A DNA stretch of 52,654 nt from a virus. Numbering within the stretch: position 1 is the first letter of the stretch; each line of letters opens with the position of its first letter. The translations under genes were made by a program, and so were the position numbers. Where the stretch lies: the IMG/VR virus record IMGVR_UViG_3300026488_000030, positions 1 to 52,654 of that record; one strand, 5' to 3'. This document shows positions 1-52,654 of this stretch, one piece after another. Under the pieces are notes generated by a model, which saw only the letters and a program-made list of their open reading frames with translations, did not search any database and had not been told where the DNA came from.

Positions 1-1
1 A

Positions 2-952
2 ATGTGTAAGCATGGTTTCCACGCTTCCGCACATTGCGACCTGTCTGAAACTGTTGATTATTACCCCAATATCGCAAACAACGAATATGCACTAGTTGAC
101 ATCAATGTTGTTGATAGCACGGACGATAAAGTCGTTGGTGATAGAATTACAATTATCAAGAAGCTGGAAACATTAGACGAGTTAATTGAGTATGATAAAA
201 CAGGCAAATGGTGCGTTGAGTATACAAAACAGGTCCAATGTACCGATGCTGATATCAAACGTCTGGAAGACGCGGTTGTTGAAAAGGACAAGACAGGCGA
301 GTGGTGTTATAAGTTTGCAGCGTGTGTTGATAACATTGATATCAAACGTTTAGAAGATGCAGTTGTTGAAAAAGACGCAACAGGTGAATGGTGTTACTTG
401 TTTGCGAAATATGTCAAAAATGCAGATGCTGAACATCTTGAAAATGCTGTAATAGAAAAGGATAAGACAGGTAAATGGTCTTATCAATTTGCAGCATACA
501 TTGACAATATTAGTATTAAACGTTTAGAAGATGCAGTCGTTGAAAAGGATACAACAGGTGAATGGTGTTATTTGTTCGCCGAACATGTCAAAGATGCAGA
601 TATTAAACGATTGCAAGATATTGTTATTGAGAAAGATAAAACGGGACGACTATGTTTATATTTTGCAGAGTATATTAATAAGGCCGATATTAAACGTTTA
701 GAAGATGCAGTCGTTGAAAAGGACACGACAGGTGAATGGTGTTATTTGTTTGCGAGATGGGTTAAAGGTGCAAATATTGAACGTTTAGAAAATGCTGTAA
801 TTGAGAAAGATAAAACGGGCGAATGGTGTGTTGAATTTGCAGGATGGGTTAAAGGTGCAAATGTTGAACGTCTACGAAATATAGCTGAAGAAAAATTAAG
901 AAAAATACCAGGTAAAGCGCTGAATTTTTGGCGCTTAACTTTCGTTGATTAA
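2..952 (+). CDS. DUF7666-like Trp-Cys repeat protein, copy 1 (5' end outside window)
   Basis: This is the first of four paralogues. The first in-frame Met here aligns with an internal position of the head domain in the complete copies (the stretch just before GFHASAHCDLSE), so the true start lies left of the window. After the truncated DUF7666-like head come about eight 29-residue repeats (87 bp each) with the pattern IKRLEDAVVEKD-TGEWCY-FA--VKGAD, probably two-helix units forming a solenoid. Most repeats carry Trp-Cys at the same place; one has Trp-Ser. The last repeat decays into an unrelated tail (LNFWRLTFVD). The codons for that tail contain an AAGCGC/GCGCTT hairpin at 915-936. The function is unknown. 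The DUF7666 assignment is from memory of the family; the repeats are directly visible. Confidence 0.85.
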   Translation: MCKHGFHASAHCDLSETVDYYPNIANNEYALVDINVVDSTDDKVVGDRITIIKKLETLDELIEYDKTGKWCVEYTKQVQCTDADIKRLEDAVVEKDKTGEWCYKFAACVDNIDIKRLEDAVVEKDATGEWCYLFAKYVKNADAEHLENAVIEKDKTGKWSYQFAAYIDNISIKRLEDAVVEKDTTGEWCYLFAEHVKDADIKRLQDIVIEKDKTGRLCLYFAEYINKADIKRLEDAVVEKDTTGEWCYLFARWVKGANIERLENAVIEKDKTGEWCVEFAGWVKGANVERLRNIAEEKLRKIPGKALNFWRLTFVD

Positions 953-966
953 AAAGGAGGTTCACA

Positions 967-1860
967 ATGATAAGACTCAAATCCATTCAAACAGGTAGCA
1001 TAAATTTCGATTTAGATTGCGGTAAACAACATGAAAATTTCACTTACAAAGATACCACATTGTCTAAAGCTACTCTTATCTTAGGTGATGAAAGGAAATA
1101 TCAAATTTTGCAAAATGTGTATGATGCATTGTGCATAACTGATGATTTCTTACATATGAGAAGCTATACTTCTCACCTTTACTATTCGACTGTATCTTTA
1201 AACGGTGAAACTAAAGTTACATTTGCAAGTAATGGTCCCATTGAAATTAATATAAATAATAAAAAGGTTAGCTTATTAAATATACGAGCTAGATTTGCAT
1301 ATATCACAGATGATAATATAGATAACCATCTATACCTACTAGGTAGGCGTAGACGAGACTATGTTGCATATTTACAGAGCCTACTGAAAGACTTCGATCT
1401 CACTGTTACGTTTAGCTCCGATAATACTATCACTTGCAACGGCATAACATATGATAGTAGTATCAAGGAATTTATTAGAAGCAGTAGCAGAGTTAGAGGT
1501 ATACTAAAAGGTCTATTTGCTATCATTCATATGCAAGTAGAAGATGGAATAGTATTACTGGAAGATTTAGACAGTGGAATTGATTATGAAACACTTAAAG
1601 AGTTATGGGCGAGGTTCTTACGAACAGCAAATGGCAGAATCATAGCTACAAGTAATGATGCACAACTATTACAAAATAAAGATTTATTCAGTTTGTGCAA
1701 TATACAAATTTGTGATGGTAATGATGTGTACAAGCTGAGTGAAATAAACGGTATTGAAACGGTGGATGATATTTACAAAGCGTATATGAATGGTAAGTTA
1801 GGCGGAGTAACGGATTATACGACATTGAACTTTGATCAATTCATAGATGAAACTAAATGA
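967..1860 (+). CDS. Degenerate ABC/OLD-type ATPase-like protein
   Basis: A 297-residue protein with a strong AGGAGG ribosome binding site 14 bases after the upstream gene. The C-terminal half resembles AAA_15/AAA_21 (RecF/OLD-like) ATPases. A serine-rich signature-like segment SSSRVRGILKGLFAII is followed by a Walker B/D-loop stretch VLLEDLDSGIDYETLKELW and then a switch-like RIIATSNDAQLL. The N-terminal Walker A is not recognisable: where a GxxGxGKS/T loop is expected there is LILGDERKYQIL. It may therefore be a pseudo-ATPase or a regulatory partner. OLD-family proteins often act in phage-host conflict, but nothing here shows a substrate. The family call is moderately sure; loss of ATPase activity is inferred. 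Confidence 0.6.
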   Translation: MIRLKSIQTGSINFDLDCGKQHENFTYKDTTLSKATLILGDERKYQILQNVYDALCITDDFLHMRSYTSHLYYSTVSLNGETKVTFASNGPIEININNKKVSLLNIRARFAYITDDNIDNHLYLLGRRRRDYVAYLQSLLKDFDLTVTFSSDNTITCNGITYDSSIKEFIRSSSRVRGILKGLFAIIHMQVEDGIVLLEDLDSGIDYETLKELWARFLRTANGRIIATSNDAQLLQNKDLFSLCNIQICDGNDVYKLSEINGIETVDDIYKAYMNGKLGGVTDYTTLNFDQFIDETK

Positions 1861-1934
1861 GTAATTGAAAGCACCGATTTTGATATTAGTAATTTTCAGC
1901 ACTTCACTTTCATTGCTTAAAAGGAGGCGAACAT

Positions 1935-2399
1935 ATGATAGAGAAAATTATGGTTGACTATGTAAACCCAGACGCAAGTGAAGAACCATATGTAGCTCTC
2001 GTAAATGTCATGTGTAATGATGGCACTATATACCACCCAACCACATTAATAGAATTATTGCAATATGCTCTAAAAGCGGAGGGATTTGAACTGTTAGTTA
2101 CAGATGAAGGTGCTTCTATTGTTAAATGTTTGTCAAACAAAGGTCGATATGAAGTGTATAAACTACATGATGGTCAAGTCAATATGATCAAAAAATCAGT
2201 AGATTTACGGGGATTACAAAGGAGACAATTTGAAGAATATCTAAAAGAAGTTAAGAGTATAGTTTTTATTGCAAATGAAAACGACGCCAAAATAGTATTA
2301 TTTAGTGTTGAGTATGATCTTCACAAGATGAGCTATAAAGAAATGTCTTTGGCTAAATCAGAATATGAATTATCTCGGTATGGACTATCAGATACATAA
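1935..2399 (+). CDS. Small hypothetical protein, paralogue A
   Basis: A 154-residue protein I do not recognise. It is clearly paralogous to the 125-residue protein at 4307-4684. Both begin with a short strand pair (IMVDYV / IVVDYV), then DGTIYHPTTLIELL / GGTVYNAVTLLDM, AEGFELLVTDEGASIVK / AEGYDLEISYTGKSIVK, and GRYEVYKL / GRYDVTEL. A helical segment follows (DLRGLQRRQFEEYLKEV). This copy is longer by about 30 C-terminal residues. AAAAGGAGG precedes the ATG. Each copy lies just upstream of a DUF7666-like repeat gene, so the two families may have duplicated together or work together. No motif points to an enzyme. Confidence 0.75.
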   Translation: MIEKIMVDYVNPDASEEPYVALVNVMCNDGTIYHPTTLIELLQYALKAEGFELLVTDEGASIVKCLSNKGRYEVYKLHDGQVNMIKKSVDLRGLQRRQFEEYLKEVKSIVFIANENDAKIVLFSVEYDLHKMSYKEMSLAKSEYELSRYGLSDT

Positions 2400-2422
2400 A
2401 TATAAGATGAAAGGAGTTAATT

Positions 2423-3616
2423 ATGATAACAGTCAAAGCATTTGACAAAAGACTTATATGCAATGGATTTCAATACGAGGTCGGCAGAACATACACAATG
2501 CCGACTGAAGAAGTCGCAATATGCGAACGTGGTTTCCACGCTTCTGCACATTGTGATCTATCGGAAACTCTCGACTATTACCCAGATGTTGTGAATAATG
2601 AATATGCACTAGTCGATATCAGTGTTGTCAGTAGCACAGATGATAAAGTCGTTGGTGATAAGATTACAATTATCAAGAAGTTGGAAACATTAGACGAGTT
2701 GATTATGTACGATAAGACTGGGGAATGGTGTTATGAGTTTGCAAAAAATACTAATGACATGAATACTATCAAACAATTACAAGACACTATTATCAAGAAT
2801 GATCGAACAGGTGAAATGAGTTATCGTTTCGCAAAAGATATCAAAGGGGCGGATATTGAACAGTTACAGAATTCTGTCATAGAGAAAGATAAAGACGGCA
2901 GATGGTGCTATCGTTTTGCGAATCATGTTAAAGGTGCGAACATTAAGCGTCTCGAAAATGCTGTAATGCAGAAAGATTTATCAGGTCAATGGTGTTATCA
3001 TTTTGCTAAATCTGTTAAAAACGCTAATACCAAACATCTTGAAAATGCAGTTATTGAAAAAGACCCATCTGGAATGTGGTGTTGTAATTTTGCAAAAGAT
3101 GTGAAAGGAGCAGATACTAGTAAGTTACAACAAGCAGTTATTCAAAAAGACAAAACTGGTTTGTGGTCCTACCAATTTGCTAGATTTATTAAGGGAGCAG
3201 ATATTAGTAAATTGCAACAAGAAGTCATTAAAAAAGATCAATCTGGCCAATGGTGCACGTGGTTTGCTTCAGGAGTTAAAGATGCAGATATTAAAGAACT
3301 AGAAGATGCTGTAATCAAAAAAGATTCATCAGGTGAGTGGTGTTATCATTTCGCAAGAGATGTAAGAGGAGCTGATATTGAACGACTCCAAAGTGAAGCG
3401 ATAAAGAAAGATGAGTCTGGTGAGTGGTGTTATTGGTTCGCTAGACTTATTGAGGGTGCAGATATTGAAAAGTTGCAAGAAGCGGTGATTCAAAAAGATT
3501 CATCAGGTGAGTGGTATTATCATTTCGCAAGAGATGTAAGAGGAGCTGATATTGAACGACTCCAAAGTGAAGCGATAAAGAAAGACCAGACTGGTCACTG
3601 GACAATGATGTTGTGA
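2423..3616 (+). CDS. DUF7666-like Trp-Cys repeat protein, copy 2 (complete)
   Basis: A complete paralogue of 397 residues starting MITVKAFDKRLICNGFQY behind an AAAGGAG site. Residues 1 to about 90 form the DUF7666-like head (FHASAHCDLSE, DDKVVGDKITIIKKL). About eleven 29-residue repeats follow, the last cut short (DQTGHWTMML). Most have Trp-Cys, with Trp-Ser, Met-Ser and Trp-Tyr variants. The segments 3323-3411 and 3497-3585 are identical except for one base. Their offset of 174 bp equals two repeat units, so the array grew recently by unequal duplication; the one change turns a Trp-Cys codon pair into Trp-Tyr. The radical-SAM gene follows 71 bases later. The function is unknown. Confidence 0.88.
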   Translation: MITVKAFDKRLICNGFQYEVGRTYTMPTEEVAICERGFHASAHCDLSETLDYYPDVVNNEYALVDISVVSSTDDKVVGDKITIIKKLETLDELIMYDKTGEWCYEFAKNTNDMNTIKQLQDTIIKNDRTGEMSYRFAKDIKGADIEQLQNSVIEKDKDGRWCYRFANHVKGANIKRLENAVMQKDLSGQWCYHFAKSVKNANTKHLENAVIEKDPSGMWCCNFAKDVKGADTSKLQQAVIQKDKTGLWSYQFARFIKGADISKLQQEVIKKDQSGQWCTWFASGVKDADIKELEDAVIKKDSSGEWCYHFARDVRGADIERLQSEAIKKDESGEWCYWFARLIEGADIEKLQEAVIQKDSSGEWYYHFARDVRGADIERLQSEAIKKDQTGHWTMML

Positions 3617-3617
3617 A

Positions 3618-3645
3618 TTACCATACCTGACTGGTATGTAATCCA
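3618..3645 (+). other. Short intergenic hairpin upstream of the radical-SAM gene
   Basis: CATACC and GGTATG flank the five-base loop TGACT, and the stem extends outward by four A-T pairs with one bulged C. No T-run follows, so it is not a standard terminator. It could stabilise the message or attenuate between the repeat protein and the radical-SAM gene. Confidence 0.4.
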
Positions 3646-3687
3646 AACTTGTGGTTAATATATCAAAGTAACACGAAGAGGTGTTAA

Positions 3688-4281
3688 ATGAGACAGTTGA
3701 CAATTGATGAAGTAAGGAAAATGAAAATTGCTGAGATTGGGATACAAATAACAACTAAATGCAATTTCAATTGCAAACACTGTTTCGTAAAGAATAAGCA
3801 TAATAATACTGAAGATATAGACGTGAAGAAACTTAAACAGATTCTAGATAACATAGAACTGTCAGAAGTGAAGAAAGTGCTAATTCTCGGTGGAGAGATT
3901 AGTCTAAAACCTACGCTTGTTAAAGCGGTATTAGAGTTATTGAAAACAAAATGTTCCAATGCAAACATCATTCTATTTTCGAATGGGTCTAACATCAAAC
4001 CACTTCTTAATATTGTAGAACCATTTAACAACTTGAAACTCGGTCTAGTTCTATCCGATACGAGTTATCACAGGATGAATAGTAATTACAAAAGTATTAA
4101 AGAAGAAGTTCTGCCACTAATACCAGACGGCGTTTTCAAGTTAGGTGTAGAGATTGTTGGCGATGAAAAACTGAAAATTTTCAGATCAGACTTGTCTGAC
4201 TTAAGTAAGGAAGATATGTCTGGTATAGGCATTAATGCTTTAGGTGATATCTATCCAGACAGCTGTATCATACCAGACTAA
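3688..4281 (+). CDS. Short radical-SAM enzyme
   Basis: A 197-residue radical S-adenosylmethionine protein. The 4Fe-4S motif CxxxCxxC is visible near residue 30 as CNFNCKHC. The next SAM-binding elements are GGEISLKP (the usual GGEP-like loop) and LFSNGSN. The C-terminal GINALGDIYPDSC resembles the tail of SPASM/twitch-type enzymes but has only one Cys there, so no complete auxiliary cluster domain is present. The protein is short for the family. GAGGTG precedes the ATG. It sits between two Trp-Cys repeat genes, which makes those cysteine-rich repeats a conceivable substrate; this is inference only. Other options are a nucleotide-modifying or activase-type radical-SAM enzyme. Confidence 0.85.
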   Translation: MRQLTIDEVRKMKIAEIGIQITTKCNFNCKHCFVKNKHNNTEDIDVKKLKQILDNIELSEVKKVLILGGEISLKPTLVKAVLELLKTKCSNANIILFSNGSNIKPLLNIVEPFNNLKLGLVLSDTSYHRMNSNYKSIKEEVLPLIPDGVFKLGVEIVGDEKLKIFRSDLSDLSKEDMSGIGINALGDIYPDSCIIPD

Positions 4282-4306
4282 ATCAAGTGAAAGGAGGTAG
4301 TAAATA

Positions 4307-4684
4307 GTGAAAAAAATTGTAGTCGATTACGTTGAAAGAGGCAATGAAATGATTGTAGCACATGTTAGTATTATACATGATGGTGGAACTGTGTATAACG
4401 CAGTGACATTATTGGATATGACACGGGAAGTTTTAAGAGCTGAGGGGTACGATTTGGAAATATCATATACTGGGAAAAGTATTGTTAAATATTTGCCAAA
4501 TGGAGGACGATATGATGTGACTGAGTTGAGGGATGATGAAATTAAAATGATTAAAGAAGCGCCGGATTTGCACGGGTTGTCCAAGGAACAGTTTGACAAG
4601 TATGTCGAGATGATTCAACAGATACTCAAACGTGCAGTTGAGAATGACAACGTATCAATGCGCAGAGTGGAATATGAACTGTAG
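4307..4684 (+). CDS. Small hypothetical protein, paralogue B
   Basis: A 125-residue paralogue of the 1935-2399 product, starting at GTG behind AAAGGAGG. The shared pattern includes IVVDYV, GGTVYNAVTLLDM, AEGYDLEISYTGKSIVKYL and GRYDVTEL, and the protein ends in a helical region (LSKEQFDKYVEMIQQILKRA). It lies right after the radical-SAM gene and before the third DUF7666-like repeat gene. An intrinsic terminator follows its stop codon, closing this transcription unit. The function is unknown. Confidence 0.75.
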   Translation: MKKIVVDYVERGNEMIVAHVSIIHDGGTVYNAVTLLDMTREVLRAEGYDLEISYTGKSIVKYLPNGGRYDVTELRDDEIKMIKEAPDLHGLSKEQFDKYVEMIQQILKRAVENDNVSMRRVEYEL

Positions 4685-4699
4685 TTAACACCCTAACAC

Positions 4700-4727
4700 C
4701 CCCTGTAGACACAGGGGTAATTTTTGT
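4700..4727 (+). terminator. Intrinsic terminator
   Basis: A perfect 7-bp stem CCCCTGT/ACAGGGG with loop AGAC is followed by TAATTTTTG. It ends the unit containing the radical-SAM and small paralogue genes and lies directly before the ribosome binding site of the next repeat gene. It may also act as an attenuator for that gene. Confidence 0.85.
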
Positions 4728-4745
4728 GTGAAAAAGGAGGTGTTC

Positions 4746-5711
4746 GTGATTACAGTAAAAGCATTCAACAGGGGTCTTAAATGTCACGGATTTCAATATC
4801 AAGTCGGTGAAACGTATACAATGCCCGCTGAAGAGGTTAAAATATGCAAGCGTGGCTTCCACGCTTCTGCACATTGTGATCTATCGGAAACCGTTGGATA
4901 TTACCCAGATGTTGCAAATAACGAATATGCACTAGTTGACATCAACGTTGTTGATAGCACCGACGATAAAGTCGTTGGTGATAAAATTACAATCATCAAG
5001 AAGCTGGAAACGTTAGACGAGTTAATTAAGTATGATAAAACTGGCAGATGGTGTTACTGGTTTGCAAGAGATAGTAGAAGTACTAATATTAAGCGATTAG
5101 AAGACGCTGTAATTGAAAAAGACCCGACAGGTGAATGGTGTGCATATTTTGCGATATATGTCAAAGGTGCTAATATTGGGTGTTTAGAGGAAGCAGTGAT
5201 AGAAAAGGATAAAACGGGAAAATGGTGTGTTGAATTTGCAGAATGGGTTAAAGATGCTAACATAGAACGTCTGCAAGATGCTGTAATCGAAAAGGATAAA
5301 ACTGGAAAACGGTGTACATATTTTGCAAAATGGATTAAAGATGCTGATATTAAGCGTCTCGAAGACGCTGTGATAGAAAAGGATAGTACAGGTGAATTAT
5401 GCATATATTTTGTACAAAATATTGACGATGCTAATATTAAGCGTTTAGAAGACGCAGTAATTGAAAAAGATTCAACGGGTGAATGGTGTACATATTTTGC
5501 TGCAAATATCAAAGGTGCTAATATCAAGCGTCTCGAAAACGCGGTGATTGAAAAGGATGAAACTGGGGAATGGTGTAAATATTTCGCGATATATGTCAGA
5601 GGTGCTGATATTGAGCGTTTAGAAGATGCTATAGCTGAAAAAGATGAAGTAGGCAAGTGGTATGAGTATTTTAGTGAACATGTCACCAGAGAGAATTACA
5701 ATTCGCAGTAG
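4746..5711 (+). CDS. DUF7666-like Trp-Cys repeat protein, copy 3
   Basis: A complete paralogue of about 321 residues. I chose the GTG at 4746 because it gives the N-terminus (M)ITVKAFNRGLKCHGFQY shared with the other copies and lies five bases after AAGGAGG. An in-frame GTG at 4728 would put the ribosome binding site inside the gene. The head domain covers about residues 1-90, followed by about eight 29-residue repeats ending in KWYEYFSEHV. Trp-Cys is kept in most repeats, with KRC and ELC variants. A long open frame on the opposite strand within this gene is a by-product of the repeats. The function is unknown. Confidence 0.87.
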   Translation: MITVKAFNRGLKCHGFQYQVGETYTMPAEEVKICKRGFHASAHCDLSETVGYYPDVANNEYALVDINVVDSTDDKVVGDKITIIKKLETLDELIKYDKTGRWCYWFARDSRSTNIKRLEDAVIEKDPTGEWCAYFAIYVKGANIGCLEEAVIEKDKTGKWCVEFAEWVKDANIERLQDAVIEKDKTGKRCTYFAKWIKDADIKRLEDAVIEKDSTGELCIYFVQNIDDANIKRLEDAVIEKDSTGEWCTYFAANIKGANIKRLENAVIEKDETGEWCKYFAIYVRGADIERLEDAIAEKDEVGKWYEYFSEHVTRENYNSQ

Positions 5712-5820
5712 ATTATGTTCGATTCAACGTTGATACGTCCTATTGATAATCACATTGTAATTGAGTGAACTACCAATGAACGTTCACAGAGAGTTCAGTA
5801 TTTTGTAACCACTTTTCAAC

Positions 5821-5836
5821 AGAAATCATTATAAAT
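5821..5836 (+). promoter_or_regulatory. Candidate phage promoter motif (AGAAAT class), site 1
   Basis: AGAAATCATTATAAAT lies 51 bases upstream of the 5872 start. The same AGAAAT-centred, AT-rich motif occurs 37-65 bases upstream of four other isolated plus-strand genes. The promoter role is inferred from position and recurrence. Confidence 0.5.
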
Positions 5837-5871
5837 GAGAATTGCTTTTTCATATGTAGGAGGTGAAACAT

Positions 5872-6243
5872 GTGACGGTTGTACAAAAGTCAATGCAAAT
5901 GGATTGTAGGATGTGTTCACAAAATTTTAAATTGAAGAAGGAGGTATTGCAAATGGTACTTTTTGAACAGGTTTTAGAAAAACACGCTGGGAAAACGGTG
6001 AAAGATAGTGAATTGTTGAAGAAATTGTTGGAAGAAGCGCGCAAATTCAAAGACGGAGAATGGCATACAGAAGGTGTAAACGGTGAACCACAATACAATG
6101 TGGAACATGGCAATATAAGCATACGTTTATGCGTTAAGTGGCCAGATGTTAAGCAAATTCTAGAAGGTATTGACATAAAAGAATTAGTCTGGATGATCGA
6201 ACTGCAGGATGAAAATAGAAAGGTAATAGTCACAAAAGGCTAA
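5872..6243 (+). CDS. Hypothetical protein with two possible starts
   Basis: An unrecognised protein of about 123 residues from GTG 5872 (GGAGGTG six bases upstream). An in-frame ATG at 5953 has its own AAGGAGG and would give about 96 residues starting MVLFEQVLEKH. The extra N-terminal segment carries a CRMC pair, reminiscent of half a zinc site. The rest is a helix (ELLKKLLEEARKFKDGEWH) then a strand-rich region with NVEHGNISIRLCVKWPD and MIELQDENRKVIV. The MVLFEQ start resembles MFLEQI of the lone plus-strand gene at 15622, which has the same promoter motif. An intrinsic terminator follows. Both starts may be used. Confidence 0.65.
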   Translation: MTVVQKSMQMDCRMCSQNFKLKKEVLQMVLFEQVLEKHAGKTVKDSELLKKLLEEARKFKDGEWHTEGVNGEPQYNVEHGNISIRLCVKWPDVKQILEGIDIKELVWMIELQDENRKVIVTKG

Positions 6244-6259
6244 GGTTAAAATGCGAATG

Positions 6260-6290
6260 CGGACGGCTTAATAGTCGTCCGTTATTTTTG
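6260..6290 (+). terminator. Intrinsic terminator
   Basis: The stem CGGACGGC/GTCGTCCG (one G-T pair) is followed by TTATTTTTG. It ends the 5872 gene, and R1 copy 1 begins right after. Confidence 0.85.
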
Positions 6291-6300
6291 TCTATTTTTA

Positions 6301-6660
6301 TTTAGCGCGCGAATTGCGGCGGCTATTGCAAGTGGTTGAAGCTGTTACGCTAACAGCGCTTAAATCGCGTGTTAACATTCTCAGCTAAAGTCAGAATGCC
6401 ATACACGCGATAACACGCTCATATCGCAAACAGCTGAAGCTGTTACGCCAACAGCGAATAAATCGCGTGTTATCACCCATGGCTAAAATCAGAGTGCTAT
6501 ACGCAGAATAATTTGCACATATAGCGACGTAAACGCGCCTATATGCGACGATATGAGCGCCATCAATATGAAACATTGAATTCGACTGTATCGTTGCATA
6601 TACGCGAAGTATGTCGCTATTAGAGCCAGGTTATAGTATAGTTATTGTAGTGAGTATGTA
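6301..6660 (+). repeat. R1 hairpin repeat, copy 1 (core 6521-6620)
   Basis: A non-coding block opening with TTTAGCGCGC, then a chain of small hairpins (for example AACAGC/GCTGTT around TGAA), then the 100-nt core. The core starts ATAGCGAC and ends GTCGCTAT, which pair; the inner arm TATATGCGACGATA pairs with TATCGTTGCATATA. This copy carries both GTTG and GCATATA variants that remain paired. It ends with a tail related to the TAGTGAGT sequence and precedes the 6747 gene. Confidence 0.85.
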
Positions 6661-6680
6661 TTAGATTCAACAAATGCAAA

Positions 6681-6692
6681 TAGAAATTATCT
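6681..6692 (+). promoter_or_regulatory. Candidate phage promoter motif (AGAAAT class), site 2
   Basis: TAGAAATTATCT lies downstream of R1 copy 1 and 65 bases before the 6747 start. It matches the AGAAATTAT motif before the plus-strand units at 23989 and 31046. Confidence 0.45.
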
Positions 6693-6746
6693 GATGATAG
6701 ATAGATTCCTTGTCTATTGAAGCAATAAGTTGAAAAGGAGGTGTTT

Positions 6747-7685
6747 ATGATTACAGTAAAAGCTTTTAACAAAGGTTTAATTTGCAACAGTTTTCAGTAT
6801 CAAGTTGGCAAAACGTATACAATGCCGGCTGAAGAAGTTAAAATATGTGAGCGTGGCTTCCACGCTTCTGCACATTGTGACCTGTCTGAAACTATTGAGT
6901 ATTACCCTAATGTTGCAAACAACGAATACGCATTGGTTGATATCAATGTTGTTGACAGTGTAGATGATAAGGTTGTTGGTGATAAAATTACAATCATCAA
7001 GAAACTAGAAACATTAGATGAGTTAATCCAGTACGATAAAACGGGTGAATGGTGTTATCAGTTCGCAAAAAGCAGTAGAAGCACCAACGTTAAATATTTA
7101 GAAGATGCTGTAGTTGAAAAAGATTCAACGGGTGAATGGTGTACATATTTTGCAGAATATATCAAAGGTGCAAACATTAAGCGATTAGAAGATGCAGTAA
7201 TAAAGAAAGACAAAATTGGTCAATGGTGCACATATTTTGCACAATGGGTCAAAGGTGTAGATATTAAGCGCCTGGAGTGTGCTATTGTTGAGAAAGATGA
7301 AACAGGAAGGTGGTGTGCAGCATTTGCAGCAAGTGACAAAAATGTTGATATCAAACGTTTTGAAGATTTAGTGATTGAGAGAGACGCAACAGGTGAGGCG
7401 TGTTACTGCTTTGCTGTTGACGTAAAAGGTGCTGACATTAAGCGATTAGAAGATGAAGTGATAGAAAAGGATAAAACAGGCCAGTGGTGTGCATATTTCG
7501 CAGAAACTGTTAAAGGTGCAGATATTAAGCGTCTCGAAGACGCTGTGATAGAAAAAGATAAAACAGGTGAATGGTGTACAATATTTGCATTGTTTGTCGA
7601 TAATGCAAATGTGGAACGTCTGAAAACTGCTGTAATGAAAAAAGACAAGGAGGGTAAATGGTGTAAATATTTCACTAAACATTGA
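6747..7685 (+). CDS. DUF7666-like Trp-Cys repeat protein, copy 4
   Basis: A complete paralogue of about 312 residues, MITVKAFNKGLICNSFQY. The ATG at 6747 lies five bases after AAGGAGG; an in-frame GTG two codons earlier overlaps the ribosome binding site. The head domain (FHASAHCDLSE, DDKVVGDKITIIKKL) is followed by about eight 29-residue repeats. Almost all have a Cys after the Trp, and one has EACYCF with the Trp lost. It forms its own unit, with R1 copy 1 and an AGAAAT motif upstream and an intrinsic terminator just downstream. The function is unknown. Confidence 0.88.
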   Translation: MITVKAFNKGLICNSFQYQVGKTYTMPAEEVKICERGFHASAHCDLSETIEYYPNVANNEYALVDINVVDSVDDKVVGDKITIIKKLETLDELIQYDKTGEWCYQFAKSSRSTNVKYLEDAVVEKDSTGEWCTYFAEYIKGANIKRLEDAVIKKDKIGQWCTYFAQWVKGVDIKRLECAIVEKDETGRWCAAFAASDKNVDIKRFEDLVIERDATGEACYCFAVDVKGADIKRLEDEVIEKDKTGQWCAYFAETVKGADIKRLEDAVIEKDKTGEWCTIFALFVDNANVERLKTAVMKKDKEGKWCKYFTKH

Positions 7686-7708
7686 ATGTTAGATAACACG
7701 AGTTCAAT

Positions 7709-7746
7709 GGCAAGGGTCTAGTGTGGACTCTTGCCTTATTTTATTT
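7709..7746 (+). terminator. Intrinsic terminator
   Basis: The stem GGCAAGGGTC/GACTCTTGCC (one G-T pair) with loop TAGTGTG is followed by TTATTTTATTT. It ends the copy-4 repeat gene. Confidence 0.88.
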
Positions 7747-7747
7747 G

Positions 7748-8040
7748 TTAAGCGCGCAAATTGCGATGATTATTGACGCTAGGTTTACCTGTGACTTAGA
7801 AAGTCGCAGTGTGATATGCGGTTCACTCTCCGCATATCACAAACAGCTGAAGCTGTTACGCTACCAGCGCCTAAACACGCGCATATAGCGACGTAAACGC
7901 GCCTATATGCGACGATATGAGCGCCATCAATATAAAACATTGAATTCGACTATATCGTTTAATATACGCGAAGTATGTCGCTATTAAAGCCAGGTTGCGG
8001 ATATAGTTACTATAGTGAGTGTATGTTATAATTAGTTGTA
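7748..8040 (+). repeat. R1 hairpin repeat, copy 2 (core 7885-7984)
   Basis: It starts at TTAAGCGCGC after a terminator. It has the CAGCTGAAGCTG hairpin and the 100-nt core with ATAGCGAC/GTCGCTAT ends. The right arm reads TATCGTTTAATATACGCG, so the middle of the long stem is less perfect than in other copies. It shares this variant with copy 3, which suggests a tandem duplication of the two. Confidence 0.85.
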
Positions 8041-8071
8041 ACTGACGCGATTGCCAAAATCGAGATACCAC

Positions 8072-8327
8072 TAGCGCTTAAACATGCGCATATCGCAAAC
8101 AGCTGAAGCTGTTACGCTACCACACGATAAATCGCGTGTTATCATCCGCAACTGAAGTTGGAATGCTATACGCAGAATAATCTGCGCATATAGCGACGTA
8201 AACGCGCCTATATGCGACGATATGAGCACCAGCAATATAAAACATTGAATTTGGCTGTATCGTTTAATATACGCGAAGTATGTCGCTATTAGAGCCAGGT
8301 TGCGGATATAGTTACTGTAGTGATTAT
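8072..8327 (+). repeat. R1 hairpin repeat, copy 3 (core 8190-8289)
   Basis: Directly downstream of copy 2. Its leading hairpins are clear: CAGCTGAAGCTG, CGCGATAAATCGCG, CAACTGAAGTTG and GCAGAATAATCTGC. The core is 100 nt and its right arm shares the TTTAATATACGCG variant with copy 2. Together copies 2 and 3 fill 7748-8327, which has no credible gene, between converging terminators. Confidence 0.85.
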
Positions 8328-8343
8328 TAGTTACAAAAATTTT

Positions 8344-8372
8344 AGACAAAAATAACCCGCCGGGGAGGCGGG
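8344..8372 (-). terminator. Intrinsic terminator of the tail operon
   Basis: On the minus strand, CCCGCC and GGCGGG flank TCCCC and are followed by TTATTTTTG. It ends the long minus-strand tail unit after the tail tube gene. Confidence 0.88.
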
Positions 8373-8426
8373 TGGGGAGGAGCACATGCAGTAATTTTAT
8401 GTGAACGCAACAAGCGAATTACCAGC

Positions 8427-9224
8427 TTACTCTGCTGGTTTTCTCTCAGGCTCATTAGCCTGAACAGGACTATAAGATTTGCTACCATGTAAGAATGAAC
8501 TGAAGTTCTCATATGTCTTCATGTAGCTTTTTGCATTGAGCATTGCGAGAACAGTCTTCTCAACGTCAGCGTCAAATCTATTTATTGGAGCCCCATCAAA
8601 GGAGAATGTTACACTGTACTGGATGCTGTCGTTACCTGTTAGGTTGTTTGTTATTGATTCTTCAGGAACGTTTGTTGGGAATACACCAGCGAATGCATAG
8701 ATGTCTTCAATGTCATCAGCAGTTACCTGTTGACCGTCTGCTCCAGTTGGTTTCATTAATGCTACGTAGCATTTGCCTTTGTAGTTGGTAGGAATGAACT
8801 CTTTACCTTTTAGTGGAGATACACCAAGGATTGGGTCGAATAGACCTGCCCAGGTTCTGAGAATAGTCAAGAGTGGCATGTTCTGGTATTCTCTGAATGT
8901 TAATGTGAATTGTCTTGTGATTACTTTAGATGTTGGAAAAGAAGCGCCGACTTGACCGAGACCTACAGTATCGACTTTGTTGATTGTATATCCAGGTGGT
9001 GTGAATGATTCACATGTAGAATGTAACCATTCTTTAGCTGTTGATGTTGTTTTGCCAAAAAGAAGTGGTGGAAGTTCGAAGAAAACCTGAAAGTAACCAG
9101 ATATATATGGTTGAGTGTCTCTGTCTCCGCCAATGTTTCTGGTTAAAGCATCTGGAGACGTTCTACCTTTAGTTGAAACGTCTGTAAAAATTGAATTAAG
9201 TGCTTCTATGTATGTGTTAGCCAT
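8427..9224 (-). CDS. Tail tube protein (gp19-like position)
   Basis: A 265-residue protein directly downstream of the contractile sheath gene, the usual place of the tail tube subunit that forms the inner channel. The sequence starts MANTYIEALNSIF and has strand-rich segments (GYFQVFFELPP, VITRQFTLTFREYQ, YKGKCYVALMKPTG, SIQYSVTFSFDGAP), consistent with a tube-type beta barrel. It is longer than T4 gp19 because of an N-terminal extension and a C-terminal tail (YSPVQANEPERKPAE). GGAGGT precedes the ATG. The call rests mainly on synteny and composition, since I cannot run a profile search. Confidence 0.7.
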   Translation of the reverse strand: MANTYIEALNSIFTDVSTKGRTSPDALTRNIGGDRDTQPYISGYFQVFFELPPLLFGKTTSTAKEWLHSTCESFTPPGYTINKVDTVGLGQVGASFPTSKVITRQFTLTFREYQNMPLLTILRTWAGLFDPILGVSPLKGKEFIPTNYKGKCYVALMKPTGADGQQVTADDIEDIYAFAGVFPTNVPEESITNNLTGNDSIQYSVTFSFDGAPINRFDADVEKTVLAMLNAKSYMKTYENFSSFLHGSKSYSPVQANEPERKPAE

Positions 9225-9324
9225 TGTTACCTCCGTTGAAAGTTTAAAGGATTTAATAGGAAAAGCGCGCGAAATTGCACAGGTGGCGAAATCGCGCGCT
9301 AATCTATCTTAATGAACCTATTGC

Positions 9325-11556
9325 TTAGTGAACGATTATGAATACGTTAATCTTCTCGATTGCTCTAATCGGTGTAATGTCAATGTACACATTCAATTCA
9401 CTTGTTGTATCATCAAATACAACATTAACACTAAACGATTTCAATACACTATATCTTTCTATTGCAGGATTCTCCAAGAACCTGTTCAAGAAGTTCGTTA
9501 CCCTAATATTAGCCTGATTTATCCAGAACTGTGTTGCTTTCCTCTGCAGTATATCCTTTAGCAATGGTGGTATCATCTTTCTGAGATATGCGACAAATTT
9601 AGCAACATGTAATCTCTTCAGTACTGACAATCTCTTCCAAGTTGTTAATTGTGTCAATATGTATTTACCATCAGGCTCTACTATAACTGGGTTGAGTTCT
9701 GCATCGATTAAATCGCCTCTTTCAGTATGATTGGCTCTGTATGCTAATTTAATTGGTTCTTGTATAGCGCCTTTTTCTATACCTGCAACAGGTTCAGCAA
9801 TGAAGTAAGCACCATCAACATACAGGTGTCTCTCTGTTGCATGGTAAACTGGCGTTATCCAAATTGGTTCACCAGAATATGGATCACTTATCTGTCTATA
9901 CTGTACATAGAGAGCTGCTGTCCAAGTATTCCATGGAACATCGTTCAATCTTGCATCTATATCATCCGAATATTTCCACTTAATACCACCAGTGTCTGCC
10001 AAAGTGATGCAGTCCTGTCTATCTTCGGACAGCTGTCTTGCACCATCTTCAACATCAGCTGGCCATCCACCAGCGAGTATGTAGTCTGGTAGATACCATG
10101 GATATGTGGATTCTCTCATCTGTTCAACGGAACCATCAACAGATTCGAGAGTACCGTTATATGCCCTCTTTACTTTTGCAAGATACTCAGGTGTTGGATT
10201 GAAGTTACCGACAATGTCATACTGACCTGTTCCATCTGTACCATTATCTAGTTTAATTCCACCAGTTGCAACTCCACCTTTGATTGTGTCGTATCTAGTT
10301 ACTCTTGGAGCTGAAGCGCTTAATTGTAACATAACTTTAAATCTATTATTTTCGGCTTCATCTCCGTAGATGAGGCTGTCGATACCCTGAGCATCTACAA
10401 CTCTGATGTATTTGGATCTTTCGTTGATTACATGTTTTATATAAAGTAAAGCGCCGGAACTGAGATCCCTTACATTAGAACCATCTGGTGTTTTTGGTAT
10501 GAGAGATACAGTCCACGGACCCTCGAGTAATGTTTCAACTCCGGTAACTGGGTCTTTGTAGTATATACCGATATCCATAAACATGAATTTGTACAAGACG
10601 TTTCCATCGTCATCCATGTACATCTTCTCTAAGTCAGTGTTTCTTACACCTCTGATGTAAATATTGTTGTAGTATTTTCCAGCACCTGTTGCATAGAAGT
10701 AGAATGGAACAGTGTTGTCTAATTCATCAAACGAATCTTCTTTTGTTATTTCTTTCTTCGATTTCTGAACGAATGTTAACAGTTTATAAATGTCTGATGT
10801 CACACTGGAGCCAGTGTATTTACCGCTAAGGTTTAAAACATACTGACTTGCTTCACTATCGTATTCTTTTGAAATAACTTGAAGCGCGTGACTTTTATCC
10901 TCTGAAGTTGGGTATATCCAGTCGCCGACGTTAATTTCTGCATAACCGTCCTGACTTGCAATTACTTTGTCAGAGTTATTTGTAAACTGGAACTGGTTGT
11001 CATCTGATTTGAACAGTATATAGGCATGACCAGTTCCACCAGTTCCACCATATGGACTAGCGAGTGTTATTGATTTAGCAGTTGTGTCAATAGCTGTGAC
11101 TTTTTGCGCGCTTGGTTCTGCATCATTTTCAAAGAATATATAATCACCAACCTTAACTTCAGCAATTCCTACATCATCAGTAGTAACCGTATCAGAACCA
11201 TTCGTGAATGTGAATCCTTCTGATTCTGTTTTTATTTTGTTGTCATCCACATTCTGAACATAAGCATTAGCCCAATATGCGTCGTCAGGAACTACTCTTG
11301 TAACGAGTAGATTGCTAGAATACTGTAAGAATTTTACTGCAACATAAGCCGATTGTGAGTATCTCTTTATATTTGGTTTGCCGAATAGCTGATAGAATTC
11401 GTCAAGAGATGTAACTTTAACAATTCTGTCATGTGGACCTTTAGGAGCAGCTATTACAACATAGCCTACTCTACCTACTTCGATTGCAGGTGCTACATAT
11501 GAAGCGTCTTCAATGGTGACGTATACGCCAGGTTCTCTTCTGTCTAATGTTGGCAT
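9325..11556 (-). CDS. Contractile tail sheath protein
   Basis: A 743-residue sheath subunit. The N-terminus is typical of the family: REPGVYVTIEDASY, RVGYVVIAAPKGP, LDEFYQLFGKP and a QYSSNLLVTRVV segment. The C-terminus has the family's pattern of a domain before LTTWKRLSVLKRLHVAKFVAYLR, then a helix and a final strand-rich stretch ending INVFIIVH. Residues 115-183 and 189-262 are two related segments (FTNGSDTVTTDDVGIAEVKVGDYIF and FTNNSDKVIASQDGYAEINVGDWIY), a tandem insert that is probably displayed on the outside. GGAGGA precedes the ATG. The leader carries R2 element A, and the tube gene follows. Confidence 0.93.
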   Translation of the reverse strand: MPTLDRREPGVYVTIEDASYVAPAIEVGRVGYVVIAAPKGPHDRIVKVTSLDEFYQLFGKPNIKRYSQSAYVAVKFLQYSSNLLVTRVVPDDAYWANAYVQNVDDNKIKTESEGFTFTNGSDTVTTDDVGIAEVKVGDYIFFENDAEPSAQKVTAIDTTAKSITLASPYGGTGGTGHAYILFKSDDNQFQFTNNSDKVIASQDGYAEINVGDWIYPTSEDKSHALQVISKEYDSEASQYVLNLSGKYTGSSVTSDIYKLLTFVQKSKKEITKEDSFDELDNTVPFYFYATGAGKYYNNIYIRGVRNTDLEKMYMDDDGNVLYKFMFMDIGIYYKDPVTGVETLLEGPWTVSLIPKTPDGSNVRDLSSGALLYIKHVINERSKYIRVVDAQGIDSLIYGDEAENNRFKVMLQLSASAPRVTRYDTIKGGVATGGIKLDNGTDGTGQYDIVGNFNPTPEYLAKVKRAYNGTLESVDGSVEQMRESTYPWYLPDYILAGGWPADVEDGARQLSEDRQDCITLADTGGIKWKYSDDIDARLNDVPWNTWTAALYVQYRQISDPYSGEPIWITPVYHATERHLYVDGAYFIAEPVAGIEKGAIQEPIKLAYRANHTERGDLIDAELNPVIVEPDGKYILTQLTTWKRLSVLKRLHVAKFVAYLRKMIPPLLKDILQRKATQFWINQANIRVTNFLNRFLENPAIERYSVLKSFSVNVVFDDTTSELNVYIDITPIRAIEKINVFIIVH

Positions 11557-11627
11557 TAGAATGTCCTCCTGTTTGTAACAAATTTAGATTTGAATTTTTT
11601 TGATAAAAGCGCCCGAATTTGAACAAA

Positions 11628-11782
11628 GTGAACTACCGTGCCTAACTGTTTGCAGTCTGAACACGGTTTCCTGCCCAAGTTGGACAGGCACTCTTCCTAT
11701 TATCAGAAAAGCTGCGATCCACGGTCGATGCTGATTCATCCTGCTGCTGATTGTGTTGTGGTAGCAGAGGTATTTTCAGCGA
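11628..11782 (-). promoter_or_regulatory. R2 structured leader element A (upstream of sheath)
   Basis: Read as minus-strand RNA, this leader folds into an outer stem P1 (11758-11767 with 11712-11722, CUGC-CCAC against GUGG-GCAG) enclosing a conserved loop. Next come hairpin P2 (CCUGUCC/GGGCAGG; 11682-11688 with 11670-11676) and hairpin P3 (CCGUG/CACGG with inner ACUG/CAGU; 11662-11666 with 11636-11640). Related elements lie before four other minus-strand genes, and the stems covary between copies. P3's right arm can also pair with ACCGUG just inside P1, so two folds are possible. Confidence 0.7.
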
Positions 11783-11789
11783 GTGTTCG

Positions 11790-12443
11790 TTAAGTTCTTA
11801 TTGTCCAGTATATTTCGAATACACTATCTGGCTCTATCCATTTGGATGGAAAACAAATATGCGCGAACAATTTCGTCGTTGAACCATATACATAATACAA
11901 CCCAGCTTCGTTAATTTCAGTAGTGTCAGCTAAATCGCCGCTTTCAATCTTACATACACATAAAACGTCTGTGTAGTAATTAGTACCACCTTCTGAAGGT
12001 ATTTCAACCTGTTGGAATGTAATTTCGGAAATTGGTTTACATGCATGTTCAACGTTTGATGGTTCTGTTAAGTAACCGCTGTTATTTAGTGATATTGCAT
12101 TATACAGGTGTTCGTCATTACCAACAGGACCGTTTAATGTTACAACATTCTCACCATTACTGTTGGTGATGGTTGCACCGCCAGAACCAACTGCAAAATG
12201 TGATACTTTAAACTGTGTCCAACTGTTAGGGTTATCGCCGTTCATGTCAAATATTTTTTGTGCGACGAATTCTCTACCTAAACCAACAACCATGTTGGAG
12301 CCTTCAAATATTTTCTTGTTATTTTTGAAAATCTCAACCCAACCTGTTAAAGGACCTGGTAGTCTCTTGTTGGAATTAGCGCCGAATTTTGCTTTGTCTT
12401 TCAATGAATAAGCGTCGACTGTATGATACTTTTCGATTCTCAT
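11790..12443 (-). CDS. Hypothetical virion-associated protein
   Basis: A protein of 217 residues from ATG 12443 (MRIEKYHTVDAYSLKDK), with AAGGAG upstream. A longer open frame upstream overlaps the neighbouring gene and has no ribosome binding site. After LPGPLTGWVEIFKNNKKIFEGSNMVVGLGREFVAQKIF comes a strand-rich body ending KWIEPDSVFEIYWTIRT. This architecture recurs in structural proteins of marine and other large myophages, but I cannot name the role. It sits between the 690-residue baseplate candidate and the sheath gene, so it is probably a virion part. Confidence 0.7.
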   Translation of the reverse strand: MRIEKYHTVDAYSLKDKAKFGANSNKRLPGPLTGWVEIFKNNKKIFEGSNMVVGLGREFVAQKIFDMNGDNPNSWTQFKVSHFAVGSGGATITNSNGENVVTLNGPVGNDEHLYNAISLNNSGYLTEPSNVEHACKPISEITFQQVEIPSEGGTNYYTDVLCVCKIESGDLADTTEINEAGLYYVYGSTTKLFAHICFPSKWIEPDSVFEIYWTIRT

Positions 12444-12456
12444 GTTTTCACTCCTT

Positions 12457-14529
12457 TTATGACGTGGTGTATTCATCCGACACTGAAATATTGTCGGATG
12501 CAAATAGTTGTATTGTTTTAGTATGTTTATCAGAAAGATCTGACAAGGATGATACCGATAATTGTTTTAATGTTGAAAGAAAATGCATTCGCATTAGGTA
12601 ATCGATTGTTGATGTTTCATTGTGTTTGTAAAAACTGCTATAAATGGATAGCAAGATGATGTTGCCAATATAGTAAAATATGCGAGATTCGAGATTTGTT
12701 TCACTAATAGCGTATATCTGTTGAACAGATGGCTTGTGTAGCAATTGTTTGAAATTGTCGGGAAGATTTTGATTATCAATATTAAAGCGCCGGATTAGGT
12801 TCCTGAGTATCGACAATACAGCAGTTGATATTGATGTGATGAGTTTATTACTGAAACTATTGGTATCATTCGAAGGTGTTATGGAAATATCGTAGTCAGT
12901 GGTAATAGAGTAAGCTTCATCATCTACGTCTTCAGCGGTAAGTTGTCGAATTGATTTGACAACAGTCTCAAAATATGATAGAATAGAAATCGGCGCTGAT
13001 TTATTTTCTTTAACTAAATGATTAAATGATTCACCAATCGTTTCAATAGATATGTCTGTCAAATCAGTGACAATTTTGTAAATGTCATCAACCTTGTATG
13101 AATCAAGAACTGATACATATAGTTTAATCAACATTGACATTATAATACTAATTGGGCTTGTGGTGTTTAATCGTATCAACGAAGTTATTGTTTCACCAAT
13201 TGTTAATACTGATACAAGATACATCTTTAAGAACAATTGTTCTTCGTCAATAGGAGAAGCGGTTTGCATTGGATCATCAGCAATTAGACGTTGAGGCAAA
13301 GTCTTTTCAACGACTTCTACATGATATGGCTTGAGATGATATAGTATTTTATATGTCATCGAAGATTTTTTGATATCAATCTGTATCATTGGTAATGTTT
13401 CAAGAAAGTCGCTAATGTATTTATTAATTGTAGGATTTGGATTATTAGCGCCGAAAAGTGAAATGCTGACAAATAACTCGTTTAGTATTTGTGGTGTTTC
13501 AATTTCAACTGTAGTTCGACTAAGCCTATCTTCAATGTAATTGGCTAGCTCTTCATTATTTTGCTTTAGAATGTTTCGCAATTGATCAGCTGTTGTAGAT
13601 GGATTTGGACCAGTTGTTCGTATGTATTTTGCTAAATAATGGTCATAAAAGCGCTGAGCATCTACGGCTGATTTTATTTGGTTGAATTCAGAGACAATAT
13701 TGTCTAACTCTTCCAGTGTTGGACAATCACTTTGTGTTGATAGAATTGTTGCTAATATTTGATGGTCAAGCGCGGAAGTTGAGACGTTATAGTATCGTAA
13801 CAGTAAATAGTACCAAAGGCGAACTGTATCAGCCAAAGTTGCATTAGTGAAATGGTCAGAAAAGTATAGTGGAATCTGCTCGTTGCCTTGATATTTCATA
13901 AAAGTACAGAAAATCAACGCTTTAATTATTGAAATATGAACAGACTGATCCGAATAAAACATTAACAAATTGCTTTTTATTGGTAACACCAATGCGTTGT
14001 CTTGGTATAATTGCTCAAGCTCCTCTGGTGATATCAAAAGTGATGGTACTGTTTCATAAGCAATACGATACGGTACTGTTGGCATTTCTCTTGTTGAAAC
14101 ACCTTTGTATACAATTCTTGGTCGTAGTACCCATTCATTTGATTCATTGTCACGATCAATGTATAATTCTGCAATTGAGAAGTTCTCATTGAATGCTGTT
14201 GCTAGTTTGTTTAAGAATTTAATTGAACCTTTATAGCGCGTGAAATCAGACAGGGAACGAATTAATAGTTCTTTTGTATAAGTTGATGCATTTTGTATTA
14301 CTGATTCCGGAAATCCAAGTTCAATTAATATTTTGTCGTATAAGTCTGTATCAATTTGTTGTTTGTCAAGGTAATTAATAACCTTTTCGGGAGTATTTTC
14401 GTATAGCTCCTTTAAGTAATTGTCGGTTATATAATCCATCAACAATTGATACAATTCTTCTTCTTTGTACGGTTTATATTGCTTTAAATATTCATCAACG
14501 TATGTTTTTACATTGTCAAACGTACTCAT
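12457..14529 (-). CDS. Large baseplate- or tail-associated protein
   Basis: A 690-residue protein starting MSTFDNVKTYVDEYLKQY behind TAGGAG. The first 160 residues contain ILIELGFPESVIQ, then KELLIRSLSDFTRYKGSIKFLNKLATAFNENFSIAELYIDRD. That pattern (a helix, a KG-S step, then a strand naming a Y-D) resembles the N-terminal part of several phage baseplate wedge or P2 I-type proteins. The rest is long, helical and rich in Ile, Ser and Thr, with no known motif. It is followed 13 bases later by the 217-residue virion protein. The baseplate role is inferred from context. Confidence 0.6.
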   Translation of the reverse strand: MSTFDNVKTYVDEYLKQYKPYKEEELYQLLMDYITDNYLKELYENTPEKVINYLDKQQIDTDLYDKILIELGFPESVIQNASTYTKELLIRSLSDFTRYKGSIKFLNKLATAFNENFSIAELYIDRDNESNEWVLRPRIVYKGVSTREMPTVPYRIAYETVPSLLISPEELEQLYQDNALVLPIKSNLLMFYSDQSVHISIIKALIFCTFMKYQGNEQIPLYFSDHFTNATLADTVRLWYYLLLRYYNVSTSALDHQILATILSTQSDCPTLEELDNIVSEFNQIKSAVDAQRFYDHYLAKYIRTTGPNPSTTADQLRNILKQNNEELANYIEDRLSRTTVEIETPQILNELFVSISLFGANNPNPTINKYISDFLETLPMIQIDIKKSSMTYKILYHLKPYHVEVVEKTLPQRLIADDPMQTASPIDEEQLFLKMYLVSVLTIGETITSLIRLNTTSPISIIMSMLIKLYVSVLDSYKVDDIYKIVTDLTDISIETIGESFNHLVKENKSAPISILSYFETVVKSIRQLTAEDVDDEAYSITTDYDISITPSNDTNSFSNKLITSISTAVLSILRNLIRRFNIDNQNLPDNFKQLLHKPSVQQIYAISETNLESRIFYYIGNIILLSIYSSFYKHNETSTIDYLMRMHFLSTLKQLSVSSLSDLSDKHTKTIQLFASDNISVSDEYTTS

Positions 14530-14538
14530 GATGTGCTC

Positions 14539-15537
14539 CTACTGTTGTATAATTTGATTGTTTAGAAGCTGAAGATGACGGTAATGTTTTACGAGTCGTA
14601 GTGTTGAGTTTGTGAATGAGAGTAAATTATTAGCGCTGAAATCTGCGTCTGGTGTATATTCGTATTCGATTGGAGTATCATCAGTTTTAGTGATGTAGTG
14701 GTATGTTCGATGCGAGTCAGTGTCAAATTCAGGTGATGTCAAGTCAACCGATGTGTCATCTGGTTCATCAATCAAGTGGAAGAAACCGTATGGAACATAC
14801 AGGTTGCTAAAAATTCGATTATAGTTGTTGTTGAATTGCCTGGCTAATGTTGCGAGTAGTAAGTTCATTTCAACTGGAATTTTGTCATCAACGATGTAGT
14901 AATCGGAATTGTAGTTGAATCTCGGCGCTGTTTCCTCATTAATCAATTTATCCATATCACCTAACGTTTTCATTTTCTCCTGATACACATTATACGGCAA
15001 ATAGCTTTCTAACATAAAGTCATACACATACCTGTTAACGACATTTATCTCACTAACGTCTTTAATTGGAGCGTATTCGCCATATACCTCATACCAGTAC
15101 AAGTTCTTATACGGTTGTTTCGGAAATTCAAGCACAGTTCTAAAATTGTTAACGCGGAATATCTCTTTTGCGCGCTTTGCTGGATTATAAAAAACAATCA
15201 AATCATTTATTCGCGGGTATCTAATTGTAAATATTGATACCGTTAATATACTGTCAAATATATTACCAATCGTATCTGGTGATTCAATTGGTGTATTTGA
15301 TAACGGTGTTACATAAAATGCTGGAGTAAAATCATATAAATCAAATTTAATACCACTAGTATGATATCTGTCAAATGATGCTTTAGTATCTGGGTCAACT
15401 GATGATTCATTAATATTGATGTTGTAATATGCTATTAGCTGAGATGTTGCGTTAATGTTTGCATATTTTGCTAAATGTTGAAGGTATTCTTCTTGATATT
15501 GTTGAAGCGCGAAAGGTTGCATTGCTGTGTTTAACAT
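14539..15537 (-). CDS. Neck or head-tail connector candidate
   Basis: A protein of 332 residues. I chose ATG 15537 (MLNTAMQPFALQQYQEEYL) with CAGGAG six bases before it, rather than an in-frame TTG two codons upstream. The central segment has ILTVSIFTIRYPRINDLIVFYNPAKRAKEIFRVNNFRTVLE, which resembles the T4 gp13/gp14-type neck proteins in having a 'position a small domain, then a strand' pattern. It lies 9 bases before the 690-residue gene. The connector call is weak. A structural role is likely from its neighbours. Confidence 0.5.
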   Translation of the reverse strand: MLNTAMQPFALQQYQEEYLQHLAKYANINATSQLIAYYNININESSVDPDTKASFDRYHTSGIKFDLYDFTPAFYVTPLSNTPIESPDTIGNIFDSILTVSIFTIRYPRINDLIVFYNPAKRAKEIFRVNNFRTVLEFPKQPYKNLYWYEVYGEYAPIKDVSEINVVNRYVYDFMLESYLPYNVYQEKMKTLGDMDKLINEETAPRFNYNSDYYIVDDKIPVEMNLLLATLARQFNNNYNRIFSNLYVPYGFFHLIDEPDDTSVDLTSPEFDTDSHRTYHYITKTDDTPIEYEYTPDADFSANNLLSFTNSTLRLVKHYRHLQLLNNQIIQQ

Positions 15538-15575
15538 AAGCAACTCCTGATTGGAATTTGGTTGCTGAAAGAAAC

Positions 15576-15591
15576 AGAAATCTTTATAGAG
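15576..15591 (+). promoter_or_regulatory. Candidate phage promoter motif (AGAAAT class), site 3
   Basis: AGAAATCTTTATAGAG lies 46 bases upstream of the lone plus-strand gene at 15622. It differs at only three places from site 1 at 5821 (AGAAATCATTATAAAT). Confidence 0.5.
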
Positions 15592-15621
15592 AAAATGAAA
15601 AATTTGAGGAGGTATGTCGTT

Positions 15622-16329
15622 ATGTTTCTAGAACAAATTTTATTTGACCCTGCAAGGGAGAAATTTGCAATCGGTAGTAGTGATGGAACAGTATTGTCAA
15701 TTGGTGAAATGAAGTTGTCTAGGAAAACGAATGAACGTATTGACACGTTCAATATGTTGATGGAACAGTTACAGTTGCCAGTTATAGCAAAGGTAACTGG
15801 AGAGTCAGATGATGGTAAGTATTTAATGGTTGAACTCGAGCAAGAACTGGCGCTTAATAATCATTTTATTTCAATTAAAAGCGCCGATAATTACCGAAAA
15901 TACGAACAAATACCAATCGAAAAAACGTACACTACAACTACATCATACGACACTAACTTCATACCAGCAAATATGAAGTTATTTTACTATGTATCTGAAT
16001 CACCTAATAGTTACGGATTTATAATGACAATGTCATTTAATGGTAAGTATGTTGCATACTTCACTGTAAATAAAGAAGGTGAAGTAGTAGAAGGAATACC
16101 AACGTCATTGACAATGTGTAAGAAATATGTTGCAATATTTAATAGAATATGGAATCAGTTTGTTGTAATAATGAATCATAAGCGCCAGGTTTTAGTAACA
16201 ACATTGGCGGATCAGTTACTTAAAGATGGCGTATTCGACAAATATGGAGATGAAGTAATTGTTAGAATGGTTAGGAATTGGAATAGCGCTGAAACTGAAT
16301 ACGGTGTAATCGCAAAATACATTGACTAA
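15622..16329 (+). CDS. Lone plus-strand hypothetical protein inside the tail operon
   Basis: A 235-residue protein starting at ATG 15622 (MFLEQILFDPAREKFAIGSSDG), with GAGGAGG nine bases upstream. It is strand-rich (LYYVSESPNSYGFIMTMSFNGKYVAYFTVNKEGEV), with one region rich in Tyr and Thr, and shows no family I recognise. It is the only plus-strand gene between 8.4 and 19.6 kb, with its own AGAAAT motif and intrinsic terminator, so it behaves like an independent cargo (moron-type) gene. Its first residues resemble the alternative start of the 5872 gene. Confidence 0.75.
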   Translation: MFLEQILFDPAREKFAIGSSDGTVLSIGEMKLSRKTNERIDTFNMLMEQLQLPVIAKVTGESDDGKYLMVELEQELALNNHFISIKSADNYRKYEQIPIEKTYTTTTSYDTNFIPANMKLFYYVSESPNSYGFIMTMSFNGKYVAYFTVNKEGEVVEGIPTSLTMCKKYVAIFNRIWNQFVVIMNHKRQVLVTTLADQLLKDGVFDKYGDEVIVRMVRNWNSAETEYGVIAKYID

Positions 16330-16336
16330 AGTGAAA

Positions 16337-16371
16337 CCCGTCTACCATTACAGGTAGGCGGGTTATTTTTG
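16337..16371 (+). terminator. Intrinsic terminator
   Basis: The stem CCCGTCTACC/GGTAGGCGGG (10 pairs, one G-T) with loop ATTACA is followed by TTATTTTTG. It ends the lone plus-strand gene and insulates the opposing tail operon. Confidence 0.9.
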
Positions 16372-16386
16372 TCGAAAAATTGCGCG

Positions 16387-16749
16387 CTAATCCCTAACAA
16401 CAACAAACAATATCACATCCTCATCTTCCAAGTAACAATTCTCCACCACATTCAACCATACGTATCCCACCTTCTTCGTATCAAAAGCAATAAACTCTAT
16501 ATACTTCCCCGCATTCGGGGGCATTACTACATCATATTGCGCTGGGTCAAACACATCAACTTGCGCGCTATTACAAATAGTATATTCAGGATTCATACAC
16601 TTATACGGTACCAAATAATTAAAATCTTTAGTAATCGTAAGCTTATTCCCTCTCCTAACCAACACTTTCGTTTTTATATCACCAGTTGATGTAGCGATAT
16701 ATACTGGTTTAGTGAAATCTGTAAAGAGTGGTATTAATATATTTGCCAT
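16387..16749 (-). CDS. Small hypothetical protein after propeller fibre 1
   Basis: A 120-residue protein starting MANILIPLFTDFTKPVYIATSTGDIKTKVLV, with GGAAGGTG upstream. It looks all-beta (KVLVRRGNKLTIT, YDVVMPPNAGKYIEFIAFDTKKVGYVWLNV, EDVILFVVVRD). It lies directly downstream of the first propeller fibre in the same operon, so it may be a small virion protein or a fibre chaperone. I do not recognise the family. Confidence 0.7.
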   Translation of the reverse strand: MANILIPLFTDFTKPVYIATSTGDIKTKVLVRRGNKLTITKDFNYLVPYKCMNPEYTICNSAQVDVFDPAQYDVVMPPNAGKYIEFIAFDTKKVGYVWLNVVENCYLEDEDVILFVVVRD

Positions 16750-16788
16750 TATTTCACCTTCCTATTGTATCTGACATTCTTCAGTGAA

Positions 16789-17904
16789 CTAAGCGTTAGA
16801 TGTTGCTGATAAACCATATCTCTTAACAGTCAAATCACCGAAGTCTGTAGCATTTGATGGAGTAGGTATGGTGATGTAGTCGATAGTGTTGAAGTGTGAT
16901 GAACCATTCCGACCACCACCGAATACACCACGGTCGTTAGTACCGTTAGATGTTGCTGATAAATTACTTCTTGCAACAGTCAAATCACCGAAGTCTGTAG
17001 CATCTGATGGAGTAGATATAGTGATATAGTCGATAGTGTTGAATCGTGATGAATCATTATAACCACCACCGAATACACCACGGTCGTTAGTACCGTTAGA
17101 TGTTGCTGATAAAGCACTTCTCGCAATAGTCAAATCACCGAAGTCCGTAGCATTTGATGGAGTAGGTATGGTGATGTAACTAATGACATTTACTATTGTT
17201 CCACTATTGTTCAAGTATAAATATGTCTCACCAAACACACCACGGTCGTTAGTACCGTTAGATGTTGCACATCCAGTTCTAACACACTGTGTTAAATCAC
17301 CGAAATCAGTAGCATCTGATGGAGTAGATATGGTGATGTAGTCGATAGTGTTCATACAGTGAACTGAACCATTACTACCACCACCAAACACACCACGGTC
17401 GTTAGTACCGTTAGATGTTGCTGATAAACCACGTCTCACAACTGTCAAATCACCGAAGTCTGTAGCATCTGATGGAGTAGATATGGTGATATAGTCGATA
17501 GTGTTGAAGTGTGATGAACCATTAGCACCACCACCAAATACACCACGGTCGTTGATACCATTGGATGTTGCTGATGAAGCACGTCTTATAACGGTCAAAT
17601 CACCGAAGTCCGTAGCATCTGATGGAGTAGATATGGTGATGTAGTCGATAGTGTTGAAGTGTGATGAACCATCATAACCACCACCGAATACACCAGTGTC
17701 ACCACAAGGGAGTGAACCTGTACAGTTACCGGAATTTGATAACGCTACCCACCTGTTGTTAGGTTGATCGTAAACAAATAACGTATCGTTGTTCGTGTCG
17801 TACCAGAGCTGATTGTGAAATGGCGATGATGGTGCTGTATCAGAAACGTAGACGAAGTTTTTGCTTTTTGTTGGGTCTGGAGTTATAGGGTCAAGTATGA
17901 ACAT
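16789..17904 (-). CDS. Tail fibre with six-repeat propeller, fibre 1
   Basis: A 371-residue protein: a short anchor (about residues 1-60: DPTKSKNFVYVSDTAPSSPFHNQLWYDTNNDTLFVYDQPNNRWVAL), a linker with CTGSLPCGD, and six repeats of about 50 residues. The repeat pattern is GVFGGG-DGS-NTIDYITISTPSDATDFGDLTV-R-LSATSNGTNDR, and the series closes with LSATSNA. Six repeats are what a closed six-bladed beta-propeller would need. The anchor matches fibre 3 (28522-29604). Repeat 4 deviates most (ETYLYLNNSGTIVNV). The variable positions flank GGG and follow LTV. AAGGAGG precedes the ATG. It probably binds the receptor; that part is inferred. Confidence 0.85.
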   Translation of the reverse strand: MFILDPITPDPTKSKNFVYVSDTAPSSPFHNQLWYDTNNDTLFVYDQPNNRWVALSNSGNCTGSLPCGDTGVFGGGYDGSSHFNTIDYITISTPSDATDFGDLTVIRRASSATSNGINDRGVFGGGANGSSHFNTIDYITISTPSDATDFGDLTVVRRGLSATSNGTNDRGVFGGGSNGSVHCMNTIDYITISTPSDATDFGDLTQCVRTGCATSNGTNDRGVFGETYLYLNNSGTIVNVISYITIPTPSNATDFGDLTIARSALSATSNGTNDRGVFGGGYNDSSRFNTIDYITISTPSDATDFGDLTVARSNLSATSNGTNDRGVFGGGRNGSSHFNTIDYITIPTPSNATDFGDLTVKRYGLSATSNA

Positions 17905-17929
17905 TTATACCTCCTTGGTTGGAAACGAA

Positions 17930-18466
17930 CTAAACTGTAACATTAACAGTATGCGCTTGTTCATTAATGCGTAGACTAATAACAATATTATAGTAAGAAG
18001 CAATACCATTACTGGTATTACTAATTGTAACATTCTCAAGTTTAATGGGAACTTGTAAGTCGTTAGCGATTACATTAATAATATTTTGTACTTCTTGGTC
18101 AATAAGTAGTTTACGTGTAGCAGTATCACGAGTTTGAAGATTTTGTTTTAAGTGACTACCGAAGATTGGATCAAAAGGATAGTCATATTGTGATGTGAGT
18201 AGATAGTTTTTGAGATATTCTTTGATAAGCGCGGAAATTTCGTCGATTGGTGTAAAGTCTGCCTTTTCACTTAGATGTGGTTTGAAGTCGAATACCTGCT
18301 TGTATGTGATTACATCTTCTTTCTGTTGTTGTTGAATATGATTTGAAATAAGCGCCTGAATTTCCGCAGGTAATTGGTCTAATTCATAAACGGAAGACCT
18401 AGTGCGAATACTTAAAGGTATTCGCTGGTATATTTCAGGTGGGAGCTCTCGCAGATCAACTAACAT
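17930..18466 (-). CDS. Baseplate wedge protein, gp25/GPW-like
   Basis: A 178-residue protein. The C-terminal 120 residues fit the T4 gp25 / P2 GPW family: DEISALIKEYLKNYLLT, then YPFDPIFGSHLKQNLQ, a DTATRKLLIDQEVQNIINVI helix and final strands VTISNTSNGIASYYNIVISLRI. This protein links the wedge to the tube and sheath. The N-terminal 60 residues (Pro- and Gln-rich, DLRELPPEIYQRI) are an extension. AAAGGAG precedes the ATG. It follows the gp26-like genes, as in T4-type tail clusters. Confidence 0.82.
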   Translation of the reverse strand: MLVDLRELPPEIYQRIPLSIRTRSSVYELDQLPAEIQALISNHIQQQQKEDVITYKQVFDFKPHLSEKADFTPIDEISALIKEYLKNYLLTSQYDYPFDPIFGSHLKQNLQTRDTATRKLLIDQEVQNIINVIANDLQVPIKLENVTISNTSNGIASYYNIVISLRINEQAHTVNVTV

Positions 18467-18478
18467 GGTTGGCTCCTT

Positions 18479-18817
18479 TTACTGTTTGAAGCGTTTCTCG
18501 ATTTGTCCTCGCTGTTGCTGTAGACGTTCTAACTCATGCTTTTTATCATCAGCAAACATTTTCAAAGTGTCTGCATATATTGGATATGGTAGTTTCAGTA
18601 TTGAGTCAATGTCAGGAACAACACCGTCGTTAATATAACGAAGAAGACGAACGGTCTCAATGAAACCGTCATAAGCCTTCTTCGGTGCTTGCGGGTCCAA
18701 ATATTGCTCGCCGAAGAAATTGTAGTTCAATGTCAATGTCATGTGTCCAGGAGTGATTACATGCTGGACATGTGATATTGGTGTAATATTTGATGATGTA
18801 GTCTTTGAAATGTTCAT
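18479..18817 (-). CDS. Overlapping tail-assembly ORF, possible frameshift product
   Basis: This frame overlaps the gp26-like gene by 149 bases in the +1 frame. It continues 190 bases beyond that gene's stop as AYDGFIETVRLLRYINDGVVPDIDSILKLPYP, ending in a charged helix (DDKKHELERLQQQRGQIEKRFKQ). No convincing ribosome binding site precedes any ATG of this frame in the overlap. The part downstream of 18669 is the convincing protein. It may be made by frameshifting from the gp26-like gene, as in tail-chaperone G/GT pairs, or by a start I cannot identify. The true N-terminus is uncertain. Confidence 0.6.
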   Translation of the reverse strand: MNISKTTSSNITPISHVQHVITPGHMTLTLNYNFFGEQYLDPQAPKKAYDGFIETVRLLRYINDGVVPDIDSILKLPYPIYADTLKMFADDKKHELERLQQQRGQIEKRFKQ

Positions 18818-19613
18818 CGTAAAGCGCCAGAATTTGGTCGCCTACATCATATGATATATGCTTTTCGTATGCAATCAGTATTTCCTGTGTTGAGTCAGTC
18901 TCAGTAATAAACTCGAGTTTGTCAACCAGTTCAGAAACCGGCGCTTTTCTCTCTTTAATCTCCTTCAATATACCTTCATCTTCCGGTTTCTTAAACAATG
19001 CAATATTTCCAGTAATCAATGTTAATTGTAAAGGTTTAGTAAATATAGCGCCTAAATTATTAATGTTTTCATTTAACTCATATGATGGTACTAATGATAA
19101 CAACTTCAAATGGTCTCTAACAGACGGTAACTTTAGTTTAACACCATATACCACACTTTCACTTGGAACTAATACATAGTAACCATATTCATTAAATGGT
19201 ACATCCTTATCCCAAGGATGGAATGTGTCTGGATGTATTAATTCGTCTAAAGTTACTTCACGGGTGAATTTTTCTTCACATTCTGGACAGATAAATGAGA
19301 CTTTGCCTAATGTTTTATATGTAGATTTATAAAGCGCCCAAATTAGCGAGATTTTGTCTAAGTTCGATAACTTGTCTTGAAATTCGGTGAATGACAGTTT
19401 TAGCTCTTCACTACCTTTAAACAGTTTCGTTTTGTTGTAAAGCAGTTTCAACATCTGCTTTTCGTAATTGACTGGCGATACGATAGAGCTTTTAAGGGAT
19501 ATGTCATCACCAACCATTAGTGGTGAAACAACAGCACCTAGTTTTGCTATTGGTAATGTAGTTTCAGTACTGAGTACTGATATCTCGCTTAATTTACCTA
19601 AGAAATCACTCAT
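18669..19613 (-). CDS. Baseplate/tail assembly protein, gp26-like with zinc ribbon
   Basis: A 314-residue protein with GGGGAGGAG upstream of the ATG. Two Cys pairs, C109/C112 (FICPECEEKF) and C282/C285 (CPACNHSW), suggest a zinc-bound fold. They bracket a helical core and a C-terminus THDIDIELQFLRRAIFG. This matches the T4_baseplate (gp26) type of hub-assembly protein in layout, which in T4-like clusters also lies next to gp25. It is longer than T4 gp26. It heads the tail operon, with R1 copy 4 just upstream. Confidence 0.7.
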   Translation of the reverse strand: MSDFLGKLSEISVLSTETTLPIAKLGAVVSPLMVGDDISLKSSIVSPVNYEKQMLKLLYNKTKLFKGSEELKLSFTEFQDKLSNLDKISLIWALYKSTYKTLGKVSFICPECEEKFTREVTLDELIHPDTFHPWDKDVPFNEYGYYVLVPSESVVYGVKLKLPSVRDHLKLLSLVPSYELNENINNLGAIFTKPLQLTLITGNIALFKKPEDEGILKEIKERKAPVSELVDKLEFITETDSTQEILIAYEKHISYDVGDQILALYDEHFKDYIIKYYTNITCPACNHSWTHDIDIELQFLRRAIFGPASTEEGL

Positions 19614-19650
19614 TTGTCTCCTCCCCTTATTGATTGCAGTTTTAAGTTAT

Positions 19651-19838
19651 AGTTTAGCGCGCAAAATGCGGTGGTTATTACAAGTGGCTGAAAACTGTTA
19701 GCCAATAGCGCTTAAACATGCGCATATAGCGACGTAAACGCGCCTATATGCGACGATATGAGCGTCATCAATATAAAACATTGAATTCGACTGTATCGTC
19801 GCGTATATGCGAAGTATGTCGCTATTAGAGCTAGGTTG
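19651..19838 (+). repeat. R1 hairpin repeat, copy 4 (core 19726-19825)
   Basis: The shortest copy. TTTAGCGCGC opens it, only one hairpin module follows, then the 100-nt core. Sequence differences include AGCGTCAT in the loop region and GTATATGCGAAG on the right arm. It fills the 270-base gap between the capsid terminator and the start of the tail operon on the minus strand. Confidence 0.85.
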
Positions 19839-19883
19839 TTGATTGGACTCGCAAAAATGCGCGCTTAATAAATAAAAATACAA

Positions 19884-19915
19884 AAAACAAAAAGCAGTAG
19901 CCTTTTGGCTACTGC
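19884..19915 (-). terminator. Intrinsic terminator after the capsid gene
   Basis: On the minus strand, GCAGTAGCC/GGCTACTGC with loop AAAA is followed by TTTTTGTTTTTTG. It lies 12 bases after the capsid stop codon. Confidence 0.92.
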
Positions 19916-19926
19916 TATCTATCTAC

Positions 19927-21495
19927 TTATCCTACATATGTGCTAAGGTTGTCTACAGTCAATACACCCATTCCGTCAGTTCTGCCAATCTCAATGGCAG
20001 TTCTTGACTTAACATACGTTCTCTTCTGACCGTCTGTTACCTCATTTATTACATACAATGGTTTATATACTAAGTCAATTACACAAGCTTTCTGCAAAGC
20101 GTTTGCAGGAGCTTTTGCAACAACATATATCTTGTCATCATCTATAGCTGGAGATTCAAGAACATTGAGTTTCATGAAGTTGCCAATCTCTCCAGCCCAT
20201 GCTACTGCACCTTCTTTGTCGTTAGGTATAGAAGCAGCAAACTTCTGGAAGTTTCTCAAAGCAGATGCAGTCTTTATACCTGTTACAATGTAGTTTGGAT
20301 ATGCATGGTAGTTTCTCTTAATAATACCCATCAATGTGCTTATCCTTGGGATGATATTCTTCATTACATCCATCGTAGATGCTGGCTGATAGTTTGTGCT
20401 GCTTCCTGCAAAGTTGTTTAGGTCGATGGACAAAGCAGCACCCTGTGCGGACATATCACCCTCAGCAGCTTTGAGGAATAGTGCAAGGTCAACATCCTTG
20501 TTGAGTAGTATCTGTCTCTTTATAGCTTCAGAAAGTGTCTGTACGAGGTCAATCTTGAAGATGCTCTTGTAATCCTGGATGTCCTCTTCGGACACATTTA
20601 TGATGAAGTCGTCGACTTCGTCGATGTTTACATCGATCATGTCAGTCTTGATGTTGACTTCTACCCTACCGTTCATAGTTCCAACTGGAACGAATCTCAA
20701 CTGAACGTCAGCACCAGATGCTATATATGTGTGTCCAGATGTACCACCGCTGAAGCTTACCTGGTAGATCATATCACCAGTGTCAAAGTTTACGTTACCA
20801 TTGAGATATGCCGTTACCGTAGCTCCAGCGCTATCCTGGAATGTGAATACCTTGTTGAACTGGCTTCTGTTGTCTGGTCTGATGTATACAGTTACATCGA
20901 TGTCATGGTTGTTGCTACCATCATTGTCTACGATGCTAACTTTGCTTATCATGACATATCTTCTGTTGATTCTAAACTTGTCGCTGGACAAGCTTGCTGC
21001 TGCAAACAAGTTGCTTCTGTCGTTTGGAGCAATTGTTACAGTTACAAGTCCTGGTCTGAGCTGTGTAACAGCATTAGGCATTCTGTAGTTTTCGCTTGTA
21101 GAACCGTCATAGCTTCTTATCTTAGCGTTGATGTTTACTCTAGGTATAGATGCTACGGATGAGTTAACAGGGTATACTGTTGCAAGCTGTGCAAGTATAG
21201 GCTCTGCATAGATGTCAACGAGTATTGGGAATGACATAACTGTCCAACCCTGTGGATATGCAGATGCTGGAACATTTACAGCTTCTGTCAAGAGCTCTTC
21301 TCTCTGTCTGTTGAGAACAGACTCTACGACTACTTTAGTAGCTGGATCAAGACCTTCTGTGAGAGCATCTTTGAAAGCTGCGAAAGATGCTTCGTCAGCT
21401 ATAGTCTGGAAAGCATCTTTTGGGGAAGAGAATTGGTCTACATTCTCTTTGAGGAAGAGTTCGTAGTTCTCGAACAATAAATCTGTCTGATACAT
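19927..21495 (-). CDS. Major capsid protein
   Basis: A 522-residue protein, the likely major head subunit. Evidence is its place after portal and prohead protease, and family-like features: RVEVNIKTDMIDVNIDEVDDFIINVSEEDIQDYKSIFKIDLVQTLSEAIKRQIL in the middle, with a final DLVYKPLYVINEVTDGQKRTYVKSRTAIEI. The N-terminal 71 residues are helical and charged, ending ELLTE before AVNVPA. This matches the (I/L)-x-E cleavage consensus of gp21-type proteases, so the first 71 residues may be removed in maturation (a scaffold-like segment). A second candidate is LTE-G at 45-47. No separate gp22-type scaffold gene is seen. AGGAGG precedes the ATG, and R2-like element E lies in the leader. Confidence 0.85.
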   Translation of the reverse strand: MYQTDLLFENYELFLKENVDQFSSPKDAFQTIADEASFAAFKDALTEGLDPATKVVVESVLNRQREELLTEAVNVPASAYPQGWTVMSFPILVDIYAEPILAQLATVYPVNSSVASIPRVNINAKIRSYDGSTSENYRMPNAVTQLRPGLVTVTIAPNDRSNLFAAASLSSDKFRINRRYVMISKVSIVDNDGSNNHDIDVTVYIRPDNRSQFNKVFTFQDSAGATVTAYLNGNVNFDTGDMIYQVSFSGGTSGHTYIASGADVQLRFVPVGTMNGRVEVNIKTDMIDVNIDEVDDFIINVSEEDIQDYKSIFKIDLVQTLSEAIKRQILLNKDVDLALFLKAAEGDMSAQGAALSIDLNNFAGSSTNYQPASTMDVMKNIIPRISTLMGIIKRNYHAYPNYIVTGIKTASALRNFQKFAASIPNDKEGAVAWAGEIGNFMKLNVLESPAIDDDKIYVVAKAPANALQKACVIDLVYKPLYVINEVTDGQKRTYVKSRTAIEIGRTDGMGVLTVDNLSTYVG

Positions 21496-21530
21496 AATTG
21501 TGAAACCTCCTGTAGTTTATGTTTATTTTA

Positions 21531-21667
21531 AAGGTTTAGCGCCGAAATTGCGCTTGTGTGAGTGTGCTGATTCACCCTGCTGCTGATTGTGCTGTGATTT
21601 TGCAAAGGTGTTTTCAGCGAATGCATGGTTGAAGGTTTAGCGCCGAAATTGCGCTCGTGTGAGTGTG
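21531..21667 (-). promoter_or_regulatory. Capsid leader: R2-related block E between direct repeats
   Basis: Two 36-bp direct repeats (21531-21566 and 21632-21667, one mismatch) each contain the TTTAGCGCCGAAATTGCGCT motif. They flank a segment, 21563-21625, whose minus-strand RNA matches the 5' block of R2 elements A and B (CGCUGAAAA, then ACAAUCAGCAGCAGG and UGAAUCAGCA). The downstream P2 and P3 hairpins are missing, so this is a partial R2. It lies upstream of the major capsid gene. Confidence 0.6.
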
Positions 21668-21891
21668 TGGTGTTTAATGAACCATATGGTAACCCGAACG
21701 AAAGTGTTGAGTTGCTACGGATGTTCCATATTATGGAACAGTATTTTGGTGGTTATTTGATAATGTGAAACCAATGATGGTTGTTGAGTTGATAACAATC
21801 TGCCTGTGTTTTGATGATTGGCGAATGTTTAATAACCCCATATGACAACCCCATGTCTAATCGCATGTGATTGTTGAGTTGACGTGATGTT
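21668..21891 (-). other. Capsid upstream region with three CAACTCAACA units
   Basis: No gene is seen here. On the minus strand the ten-base word CAACTCAACA occurs three times (plus coordinates 21872-21881, 21782-21791, 21704-21713). It is each time followed by a hairpin-forming or palindromic stretch, such as AACCATCATTGGTT, CATATG-centred sequence or TTCCATAATATGGAA. It lies between the 74-residue gene and the capsid gene. The role is unknown; protein binding or message stabilisation are options. Confidence 0.45.
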
Positions 21892-22116
21892 TCATATCTG
21901 GTGAATTTTTGATGTCTGTGGAACCATTGTCGATAATGCACCAGCTAAACCGCTAAGCACAGTTCCTGCAGCTATAGCAGCTCGACGCTGTTTAGCCTCC
22001 TGTGGTGTTGCTGGTTTACCCATTGTTAGATGTTGTGCTAGTCCCGTAGTTCCACCCCATATAGCGAATTGAGCTAAAGCATTAGCGAGATCGCTCTCTT
22101 GAATGATGGTAAGCAT
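21892..22116 (-). CDS. Small membrane-like protein between protease and capsid
   Basis: A 74-residue protein, MLTIIQESDLANALAQFAIWGGTTGLAQHL, with a second hydrophobic stretch AAIAAGTVLSGLAGALSTMV, so two short membrane-compatible helices. Its place between prohead protease and capsid suggests a role in head assembly. It contains an IQE-S site near the N-terminus that would suit the protease. The function is unknown. The ribosome binding site lies in a hairpin (see the next entry). Confidence 0.7.
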   Translation of the reverse strand: MLTIIQESDLANALAQFAIWGGTTGLAQHLTMGKPATPQEAKQRRAAIAAGTVLSGLAGALSTMVPQTSKIHQI

Positions 22117-22139
22117 AAGCGCCTCCTTTTCCGGCGCTT
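22117..22139 (-). promoter_or_regulatory. Hairpin that masks the ribosome binding site
   Basis: In minus-strand RNA, AAGCGCC and GGCGCUU form a perfect 7-bp stem around the nine-base loop GGAAAAGGA. The Shine-Dalgarno sequence AAGGAGG runs from the loop into the stem, and AUG follows directly after the stem. This could limit or time translation of the 74-residue protein. The stem is built from two opposed AGCGC motifs. Confidence 0.65.
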
Positions 22140-22141
22140 AA

Positions 22142-22879
22142 CTAAAACAATATCTTAACAGGTTTCTTCGTCAAATTATATTTCACAATATCTTTAACTG
22201 CCTCTTCAATAAATGAAACAACACAGTTGTTTCCATCACATATCAATTCCTCTGTAGTCTCTGATTCTAACAAAGTCATATCTTGTACAAAAAATTCATT
22301 TGCTTCTTCTGGTAAGAATTCTACCATCTGTGCTGATTTGTCAGATGGATTTGTAACAATATCATATGTTACAGCTTTTATAGGTAATCTTACAATTATT
22401 GATCCATCAGGTTGTGGATCAACAGAACCAAATGCTCTTAGTGAGAAACCAATGTTGCCTTTGTCATAGACAATTAGATTGTAGAGATCTGGACCTTTGA
22501 AGGATGTTAATGTTTCGAATGTTCCAATGACGTTTTTACCATCGAATTTTATATCATTTAATAAAGCGCCGGATTCCTTCAAGGATACTACAACTGCGCG
22601 CTTTTTAATTTGATCAACAGTACCTGCTACAAATGGATGGTCAATTTCCATATACAACCTTCTCGACTGTGCCTTAGGTTGCAACTGTTGTACTACAGAT
22701 GAAAGCACCTCAGGTGAGTATACTCTGTTGTTTTGATTTTTTACATTAGCAGTTTGCAATGTTGCTTTAGCAGTTACTTTTGGAATACGTTTACCTTCTG
22801 TAATATCGGCAGATTCTGATAGTATCTGTAAGTTCGGTGGAGTGTAAGCTTCTTCGTAAATGAAGTAGTATCTGTTCAT
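22142..22879 (-). CDS. Prohead core protease (gp21-like)
   Basis: A 245-residue maturation protease. Visible family features: KNQNNRVYSPEVL near the N-terminus, the catalytic His in MEIDHP (H81), Ser in GNIGFSLRAFGS (S146), and VTYDIVTNPSDKSA. In this family the enzyme cleaves scaffold and capsid proteins after (I/L)-x-E. An ILSE-S site at about residue 20 could be self-cleaved. The ATG overlaps the stop codon of the upstream acidic protein as ATGA, so translation is coupled. Confidence 0.9.
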   Translation of the reverse strand: MNRYYFIYEEAYTPPNLQILSESADITEGKRIPKVTAKATLQTANVKNQNNRVYSPEVLSSVVQQLQPKAQSRRLYMEIDHPFVAGTVDQIKKRAVVVSLKESGALLNDIKFDGKNVIGTFETLTSFKGPDLYNLIVYDKGNIGFSLRAFGSVDPQPDGSIIVRLPIKAVTYDIVTNPSDKSAQMVEFLPEEANEFFVQDMTLLESETTEELICDGNNCVVSFIEEAVKDIVKYNLTKKPVKILF

Positions 22880-23223
22880 TGTTCTAACTCCTGTTTTTTC
22901 TGTTGAAGTTCTAATGCTTGATGATGTAGATAGTCATTGACTAAATTAATTAATTGATCGTATGGTATTGCATAACCATACTGGAGTAATAGTCTTAAGA
23001 AAGGACTGTCTATACCAGAACGTTGTAGTTGCTGTTGTAGAATGTATAGTTTGTCGATGATGTATGTGTTTTTAATTATTTTAATAGCGCCGGAATCGTA
23101 TGGGTTGTTGTTATCAGTAGTGGTAGTGGCATCTGAAGGAGTAGGTTCAGTGTTATCTTCTGGAGCTGTTGTTGGTTCTTCTTCAGCTTCAAATAAAAGA
23201 CTATTATTGTATATTGTGAGCAT
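22876..23223 (-). CDS. Acidic head-core protein candidate
   Basis: A protein of 115 residues from ATG 23223 (MLTIYNNSLLFEAEEEP), with CAGGAG seven bases before it. A longer open frame upstream runs into the R1 repeat. The N-terminal region is acidic and low complexity (Glu, Thr, Pro, Asp), and the C-terminal half is helical (IDKLYILQQQLQRSG, then DYLHHQALELQQKKQELEQ). The position between portal and protease is that of T4 gp67/gp68 core proteins. An LFE-A site at residues 10-13 fits the protease consensus. The role is inferred from position and composition. Confidence 0.65.
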   Translation of the reverse strand: MLTIYNNSLLFEAEEEPTTAPEDNTEPTPSDATTTTDNNNPYDSGAIKIIKNTYIIDKLYILQQQLQRSGIDSPFLRLLLQYGYAIPYDQLINLVNDYLHHQALELQQKKQELEQ

Positions 23224-23256
23224 GATTGTGCTCCTGATTGTTTGAATTGAATATAG

Positions 23257-23575
23257 TTTAGCGCGCGAATTGCGATGGTTATTGCAAGTGGTTGGAGTTG
23301 TTACGCTAATGGCGTTTAAACTCGCGCATATCACAAACAGCTGAAGCTGTTACGCTACCACGCGATAAATCGCGTGTTATCATCCGCAACTGAAGTTGGA
23401 ATGCTATGCGCAGAATAATCTGCGCATATAGCGACGTAAACGCGCCTATATGCAACGATATGAGCGCCATCAATATAAAACATTGATTTCGACTGTATCG
23501 TCGCGTATACGCAAAATATGTCGCTATTAGAGCCAGGTTGCGGATATAGTTACTGTAGTAGATGTATGTTACAAT
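23257..23575 (+). repeat. R1 hairpin repeat, copy 5 (core 23428-23527)
   Basis: It opens with TTTAGCGCGCG. Hairpins CAGCTGAAGCTG, CGCGATAAATCGCG, CAACTGAAGTTG and GCGCAGA/TCTGCGC precede the 100-nt core. The left arm has GCAACGATA and the right arm TATCGTCGC, one pair weaker than most copies. It lies upstream of the acidic head protein on the minus strand and before copy 6. Confidence 0.85.
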
Positions 23576-23600
23576 TAGTTGTAGTTGATGTGATTGTCAA

Positions 23601-23910
23601 AGTTGTTACACCGCCAGTGCTTAAACACACGCATATCACTCGTGGCTAAAGTCAGAGTGCTATGCGCAGAATAATCTGCGCATATCGCAAACAGTTGAAA
23701 CTGTTACGCTACCACGCGATAAATCGCGTGTTATCATCCGCAACTGAAGTTGGAATGCTATGCGCAGAATAATCTGCGCATATAGCGACGTAAACGCGGT
23801 TATATGCGACGATATGAGCGCCATCAATATAAAACATTGAATTCGACTGTATCGTCGCGTATACGCAAAGTATGTCGCTATTAGAGCCAGGTTGCGGATA
23901 TAGTTACGGT
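23601..23910 (+). repeat. R1 hairpin repeat, copy 6 (core 23782-23881)
   Basis: This copy shows the tandem layout best. About 48-nt units each hold a CGC..GCG hairpin followed by an ACTGAAGT-type hairpin and TGCTA, then the 100-nt core. In this copy CAGTTGAAACTG replaces CAGCTGAAGCTG, keeping the pairing (C-G to T-A), which supports a structured role. Confidence 0.85.
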
Positions 23911-23947
23911 CGATAGTATTAGTTAATGAAAATTGAACATTGCTGAT

Positions 23948-23960
23948 AGAAATTATTGCA
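23948..23960 (+). promoter_or_regulatory. Candidate phage promoter motif (AGAAAT class), site 4
   Basis: AGAAATTATTGCA lies just after R1 copy 6 and 41 bases before the start of the 46-residue plus-strand gene. Confidence 0.45.
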
Positions 23961-23988
23961 ATGAATACTTCAAAGGAGGTGATGTAAA

Positions 23989-24129
23989 ATGTGTAAATAC
24001 ATTGAGTTCGCCATTGGAGTGGCAATTGGTGCTGCTGCAATGGTAGTTGGTCAAACGAATATACTGGCAGCCGCTGCGCTAGTAATGACAGCGACTGCTG
24101 CAGCAATGGTGCTACCGGTCGGGGAATGA
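23989..24129 (+). CDS. 46-residue hydrophobic peptide
   Basis: A small plus-strand gene with AAAGGAGGTGA upstream of the ATG. The product MCKYIEFAIGVAIGAAAMVV continues as a Gly/Ala-rich hydrophobic stretch with a short break (GQTN), so two membrane helices are possible. It could be a holin-like or phage-encoded inhibitory membrane peptide. The terminator hairpin overlaps the last codons. It has its own promoter-like motif and opposes the head operon around it. Confidence 0.7.
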   Translation: MCKYIEFAIGVAIGAAAMVVGQTNILAAAALVMTATAAAMVLPVGE

Positions 24130-24141
24130 CCGGTAGTTGCT
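24112..24141 (+). terminator. Intrinsic terminator overlapping the end of the 46-residue gene
   Basis: The stem CTACCGGTC/GACCGGTAG with loop GGGGAAT is followed by TTGCTTTATTTG. The left arm is part of the coding sequence. Confidence 0.82.
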
Positions 24142-24158
24142 TTATTTGTACTGGTTTG

Positions 24159-26069
24159 TTAGAATCCTGGGTTAGAACCTGATTGCATCTGTTGCTGGAA
24201 TTCAGCTTGTGCTTGTTGCTCCTTCAGTTTGTCCTGCATAAACTTCTCGGATGATTTCCTAAATGCTGACCAGTCTTCGTATGGAACATATTTCTCCAAG
24301 AAGTCCCATGGGTTGAATGGTATTTGGAGTGATGAGAATACACCAGCAATGTTACCAATTGAACCAAGTGTCATTTCGATTAACTGGAGTATGAGGACAA
24401 CTGGAGGTATTAGACTGAATCTGACGCTTGTCAATGGTTCACCATAAACAATTTTGCTAATTTCCGAAAGTAATTTATTTGTTGTGTTATTTATTATACC
24501 TTGGAGATCGCTGATTTCTGATGCAAAGACTGTGTTAGAGTGGACAAGGGCTTCACGAAGCTCTGGAGCGTCAGCACCAAGGTATACTGCTGGTATACCT
24601 GAAAGGGTCATTATTTCATTACGGGAGTCTTGGATATCTGCTACTTTAACTGATGGGTCACCCATGGATGAAACTTCAACGTCTACAGAACGTTGACCGT
24701 TTTTGGATAGAATGAACATGTCTTTGAAGTCGGATAGAATGTTAGCGATTGATTTGAAGGAGTTGAGACTGTCTATGGTTACACGTGTATTATAAAGTTC
24801 TCTTTTTAAGCGCTGAATTAGTTGTGAATGCATTTCAGTATAACCGACATCTATTATCCATTTTCTTACTAAAGCAGCGCGGGAAAGTTTAGATACAACA
24901 TTTGCAAGTTGTGATAGAAGTAGTAGTTTTGATGGTAGTATTAGTGGGTCAACAATTGATTGACCGTATGGATAATAGTCGGATGATGGTATTGTATATT
25001 CAAACATCTGTGTTGATGGAATGAAACGAATACGTTTATGTTTGTTAGATGCTTTACGATTGTATGTAAGAATGTCAATAATTAAGCGCTTTAAATATGA
25101 ATAAACTTCTGGGTCTAAGCTGGAGAGATATTTGTCGAATTCTTTTAGAGTGTCGATGGAAATAGTGGATGTTTGTGATGGGTTGATGTGTTTTGTGTAT
25201 ATTTGTTTTATAATAGCGCGCGTTAATTTTTCTGCTAACTCTTCCTCCTGATGTTTATTAACAGGAGTGGTTGAACTAGAACCAACAACACGGGTGAATA
25301 GTTGTTGGATACTGATGGATTTATTAGTATTTACTTGTTCAACTACTTCAACATAACCAAATAGGTTACCGTAACGGTCTTCTATTTTGATGATGTTTTT
25401 AGGATGATGTATGCGGAGAATAACCTTGTTGAATTTGATAAAAGCAGATTCTTCGGGAGTTTCTTCTTCTAGTAGTAGATTGGAAAGTGTATTAATTGAT
25501 TGTTCTTCATTTAATAGCGCCGAAATTTGAGTAGGTTTCTCCATTTGTTTATTGTATGCTCGATCAACATCAATTACTTCAACGTATACATCACCATATT
25601 TGAGCATCATCGGAACAATGTTGTAACGTAACTTACGCTCTAAGTTGAGCTCTCTGATAATGTTCTCCTCGAGCTGTTTTTGTTTCTCAAATACACTATC
25701 ATCAACGCTAGCGTCTTTCTTTTTGATGGTGTAAAACTTATTGTCAACTGGATTCTTTTGCAGAATGTTACTGTTGTATACACGAAGTATACGTTTGACT
25801 AATGGTATTGAACTAACAATTTCGTCATAAACTTGGTAGCGTTGGATTCTGTCCTGTGGAACGCTAACATTCTCGAGGAGGCGCTCAATATCGGCGCTTT
25901 CATATTTATTACTAACTAATTCATCAATCACATCACTTGTTATCTCACTATTATCAATAGCATCACTACCATTAGCAACAGCTAAGTCTGTTGCTAAATC
26001 ATACACTGTATTTAATGTATCATTAAATTTTTCTAATTCTTTATCGCGTAAAAACTGCAATTTTCCCAT
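24159..26069 (-). CDS. Portal protein (gp20-like)
   Basis: A 636-residue portal vertex protein. It has a typical body: QVYDEIVSSIPLVKRILRVYNSNIL, MMLKYGDVYVEVIDVDRAYN, KFNKVILRIHHPKNIIKIEDRYGNLFGYVEV, then SKLSRAALVRKWIIDVGY and a clip/stem region GIPAVYLGADAPELREALVHSNTVFASEISDLQGIIN. The end is Gln-rich. In T4-type phages it forms the ring through which DNA is packaged. It is the first gene of the head cluster portal-core protein-protease-capsid. AAAGGTGG precedes the ATG. The 129 bases upstream hold no gene. Confidence 0.85.
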   Translation of the reverse strand: MGKLQFLRDKELEKFNDTLNTVYDLATDLAVANGSDAIDNSEITSDVIDELVSNKYESADIERLLENVSVPQDRIQRYQVYDEIVSSIPLVKRILRVYNSNILQKNPVDNKFYTIKKKDASVDDSVFEKQKQLEENIIRELNLERKLRYNIVPMMLKYGDVYVEVIDVDRAYNKQMEKPTQISALLNEEQSINTLSNLLLEEETPEESAFIKFNKVILRIHHPKNIIKIEDRYGNLFGYVEVVEQVNTNKSISIQQLFTRVVGSSSTTPVNKHQEEELAEKLTRAIIKQIYTKHINPSQTSTISIDTLKEFDKYLSSLDPEVYSYLKRLIIDILTYNRKASNKHKRIRFIPSTQMFEYTIPSSDYYPYGQSIVDPLILPSKLLLLSQLANVVSKLSRAALVRKWIIDVGYTEMHSQLIQRLKRELYNTRVTIDSLNSFKSIANILSDFKDMFILSKNGQRSVDVEVSSMGDPSVKVADIQDSRNEIMTLSGIPAVYLGADAPELREALVHSNTVFASEISDLQGIINNTTNKLLSEISKIVYGEPLTSVRFSLIPPVVLILQLIEMTLGSIGNIAGVFSSLQIPFNPWDFLEKYVPYEDWSAFRKSSEKFMQDKLKEQQAQAEFQQQMQSGSNPGF

Positions 26070-26198
26070 TGTTAACCACCTTTCTATTCTGAACTGTTCT
26101 CCACAACTTGCAACTGTGCGACGTGGTATTGACTATTTCATTGATGATTAACCATTCGTCAACAACATCTCGCACAACATACCAGTAAACGTGAACAG

Positions 26199-27314
26199 CT
26201 AAGCATTAGACGTTGCTGACAACCAATATTTCACAGCAGTCAAATCACCGAAATCCATAGCATCTGATGGAGTAGATATGGTAATGTAGTCGATAGTGTT
26301 GACAGCTGAACCAGCATAACCACCACCGAATACACCGCGGTTGTTAGTACCGTTGGATACAGCTCCTGAAGTTTCCCTTGCAACAGTCAAATCACCGAAA
26401 TCTGAAGCATTTGATGGAGTAGATATGGTGATGTAATCAATAGTGTTGACAATTGAACCAGTACTACCACCACCGAATACACCACGGTCGTTAGTACCGT
26501 TAGATGTCGCTGATGGAGCTTCCCTTGCAACAGTTAAGTCACCGAAATCTGTAGCATCTGATGGAGTAGATATGGTGATGTAATCGATAGTGTTAACTCG
26601 TGATGAACCATCCCAACCACCACCGAATACACCACGGTCGTTAGTACCGTTAGATGTTGCTGATAGCCAATTCCTCGCAACAGTTAAGTCACCGAAATCT
26701 GTAGCATCTGATGGAGTAGATATGGTGATGTAATCGATAGTGTTAACTCGTGATGAACCAATATCGCCACCACCGAATACACCACGGTCGTTAGTACCGT
26801 TAGATGTTGCTGAAAAACTACTTCTCGCAACAGTCAAATCACCGAAATCTGAAGCATTTGATGGAGTAGATATGGCGATGTAATCAATAGTGTTGACAAT
26901 TGAACCAGTACTACCACCACCAAATACACCACGGTCGTTAGTGCTGTTAGATGTTGCTGATGGAGCATCTCTCGCAACAGTCAAATCACCGAAATCTGTA
27001 GCATCTGATGGAGTAGATATGGTGATGTAGTCGATAGTGTTAACTCGTGATGAACCATCATAGCCACCACCGAATACACCAGTATCACCACAGGGGAGTG
27101 AACCTGTACAGTTACCGGAACTAGAACTATTAGTATTTAACATCAACCATCTGTTATTATGAAAGACATAAACATAATCGATTAGTCCTGATTCTGATAA
27201 ATGTGCCCAGACCATACCTTCGAATGGAGCGTCTGGGGTATATTTGCTTATTATGTCTGGATGAAAATTATTGTCATTTACAGGAAGAGGTCGAATGCTT
27301 CCTGGATTTGCCAT
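26199..27314 (-). CDS. Tail fibre with six-repeat propeller, fibre 2
   Basis: A protein of 371 residues from ATG 27314 (MANPGSIRPLPVNDNNFHPD), with GAGGTG upstream; an in-frame GTG three codons earlier lies within that site. The anchor differs from fibres 1 and 3 (ISKYTPDAPFEGMVWAHLSESGLIDYVYVFHNNRWLML). The linker CTGSLPCGD and the six 50-residue repeats are shared. Repeats 2 and 5 are near identical (GSTGSIVNTIDYI), a sign of recent copying within the gene. The predicted fold is a six-bladed propeller, probably receptor-binding. R2 element B lies in the leader. Confidence 0.85.
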   Translation of the reverse strand: MANPGSIRPLPVNDNNFHPDIISKYTPDAPFEGMVWAHLSESGLIDYVYVFHNNRWLMLNTNSSSSGNCTGSLPCGDTGVFGGGYDGSSRVNTIDYITISTPSDATDFGDLTVARDAPSATSNSTNDRGVFGGGSTGSIVNTIDYIAISTPSNASDFGDLTVARSSFSATSNGTNDRGVFGGGDIGSSRVNTIDYITISTPSDATDFGDLTVARNWLSATSNGTNDRGVFGGGWDGSSRVNTIDYITISTPSDATDFGDLTVAREAPSATSNGTNDRGVFGGGSTGSIVNTIDYITISTPSNASDFGDLTVARETSGAVSNGTNNRGVFGGGYAGSAVNTIDYITISTPSDAMDFGDLTAVKYWLSATSNA

Positions 27315-27369
27315 TTTATGCACCTCGTTTGGGAATTTAATTGAATGAAAAGCGCCGAAATTGGAATGT

Positions 27370-27420
27370 TTGATGGAGTAGATATGCTGATGTTAACCAG
27401 TAACCACCACGGTCGTTAGT
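27370..27420 (-). pseudogene. Relic of a propeller repeat
   Basis: TGATGGAGTAGATATG and CCACCACGGTCGTTAGT are two words from the propeller-repeat DNA (coding for ISTPS and TNDRGG). Here they stand 12-18 bases apart instead of their usual distance, outside any intact gene and upstream of fibre 2. It appears to be a deleted remnant of a repeat unit. Confidence 0.6.
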
Positions 27421-27452
27421 GTCAGCATCGCGAATGAGCGCTAAATGAAAAA

Positions 27453-27613
27453 GTGAACTACCGTACCTAACTGTTACACAGTCTGAACACGGCTTCCTGC
27501 CCAGGTTGGACAGGCAATCTTCCTCTGACAACAGGGAGAACTGCAATCCACGGTCGATGTTGATTTATCCTGCTGCTGATTGTGTTATGATTCAACAGAG
27601 GTATTCTCAGCGA
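27453..27613 (-). promoter_or_regulatory. R2 structured leader element B (upstream of fibre 2)
   Basis: Read as minus-strand RNA it has P1 CUGU-AAUC with GAUU-GCAG (replacing CUGC-CCAC/GUGG-GCAG of element A), P2 CCUGUCC/GGGCAGG, and P3 CCGUG/UACGG (one G-U) with inner ACUG/CAGU. The conserved P1 loop AACACAAUCAGCAGCAGGAU is nearly the same as in A. Confidence 0.7.
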
Positions 27614-27677
27614 TTATTTGATAAAAAGCGAAACCAGCAGGTGGTTTCGCGCGCTTATATATTATGAAACGAATTCA

Positions 27678-28301
27678 TTACACCTTTGGATTATAATTCA
27701 AATACTCTTCAACAATCTCCGTCATCTTCTGTCCTCTGCTTCTAAGCTTAGCTAGAACCTCAGCTGGGTCTTCTAAATCTGTTCTGTCTTTATACAATCC
27801 TTCGTCTATTTCTGCTAATATACTGTCAACCATTGTTTTATATTCTGTTAATTTAGTTGGTAGATTGCTGTTATTATCCATTATCCATTTGGATAATCTA
27901 AGTAGTAGACGTTCATTTAGTGTTACACGTTTCCATAAGTCTGCGACTATGTCGTAGATGTCTTCGACTTCTGCGTGGAGTTTGTGTCTAGTTTCCAATT
28001 TTTTTAGCGCTTTTAAAGCTTTAGCTTTTAATTGTTTTTCATTAGATGTTAAAGCGCGCATTTCGCTTTCCGGATCAGAAGGATCCGTCGGTACCTGGTC
28101 TACACCTAGGAACTTGAAACCTTCTGCTGTTTCATCATCAACAGGCATAGGTTCCCAGTATTTGATGGTGTGGAATAGGTTGCTGTCTATTTCACCTAAA
28201 TAGTAATCACCATAATTACCAAGTATGGTAGCGTTTGGCGGCATAGGTCCACCGATTGTTGGAAGGTATCTGTTTAAGAAAATAAATTTTGTAGTTGCCA
28301 T
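27678..28301 (-). CDS. Hypothetical protein between propeller fibres
   Basis: A 207-residue protein, MATTKFIFLNRYLPTIGGPMPPNATILGNYGDYYLGEIDSN. A short strand-rich N-terminal part is followed by a long helical, charged region with heptad-like spacing (KQLKAKALKALKKLETRHKLHAEVEDIYDIVADL), so coiled coil is likely. It lies between fibres 2 and 3 in the same operon, so it may be a fibre connector, trimerisation factor or chaperone. GGAGGA precedes the ATG, with R2 element C upstream. I do not recognise the family. Confidence 0.7.
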   Translation of the reverse strand: MATTKFIFLNRYLPTIGGPMPPNATILGNYGDYYLGEIDSNLFHTIKYWEPMPVDDETAEGFKFLGVDQVPTDPSDPESEMRALTSNEKQLKAKALKALKKLETRHKLHAEVEDIYDIVADLWKRVTLNERLLLRLSKWIMDNNSNLPTKLTEYKTMVDSILAEIDEGLYKDRTDLEDPAEVLAKLRSRGQKMTEIVEEYLNYNPKV

Positions 28302-28336
28302 AGGTTAAATTCCTCCGTTTTGTTTTGTTTTATGTT

Positions 28337-28470
28337 GATCTGCCGTACTCAACTGCCACGCAGTCTGAATACGGCTTCCTACTCGGATTGGATAGGCATT
28401 CTCTCCTCTGGTAACAGGAAGAACGTGATCTACGGTCGATACTGATTCGTTCTGCTGTTAATCACGTTTC
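28337..28470 (-). promoter_or_regulatory. R2 structured leader element C
   Basis: The most diverged full copy, upstream of the 207-residue gene. P1 is ACGUGAU/AUCACGU (28461-28467 with 28423-28429), unlike A and B yet perfectly paired. P2 is CCUAUCC/GAGUAGG, with a G-C to A-U swap relative to A. P3 is CCGUA/UACGG, with a G-C to A-U swap, and inner ACUG/CAGU. These changes keep the fold and are the best evidence for a functional RNA. Confidence 0.72.
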
Positions 28471-28521
28471 GAAGTGTGTATTTTTTGCGATAATTGCTAC
28501 AGTCAACGGTGACTCCAACAA

Positions 28522-29604
28522 CTAAGCGTTAGATGTTGCTGATAAAGTATCTCTCGCAACAGTCAAATCACCGAAATCAGTAGCATCTGATGGAGTAGAT
28601 ATGGTGATGTAGTCGATAGTGTTGAATCGTGATGAACCATTACTACCACCACCAAATACACCACGGTCGTTAGTACCGTTAGATGTTGCTGCCAAATTAT
28701 CTCTCACAACAGTCAAATCACCGAAATCAGTAGCATTTGACGGAGTAGATATGGTGATGTAGTCGATAGTGTTGAAGGTTGATGAACCATCCCAACCACC
28801 ACCGAATACAGCACGGTCGTTAGTGCCGTTAGATGTTGCTGATAAACATTCTCTCACAACAGTCAAATCACCAAAGTCTGTAGCATTTGATGGAGTAGAT
28901 ATGGTGATGTAGTCGATGATGTTGAATCGTGATGTACCAGCATAACCACCACCAAATACACCACGGTCGTTAGTACCGTTAGATGTTGCTGCTAAAGCAT
29001 ATCTTGCAACAGTTAAATCACCGAAGTCTGTAGCATCTGATGGAGTAGATATGGTGATGTAGTCGATAGTACTGAAGTAACCACCTGAACCATTAGCACC
29101 ACCACCAAATACACCACGGTCGTTAGTACCGTTAGATGTTGCCGATAACCAAGCTCTCGCAGCGGTCAAATCACCAAAATCAGTAGCATCTGATGGAGTA
29201 GATATGGTGATGTAGTCGATAGTACTGAAACGTGCACCATTCCAACCACCACCGAATACACCACGATCGTTAGTACCGTTAGATGTTGCTGATAACCAAT
29301 CTCTCGCAGCGGTCAAATCACCAAAATCAGTAGCATCTGATGGAGTAGATATGGTGATGTAGTCGATAGTGTTGAGGTATGAACCGTCATAACCACCACC
29401 AAATACACCAGTATCACCAAGTCCGAAGTTTCCAGATGATAACGCTACCCACCTGTTGTCAGGTTCGTTGTAAACAAATAACGTATCATTGTTTGTGTTG
29501 TACCAAAGCTGGTTGTGAAATGGTGATGATGGTGCTGTGTCGGAAACATAGACGAAGTTTTTACTTTTAGATGGATCAGGAGTTATGTTTGAATATGTTG
29601 CCAT
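28522..29604 (-). CDS. Tail fibre with six-repeat propeller, fibre 3
   Basis: A 360-residue protein whose anchor (SKNFVYVSDTAPSSPFHNQLWYNTNNDTLFVYNEPDNRWVALSSG) is nearly the same as in fibre 1. It lacks the CTGSLPCGD linker (NFGLGD instead). Six repeats of about 50 residues follow, all with TIDYITISTPS-ATDFGDLT. Repeat 3 has an insert (SGGYF) and repeat 5 begins AVFGGG. The predicted fold is a six-bladed propeller. GAGGTAAC precedes the ATG. With fibres 1 and 2 it may form alternative or jointly displayed adhesins. Confidence 0.85.
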   Translation of the reverse strand: MATYSNITPDPSKSKNFVYVSDTAPSSPFHNQLWYNTNNDTLFVYNEPDNRWVALSSGNFGLGDTGVFGGGYDGSYLNTIDYITISTPSDATDFGDLTAARDWLSATSNGTNDRGVFGGGWNGARFSTIDYITISTPSDATDFGDLTAARAWLSATSNGTNDRGVFGGGANGSGGYFSTIDYITISTPSDATDFGDLTVARYALAATSNGTNDRGVFGGGYAGTSRFNIIDYITISTPSNATDFGDLTVVRECLSATSNGTNDRAVFGGGWDGSSTFNTIDYITISTPSNATDFGDLTVVRDNLAATSNGTNDRGVFGGGSNGSSRFNTIDYITISTPSDATDFGDLTVARDTLSATSNA

Positions 29605-29632
29605 TGTATTGTTACCTCCAGAAAGTTGATGC

Positions 29633-30049
29633 TTATGTGTCTAAATGTTGTGATATATATAGCGCTAGAGTTTGAGGACTGAAGTAGTAGTGGAGATGAT
29701 GTTTGAGTGATTGTGGTAGTGATTGATAACAGTTAGTGGTATGTTGTTTTAGTAGTTGTGATTTTTCCTTGGTGTAGTTGATGTAGTTTTGTTTGTCGGA
29801 GAAGTGAGTGTGGGTGATGGTTTTGTTGTTATTAGATGTTGGAGTGATGGAGTATTTTTTGTTTAATTTATTTAGCGCCGGTTTGTAGATGGAGTTGGAG
29901 TAGGTGTTGATGTGAAGGTCGAGAGAATGAAGTAGAGTGATGTATTCTGATTCGGTTAATGGTTTAGGTTTTTTTAATAGCGCGCGAAATGCGATGGCTA
30001 ATGCAAATGCTGCAACTGCTGTAATAATAGCAACTGTTACTGTGTCCAT
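29633..30049 (-). CDS. Hypothetical protein with one membrane helix
   Basis: A 138-residue protein, MDTVTVAIITAVAAFALAIAF, one clear N-terminal membrane segment (about residues 4-24) followed by RALLKKPKP. The rest is a soluble tail rich in His, Asn, Tyr and Thr (NKKYSITPTSNNNKTITHTHF). The N-in/C-out or N-out/C-in topology cannot be fixed. A spanin- or holin-like role is possible but unsupported. AGGAG precedes the ATG. Confidence 0.65.
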   Translation of the reverse strand: MDTVTVAIITAVAAFALAIAFRALLKKPKPLTESEYITLLHSLDLHINTYSNSIYKPALNKLNKKYSITPTSNNNKTITHTHFSDKQNYINYTKEKSQLLKQHTTNCYQSLPQSLKHHLHYYFSPQTLALYISQHLDT

Positions 30050-30110
30050 AAGCGTCTCCTGTGAACTTTAGTGTGAACTACTGCTAACTACCTTGTGAGT
30101 GAAAAATAAG

Positions 30111-30144
30111 ACAAAAAATTGCCGGAGTCGTCTGAGACTCCGGC
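30111..30144 (-). terminator. Intrinsic terminator
   Basis: On the minus strand, GCCGGAGTC/GACTCCGGC around TCAGAC is followed by AATTTTTTGTC. It ends the unit that includes the 88-residue acidic protein. Confidence 0.9.
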
Positions 30145-30150
30145 TGTCTG

Positions 30151-30417
30151 TTACTCGTCCTCGTCCTCGTCGGTTACAACCGACTCATATAGCTTGTCTA
30201 CCACCTCGTCCGGAAGTGCTGATGCTAGTTCCTTTGCATCCTCCTCGAGCATTATCGAGGCAACATATGCATCAACGCTTCCATAGTTTTCCATAATGGC
30301 TTCCTGTTTCTCAATAGCTTCCTGGATAACTTCACCGAAGGAAGAAATACCTGCATCGACAGATTCGTCGATGACTTGGTTAATAATACCGGCGAATTTT
30401 TCTAAATAAGTAGCCAT
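30151..30417 (-). CDS. Small acidic protein
   Basis: An 88-residue protein, MATYLEKFAGIINQVIDESV, highly acidic and predicted to be helical, ending VVTDEDEDE. GGAGGTAT precedes the ATG, and an intrinsic terminator lies directly after the stop codon. It has no recognisable family. Acidic small proteins of this sort can be DNA mimics or head-core components; neither is shown here. Confidence 0.7.
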   Translation of the reverse strand: MATYLEKFAGIINQVIDESVDAGISSFGEVIQEAIEKQEAIMENYGSVDAYVASIMLEEDAKELASALPDEVVDKLYESVVTDEDEDE

Positions 30418-30625
30418 AAGTGAAATACCTCCGTTTCACTGAAAGATATTATTAAGATGTTTTTTGATATCGATAAAAGTGATATATAATAAAAGAAATT
30501 GTTGATAATATACTATTTGTGAGTAGTTATAGGTATGGTACCACTGTGGGACATTTGACTTTAAATCGCGATTTTGGATGGAGTTGAAGTGGTTGAGATA
30601 AAGAGAAATAGAGAGATTATTAGGA
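30418..30625. other. AT-rich spacer before R1 copy 7
   Basis: I see no gene. It holds the leader of the 88-residue gene and is AT-rich. A short AAAGCGCGCGAAATTG motif marks the start of R1 copy 7. Confidence 0.5.
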
Positions 30626-30935
30626 AAGCGCGCGAAATTGGATCCTGTGATTATCGCGAATGTGGTTAAGCACCATTGTCGCTGAAACAGGCTCATACCA
30701 CTCGTGACTAAAGTCAGAATGCTATGAGCGCTTAAATCTGCGCATATTGCAAACAGCTGAAGCTGTTACGCTACCACGCGATAAATCGCGTGTTATAGCG
30801 ACGTAAACGCGCCTATATGCGACGATATGAGCGCCATCAATATAAAACATTGATTTCGACTGTATCGTCGCGTATACGCGAAATATGTCGCTATTAGAGC
30901 CAGGTTGCGGATATAGTTACTGTCGTAGATATATG
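30626..30935 (+). repeat. R1 hairpin repeat, copy 7 (core 30795-30894)
   Basis: It opens with AGCGCGCGAAATTGG. It has CAGCTGAAGCTG and CGCGATAAATCGCG hairpins directly joined to the 100-nt core; the other two modules seen in copies 3, 5 and 6 are missing. A perfect 14-bp palindrome, TGTTGAATTCAACA, follows at 30934-30947, possibly an operator for the mini-unit downstream. Confidence 0.85.
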
Positions 30936-30956
30936 TTGAATTCAACATTTACGAAT

Positions 30957-31022
30957 AGAAATTATTCAACCAGAACCTTCCAGTTATTGACTTTAATTGT
31001 CTGGTAATAGAAATTATAATAC
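30957..31022 (+). promoter_or_regulatory. Two candidate AGAAAT-class promoter motifs, sites 5 and 6
   Basis: AGAAATTATTCA (30957) and AGAAATTATAAT (31009) lie 52 bp apart between R1 copy 7 and the mini-unit at 31046. The second is 37 bases before the start codon. Confidence 0.45.
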
Positions 31023-31045
31023 AAATCTCTTATGGAGGAGGCTTT

Positions 31046-31093
31046 ATGAAATACTTCATCGACGACGATTGGGACGTTGTAGACGTTTATTAA
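31046..31093 (+). CDS. 15-codon acidic mini-ORF
   Basis: ATG 31046 follows GGAGGAGG and codes for MKYFIDDDWDVVDVY before TAA. The whole unit, from the AGAAAT motif to the terminator, is about 140 nt. Its second half forms one hairpin (GGGACGTT/AACGTCCC, 31071-31078 with 31096-31103) that overlaps the ORF end, then the terminator. It may be a tiny peptide gene, a leader-type attenuator or a small RNA. The strong ribosome binding site supports translation. Confidence 0.5.
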   Translation: MKYFIDDDWDVVDVY

Positions 31094-31109
31094 ATAACGT
31101 CCCACTGAA

Positions 31110-31160
31110 GCAAGCACCGGGAACAATAGACACCTTCCAACCCGGTGCTTGCTTTATTTG
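31110..31160 (+). terminator. Intrinsic terminator of the mini-unit
   Basis: A perfect 12-bp stem GCAAGCACCGGG/CCCGGTGCTTGC with a 19-base loop is followed by TTTATTTG. It ends only 10 bases before the opposing helicase gene's stop. Confidence 0.88.
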
Positions 31161-31169
31161 TCTGGGAAT

Positions 31170-32885
31170 TTACTCTAATGAAATACCGGAAGCTCGTCCG
31201 AATGCTTCATTGTCTGCTGAAAGTTTTGATGAATTGCTAATGAATTCAGGTAAGTCGGAAGAAAGCTCTTCTAATGATTCATAGATGCGAAGGTTACCAG
31301 TGAAGAAAATAGCGGAATGGTGGTCGTCTTTTTTGCCTTCTTTGGCTTTAGTAGTTTTCATTTCAAATGGTATTAGGTAATCGGAGTTTAGTAGATTTTC
31401 TAATTGGTATTGTGGTGGAAGTTGAAAAGAAGAAAGAATATAGCGCGAGTTTTCGATGGATTTGTCACCAATCCATTCGGTAATGTCTTTATCGCGTCGT
31501 TGACGACACATGAAGATGTAGTCAGAGTATCTGACTTTTTTGTATGAATCACCAATGTCTTCATTAGACATTGTGATAGATGTTTCGGAAGAACGGCGAT
31601 TTTGAGTTGCTGTTATTATTGGTAATTTATAAGCGCGCGAAATGGTTCGCAGTTCTTGAACAATTGTTCCTTGAGCATCATAGTCACGCATTTCACGACG
31701 GTGAATAGTTGGAACAAACACGTCAATGTAATCTGCAAATACTGCTCTGACATTGTAACCGTCTACTTTAAGACGGTCAATGAATTTAGCTAAGTCAGTG
31801 GGTGTAAATGTGTTTTCTTCAGAATGTTTCAAAATAATAGAAACTTTACCTTGTGTACGATTGTAAAGAGTTGTTGTTACTGTATTAGAGAGAAGCGCTT
31901 CAAATTGAGATTTGTATTTACTATATTCAGGACGACGAGAAATTTGCATACCATAACGGAATAAGCGCTTAACTTCATCTACTGATTGATTTCCTATTAT
32001 TGAAATAAAGCGCCGGAGTAGCTTATAGATATCATCTTCTAAAGTAACAAATAGTATTGCATCATTTGATTTAAAATTTGGCAATTCATTATTTAGAATA
32101 CGAGATAGTATGTTTACTAAAAGTATAGATTTACCGTGATTGGATGGTGCTGAAACAACATAAACAGATGAAGATTCAACACCACCAAAAGGACCGTCTA
32201 AGAGACGGTAACCAGTTTTAAGGATGTTGTATTTACTGAATAAGTATTCAGAAACTGAATCTGTTAGTTTTTTGAAAGATTCTTCATCTGAAAGAGTGAA
32301 GAAACTTTTGAAGTTTTCCTCTTTGTGTAATTGTTTAAGATTTGTTAATGAATTATAAGCGCTGAGAACTGTTTCTTCATATATTTTTAGCGCTTCAAAT
32401 GGATTTGTTGCTTGATTTTGAATTAGTGTTGAAAGTGAATCTATTTGATTAAGCGCCGGAGTTATGTTCTTTAACTCATAAAACGCCTGCATTCTAGCAT
32501 ATACGAAATCTTTCACACTGTTGTAATCTGTATCGTTAGTTATTGGAGCTGCTTTTATTTGTTTAATTAAATTGTGAATAATAGTTGATTCAGATTGTGC
32601 AAAATGTTTGTCGACTGTTGAATAATTCATTGCAGCAATGTTACCAACCTGTTTGATACGAACAGTTTTGTCAATGAATTCGATTTCATCATCTATGTCG
32701 ACTTTGATGTCTAGTTCATTAATAGTTTTACGAACATCGTCAATGAATGTTGCTGTATTATTTAGAAATTCAATTTGATTTTCTAATGATGTTGGATAAA
32801 GAATAGCCCGGCCTAAGTCAACGAAAAATTCATGATTTAAAAAGCGCCTGAAAAAGGCGACTACCAGAGTACTCGTGTTTGTCAT
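31170..32885 (-). CDS. DnaB/gp41-type replicative helicase
   Basis: A 571-residue hexameric-helicase-type protein with a RecA-like core. Walker A is APSNHGKSI (about residue 250), then DAILFVTLEDD, Walker B-type VRAVFADYIDVFVPT, QELRTISRAYKLPIITATQNRR (the Q/N-rich sensor) and a DSYKKVRYSDYIFMCRQRRD arginine-finger region. In T4-like phages this enzyme unwinds DNA at the fork with a primase. It is longer than typical gp41 because of an N-terminal domain of about 220 residues. It is unusual to find it inside a structural operon. GGAGGG precedes the ATG. Confidence 0.85.
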   Translation of the reverse strand: MTNTSTLVVAFFRRFLNHEFFVDLGRAILYPTSLENQIEFLNNTATFIDDVRKTINELDIKVDIDDEIEFIDKTVRIKQVGNIAAMNYSTVDKHFAQSESTIIHNLIKQIKAAPITNDTDYNSVKDFVYARMQAFYELKNITPALNQIDSLSTLIQNQATNPFEALKIYEETVLSAYNSLTNLKQLHKEENFKSFFTLSDEESFKKLTDSVSEYLFSKYNILKTGYRLLDGPFGGVESSSVYVVSAPSNHGKSILLVNILSRILNNELPNFKSNDAILFVTLEDDIYKLLRRFISIIGNQSVDEVKRLFRYGMQISRRPEYSKYKSQFEALLSNTVTTTLYNRTQGKVSIILKHSEENTFTPTDLAKFIDRLKVDGYNVRAVFADYIDVFVPTIHRREMRDYDAQGTIVQELRTISRAYKLPIITATQNRRSSETSITMSNEDIGDSYKKVRYSDYIFMCRQRRDKDITEWIGDKSIENSRYILSSFQLPPQYQLENLLNSDYLIPFEMKTTKAKEGKKDDHHSAIFFTGNLRIYESLEELSSDLPEFISNSSKLSADNEAFGRASGISLE

Positions 32886-32905
32886 AAAGTGCCCTCCCCA
32901 TTTGG

Positions 32906-34588
32906 TTAGTTATGATATTCGGCTAAAACTTGAGCGGAAACAGCTTTTATTAGCGCTGAAATGAATAAACTGTTGTAAAATGCAGCAACTTGACTGGAAT
33001 GTACCTGTGTGATAACGTTAATTTGATTTTGAACTGTAGTTGGAGTAATATTGTAATTGATAGAGCTATTGTCTAAAGTAGTATTAATCGAGTTAATTAT
33101 TTCTGTTGCTGTATTGGACATAAATCCAGGATTTTGAAGTGAGTGTATGAAAATTTTATTATGAAAAGTTTTTTGTGTATTGATGGAGTAATCACTGTTA
33201 AAGGTTTTATCAGTAAAACCTTTAGTGTATAGCATATTGTGTATGGAGATAAGAATGTTACTGTAATCTTCGACTCTGGTAGTCTCCAAGTATTTGAAAA
33301 AGTGGTTAATGATAAGAGCTGAGAAGTAATTGTTTATTAATAGAGAAGCGCCGGATTTGGCGTATGGCACAATATCGTAATCAGTGGCATTAAATGCTGT
33401 TGCTATTGCAGATGGGTCAATTGTATTATACTCATCGACAATATCAGCGCTAGTTAGAATATTATAATTAGCGTTTGTATATAGTATATTTAACACGTAA
33501 TATTTAACGGCGTAAGGTATTGCGTTTAGGAAAACAATTGGATCATTGACGAAATAGTATGGTAAGTATAAGTATAAAGTTAGCGCTTGAGGCGTTTCTT
33601 TAGCTAAAAAGTTTGAGTATAAGTTATATTCTGCAATTGCTGTTTGTGGGTTGAATAATTGTGTTAAATTATTTGAAATTGTATATAGCGCCAATTTTGA
33701 TGAACTGTATTGAAGCAGTATTGATGTGAAATCATAAATTAGTTTGCTCAAGTTATCTAAATCATACAAATAGTTATTCACAAAATCATCAATTAGCGGA
33801 TACAATTTAGATATCAGTATCGACTTAAACTCATTACATAGTTGAGTCTTTATTGTATTCGTTATTTGATATACTAGAAGAACCTGGCGACTATAAGATG
33901 TAAATAATTCGCATATAAAATTGTCGTTATTGAACAAGCCTTTTAAATCAGAAATTAGCGTTTCTTTATTTAGGTCGTGGAGTATATTGTCAGCTGTAAT
34001 ATTGAATAATGAGTTAAGATTAGCGCTGAAAAGTCGTCGGTATAGCTCGTAGTATGTTGTATATTTAGTTAGAGGATAAGTGAATGCACCAGGTGTTGAT
34101 TGATCTTCCAGTATTGAAGTATCAGGTGATACTACAGTAAAATCGTTTAGAGACATAGGAATAGATTCAGTAAATAGTGACGGAACTGTCGGATATTTTA
34201 TTAAATCACGGAAGGATGTACAGGATTTTATGTTTAAATAATTATAAAGCGCGGGAAAATCACAAGTTGTTTGTTTCAAACTTTCAAATGTTATCCTAGT
34301 TCGCTGTAAATCGGAAGGCATATTCTGTTTAGTGAATTCGTGATCAACAGTAACACCTGCAGCAATCTTTACTGGTGAATATCCTGATGTTGAAATAAAA
34401 TTAAAATATCGATTCAACGGTTCCAAGATTCGTATTCTTTGTTCATCTTTTATTAAAGCGCTAATTAAATTAACGGTAACAGAATCTGTTAAAGTCGAAA
34501 GTTGATTTTGCTGAAGTGTATCGAATTTTTGAGGATCTGCTTGAAATGTTGCAAATGAAGCGAATGTATATGCTAATGGATTATACAT
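32906..34588 (-). CDS. Large hypothetical protein, probable tail part
   Basis: A 560-residue protein starting MYNPLAYTFASFATF behind AAAGGAG. It is rich in Tyr, Asn, Ile and Ser with many short helices (LCNEFKSILISKLYPLIDDFVNNYLYDLDNL), and I see no known motif. It lies between the 432-residue baseplate candidate and the helicase. The composition resembles the large uncharacterised virion proteins of distant T4-type phages. The role is not known. Confidence 0.6.
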   Translation of the reverse strand: MYNPLAYTFASFATFQADPQKFDTLQQNQLSTLTDSVTVNLISALIKDEQRIRILEPLNRYFNFISTSGYSPVKIAAGVTVDHEFTKQNMPSDLQRTRITFESLKQTTCDFPALYNYLNIKSCTSFRDLIKYPTVPSLFTESIPMSLNDFTVVSPDTSILEDQSTPGAFTYPLTKYTTYYELYRRLFSANLNSLFNITADNILHDLNKETLISDLKGLFNNDNFICELFTSYSRQVLLVYQITNTIKTQLCNEFKSILISKLYPLIDDFVNNYLYDLDNLSKLIYDFTSILLQYSSSKLALYTISNNLTQLFNPQTAIAEYNLYSNFLAKETPQALTLYLYLPYYFVNDPIVFLNAIPYAVKYYVLNILYTNANYNILTSADIVDEYNTIDPSAIATAFNATDYDIVPYAKSGASLLINNYFSALIINHFFKYLETTRVEDYSNILISIHNMLYTKGFTDKTFNSDYSINTQKTFHNKIFIHSLQNPGFMSNTATEIINSINTTLDNSSINYNITPTTVQNQINVITQVHSSQVAAFYNSLFISALIKAVSAQVLAEYHN

Positions 34589-34600
34589 GACTCATCTCCT

Positions 34601-35899
34601 TTATGCGAAATTGGTGACGTCGTAATTATCTGCAATTGCTTGATTTACAATATCATTTGCCTTGTCATCTATACCAGAAGTTCCTTGACTCATTTGGCCG
34701 ATTGATGAAGCTGCAATATTCTCGGATTCTTTAAACCAAGACTGAGCAGTTAATTTGTCTGCTTGTTCTTTAAAACTTTCATCTAACACTTTTAAAATAC
34801 CGTCTATACCTAAGTTCTTTTCATTGACTGAAGTGTCTTGCAAATTAACAGGACGGAGAGATTCGACTACTGAACCTAATGTTTGGAATAGCGCTGAATT
34901 TCGTGAAGACAAACCTGAATTAGCATTAATTGGAATATTTGCTTCGGAAATTACATCGTTCTCAGGATTAGCTGATGATGTGAAAACACCAAATCCATCA
35001 ACAATTTGTTGAAACTGTATAGAAACATCAATAGTCAGTGGTTGTCTGTAAACGTTAAAACTAGTGTCATTACCACCTCTACGCAATGTTACATTTGCAA
35101 CTGATGCAAGAATTAGTTTAGATACACCATATGCACGGAGAGTAAAAGTTAGCGCTTGTCCATATGAAATTCCGTCGCTGGTTTGAGGAGCTGCCATTGC
35201 GATAATATACATTAGTGGTTCAATAATATATTCTTTAACAGCATCTGGGTGACCGTATGGTGAAACTAGTTTAATTGTTGCAGTTAAACCTGTGTCATAC
35301 TTAGACTCATACCATATCTTAGGCAAAGGTATCTTATTACCTAATGCAACAGTTTTACCAAGTGTAACTAGTGCTGAAGCAGCTTCATTTGCTGCGTTTT
35401 CAGACATAACCTTACCTAAAACAGATGAAATTTGTTTTTGTATTTTATCGCTGTTATTTTCAACAGCATTTGTATATGAAACATTTCCGAATAAAGATGC
35501 AGCAGCTTGCTTTGCTTGAGCAAAATGACCTGATAACTTATTCAACATTCCTTGAAACATGTTATCTTGAAAAGCATTTGAGAAGGTATCAGTAGCAACT
35601 GTATCGTCAGTTAAAAATAGTCGAATACCTTTCACAGGTGTTAAATTGTATGCTTGGAGAATCTTTTTAAAGCGCGCGATTCCAGGTTCGTATTCAATCC
35701 TAGGTAAAATTTTATTAAACAAATTACCACCATCAGGTGATTCATATGCTTTTTTTATTTCGTTCAAATCTATTGAAGCTGTACATGGTATTATATCAAT
35801 AACGCTCATTTTACTTTTAAGATATGACGAATGTCTATTGTTTGGATCTGCTTTTGGTTGAAAACTGATGGGTTTACCGATTTCGTATAAATCAATCAT
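34601..35899 (-). CDS. Baseplate/tail-tube-cap candidate (gp48/gp54-like)
   Basis: A 432-residue protein. The middle reads IPLPKIWYESKYDTGLTATIKLVSPYGHPDAVKEYIIEPLMYIIAMAAPQ, then LTFTLRAYGVSKLILASVANVTLRRGG and VYRQPLTIDVSIQFQQIVDGFGVF. That 'IW - - S - Y - - ... KL-SPYG ... P' pattern occurs in baseplate tube-cap or tube-initiator proteins of many large myophages. It lies directly after the tape-measure gene. The N-terminal part has LFLTDDTVATDTFSNAF and a helical hinge. The call is from family memory and synteny. Confidence 0.55.
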   Translation of the reverse strand: MIDLYEIGKPISFQPKADPNNRHSSYLKSKMSVIDIIPCTASIDLNEIKKAYESPDGGNLFNKILPRIEYEPGIARFKKILQAYNLTPVKGIRLFLTDDTVATDTFSNAFQDNMFQGMLNKLSGHFAQAKQAAASLFGNVSYTNAVENNSDKIQKQISSVLGKVMSENAANEAASALVTLGKTVALGNKIPLPKIWYESKYDTGLTATIKLVSPYGHPDAVKEYIIEPLMYIIAMAAPQTSDGISYGQALTFTLRAYGVSKLILASVANVTLRRGGNDTSFNVYRQPLTIDVSIQFQQIVDGFGVFTSSANPENDVISEANIPINANSGLSSRNSALFQTLGSVVESLRPVNLQDTSVNEKNLGIDGILKVLDESFKEQADKLTAQSWFKESENIAASSIGQMSQGTSGIDDKANDIVNQAIADNYDVTNFA

Positions 35900-35935
35900 A
35901 GTTGCACTCCTTTGAATTCAGGAGCGTGAGGTATA

Positions 35936-38900
35936 TTACCCCACGCCCACAGGTATTATTGGATATTGTTGCATTTGTGTTGCAAATGCGTTAACCTGAT
36001 TTGCAAATAATTTATCAGCAATATTTTCAGCAACAGGATCAATAGTTGGTTCTTCAGGTTTTTCTGGTATTGATGGAACAGGCTGATTATTATTGATAAT
36101 AACGGGCGATTGTTGCGGCTGTACTAACTGCTGTTGTTTCAAATTCAACGATGCTTCACTAACTGTTTTTGTGGCTTCAGTCGCAGTTGTTGCTATACCA
36201 GTCCAGTTATTACCAGCAGGTGTTGCCATTGCTGTTTTTGGCGCTGATTCAAAAACCTCTGTATCAACATATGAGAGTTGTTGCATAATTCTAGGAACAT
36301 TGGCAATATAATTCTGTGTCTCTTTAGGCATCTTATCAATTTTACCACTGTAGTACTTACCTACATTACCAGGTCCCCAATTGTAAGCTGCCAATGCTTT
36401 TACTAAATCACCTTTATAGCGCTTTAAAAGTGTTGCCAGGTAATATGAACCAGCGTATACGTTCGCATATGGATCTGACAATATTTCTTCTTTAGATAAT
36501 CCTGTTAGTTTAGACAAATATGCAGCGGTAGATGGCATAATCTGCATTAATCCTCTAGCACCAACATGAGAAACAGCATCTGGTTTTCCACGAGATTCCT
36601 GATATATTTCAGCAAGAATTAATGACGGAGAAACATGCAATCCTTTTTCTTCTAATTCTGATGATACTTCAACTGCTAAATCTTTCCATCTTGAAACAAC
36701 TCTTTGAACATCAGGAGATGTCGATTGTCTTCTTATTGTAGGAACAATTCCAGCTTCAACAAATCCACCGGTTCCTCCAGTTATTGGATGTGTTGTATGT
36801 GACTTAGATGGAGCTTCAATTCCTATCATACCTAAGGAACCAGCTTCACTAAATGTAGCAGATGGACCTGTTTTTGGAAGTATGACACTAGATGGAGATT
36901 CGCTAATTGATGAAGCTGGTTTTGTGATTAAATATTGGTTATAATGTTTCATCAAATATTCGCCAAATGCAATATATTCGTCTTCGCTGATATTCTTCTT
37001 TTTACTTAAAGCATCAGCGCGTGAAAGTATATCTTGAACAGCTTCCTCAGGCATAGATACTAAGTCGAATCGATTTATCACATCTTTTAATGATTTTGGG
37101 TATACTTTCTCATGGCTTGTTACTAAGTCAACAACTCTCTTTTGCTCTTTGGATAAATTATTATATGCTGCTTTATCCTTTTCTAACTTATTAATAGGCG
37201 TTGCAAATGTTTTTCCAACACTAATGCCTGCAACATGACTAGATGATGCTTTTTCTTCTTTATGACCGAATATATGATCCTTCAACCATAACAGTCCATC
37301 GATTAAAAAGGATGCCACAGTTCCAACTCCAGGTACAGCTGCAGTTACACCTGATATTAACTCAAGTGCTGCTCCTAAATAATCTTTATCTTTAAAGCGC
37401 TGAAATGCTAAATATCCACCAATAATAGGAGCCAAAGGACCTAATTTTTTACCAACTTTACCAAATATCTTTATAATTCCTTTTCCAGATGCTTTAGCCG
37501 CTTCTTCAGCATATTTACCAATCGTTGGAACAAATTTAGATAACCAACTTGTGCCTTTGCCAAATTCCGCAGCAGCTTTACCCATCTTACCTAAATAGCT
37601 ACCAATCAAATTGAAAAATTTATTGACAGGTTCGAACAACTTGAGTAATTTACCTGCAATCTCCTCACCTTTAATCGCTATCTCTCCGAATGAATCAACA
37701 CGTTTGCCTAACCATGAGATAAAATCGCCAATTTTACTTATGATTTTACCTGCGACACTTTGAATCTTCTCAAAATCTTTAACAATACCATCAACCGTTC
37801 TCACTGATAAGTATTTGGCAAATGCAGCACCTTCTTTTATTAGTCTAAAAGAGGATGGGGCTAACATTGTGCCTAATCCCAATCCCAATGTGAGGAGAGG
37901 ATGTTCACCTACAAATTTCAATGCGTCAACAATACCTAAACTAAGCTGTTTGGTAAACTGTTTAGACGGTTTAGTTGCTTTATACAATTTTTTCAGTTCG
38001 TTAACAATAGTAACTGCCGCTTTAGATAGAGTCTCGCGGAATTTAGATTCTTCACGTTGTTCTTCTTCCTGTCTGACTTCAGAAAGTTCCTGTGAAATAG
38101 TTCTAGTTCTAGTTACTAATACTCCACCTTTGTTTGCTAAAACAATTCCTTTATGTTCTGGAACAGTTGGAGTTGTTAGACCACGAAGTTGCATTTGAGG
38201 TGGTGGAGGTGGAGTTACTATTGGACTAGATTCTTCTCTGAAATTATATCCAGGTATTGATTTAGTGAATTGTTTTGAGATTGATTGTTCAATGTATTCT
38301 TCAATTTCTTTACGGACTTTTTGTGTAATATTTGATTTGAATAGCGCTTTATTTAGAACAGGAGTATATGCTTCTATTGCAGTTTGTAGTAATTCGTTCT
38401 TTAAACTTTGGACTGTTTCTTCAGTGATGGATTCGTATTTATTAGTGAATGGATTCCATTGTAGTTGTGGAACTTGATGCATTTGTTTTGTCTGAATATT
38501 AGATAAGCGCTCAAATAGCTGTAGTAAACGACTTAGAACATCTAATTGCTCTACATTGACACTGTATAACTTATATAACAGGTTAGGTAAACCGTCAGCG
38601 ATGTATCCATATGCTCGTTGTTCTACTGATTTTATTTTAGATTCAAGCGCGCGTTTTGCTTCAGTAACAGCAAGTTCCTTCGGTTTAGTTAAAAACCTGT
38701 CTTGCAATTGCTGATATAAATTCTTAGCTTTGTTTGGTAAGTCTACAATAAAATGTGTAAACTGTGGTAATAATTTAGCCCAACTGACTAAAGCAGCAAT
38801 ACCAGGTATGCTGTACGCTATCTTTTCGGGAAGCTCTTTTATAATATCCATCAATTGTTTCCAGGTAGTCTCCGGAGGTGTATAACCAACTGCTTCAGTC

Positions 38901-40264
38901 CTTCCTAATCCAAAACGTCTTATCGTTAACAATTCTCGCGCTTGAAAATTCATTATATCATAAATACCAGCAGTAAGTAACAACATTTTACCTTCATACG
39001 AATCGGCCATTGACATCAATTCATATGAACGAGTTGTTAATAATCTAGCATCAGACATCCTAACGCCTAAAAACGAAACCTGTTTCTTTTCAGCAAGAGG
39101 TGTTTGCGTTTTACCGTAAACACGTTCAATCATCCTAAGAGTCTGCAATGGTGTTTTACCAGTTAATAGATTCCAGAATTGTTGGAATGGATCTAATTTA
39201 ACTTGTAATTTGAGCAATTGTTTTTCTAAATTTGAAAATACAGCGCCAAATTCACTTTTTAATGACTCATCAACTTGTTCATGAACGTATTTGGAATAAT
39301 CTTCGATACCAGATTCTTTCGGCTTTGACTTCTTCTGTTCCTGTAAATCGAGTAAGGAATAAATCCCCGCAATAGGCGATGTATGTTTTTCAATCGCAGT
39401 GAGAAGTGCAATTTGTACTTGCTCTCCAGGTCTCAATTGACCTTGTGCTGTCAGTTGTTGAACGTAAGGATTAATTGAATCTGAAACTGAATAACGTCGC
39501 TCTATTTCACCTTCCTGTACAGGTGCTGCTTTTAACTTTGCCATTCTAGATGCTTTCCACATCGATACGCCCATAGACATTGCTAGAAAAGGAGCGAACA
39601 TCGAAAGTGAACCTAAAGCACCCGCAGTTGGAAGGTGGACACCCAATGTACTACCTAATGCTGCATTAATACCATGATACATACCTTTTTCAACTGAGTA
39701 CAATGGGCTTGTGAATGGCATATGAGAGATTGGATGACCACCTAACAGAGGTGGAATAACTGTACCTAACGCTAATGGTGTTGTATACATTAACCTATTG
39801 ATACCATACAGAGCGCCTAGTGCACGAGATGCATAACCAGCAGCTCCTAATTCCTTCTCATATGCTTTGCTAGTTAATGTGCTCCTAAGAGATGAAGCGC
39901 CAGATGTACCAGACATCAAACCATAAAATCCAGCAGCTGGTATTATAAGTGGCATATTGCCTACTTTGGTTGATTCTAAAAAATGATAGCCTTTTTCGAA
40001 AATTGTTGGTTCGTGTTTAGCTTGTTCAGCTACATGATGAGGAGCTCCAGCTCGAAGAACCATAGATGTTGCAATATATGGATAAGTCAAATAGCGCATC
40101 ACTGGAGCTATACGTTGTGAAAATAACTTCTGTTCGGCTTCTACTTCTTGTTTTTGTTGTTTAGATGATTGCTGTTTTTCATATTCTGCAATATATTCAA
40201 GGAAACGTCCTTGATGTTGCTCTTTTCGTCGTTGTTCTTCTCGTTCAATAGGTGTCATTGGCAT
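35936..40264 (-). CDS. Tape measure protein with lytic transglycosylase domain
   Basis: The 1442-residue tail-length protein is the longest gene here. The N-terminus is charged and helical (REEQRRKEQHQGRFLEYIAEYEKQQ). Several hydrophobic segments (for example YGLMSGTSG, LALGTVIPPLLGG, LLTLGLGLGTMLAPS, GVTAAVPGVGTVASFLIDGLLWL) are typical of tape measures. Near residues 1195-1330 is a soluble-lytic-transglycosylase domain: catalytic Glu in AEIYQESRGK, GARGLMQIMPSTA, AYNWGPGNVGKYY and a final NYIANVP. Such domains cut peptidoglycan during DNA injection. The C-terminal tail is Pro/Gln-rich. TAGGAGG precedes the ATG. Confidence 0.9.
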   Translation of the reverse strand: MPMTPIEREEQRRKEQHQGRFLEYIAEYEKQQSSKQQKQEVEAEQKLFSQRIAPVMRYLTYPYIATSMVLRAGAPHHVAEQAKHEPTIFEKGYHFLESTKVGNMPLIIPAAGFYGLMSGTSGASSLRSTLTSKAYEKELGAAGYASRALGALYGINRLMYTTPLALGTVIPPLLGGHPISHMPFTSPLYSVEKGMYHGINAALGSTLGVHLPTAGALGSLSMFAPFLAMSMGVSMWKASRMAKLKAAPVQEGEIERRYSVSDSINPYVQQLTAQGQLRPGEQVQIALLTAIEKHTSPIAGIYSLLDLQEQKKSKPKESGIEDYSKYVHEQVDESLKSEFGAVFSNLEKQLLKLQVKLDPFQQFWNLLTGKTPLQTLRMIERVYGKTQTPLAEKKQVSFLGVRMSDARLLTTRSYELMSMADSYEGKMLLLTAGIYDIMNFQARELLTIRRFGLGRTEAVGYTPPETTWKQLMDIIKELPEKIAYSIPGIAALVSWAKLLPQFTHFIVDLPNKAKNLYQQLQDRFLTKPKELAVTEAKRALESKIKSVEQRAYGYIADGLPNLLYKLYSVNVEQLDVLSRLLQLFERLSNIQTKQMHQVPQLQWNPFTNKYESITEETVQSLKNELLQTAIEAYTPVLNKALFKSNITQKVRKEIEEYIEQSISKQFTKSIPGYNFREESSPIVTPPPPPQMQLRGLTTPTVPEHKGIVLANKGGVLVTRTRTISQELSEVRQEEEQREESKFRETLSKAAVTIVNELKKLYKATKPSKQFTKQLSLGIVDALKFVGEHPLLTLGLGLGTMLAPSSFRLIKEGAAFAKYLSVRTVDGIVKDFEKIQSVAGKIISKIGDFISWLGKRVDSFGEIAIKGEEIAGKLLKLFEPVNKFFNLIGSYLGKMGKAAAEFGKGTSWLSKFVPTIGKYAEEAAKASGKGIIKIFGKVGKKLGPLAPIIGGYLAFQRFKDKDYLGAALELISGVTAAVPGVGTVASFLIDGLLWLKDHIFGHKEEKASSSHVAGISVGKTFATPINKLEKDKAAYNNLSKEQKRVVDLVTSHEKVYPKSLKDVINRFDLVSMPEEAVQDILSRADALSKKKNISEDEYIAFGEYLMKHYNQYLITKPASSISESPSSVILPKTGPSATFSEAGSLGMIGIEAPSKSHTTHPITGGTGGFVEAGIVPTIRRQSTSPDVQRVVSRWKDLAVEVSSELEEKGLHVSPSLILAEIYQESRGKPDAVSHVGARGLMQIMPSTAAYLSKLTGLSKEEILSDPYANVYAGSYYLATLLKRYKGDLVKALAAYNWGPGNVGKYYSGKIDKMPKETQNYIANVPRIMQQLSYVDTEVFESAPKTAMATPAGNNWTGIATTATEATKTVSEASLNLKQQQLVQPQQSPVIINNNQPVPSIPEKPEEPTIDPVAENIADKLFANQVNAFATQMQQYPIIPVGVG

Positions 40265-40275
40265 AATTGCGCCTC

Positions 40276-42087
40276 CTAAAAGATGCCAAAGTACGTATCG
40301 ACATCTTCAAATTCTGTTGTTTCAATGGGTGAATTTGTTGGGTCGAATATTTGAGTTAATAATTCAATCTCTTTGCGTTGTTCAGGTGTTAGTTGTTCAT
40401 CTGTTTGTTGTTTTAAAGCGCCGGATTGAGTCGAAGGTTTCACAGCTGTTGCTAATTCTTTTACAGTATTGAAAAATTCTTTTTCAAGTTTATCATTTGA
40501 CTTCTCAATTAGTGGTAGTATTTCCATAAGCGTCTTTTGTCTAACATAAGCACAGAAAGACGCAGCCATGAATAAGTCACTGTAACCTTTAACAGTGATG
40601 GTGCCTCTGTTAGATGTTTCAACTGTTGCAAATTGAGATATGAGTAATTGTGAATGGAAATTTTCTGGGTATTGTTCTACTTTCTCCTTAAGAAGTGCAA
40701 CCATTAAAGGTTTAGTATCACCACCTGTTCTTATTCCAAATTCGTTCTTTTTTGATTTCCAAATATAATTAGCGTAATTGATATCTGAAACTTGCATGGT
40801 TAAGTATTCTATGACAGCTTTACCGATGGAGTTATTTTCTATTGCTAATATTATTCTATTTGTATTAGCGCGCTGTTTTATATATCTAAAAACAGCATCA
40901 ACTACTTGTGCGTGATAAGTTAATGAACCAAGTTTAGATTGCAATTCAGCAACTTGATTGAAATCTTTATATGAAAATACCTGTATAGCATTATATGCAC
41001 CAGCTGTAGATGATGCTGTATCTACACCAATTAAATAGTAATCATTAGGATCGAATTCTGTTGTAAATAATTTCAATGTAGTTCCATGTGGCATGGATAC
41101 TTTTTCAACAGGAGTCGTTGCTTTTAATTGTGAAAGTGTTTCATCGGAGAATATACACTGAGTTGAACCAACGAATAGAAGATCAAGTTCCTGATTAATT
41201 AAGCGCTGACTTTTTAGTTCTCTACATTGTTCCATATACCATTTTTCATCTTTATTTGGATCTTCAGACCAATGATACCTAATTCCAATGAAACCATTTT
41301 TAGACGGGTCATCAAGTAATTGTCTCAATTTTTCATCGTCTATCCATTTTTCATGACCATTCTTATCTTTAACAAATAACATATCTGAATCAATTGAATC
41401 AGACCATCTCTCATAAAACCAATTCGGTTTATCATTTCCTTCAGGTGCATAAACGCCATTTGGTGTTGATGTGACTAACTGAAAATATGGATAATTATTT
41501 CTTTTTGCTTGCTGTCTAGCTGTTGCCAGAATCTGTTGAGCTGCACCATATATTTCATGTAGGTGTGGTATATATGCTGCTTCGTCAATGTATAAGATAG
41601 GAACAGTTAAGGATCTAGCAACTGTGTCTGGTTTGTGGACAGTTGATGGATACATAACTGTAACTCTAGAACCAGTTTCTAATTCAAAATACGTTTTACG
41701 AGAGATAGAACGCATTGGTGATGGAATTCGCATCCAGTCTGGTAGATTTTCCCACATGAACTTTATTTTGTCGATGTTTTCGTAACCTGCATCTTTTCTA
41801 AAGTTTAAAATAACAGCGCGCATTTTAGGAAAAAACAAAATAGCCCAAAGTATTATTGCAGCAGATATTGTCGACTTACCTAACTGACGAGATGCGAGAA
41901 AAACAGCTTTATGATGTCGATATATTGATCGAACAACTCGAGCAAGTTTGGGGTGGAAAACATCCCCGTAGAGACGTTTTCCACCGACCTCTGGAATGTA
42001 CACGTAATTGTATATGAAATAAAGTGGATTTAATCTACATTTTAGCAATTCAATTGCATGAAGTTTCTCACTGTTAACAATCTGCAT
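40276..42087 (-). CDS. Terminase large subunit
   Basis: A 603-residue packaging motor. Walker A is ASRQLGKST (residues 65-73), Walker B is ILYIDEAAYI (D168, E169), and the coupling/nuclease part has IGVDTASS (D356), AIENNSIG (E417) and GYSDLFMAASF (around residue 507), the three acids of the RNase H-like nuclease. FRKDAGYENIDKIKFMWENLPDWM and SRKTYFELETGSRV fit gp17-type enzymes. The ribosome binding site is an odd run of G (TGGGGGG) before the ATG. No separate small terminase subunit is recognised in this window. Confidence 0.95.
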   Translation of the reverse strand: MQIVNSEKLHAIELLKCRLNPLYFIYNYVYIPEVGGKRLYGDVFHPKLARVVRSIYRHHKAVFLASRQLGKSTISAAIILWAILFFPKMRAVILNFRKDAGYENIDKIKFMWENLPDWMRIPSPMRSISRKTYFELETGSRVTVMYPSTVHKPDTVARSLTVPILYIDEAAYIPHLHEIYGAAQQILATARQQAKRNNYPYFQLVTSTPNGVYAPEGNDKPNWFYERWSDSIDSDMLFVKDKNGHEKWIDDEKLRQLLDDPSKNGFIGIRYHWSEDPNKDEKWYMEQCRELKSQRLINQELDLLFVGSTQCIFSDETLSQLKATTPVEKVSMPHGTTLKLFTTEFDPNDYYLIGVDTASSTAGAYNAIQVFSYKDFNQVAELQSKLGSLTYHAQVVDAVFRYIKQRANTNRIILAIENNSIGKAVIEYLTMQVSDINYANYIWKSKKNEFGIRTGGDTKPLMVALLKEKVEQYPENFHSQLLISQFATVETSNRGTITVKGYSDLFMAASFCAYVRQKTLMEILPLIEKSNDKLEKEFFNTVKELATAVKPSTQSGALKQQTDEQLTPEQRKEIELLTQIFDPTNSPIETTEFEDVDTYFGIF

Positions 42088-42102
42088 ATACCCCCCATGT
42101 TG

Positions 42103-44886
42103 TTAGTTGAGCGAATGTTGTATTTGAATGTTATCTAAATCCCAATACCAAAGTGATGGTGTATAATCAACAATTTGTTGTTTTGACAATTTATACATCG
42201 CTTCATCCAAATCATCGACAGTTTCAATGCCGTGAAAGATAAGGTTATTGGCTGAATCATATGCAACAACTTGAACAGATTTTACTTCAGGAAATGTATC
42301 ATGTATAAATTCAATTAACTGGGAGTCATAATATTTAATTTTAGTCCCTGTATAATTGTCATTCAAATTCTGCGCTATAAATAATTTCATTAAATCAATA
42401 CGTTCACTAGTATTAATTTGTTTCTGTCGAACAATATTTTTGTCAAAGACAATGTTCACATATAACTTTAGTGGAAGTTGTATGTTGATAATTTTCCATT
42501 CATATTCAAATATTGAAGCGCTGGAATTCCACGTTCTTATATAATAGTAGTATTGATTTGTATTAACGTCGTATATGACTGATGGATAAGTAGGTATAGT
42601 AAATGTCCAAGTTGATGAAGATGAATCCCATTTCGCAATTTGATTGTCATGACCGTTCCAATCACCAGTTCCTGGAGGTTTAACAACGTATGTAGTATCA
42701 GGATCAGGAGTAGTTGGAGGTGTAGACTGATAAACGACTGGACCGTAGTCTGCAATTGATACTCGTTCGAATTCCCAAGTTCCTACAGGAGTATATGTGG
42801 CAATTGTATTTTCATGAGATGCAAATAAATCACGAGCTCCAGGAAGAACATAATATGAATCACCAGGAGACGGTGAAGATGGAACTAATGTCGTAAATCC
42901 TTTAATCGAGTAATTGATGAGAACAGAAGACTCCTGTTTATTGAATACTTGAGCGTATGGAGAAGGAACATTAATCGTATTTAAAAAGCGCGTTTGAATG
43001 TTATCAGAAATGACTCTATCTTCAGTAATGTTTGTGTTTATTATGAAATCGATTAAGAAGTTATCATAATAGCGCGTACTTTCAGGTGGGTTCTCTTCAT
43101 ATTTTGCTTTAGAAATTACAGGTATTGCTATTAAATTACCATTGTATTGTTGCAAATCAACAATATTGGTGCAATCATATGCTTGAACTAAATCTTTAGC
43201 AATAAGTGTTTCAACTAGGTTGTTGGGTGAATCATATAGTTCAATAGTGCAATCAAAAGAACCGACAATTATATCAGATATAGTATATGAGAAGCTATTA
43301 CTGTTAAATGTCATCTGTTGCTTTATAATACCAGCTTGTGGTATTGTTATTTTAGCAGTATAAGGCGATAAGTCTTCAAAACTAGTGACTGAAAATTTTG
43401 TCTCGTTGTTTGTTGAATCATATGTTATATTTAAAAGCGCTGATTTTACTTTAAGTGCTTCTCCGACTTTTGGTATTAACCTTTCGAAATTAACGGTTAG
43501 ATTATCCTGCACAATGCATGCTGTATACAAATTAGTTTTTTCATCGTATTTATACATAAATGGTGATATATATTCATCACCATCTATAGTAGTTGTTGGT
43601 TTATATGGATTAGCCTCTATAGTAGCTTTAGGTAACGAAACATTGGTACTTTTCACTATTTGCTGATATTTATCGCGGAAAGCTTTGTATAAGTAAAAAG
43701 TGTGATCTTGTATTGAACCTTTCTTGAATAGAAACTCAAAGTCGTCTAAATAACGACTAGCAATATTGTAGAAATCATATTTTGTGACGAGGGTTTTTCT
43801 GGATTGGATAAATTTAATAATATCAGCGCGCAATTCTTCCTGCGTTAGTGCATTTTTACCACCGTATGTCTTAAGTATTGAGAGATGTCCAATATCTGAA
43901 AATGCGACAGTAGTTGTCATTGGTGTGGATGTTGGATTACTATCAGTTGGTAGAGACGATGTAAATAGCATTTTTGCAGGAAGAACATTGGTCGTTTGAA
44001 CATTTGTGATATTATTTGCAGAATCACCTTTCGTGGTTTTCACAACTAATTTAACATCTGCCATTGGTATAAATTTTCCATGTTTTCCATCACCTGATTC
44101 AATTATGTAACTATTACCAATCGGCGCTTTTCTTATAAATAAAACCTCATCACTACTTGACGACAAATATTTAACCGGTTCTATTTTATATTTTTTCCAT
44201 TCAGTTGCATTTCTTTCCCTAACATACGCATCAATCGAATAAATGTGCTGTTCTGGTTCCAGTACTAATGTGATAGTATCTGATGAATACATTAAATAAT
44301 CTTTTAAATGATATTCAAATACCTGAACTGCATACTGTTTGACATCAATTAATGGTATAATTAACTGATTGTTTAAATCTGAAAATGGTATAACACGACG
44401 GTCTTTATTCGATGAGACAGTAGCAACTGCTATATGTGTTGAACTCTGTTCATAAAAATCAATAATTAAATCACCTTCAAATGTGAATGGAATTTCACCT
44501 AAATAAAAAGTTAACCATTTCAGATTTAAATTTGAATCCTCGTTATGAACAAATTCTAAGCGCTGATTATAAGGAGCTTTAGGTAATAAAACAGGATCTA
44601 TAACCAATTGACAATCCACAGATGCAGGTGTTGCAAATGATGGGAAATAACCGTGAACCACACCATGTGTAATTAAAGAATTATAATCAACAGCTGTTGC
44701 AATAAACATCTCGTTAAATAAACTGTCGTAATAATTCTTTAAGTCATAATTAGTCCATCCGAGGACTGATAATAAATAACCAATAAATCCAGTCTTAGTA
44801 ATTTGTATTCCGTTGCTTTGGGCATATTCATTTAGTTTATTAGCATAATATTTGATGAAATCTTCTGGTGTTCGAAAGTTCAACAT
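42103..44886 (-). CDS. Baseplate wedge protein (gp6/J-like) with two inserted domains
   Basis: A 927-residue protein. The N-terminus (FIGYLLSVLGWTNYDLKNYYDSLFNEMFIATAVDYNSLITHGVVHGYFPS) and the C-terminus (QLIEFIHDTFPEVKSVQVVAYDSANNL) fit gp6/baseplate-J wedge proteins, as does the fibre-like pattern KYDFYNIASRYLDDFEFLFKKG between them. Residues about 665-765 hold two tandem units, each starting after Pro-rich PSSPSPGDSYYVLPGA or TPDPDTTYVVKPPGTG and ending in TWEFE or TWTF. They resemble the DUF2793 adhesion-type repeat inserted in the wedge. AGGAGAT precedes the ATG. Confidence 0.75.
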   Translation of the reverse strand: MLNFRTPEDFIKYYANKLNEYAQSNGIQITKTGFIGYLLSVLGWTNYDLKNYYDSLFNEMFIATAVDYNSLITHGVVHGYFPSFATPASVDCQLVIDPVLLPKAPYNQRLEFVHNEDSNLNLKWLTFYLGEIPFTFEGDLIIDFYEQSSTHIAVATVSSNKDRRVIPFSDLNNQLIIPLIDVKQYAVQVFEYHLKDYLMYSSDTITLVLEPEQHIYSIDAYVRERNATEWKKYKIEPVKYLSSSSDEVLFIRKAPIGNSYIIESGDGKHGKFIPMADVKLVVKTTKGDSANNITNVQTTNVLPAKMLFTSSLPTDSNPTSTPMTTTVAFSDIGHLSILKTYGGKNALTQEELRADIIKFIQSRKTLVTKYDFYNIASRYLDDFEFLFKKGSIQDHTFYLYKAFRDKYQQIVKSTNVSLPKATIEANPYKPTTTIDGDEYISPFMYKYDEKTNLYTACIVQDNLTVNFERLIPKVGEALKVKSALLNITYDSTNNETKFSVTSFEDLSPYTAKITIPQAGIIKQQMTFNSNSFSYTISDIIVGSFDCTIELYDSPNNLVETLIAKDLVQAYDCTNIVDLQQYNGNLIAIPVISKAKYEENPPESTRYYDNFLIDFIINTNITEDRVISDNIQTRFLNTINVPSPYAQVFNKQESSVLINYSIKGFTTLVPSSPSPGDSYYVLPGARDLFASHENTIATYTPVGTWEFERVSIADYGPVVYQSTPPTTPDPDTTYVVKPPGTGDWNGHDNQIAKWDSSSSTWTFTIPTYPSVIYDVNTNQYYYYIRTWNSSASIFEYEWKIINIQLPLKLYVNIVFDKNIVRQKQINTSERIDLMKLFIAQNLNDNYTGTKIKYYDSQLIEFIHDTFPEVKSVQVVAYDSANNLIFHGIETVDDLDEAMYKLSKQQIVDYTPSLWYWDLDNIQIQHSLN

Positions 44887-44914
44887 ATTATCATCTCCTG
44901 TTTTAAAATTTTAT

Positions 44915-45214
44915 TTTAGCGCGCATACTGCAAACGGCTGAACTGTTACATCAATGGTGCTTAAATCGCGTGTTATCATTCTCAGCTAAAGTTGAAATGC
45001 TATGGGCGCTCAAACACGCTCATATCACAAACAGCTAAAGCTGTTACGCTACCACGCGATAAATCGCGTGTTATAGCGACGTAAACGCGGTTATATGCGA
45101 CGATATGAGCACCATCAATATAAAACATTGAATTCGACTGTATCGTCGCGTATACGCGAAGTATGTCGCTATTAGAGCCAGGTTGCGGATATAGTTACTG
45201 TAGTGAGTATATGT
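44915..45214 (+). repeat. R1 hairpin repeat, copy 8 (core 45073-45172)
   Basis: It opens with TTTAGCGCGC upstream of the gp6-like gene on the minus strand and lies directly after the terminator of the 471-residue gene. It has CAGCTAAAGCTG and CGCGATAAATCGCG hairpins, then the core. The left arm is ACGCGGTTATATGCGACGATA, where other copies have ACGCGCCTATATG; the two-base bulge differs from the usual CC. Confidence 0.85.
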
Positions 45215-45216
45215 TA

Positions 45217-45247
45217 GAAAAAAAGGAGAAACCATTGTGGTTTCTCC
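45217..45247 (-). terminator. Intrinsic terminator
   Basis: On the minus strand, GGAGAAACC/GGTTTCTCC around ACAAT is followed by TTTTTTTCTAAC. It lies 3 bases after the stop of the 471-residue gene and ends the 50.6-45.2 kb unit. Confidence 0.9.
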
Positions 45248-45249
45248 AT

Positions 45250-46665
45250 CTATTGGAAGAAGGAGGCTATCTCCTTGAATATCCAGTTATTTCCGTCAAT
45301 AGCTGTTGCTTCATAATACCCACTGCAATAATACGTAAATGGAAGTGTTGTTAGTTCGTTACTCGAACGATTACCAATTAGTTCTTTATTTGGCAGAGAC
45401 TGCGGAAAGCATCCAACAGCCTTACCAGCGTACATTATTTTAGTTAAACTAGGGTCAAATTTTAACACATAAAATGATGCAACATAATCAACAGCTCGAA
45501 ATAATGACGAATTTTTGTCAATGTAACGACTGTCTGGTTTTATCAATCCTGCTGTAACACCCCAAATATACTTAATCCATAGACTGTGTAAGTTGTAAAT
45601 GTCTAAATTACTGTTCTCTATATACGTAACAGACATCTGATTTGTCGGAACAACCTCTGTTGCATAAGGAACACCACCAGAACGAGATTCAACTGATTCA
45701 GCATTAACTTGGTATGTTGGTAAAGAAAAGTCAACTGCTGCAAATGGTATGAAATTGGCAATATTCATTATTTCAGAAATATCACCTTCTATACCATATG
45801 CATTTGGTTGTTTTATACGATAGCCAGATAAGTCTGGTGGGACCATTAATAGAATAGTATGACCTGTGATATCAGGCTGGTATTCATGATACAATTGCTC
45901 ATATAATTGACGAATTAACTTTTCTGGAAATTGTGTAGTCAGAAGGTTGCGAGTGTATTTTATTAAAATATCTGTTGGGTCGTTTCCTAATGATGGACTA
46001 GCAGATGTAACAACATCATAGGCAGAACGATTAGCATTGAAAACATATGTACCTATGCTTTTTGCTTGCGGAGTAATTGATTGTTTAGCTAATTTTTGTT
46101 CAAGCGCGGAAATTTGCTCAGTGATTGATTTAACAGGTTTCACTAAATTACCGACTGAATTTGATAAACCATTTGTCTGATTATTCGGAACAATATCTGA
46201 CTGCATAGTATCATTGAATGCAACTTGATCAAAGTTCTCTAAGCTATTCTGCAAACCACGTGGAATATTATTAGCTTCGAGCTGTTCAACAATATTTTTT
46301 GCTCGTGAAATATCATAATTTACATCCTCAATTTTCTCATTTAAACGCTCGAGCAAGCCCTCTGAAACTTTATCAGGATCGACAATTGTAGTCTGATTCT
46401 CAATCTGCTGAACTAGGCTAGACGAAACAGTCGTACTTTTATCAATAAGAGACCGTTGACTATCTGCAAACGTCTCTGACAATTGTAAATCGACATCAGA
46501 TAGTGATTTGGTTAGAGTAGTATCTAACGAATTAGATTCAACCTTTTGCAAAGTACTTTCAACCGTTTCTTCAACTTGGTTTAATTTATCGATTGAATCT
46601 TTAATGAAGTCTTCTACCTTTTGTTCATCACCTTTAACACCTTTGATGAATTTAGATATACTCAT
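45250..46665 (-). CDS. Tail/baseplate protein with coiled-coil start
   Basis: A 471-residue protein. About residues 1-200 are helical and charged with heptad character (KLNQVEETVESTLQKVESNS, LLERLNEKIEDVNYDISRAKNIVEQLEAN). The C-terminal half is strand-rich: FIPFAAVDFSLPTYQVNAESVESRSGGVPYATEVVPTNQMSVTYIEN, then LWIKYIWGVTAGLIKPDS and FDPSLTKIMYAGKAVGCFPQSLPNKELIG. This resembles tube-like baseplate hub/initiator proteins of large myophages. AAGGAGA precedes the ATG. The assignment is tentative. Confidence 0.6.
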   Translation of the reverse strand: MSISKFIKGVKGDEQKVEDFIKDSIDKLNQVEETVESTLQKVESNSLDTTLTKSLSDVDLQLSETFADSQRSLIDKSTTVSSSLVQQIENQTTIVDPDKVSEGLLERLNEKIEDVNYDISRAKNIVEQLEANNIPRGLQNSLENFDQVAFNDTMQSDIVPNNQTNGLSNSVGNLVKPVKSITEQISALEQKLAKQSITPQAKSIGTYVFNANRSAYDVVTSASPSLGNDPTDILIKYTRNLLTTQFPEKLIRQLYEQLYHEYQPDITGHTILLMVPPDLSGYRIKQPNAYGIEGDISEIMNIANFIPFAAVDFSLPTYQVNAESVESRSGGVPYATEVVPTNQMSVTYIENSNLDIYNLHSLWIKYIWGVTAGLIKPDSRYIDKNSSLFRAVDYVASFYVLKFDPSLTKIMYAGKAVGCFPQSLPNKELIGNRSSNELTTLPFTYYCSGYYEATAIDGNNWIFKEIASFFQ

Positions 46666-46676
46666 AGGTGTTCTCC

Positions 46677-47915
46677 TTATGTATTATGGCGACAATTTGC
46701 AAGCTGAATGTTATATGCAATTGTGTAAATTAAAACGTTTTCCAATTGTCTCATTAAGTAAGTGCTGTAGTTGAATGTTAAGTTCTTCTCCTCTTGTATT
46801 TTCTTTAGTAATTCACCAATCAATTTGTATAATTGATTGACTTCTGGATTATTTTTAGATGAAACAATTAAGCGCTTAACTTTAACTAAGAAGTCTAATG
46901 TACAAACTTTATTCTTATCCTTAATCTGCAAACGATTAAGCATAAGTGGAATTATCTCACTAAGCAAATTGTCATATTCAGGATTATGTATAGACTGTGC
47001 TAATAGTTTAACAATGTCACGTCTAACGTTTGTTCTTAAATCAATCGAAATGTTATTAGCGAATTTGTCACTGTATGATGCAAATGTATTAGTTGTAATA
47101 AAGTTGACAGTCTCATGTGTAATCTCATCAATGTTATTTTCAACTTCAAATGGCTCTTCTTCGTTACTAACTTCCGCAGACATATATTTACCTTCTTGTT
47201 TAGCGCGCATATATAGTGGGAGTAATCCTGTGGATGCTAACTTTTGACCTGTTTTCGGGTCAATCTGGAAGTTGGATGCAAATATTTGAACAATTCTAGC
47301 ATGAGCTTGTTCTAAGAAACGTTTTAATGACAGTGGATGTGCAATACCATTGTGTAGAATCTGAGGTTTATATTTTGTTAAAAGTGTTGGTGCGTAATAA
47401 TCTTTAATTAGCTGAAATGGATTGCTATAAGATGTTACAATAAAGCGCTTATTCATCATAACATTAACAACATAATTCATAACCCTAGGATCGCAGTACT
47501 TTATATATTTCATTCGTCTGCCGTTCCAAACACGTATTAAAATTAGTGTTGCTATATTTTTTGCTAATTCTTTATCATGTTCTTCATCTTTAAGCGCCCA
47601 ATATAGTAAAAATAAAAGTATCAAATAATATGGATTGTTAAACATTCGGTTAGACATAGTTGCAGCGCCCCAAGCTTCCTTGAATGCTTCGGCTAATTCT
47701 TTCTCGTCGATATTAGCGAGTTTGTATAATTCACTAACATCTTTTTCAGGTAATTTAAAACGATAACAATAACCTTCTTCACTTTTCATAACGTCTGTGT
47801 AAATTTTACCAACTGTAGTTCGAATTGTATCGATTAGTTTATGTTTGATATCTGGATTTTTCTTTATATAAGCGCTGAATTTTCTGTACATGTCTTCAAG
47901 CTTACTACTTGCCAC
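46677..47915 (-). CDS. Hypothetical helical protein
   Basis: A 412-residue protein starting at GTG (ASSKLEDMYRKFSAYIKKNPD) with AGGAGG upstream. It is largely helical. One hydrophobic segment, NPYYLILLFLLYWAL, might be a membrane helix or core helix. Conserved-looking patterns include MSNRMFNNPYYLI and CDPRVMNYVVNVMMNKRF. No family is recognised. The leader carries R2-like element D. It sits between the 471-residue baseplate candidate and the small genes at 48 kb. Confidence 0.7.
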   Translation of the reverse strand: MASSKLEDMYRKFSAYIKKNPDIKHKLIDTIRTTVGKIYTDVMKSEEGYCYRFKLPEKDVSELYKLANIDEKELAEAFKEAWGAATMSNRMFNNPYYLILLFLLYWALKDEEHDKELAKNIATLILIRVWNGRRMKYIKYCDPRVMNYVVNVMMNKRFIVTSYSNPFQLIKDYYAPTLLTKYKPQILHNGIAHPLSLKRFLEQAHARIVQIFASNFQIDPKTGQKLASTGLLPLYMRAKQEGKYMSAEVSNEEEPFEVENNIDEITHETVNFITTNTFASYSDKFANNISIDLRTNVRRDIVKLLAQSIHNPEYDNLLSEIIPLMLNRLQIKDKNKVCTLDFLVKVKRLIVSSKNNPEVNQLYKLIGELLKKIQEEKNLTFNYSTYLMRQLENVLIYTIAYNIQLANCRHNT

Positions 47916-47935
47916 GACTATCCTCCTGATTTATC

Positions 47936-48045
47936 TTGAACTGTTGCGTCTAAACTACAAAGCAGTTAGACACGTTTTCCTGCCTGGATCTGCAGTTTGA
48001 CGATTGCAGTTTACTGCTGACAATGTTGTGGTAGCAGAGATGTTC
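47936..48045 (-). promoter_or_regulatory. R2-related leader element D
   Basis: A shorter, diverged relative, upstream of the 412-residue gene. Minus-strand RNA keeps the 5' block CUCUGCUACCACAACA and CAGCAG, then AGGCAGGAAAACGUG. P3 is replaced by a long hairpin GUGUCUAACU/AGUUUAGACGC. The P2 hairpin is not intact. Confidence 0.55.
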
Positions 48046-48049
48046 ACAA

Positions 48050-48481
48050 TCACCAAAGAACAAAAAGCGGATACCACTTCTCGACATTAGTTTCAACGAC
48101 CTTGTATTTCGCGAATTGATTTGTGAATTGTGTAAACTTTTTCTGTATCACTTCATCATCGTATCCTGAAAATACGACTGTGTTTCTTAGAGCCTCGAGC
48201 AAGAATGGATATATGCTGCTAGGAATGAATTTGTAGATGTTTACATCTTCGAACGTGAAATGGTAACCTTTGTGAAAAATACCCATTCGATTAGCACATC
48301 GAATGAATGTTGTGGGTTTATTTGTGACTACGACGATATAGCCAGAATATGATTTTTCCAGTGTGAAGGAATAATGTCCAAAGAATCTGATATCTTTCTC
48401 AGATGTATAACAACGGTATGTGAAAGTTTTTAGAAAATCGTGCGCTTCATCAGTTAAATTTATAACTTTAAACATTTTCAT
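48050..48481 (-). CDS. Hypothetical protein
   Basis: A 143-residue protein, MKMFKVINLTDEAHDFLKTFTYRCYTSEKDIRFFGHYSFTLEKSYSGYIVVVTNK, possibly a small alpha/beta domain. GGAGG lies 3 bases before the first ATG and 9 before the second (residue 3), so the second may be the real start. It overlaps the end of the next gene upstream by 14 bases. No family is recognised. Confidence 0.6.
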   Translation of the reverse strand: MKMFKVINLTDEAHDFLKTFTYRCYTSEKDIRFFGHYSFTLEKSYSGYIVVVTNKPTTFIRCANRMGIFHKGYHFTFEDVNIYKFIPSSIYPFLLEALRNTVVFSGYDDEVIQKKFTQFTNQFAKYKVVETNVEKWYPLFVLW

Positions 48482-48839
48482 GTTCCTCCATCACAAATTG
48501 GGTAATCTTGTCCAATCCCCAAATGTCACCAATTAGAAAAATAGTCACAGGAGCCATTCGTAAATATCTGCGGGAGAGAATTGTTATTTCTCTGCTTTTC
48601 TCCGAATAAAAAATTCGCAAATATTTTGACCAGGTTGTATCTGATATAATTGTAGTCAATGACTTAGGATCAATTGTCTCAAAAAATGCTTTTGGAATTT
48701 TAAATCTCCATCGTCTACCAGTTAGTATAAAATCTAATTTCATCACATTTATCAAATTAGATGTAGAAAGAACAGTATGACTTTCTACAGAAGGCTTTGT
48801 AGTTGGGCCGTCTCTTCTTGCTATTTGTGTAAGATGCAT
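48468..48839 (-). CDS. Hypothetical protein
   Basis: A protein of 123 residues starting MHLTQIARRDGPTTKPSVESHTVLSTSNLINV. I chose the ATG at 48839: GGGGTG lies 6 bases upstream, and an earlier in-frame ATG would overlap the previous coding sequence. The protein is basic and strand-rich (KLDFILTGRRWRFKIPKAFF), with an isolated YLRIFYSEKSREITILSRRYLRMAPV segment. The function is unknown. Confidence 0.6.
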   Translation of the reverse strand: MHLTQIARRDGPTTKPSVESHTVLSTSNLINVMKLDFILTGRRWRFKIPKAFFETIDPKSLTTIISDTTWSKYLRIFYSEKSREITILSRRYLRMAPVTIFLIGDIWGLDKITQFVMEEHENV

Positions 48840-48840
48840 A

Positions 48841-49512
48841 CTACACCCCATCAATTGTGATTGTGTTGTCAGGCCAATCGACTGTATAGTCGTAAGTTGT
48901 TGGATCAACTGAGTCGTCTAATTTCCTAATATTTAAAACATGTTGCTTCTCAACAGCAAATAATTCTTCAATGTACTGGAATGCAAATTTACCCATTGTC
49001 GAGAAAGCATCTTGTGTCATTGATGCAAAATAACCATCTTGAAAGCGCCAGTTTATTTTTGTAGTACTAGTTCCATACAATTGAAGAGATACCGTTGTTC
49101 CAATTATTTTTGAAACATCATCAGAAGACAAAGGTTGTGGATGACCATTTACTAATATACCTGACTCTTCCAGCGCTTTCCTAAATTCTTTTACTTGTTG
49201 AACAACACGTTCTTTAAATATTGTTGAAATCACCTTCAACCCTTCTGATGTATTTGACACGACATCAAACCATCGACAATTTACAATTGGCCAAGATGGG
49301 TCAAATTGCTTTATGTGTAATATGAAATGTCTATCGACATAATAATCCTGAGGTTCGTCAGGAAGTTTAATTATTTCGTTAGTATCTGGATCGTAGCGTA
49401 ACTGTTCAACTGGAGTATCTGTATATTCTGCTGGTATAGGAATATATGATGAATCATATTGGTTAGTTTTAACCATGATTAAATCGCTGTTACTATCAAC
49501 AATTGCATACAT
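48841..49512 (-). CDS. DUF4376-like phage protein
   Basis: A 223-residue protein. The C-terminal region (TKINWRFQDGYFASMTQDAFSTMGKFAFQYIEELFAVEKQHVLNIRKL) fits the DUF4376 pattern seen in phage tail or fibre-assembly proteins: a W-x-x-x-DG motif, then a helix with A/F/E. The N-terminus (MYAIVDSNSDLIMVKTNQYDSSYIPIPAEYTDTPVEQL) is typical of the same kind of protein. It lies upstream of the small genes at 48 kb. Confidence 0.65.
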   Translation of the reverse strand: MYAIVDSNSDLIMVKTNQYDSSYIPIPAEYTDTPVEQLRYDPDTNEIIKLPDEPQDYYVDRHFILHIKQFDPSWPIVNCRWFDVVSNTSEGLKVISTIFKERVVQQVKEFRKALEESGILVNGHPQPLSSDDVSKIIGTTVSLQLYGTSTTKINWRFQDGYFASMTQDAFSTMGKFAFQYIEELFAVEKQHVLNIRKLDDSVDPTTYDYTVDWPDNTITIDGV

Positions 49513-49516
49513 AATT

Positions 49517-49969
49517 TCACCTCTGGTATGGTATTGCTAATTTATTTTTGAGAAGCGCGCGATTTATCGAAATCGTATCACTATCCAAACGCTCACATAT
49601 GACTGGCCAAACGGTAGCGATGTATCTACCGTAAACGCCAGTCGGTTTACTGGTGTTAATTTCAACACAGATGACCTTTTGACCGATTTGTTGCTCGAGA
49701 AATTGTTTTGCATCCTTCGCGAGAGCAATTGCTTCTTTTGCTGATTTGTGTGTTTCCTTCTGTTGCCGAAGTGAATGTTTGTCTCTTCGCAATTCAAACG
49801 CGTCAATATCAGCTAATCGAATGCGAACTGGAAATCCTAAATTGATGATGACAGCATCGAATGTATCACCATCGATAACTCGGTTAACGAATACGTCGTA
49901 TTTTGCACCAACTGCTTGGTGGGTGAGTAAAAGTATGAATGTGATTAATACGAATATCTTCTTCATCAT
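49517..49969 (-). CDS. Secreted thermonuclease-like (SNase) protein
   Basis: A protein of about 150 residues with a hydrophobic signal peptide (MMKKIFVLITFILLLTHQAVG). The staphylococcal-nuclease fold follows: VIDGDTFDAV (D33, D35), RIRLADIDAFE with R51 and E59 eight residues apart as in the family's catalytic pair, and GVYGRYIATVW with R115. It would degrade nucleic acids outside the cytoplasm. In a phage this may recycle host DNA or exclude competitors; that is inference. AGGAGG precedes the ATG. Its start overlaps the stop of the nucleotidyltransferase gene (ATGA). Confidence 0.85.
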   Translation of the reverse strand: MMKKIFVLITFILLLTHQAVGAKYDVFVNRVIDGDTFDAVIINLGFPVRIRLADIDAFELRRDKHSLRQQKETHKSAKEAIALAKDAKQFLEQQIGQKVICVEINTSKPTGVYGRYIATVWPVICERLDSDTISINRALLKNKLAIPYQR

Positions 49970-50646
49970 TGTTCCTCCTGTACCTGTTTGCGAAGAATCC
50001 TAACAAACGAAAACCTGTCACCGTTAACCAATTTATTATAGCAACCCTTGCAAATAGTGAATCCTGCATGAATATCAGTGTGCTTATTGGTGATATTGTA
50101 AGTGACATAATAGGCATCATCTGGTGATTTTATTTCTGTTTCGCAAATGAAACAATATTCATACGGATTTAACCGTTGTTTCGCATGTAGCAAATAGTCT
50201 AGAAAGTCAATATCATATTTGCCAAACATTTTCAATGTCAATAAATCGTAACCATATAGTTGCCAATTGAGATAATAAACAGGATCAGTATCATCAGGGA
50301 TTAGAAAAACAGGGACGAATATTTTACGAAAACGGAGACGAACTTTTGGTGCGCCGATATTACTACGTGGTGACAGTGGATATTTACAATCTGGGCGTTG
50401 TTGACAAATTTCAATAAATTTTTCGGTTGTTATGACAGCTAAGGTGTCTAAATCGCTGGAGTAAGGATTGAACAAAAGTTTATTGCTATTTTTTAATTGA
50501 AAAGCGCGTGAACCAACAATGATAATTTGATTTACATCGGTTGGTTTAACAATTGGATATACTTCTGTAATCTTTTGAACAATTTGATCATATAATTGTT
50601 TTCGTGTCTCGTATGACCATTCAACAAATGGCTTATCTCGCAACAT
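49966..50646 (-). CDS. Nucleotidyltransferase-like protein with zinc-binding tail
   Basis: A 226-residue protein. IIIVGSRAFQLKNSNKLLFNPYSSDLDTLAVI fits the Pol beta-type nucleotidyltransferase signature: GS at residues 45-46, then D-x-D (D65, D67). A later third acid is not certain. The C-terminus has two Cys pairs (YCFICETEI and ICKGC), so it probably binds zinc. Possible roles are tRNA or protein nucleotidylation or a toxin/defence function. It is co-transcribed with the nuclease. AGGAGG precedes the ATG. Confidence 0.7.
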   Translation of the reverse strand: MLRDKPFVEWSYETRKQLYDQIVQKITEVYPIVKPTDVNQIIIVGSRAFQLKNSNKLLFNPYSSDLDTLAVITTEKFIEICQQRPDCKYPLSPRSNIGAPKVRLRFRKIFVPVFLIPDDTDPVYYLNWQLYGYDLLTLKMFGKYDIDFLDYLLHAKQRLNPYEYCFICETEIKSPDDAYYVTYNITNKHTDIHAGFTICKGCYNKLVNGDRFSFVRILRKQVQEEQ

Positions 50647-50658
50647 TTGTCCTCCTGT

Positions 50659-50687
50659 GAAAAACAGGCCCGAAGGATTGGGCCTGT
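50659..50687 (-). terminator. Intrinsic terminator
   Basis: On the minus strand, ACAGGCCC/GGGCCTGT around AATCCTTC is followed by TTTTTCAC. It lies directly after the stop of the right-edge fibre gene. Confidence 0.9.
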
Positions 50688-52654
50688 TTATGATGTTGAA
50701 GATGAAAGTGATACGACTATTCCGTTTTTAACAACAAGAGTATATTTCGTGAAGTTCACATCGTATAGGACGATACTGTTTGTTGTTCCTGATGTACCAT
50801 CGACTGATAGATAATTGGAGTATGGACGGAACTTATCCGCTCTAAATTGGCCTGACTTAAATAGAATTGCAAGTTTGTTAGGATTGTTTAATGAGCCGCC
50901 TGCTCCCAAAACAACAGCATCTCGACCAAACATATAAGTCTCTATGCCAGCATGTCCTATGTAATTCTCAACACCTACAGCACCTTCTATAGCGTCTGTA
51001 CCTGAAAAATGAGAATTGCCGAATGTTAGTAGATAATCGTATTGAGATGACCTGTCATTGTTTGTAAAAATAGTAGCGCCTCTATCAACTTTGAATGATG
51101 AATTGAATTGCGAATTGAGACTAGTTGGCCAACCATAATCTTTACAAACACAGGCGTGTTCTGAGACTGTCATTTCAATAGTCATGTCATTGATTATTTT
51201 AAATCCTTGTAGATTAGCGCCGATGTATCCAAAACTGTATGCAGGTACTGGGAAATCTATGTATTCATAACCTTGTTCACTAGTTGCAGGTATTGGGGAT
51301 GAATACATGTTCCAACCATCTCTACCTGTAAACAATTGTTGAAGGTCATACACAATTGAATTGGATGTATTGTAATTATGCGCTTTTATATCTAAGTACA
51401 TTGTTGCGTATGTATCAGATGATTTGTAGTAAATGCTTACGAAATCAATCGGTATCTTTGAGTTGTAACATTCGCTACTTAGAATTGTTAAGCGCGGGGT
51501 TTTATGACTTGTATTCGACTTCTTATTGAATGAGTGTGATATGATGAAATAAATGTGACCATGATAACCACTAGCTTTCCAGGTAAGCAAGAATATTCCG
51601 CTATTCGAACCAGCTGATGAACCAGATTTAGCTACTCTGAAAGTTCCAGTAGCACCTGCTCCAAGACTAAATGTTACTCTTTCAACATATGAACGAGGGC
51701 GCTTAAAATCAACATAAGATGTATTTCGTCCACTTGTAAATTGCATAACCGTTTTTTGATCAACCCTGAAACCAATTAAACTACCGTCATCTTTATTTTT
51801 CTCATCAGCGCTTAAATATAACTGACTTTTCTTTGTTAACCCAATCAAGTTAACAGGTGTATTGGATGAACCCCAGTTAATTTTAATTGCTGGAAATAGA
51901 TTTGTATCTGGTTGTCGAGTGTATAAATCTATTGGAGCACTTGGTTGATCAATGCCTAGTCCAATCCAACCAGTCTTCGGATTGAATGATATTCCTTCAA
52001 ATATTGTATTTCCAGATGAATTTATAGCGCGAAGACTTAGTACATTATTCGAATGATGTTTTACTAATTGTATCCATTGAGCATTAGAGCTGGCAGTTCT
52101 TTCGATAAAATCTATAGCCGGTTCTTTTCCTCGCAAGATGAATCTAATGTTTTTACTGTCATTTCCAAGCTGGGATACTGTGAATGATGAACTGTTATAT
52201 GTAATGAGACCGTTGTTGTATGGATTAGAACAATTTACACAAAAAGCGCCGAGATTGGTAATTTGATGATTTCCCCAGGATTTGTCACCATCAATATTAA
52301 TGTCAGTAGTTAAATTGTGAGTGTGATGCAATGGTGCATACAATCCTGGTTTCACTCTGAGTTTGTTCGAGTATACTTCAATAGTGCTATTATCAACCTT
52401 ATCCGACAAGTATCCAGGTGAACTATCTGAAGATGTTGCTTTTACCTTGAATGAATCGGAAGCTTGAGCAACAGGACTTCCATTGATGTACAAATTGTCA
52501 GAGTTAACATTTGTAACTGTATAAGAAGAAGCATCGGCAATAAAAATCGGCGCTGAAAATAAAGTTCCATCAATTATTATTCTTTTAGTTGATGTTGGAT
52601 CAAAGTATACACCATAATACGTTTGACCGTTATATGTTGTTGAGACCAGTCTTG
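50688..52654 (-). CDS. Fibre-like or surface structural protein (5' end outside window)
   Basis: The reading frame stays open to the right edge, so the start is missing. The first in-frame start codon inside the window is only a TTG at 52493. At least 650 residues are present, strand-rich and Gly/Ser-rich, with segments KVDNSTIEVYSNKLRVKPGLYAPLHHTHNLTTDIN and GKWGNHQ-like anchor patterns, then VTFSLGAGATGTFRVAKSG. The end carries a GAGGSLNNPN turn. A tail-fibre or adhesin is most likely from composition. Its own terminator follows. Confidence 0.6.
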   Translation of the reverse strand, partial: RLVSTTYNGQTYYGVYFDPTSTKRIIIDGTLFSAPIFIADASSYTVTNVNSDNLYINGSPVAQASDSFKVKATSSDSSPGYLSDKVDNSTIEVYSNKLRVKPGLYAPLHHTHNLTTDINIDGDKSWGNHQITNLGAFCVNCSNPYNNGLITYNSSSFTVSQLGNDSKNIRFILRGKEPAIDFIERTASSNAQWIQLVKHHSNNVLSLRAINSSGNTIFEGISFNPKTGWIGLGIDQPSAPIDLYTRQPDTNLFPAIKINWGSSNTPVNLIGLTKKSQLYLSADEKNKDDGSLIGFRVDQKTVMQFTSGRNTSYVDFKRPRSYVERVTFSLGAGATGTFRVAKSGSSAGSNSGIFLLTWKASGYHGHIYFIISHSFNKKSNTSHKTPRLTILSSECYNSKIPIDFVSIYYKSSDTYATMYLDIKAHNYNTSNSIVYDLQQLFTGRDGWNMYSSPIPATSEQGYEYIDFPVPAYSFGYIGANLQGFKIINDMTIEMTVSEHACVCKDYGWPTSLNSQFNSSFKVDRGATIFTNNDRSSQYDYLLTFGNSHFSGTDAIEGAVGVENYIGHAGIETYMFGRDAVVLGAGGSLNNPNKLAILFKSGQFRADKFRPYSNYLSVDGTSGTTNSIVLYDVNFTKYTLVVKNGIVVSLSSSTS

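Follow-up and report, generated by a model that had tools for sequence, protein, structure and literature searches.

A modular, structured intergenic RNA element ahead of late virion genes in one jumbo-phage lineage

Introduction

Related sequences recur in the gaps ahead of sheath, capsid, fibre-like and other genes of a large phage, which raises the question of whether they act as RNA on the messages of these genes, or whether some other kind of element occupies the gaps. The analysed DNA is a virus record of 52,654 bases (the window), a fragment of a genome, and all copy counts refer to this window. It is part of a jumbo myophage genome, with minus-strand genes for sheath, tube, capsid, head protease, baseplate, a DnaB-type helicase, terminase and fibre-like proteins. 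A sequence-only reading of the window had reported five related elements on the minus strand, here called R2, in the 5′ leaders of minus-strand genes.

Results

R2 is a modular element with five copies in the window

The R2 gaps were compared all against all and with a covariance model, and the five elements were found at the places reported:

11620..11786, minus strand: copy A, full length with stem-loops SL1 to SL4, 84.6% identical to B; cmsearch score of 182 bits with a model whose own input included A
27446..27617, minus strand: copy B, full length, supported by the model and by pairwise matches
28328..28494, minus strand: copy C, with SL2 to SL4 retained (28334-28425) and SL1 lost
21555-21624, minus strand: copy E, SL1 only (21558..21622), picked up at an E-value of 5e-7 by a model that had only A, B and C as input
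about 47935-48055, minus strand: copy D, divergent, comprising the 5′ module and the final hairpin

Full-length R2 measures about 167 nt (A, B and C). Identity amounts to 84.6% over 169 nt between A and B (E 1e-45), 78% over 123 nt between B and C (E 1e-21), 85% over 59 nt between A and E (E 5e-13) and 88% over 26 nt between A and D (E 4e-4); copy D was not recovered on the right strand by the model from A, B and C alone. R2 is modular: A and B are whole, E consists of SL1, D of SL1 and SL4, and C of SL2 to SL4. Stems P2 and P3 of the sequence-only reading, our SL3 and SL4, are therefore present in A, B and C but not in every copy, with E lacking both and D lacking P2. A 39-bp direct repeat (21629-21667 and 21528-21566) containing AGCGCaatttcgGCGCT lies on either side of copy E. 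The hairpins were placed as follows:

11730..11780, minus strand: SL1 of A, GCUGA..CCUCUGCU/AGCAGcAGG..UCAGC, a fold common to A, B, E and D
11691..11711, minus strand: SL2 of A, from the consensus fold of A, B and C
11670..11688, minus strand: SL3 of A (P2), CCUGUCC/GGGCAGG, with a G-C to A-U swap in C
11636..11666, minus strand: SL4 of A (P3), CCGUG/CACGG plus an inner stem, with a G-C, G-U, A-U series
47990..48054, minus strand: SL1 of D, from the A-D match and the shared fold
47946..47973, minus strand: SL4 of D, with another stem sequence, from the A-D fold (z -3.5)

Each copy precedes a different gene:

9325-11556, minus strand: tail sheath gene, downstream of copy A
19927-21495, minus strand: capsid gene, downstream of copy E
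26199-27323, minus strand: fibre-like paralogue gene, downstream of copy B
27678-28301, minus strand: 207-aa gene, downstream of copy C
46677-47915, minus strand: 412-aa gene, downstream of copy D

A Shine-Dalgarno sequence is present at all five genes, and the R2 3′ ends lie 20-130 nt upstream of the start codons, closest at C and D (only 20-27 nt). Because the minus strand holds nearly all genes in this region, any gap would pass as a "leader". By eye, the apparent reading frames of A and B run into stops, and indels of 1-2 nt in B and C disrupt them as well, for which reason we consider them non-coding and discarded a small protein as a candidate; no tRNA or tmRNA was found either.

The 3′ half folds as a sense-strand RNA

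SL2, SL3 and SL4 form three consecutive hairpins in A, B and C. Their alifold consensus reaches -33.4 kcal/mol, against -13.6 in column shuffles (z -6.7, SCI 0.97, 0/300 shuffles as good), and the antisense strand is weaker, at -22.6 kcal/mol. Paired cells make up 93% of the complete element, compared with 28-52% when the partners are slid by 1-3 columns, and seven pairs have changed on both sides against 0-1 in the slid controls; with three to five sequences from one genome, these counts represent few independent changes. The cells of SL2 to SL4 include 18 G-U against 3 A-C, an excess that speaks for the mRNA-sense RNA, in a consensus that was built on the sense strand and is somewhat biased towards it. 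SL2 to SL4 is thus a conserved sense-strand RNA structure beyond chance. The covariation described for P3 was recovered in full, running from CCGUG/CACGG through G-U to CCGUA/UACGG in A, B and C. The swap from G-C to A-U described for P2 is likewise present in C, where this stem also carries one C-A mismatch. SL4 recurs in D, and a possible closing helix around SL2 to SL4 (GUGGAU/GUUCAC) appears in the single folds of A and B, with C pairing in another register.

The 5′ half has a plausible stem other than the one first proposed

A covarying stem P1 had been proposed for the 5′ half, and it did not survive alignment: the pairings in A, B and C fall on different, non-homologous columns, and the three copies together have no conserved structure there (z -0.46). 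What A, B, E and D have in common is the 5′ stem-loop SL1, which is absent in C (z -6.6 for A, B, E and D; -5.3 for A, B and E; -2.2 on adding C). Since its pairing is conserved with a single compensatory pair, SL1 is plausible rather than proven as a conserved 5′ stem-loop of these four copies.

Related phages have the same genes without R2

Relatives were detected by protein alignments; single-protein searches with capsid and sheath failed, and a terminase alignment retrieved only distant phages. R2 was absent from seven related viral records and one contig of a bacterial MAG, several of which are fragments, in collections from which very near relatives may be missing. Six of the records (G001-G006) gave no convincing match to models of full R2, SL1 or SL2 to SL4 (best E 0.19), the MAG (G007) none to the full model and the remaining record (G008) none to the models of SL1 and of SL2 to SL4; as a control on the pipeline, the SL2 to SL4 model recovers the window copies. 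Neither the SL4 nor the SL1 core had an exact-pattern match in IMG/VR, the SL4 core had none in GTDB genomes, and blastn of copy A against 50,697 phage records gave none.

One relative (G001; 314,837 bp) has 127-bp direct repeats at both ends and is for this reason probably complete. Its genes are in synteny with those of the window from 8427 to 47915, with protein identities of 21-57%, and its upstream gaps measure 27 nt at the sheath gene, 36 nt at the capsid gene and 27 nt at the homologue of the 412-aa gene. In other relatives the gap upstream of the sheath gene is 49-131 nt where measured, and some of these gaps hold unrelated hairpins. As the relatives' homologues do without R2, it is dispensable for these genes across the clade.

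The sequence-only reading had proposed an undescribed phage leader RNA class. "Undescribed" agrees with Rfam 15, which gave no match over the whole window at the gathering cut-off and, in permissive scans of A, B, C and E, chance matches only; the wider claim has to be narrowed, since the element is confined to one lineage among the relatives found. From these comparisons R2 appears new in sequence and dispersed ahead of the virion genes of one jumbo-phage lineage, and is best regarded as a lineage-specific element, not yet as a phage-wide RNA class.

Several features of the relatives were recorded alongside. The sheath leaders of L109 (9927-10000), L110 (9920-10000) and L115 (9870-10000) have hairpins of their own that share no sequence relation with R2; the hairpins of L109 and L110 resemble each other in their loops, UUCCCGGU and UUCCGGUU, and L115 has two hairpins with a GUUGGGGAA loop. 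Several gaps of L109 (3334-3405, 12230-12298) and L110 (5182-5232, 12257-12327) share a palindromic hairpin, ATCGGCAAGATC..GATCTTGCCGAT. Capsid, head protease and sheath genes of relatives are interrupted (L110 685-3586; L113 82-1283; L115 11224-11585), probably by introns or inteins. G001 (L091) has two capsid paralogues, 9992-11542 and 17883-19517, with 50% and 34% identity to the window capsid, the second of which adjoins the sheath gene.

Other repeats in the window

A second dispersed intergenic repeat family, R1, has eight copies in one orientation:

6412-6660, 7830-8030, 8074-8336 and 19676-19838: R1 copies
23312-23574, 23634-23957, 30700-30966 and 44920-45222: further R1 copies

R1 forms a long imperfect hairpin in which small hairpin modules are swapped between copies, and the plus strand gives the better fold (z -10.0, against -6.3 for the minus strand). 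On the plus strand, ATAGAAATTAT occurs at about 6690, 23956 and 30965, directly upstream of plus-strand gene 6741-7685 and of what appear to be small plus-strand genes around 23990 and 31040, and it may be a promoter of the clade because a similar ATATAGAAATAATAT recurs in the gaps of relatives. Plus-strand positions 2-7685 hold four genes with 87-bp repeat arrays and a common 5′ part, one of them with a DUF7666 domain. The three fibre-like paralogues (16789-17904, 26199-27323 and 28522-29604) have internal repeats of 147-150 bp, and a degraded piece of this repeat lies at 27349-27393, between copy B and the start of gene 26199-27323.

Discussion

Which reading of R2 fits best

The account we prefer, and to which we give an even chance of being right, is that R2 is a lineage-specific, modular, dispersed and structured leader or intergenic RNA that acts in cis on late virion mRNAs. 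The compensatory changes on the sense strand argue that the fold is under selection as RNA, and a cis role on the late mRNAs is the most likely one. Copies would have been duplicated from gap to gap, each retaining its own subset of modules, and would be transcribed, forming a folded block close to the 5′ end of late mRNAs; its possible roles are protection of the mRNA, guidance of mRNA processing, and binding of a protein of the phage or the host. If true, R2 would place unlinked late genes under a shared post-transcriptional control. Because syntenic relatives lack it, its gain would be a recent and testable evolutionary event, and R2 would be a case of intergenic cassettes spreading inside jumbo-phage genomes.

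The strongest competitor, which we consider possible though clearly less probable, draws on the PeSLs, reportedly described by Arbiol et al. in 2010 as mobile regulatory cassettes in T4-type phages. PeSLs are short intergenic repeats with an early promoter and stem-loops. R2 and R1 together may be cassettes of this kind, promoter plus stem-loops, that spread, or exchange modules, by homologous recombination; the RNA fold would then, with the same tentative standing, be a part of the cassette and no regulator of late genes as such. R2 and R1 together occupy nine of the ten minus-strand gaps of at least 130 nt, the copies are modular and truncated with E flanked by a direct repeat, and the relatives lack R2. 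Copy B, moreover, is preceded at a spacing of about 10 nt by a transcription stop:

27628..27650, minus strand: intrinsic terminator of the gene upstream of B, with a 9-bp stem, five G-C pairs and a T run

At least B may therefore head a transcription unit, and a new promoter would be required nearby. Against the cassette, a promoter within R2 was not identified: sigma-70-type sites show no enrichment (61 found against 67.9 expected), a count that applies to promoters of this type and from which the phage's own late promoters may differ. The compensatory changes on the sense strand also point to selection on RNA.

It is unlikely, in our estimate, that the mRNA of the following gene excludes R2, which would then be a 3′ trailer of the upstream gene or silent spacer. 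This reading starts from the motif GCGCTWWW, found 36-56 nt before the start codon at seven genes (1.35 expected), namely those behind R2 copies A, B and E, those behind three R1 copies, and the tube gene; if the motif is a promoter, R2 would be outside the mRNA at A, B and E. Copies C and D speak against it, as the motif is absent there and R2 ends so close to the start codon. At E and at the tube gene, furthermore, the motif is part of a GCGC hairpin, and it may for this reason be structure and not promoter.

We are equally doubtful of the more ambitious form of the leader hypothesis, in which R2 would represent a new class of regulatory RNA in phages: the leader common to sheath, capsid, fibre and other virion genes would respond to one trans factor and so coordinate them. 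That R2 replaced the short leaders of the relatives in one jumbo-phage lineage, as this form would have it, is no more probable to us.

Improbable, and more so than the readings above, is a switch between two states, one with the two arms of SL4 paired to each other and one with its right arm paired to ACCGUR of the 5′ half. The sequence-only reading had raised it from a covarying alternative pairing, and the pairing does exist: ACCGUR repeats the sequence of the SL4 left arm and changes with it in C, which is one change in all. The switch itself finds little backing in A, B and C, where the alternative is less stable by 6.5, 4.8 and 14.2 kcal/mol, respectively, and where the 5′ segment pairs with the SL4 arm only as well as shuffled sequence does. 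Copy D is more favourable, with a 19-pair alternative in other letters (-19.3 kcal/mol; 2 of 1000 shuffles as good) that comes within 1.1 kcal/mol of the SL4 fold. A terminator T-run does not follow SL4, and the shift in Shine-Dalgarno accessibility is inconsistent across copies. The calculated energies thus leave a switch possible in D and weak in the other copies. Sequestration of the ribosome-binding site by R2 was considered as a candidate and set aside, accessibility showing no consistent change between copies.

That R2 is a decayed group I intron is very improbable. The test was prompted by two likenesses: the 5′ half looks like the P/Q (P4-P5) region, and the full R2 model had its sole match among four named or huge phages in an intron of the prohead gene in the Staphylococcus phage Machias (E 0.11). 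RF00028, with the Machias introns as positive control (E 5e-6 to 7e-10), is silent on A, B, C and E up to E 5-10 (D was scanned at the gathering level); neither the 3′ strand of P7 nor a P3 or P8 was found by eye; and all five copies are intergenic and interrupt no gene. The intron reading was rejected on these grounds. The likeness to RF00028 comes down to the P4-P5/Q-like 5′ hairpin, in an element without the catalytic core.

Comparison with known systems

The literature on elements like R2 offered analogies only. RNA antiterminators such as HK022 put and Bacillus EAR have at least two hairpins early in a transcription unit. R2 would have such an arrangement too, and differs in giving no Rfam sequence match and no sign of terminator read-through.

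The likeness to PeSLs is broader. Like them, R2 is a short, dispersed, intergenic and modular repeat with stem-loops in a large myophage, and its presence or absence differs among related genomes. It differs in that an early promoter belongs to PeSLs and none was identified in R2, and in that R2 precedes late virion genes and shows compensatory changes; the likeness is one of organization. With cis-acting leaders R2 shares a sense-strand structure beyond chance, as judged from three to five sequences.

The T4 gene 32 mRNA leader has a pseudoknot 67 nt upstream of the start codon (PMC3014915). As in R2, a structured RNA lies tens of nucleotides upstream of the ribosome-binding site, leaves that site uncovered and is lost in some relatives. 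The gene 32 leader is a single copy through which a protein autoregulates its own synthesis, whereas R2 precedes five different genes.
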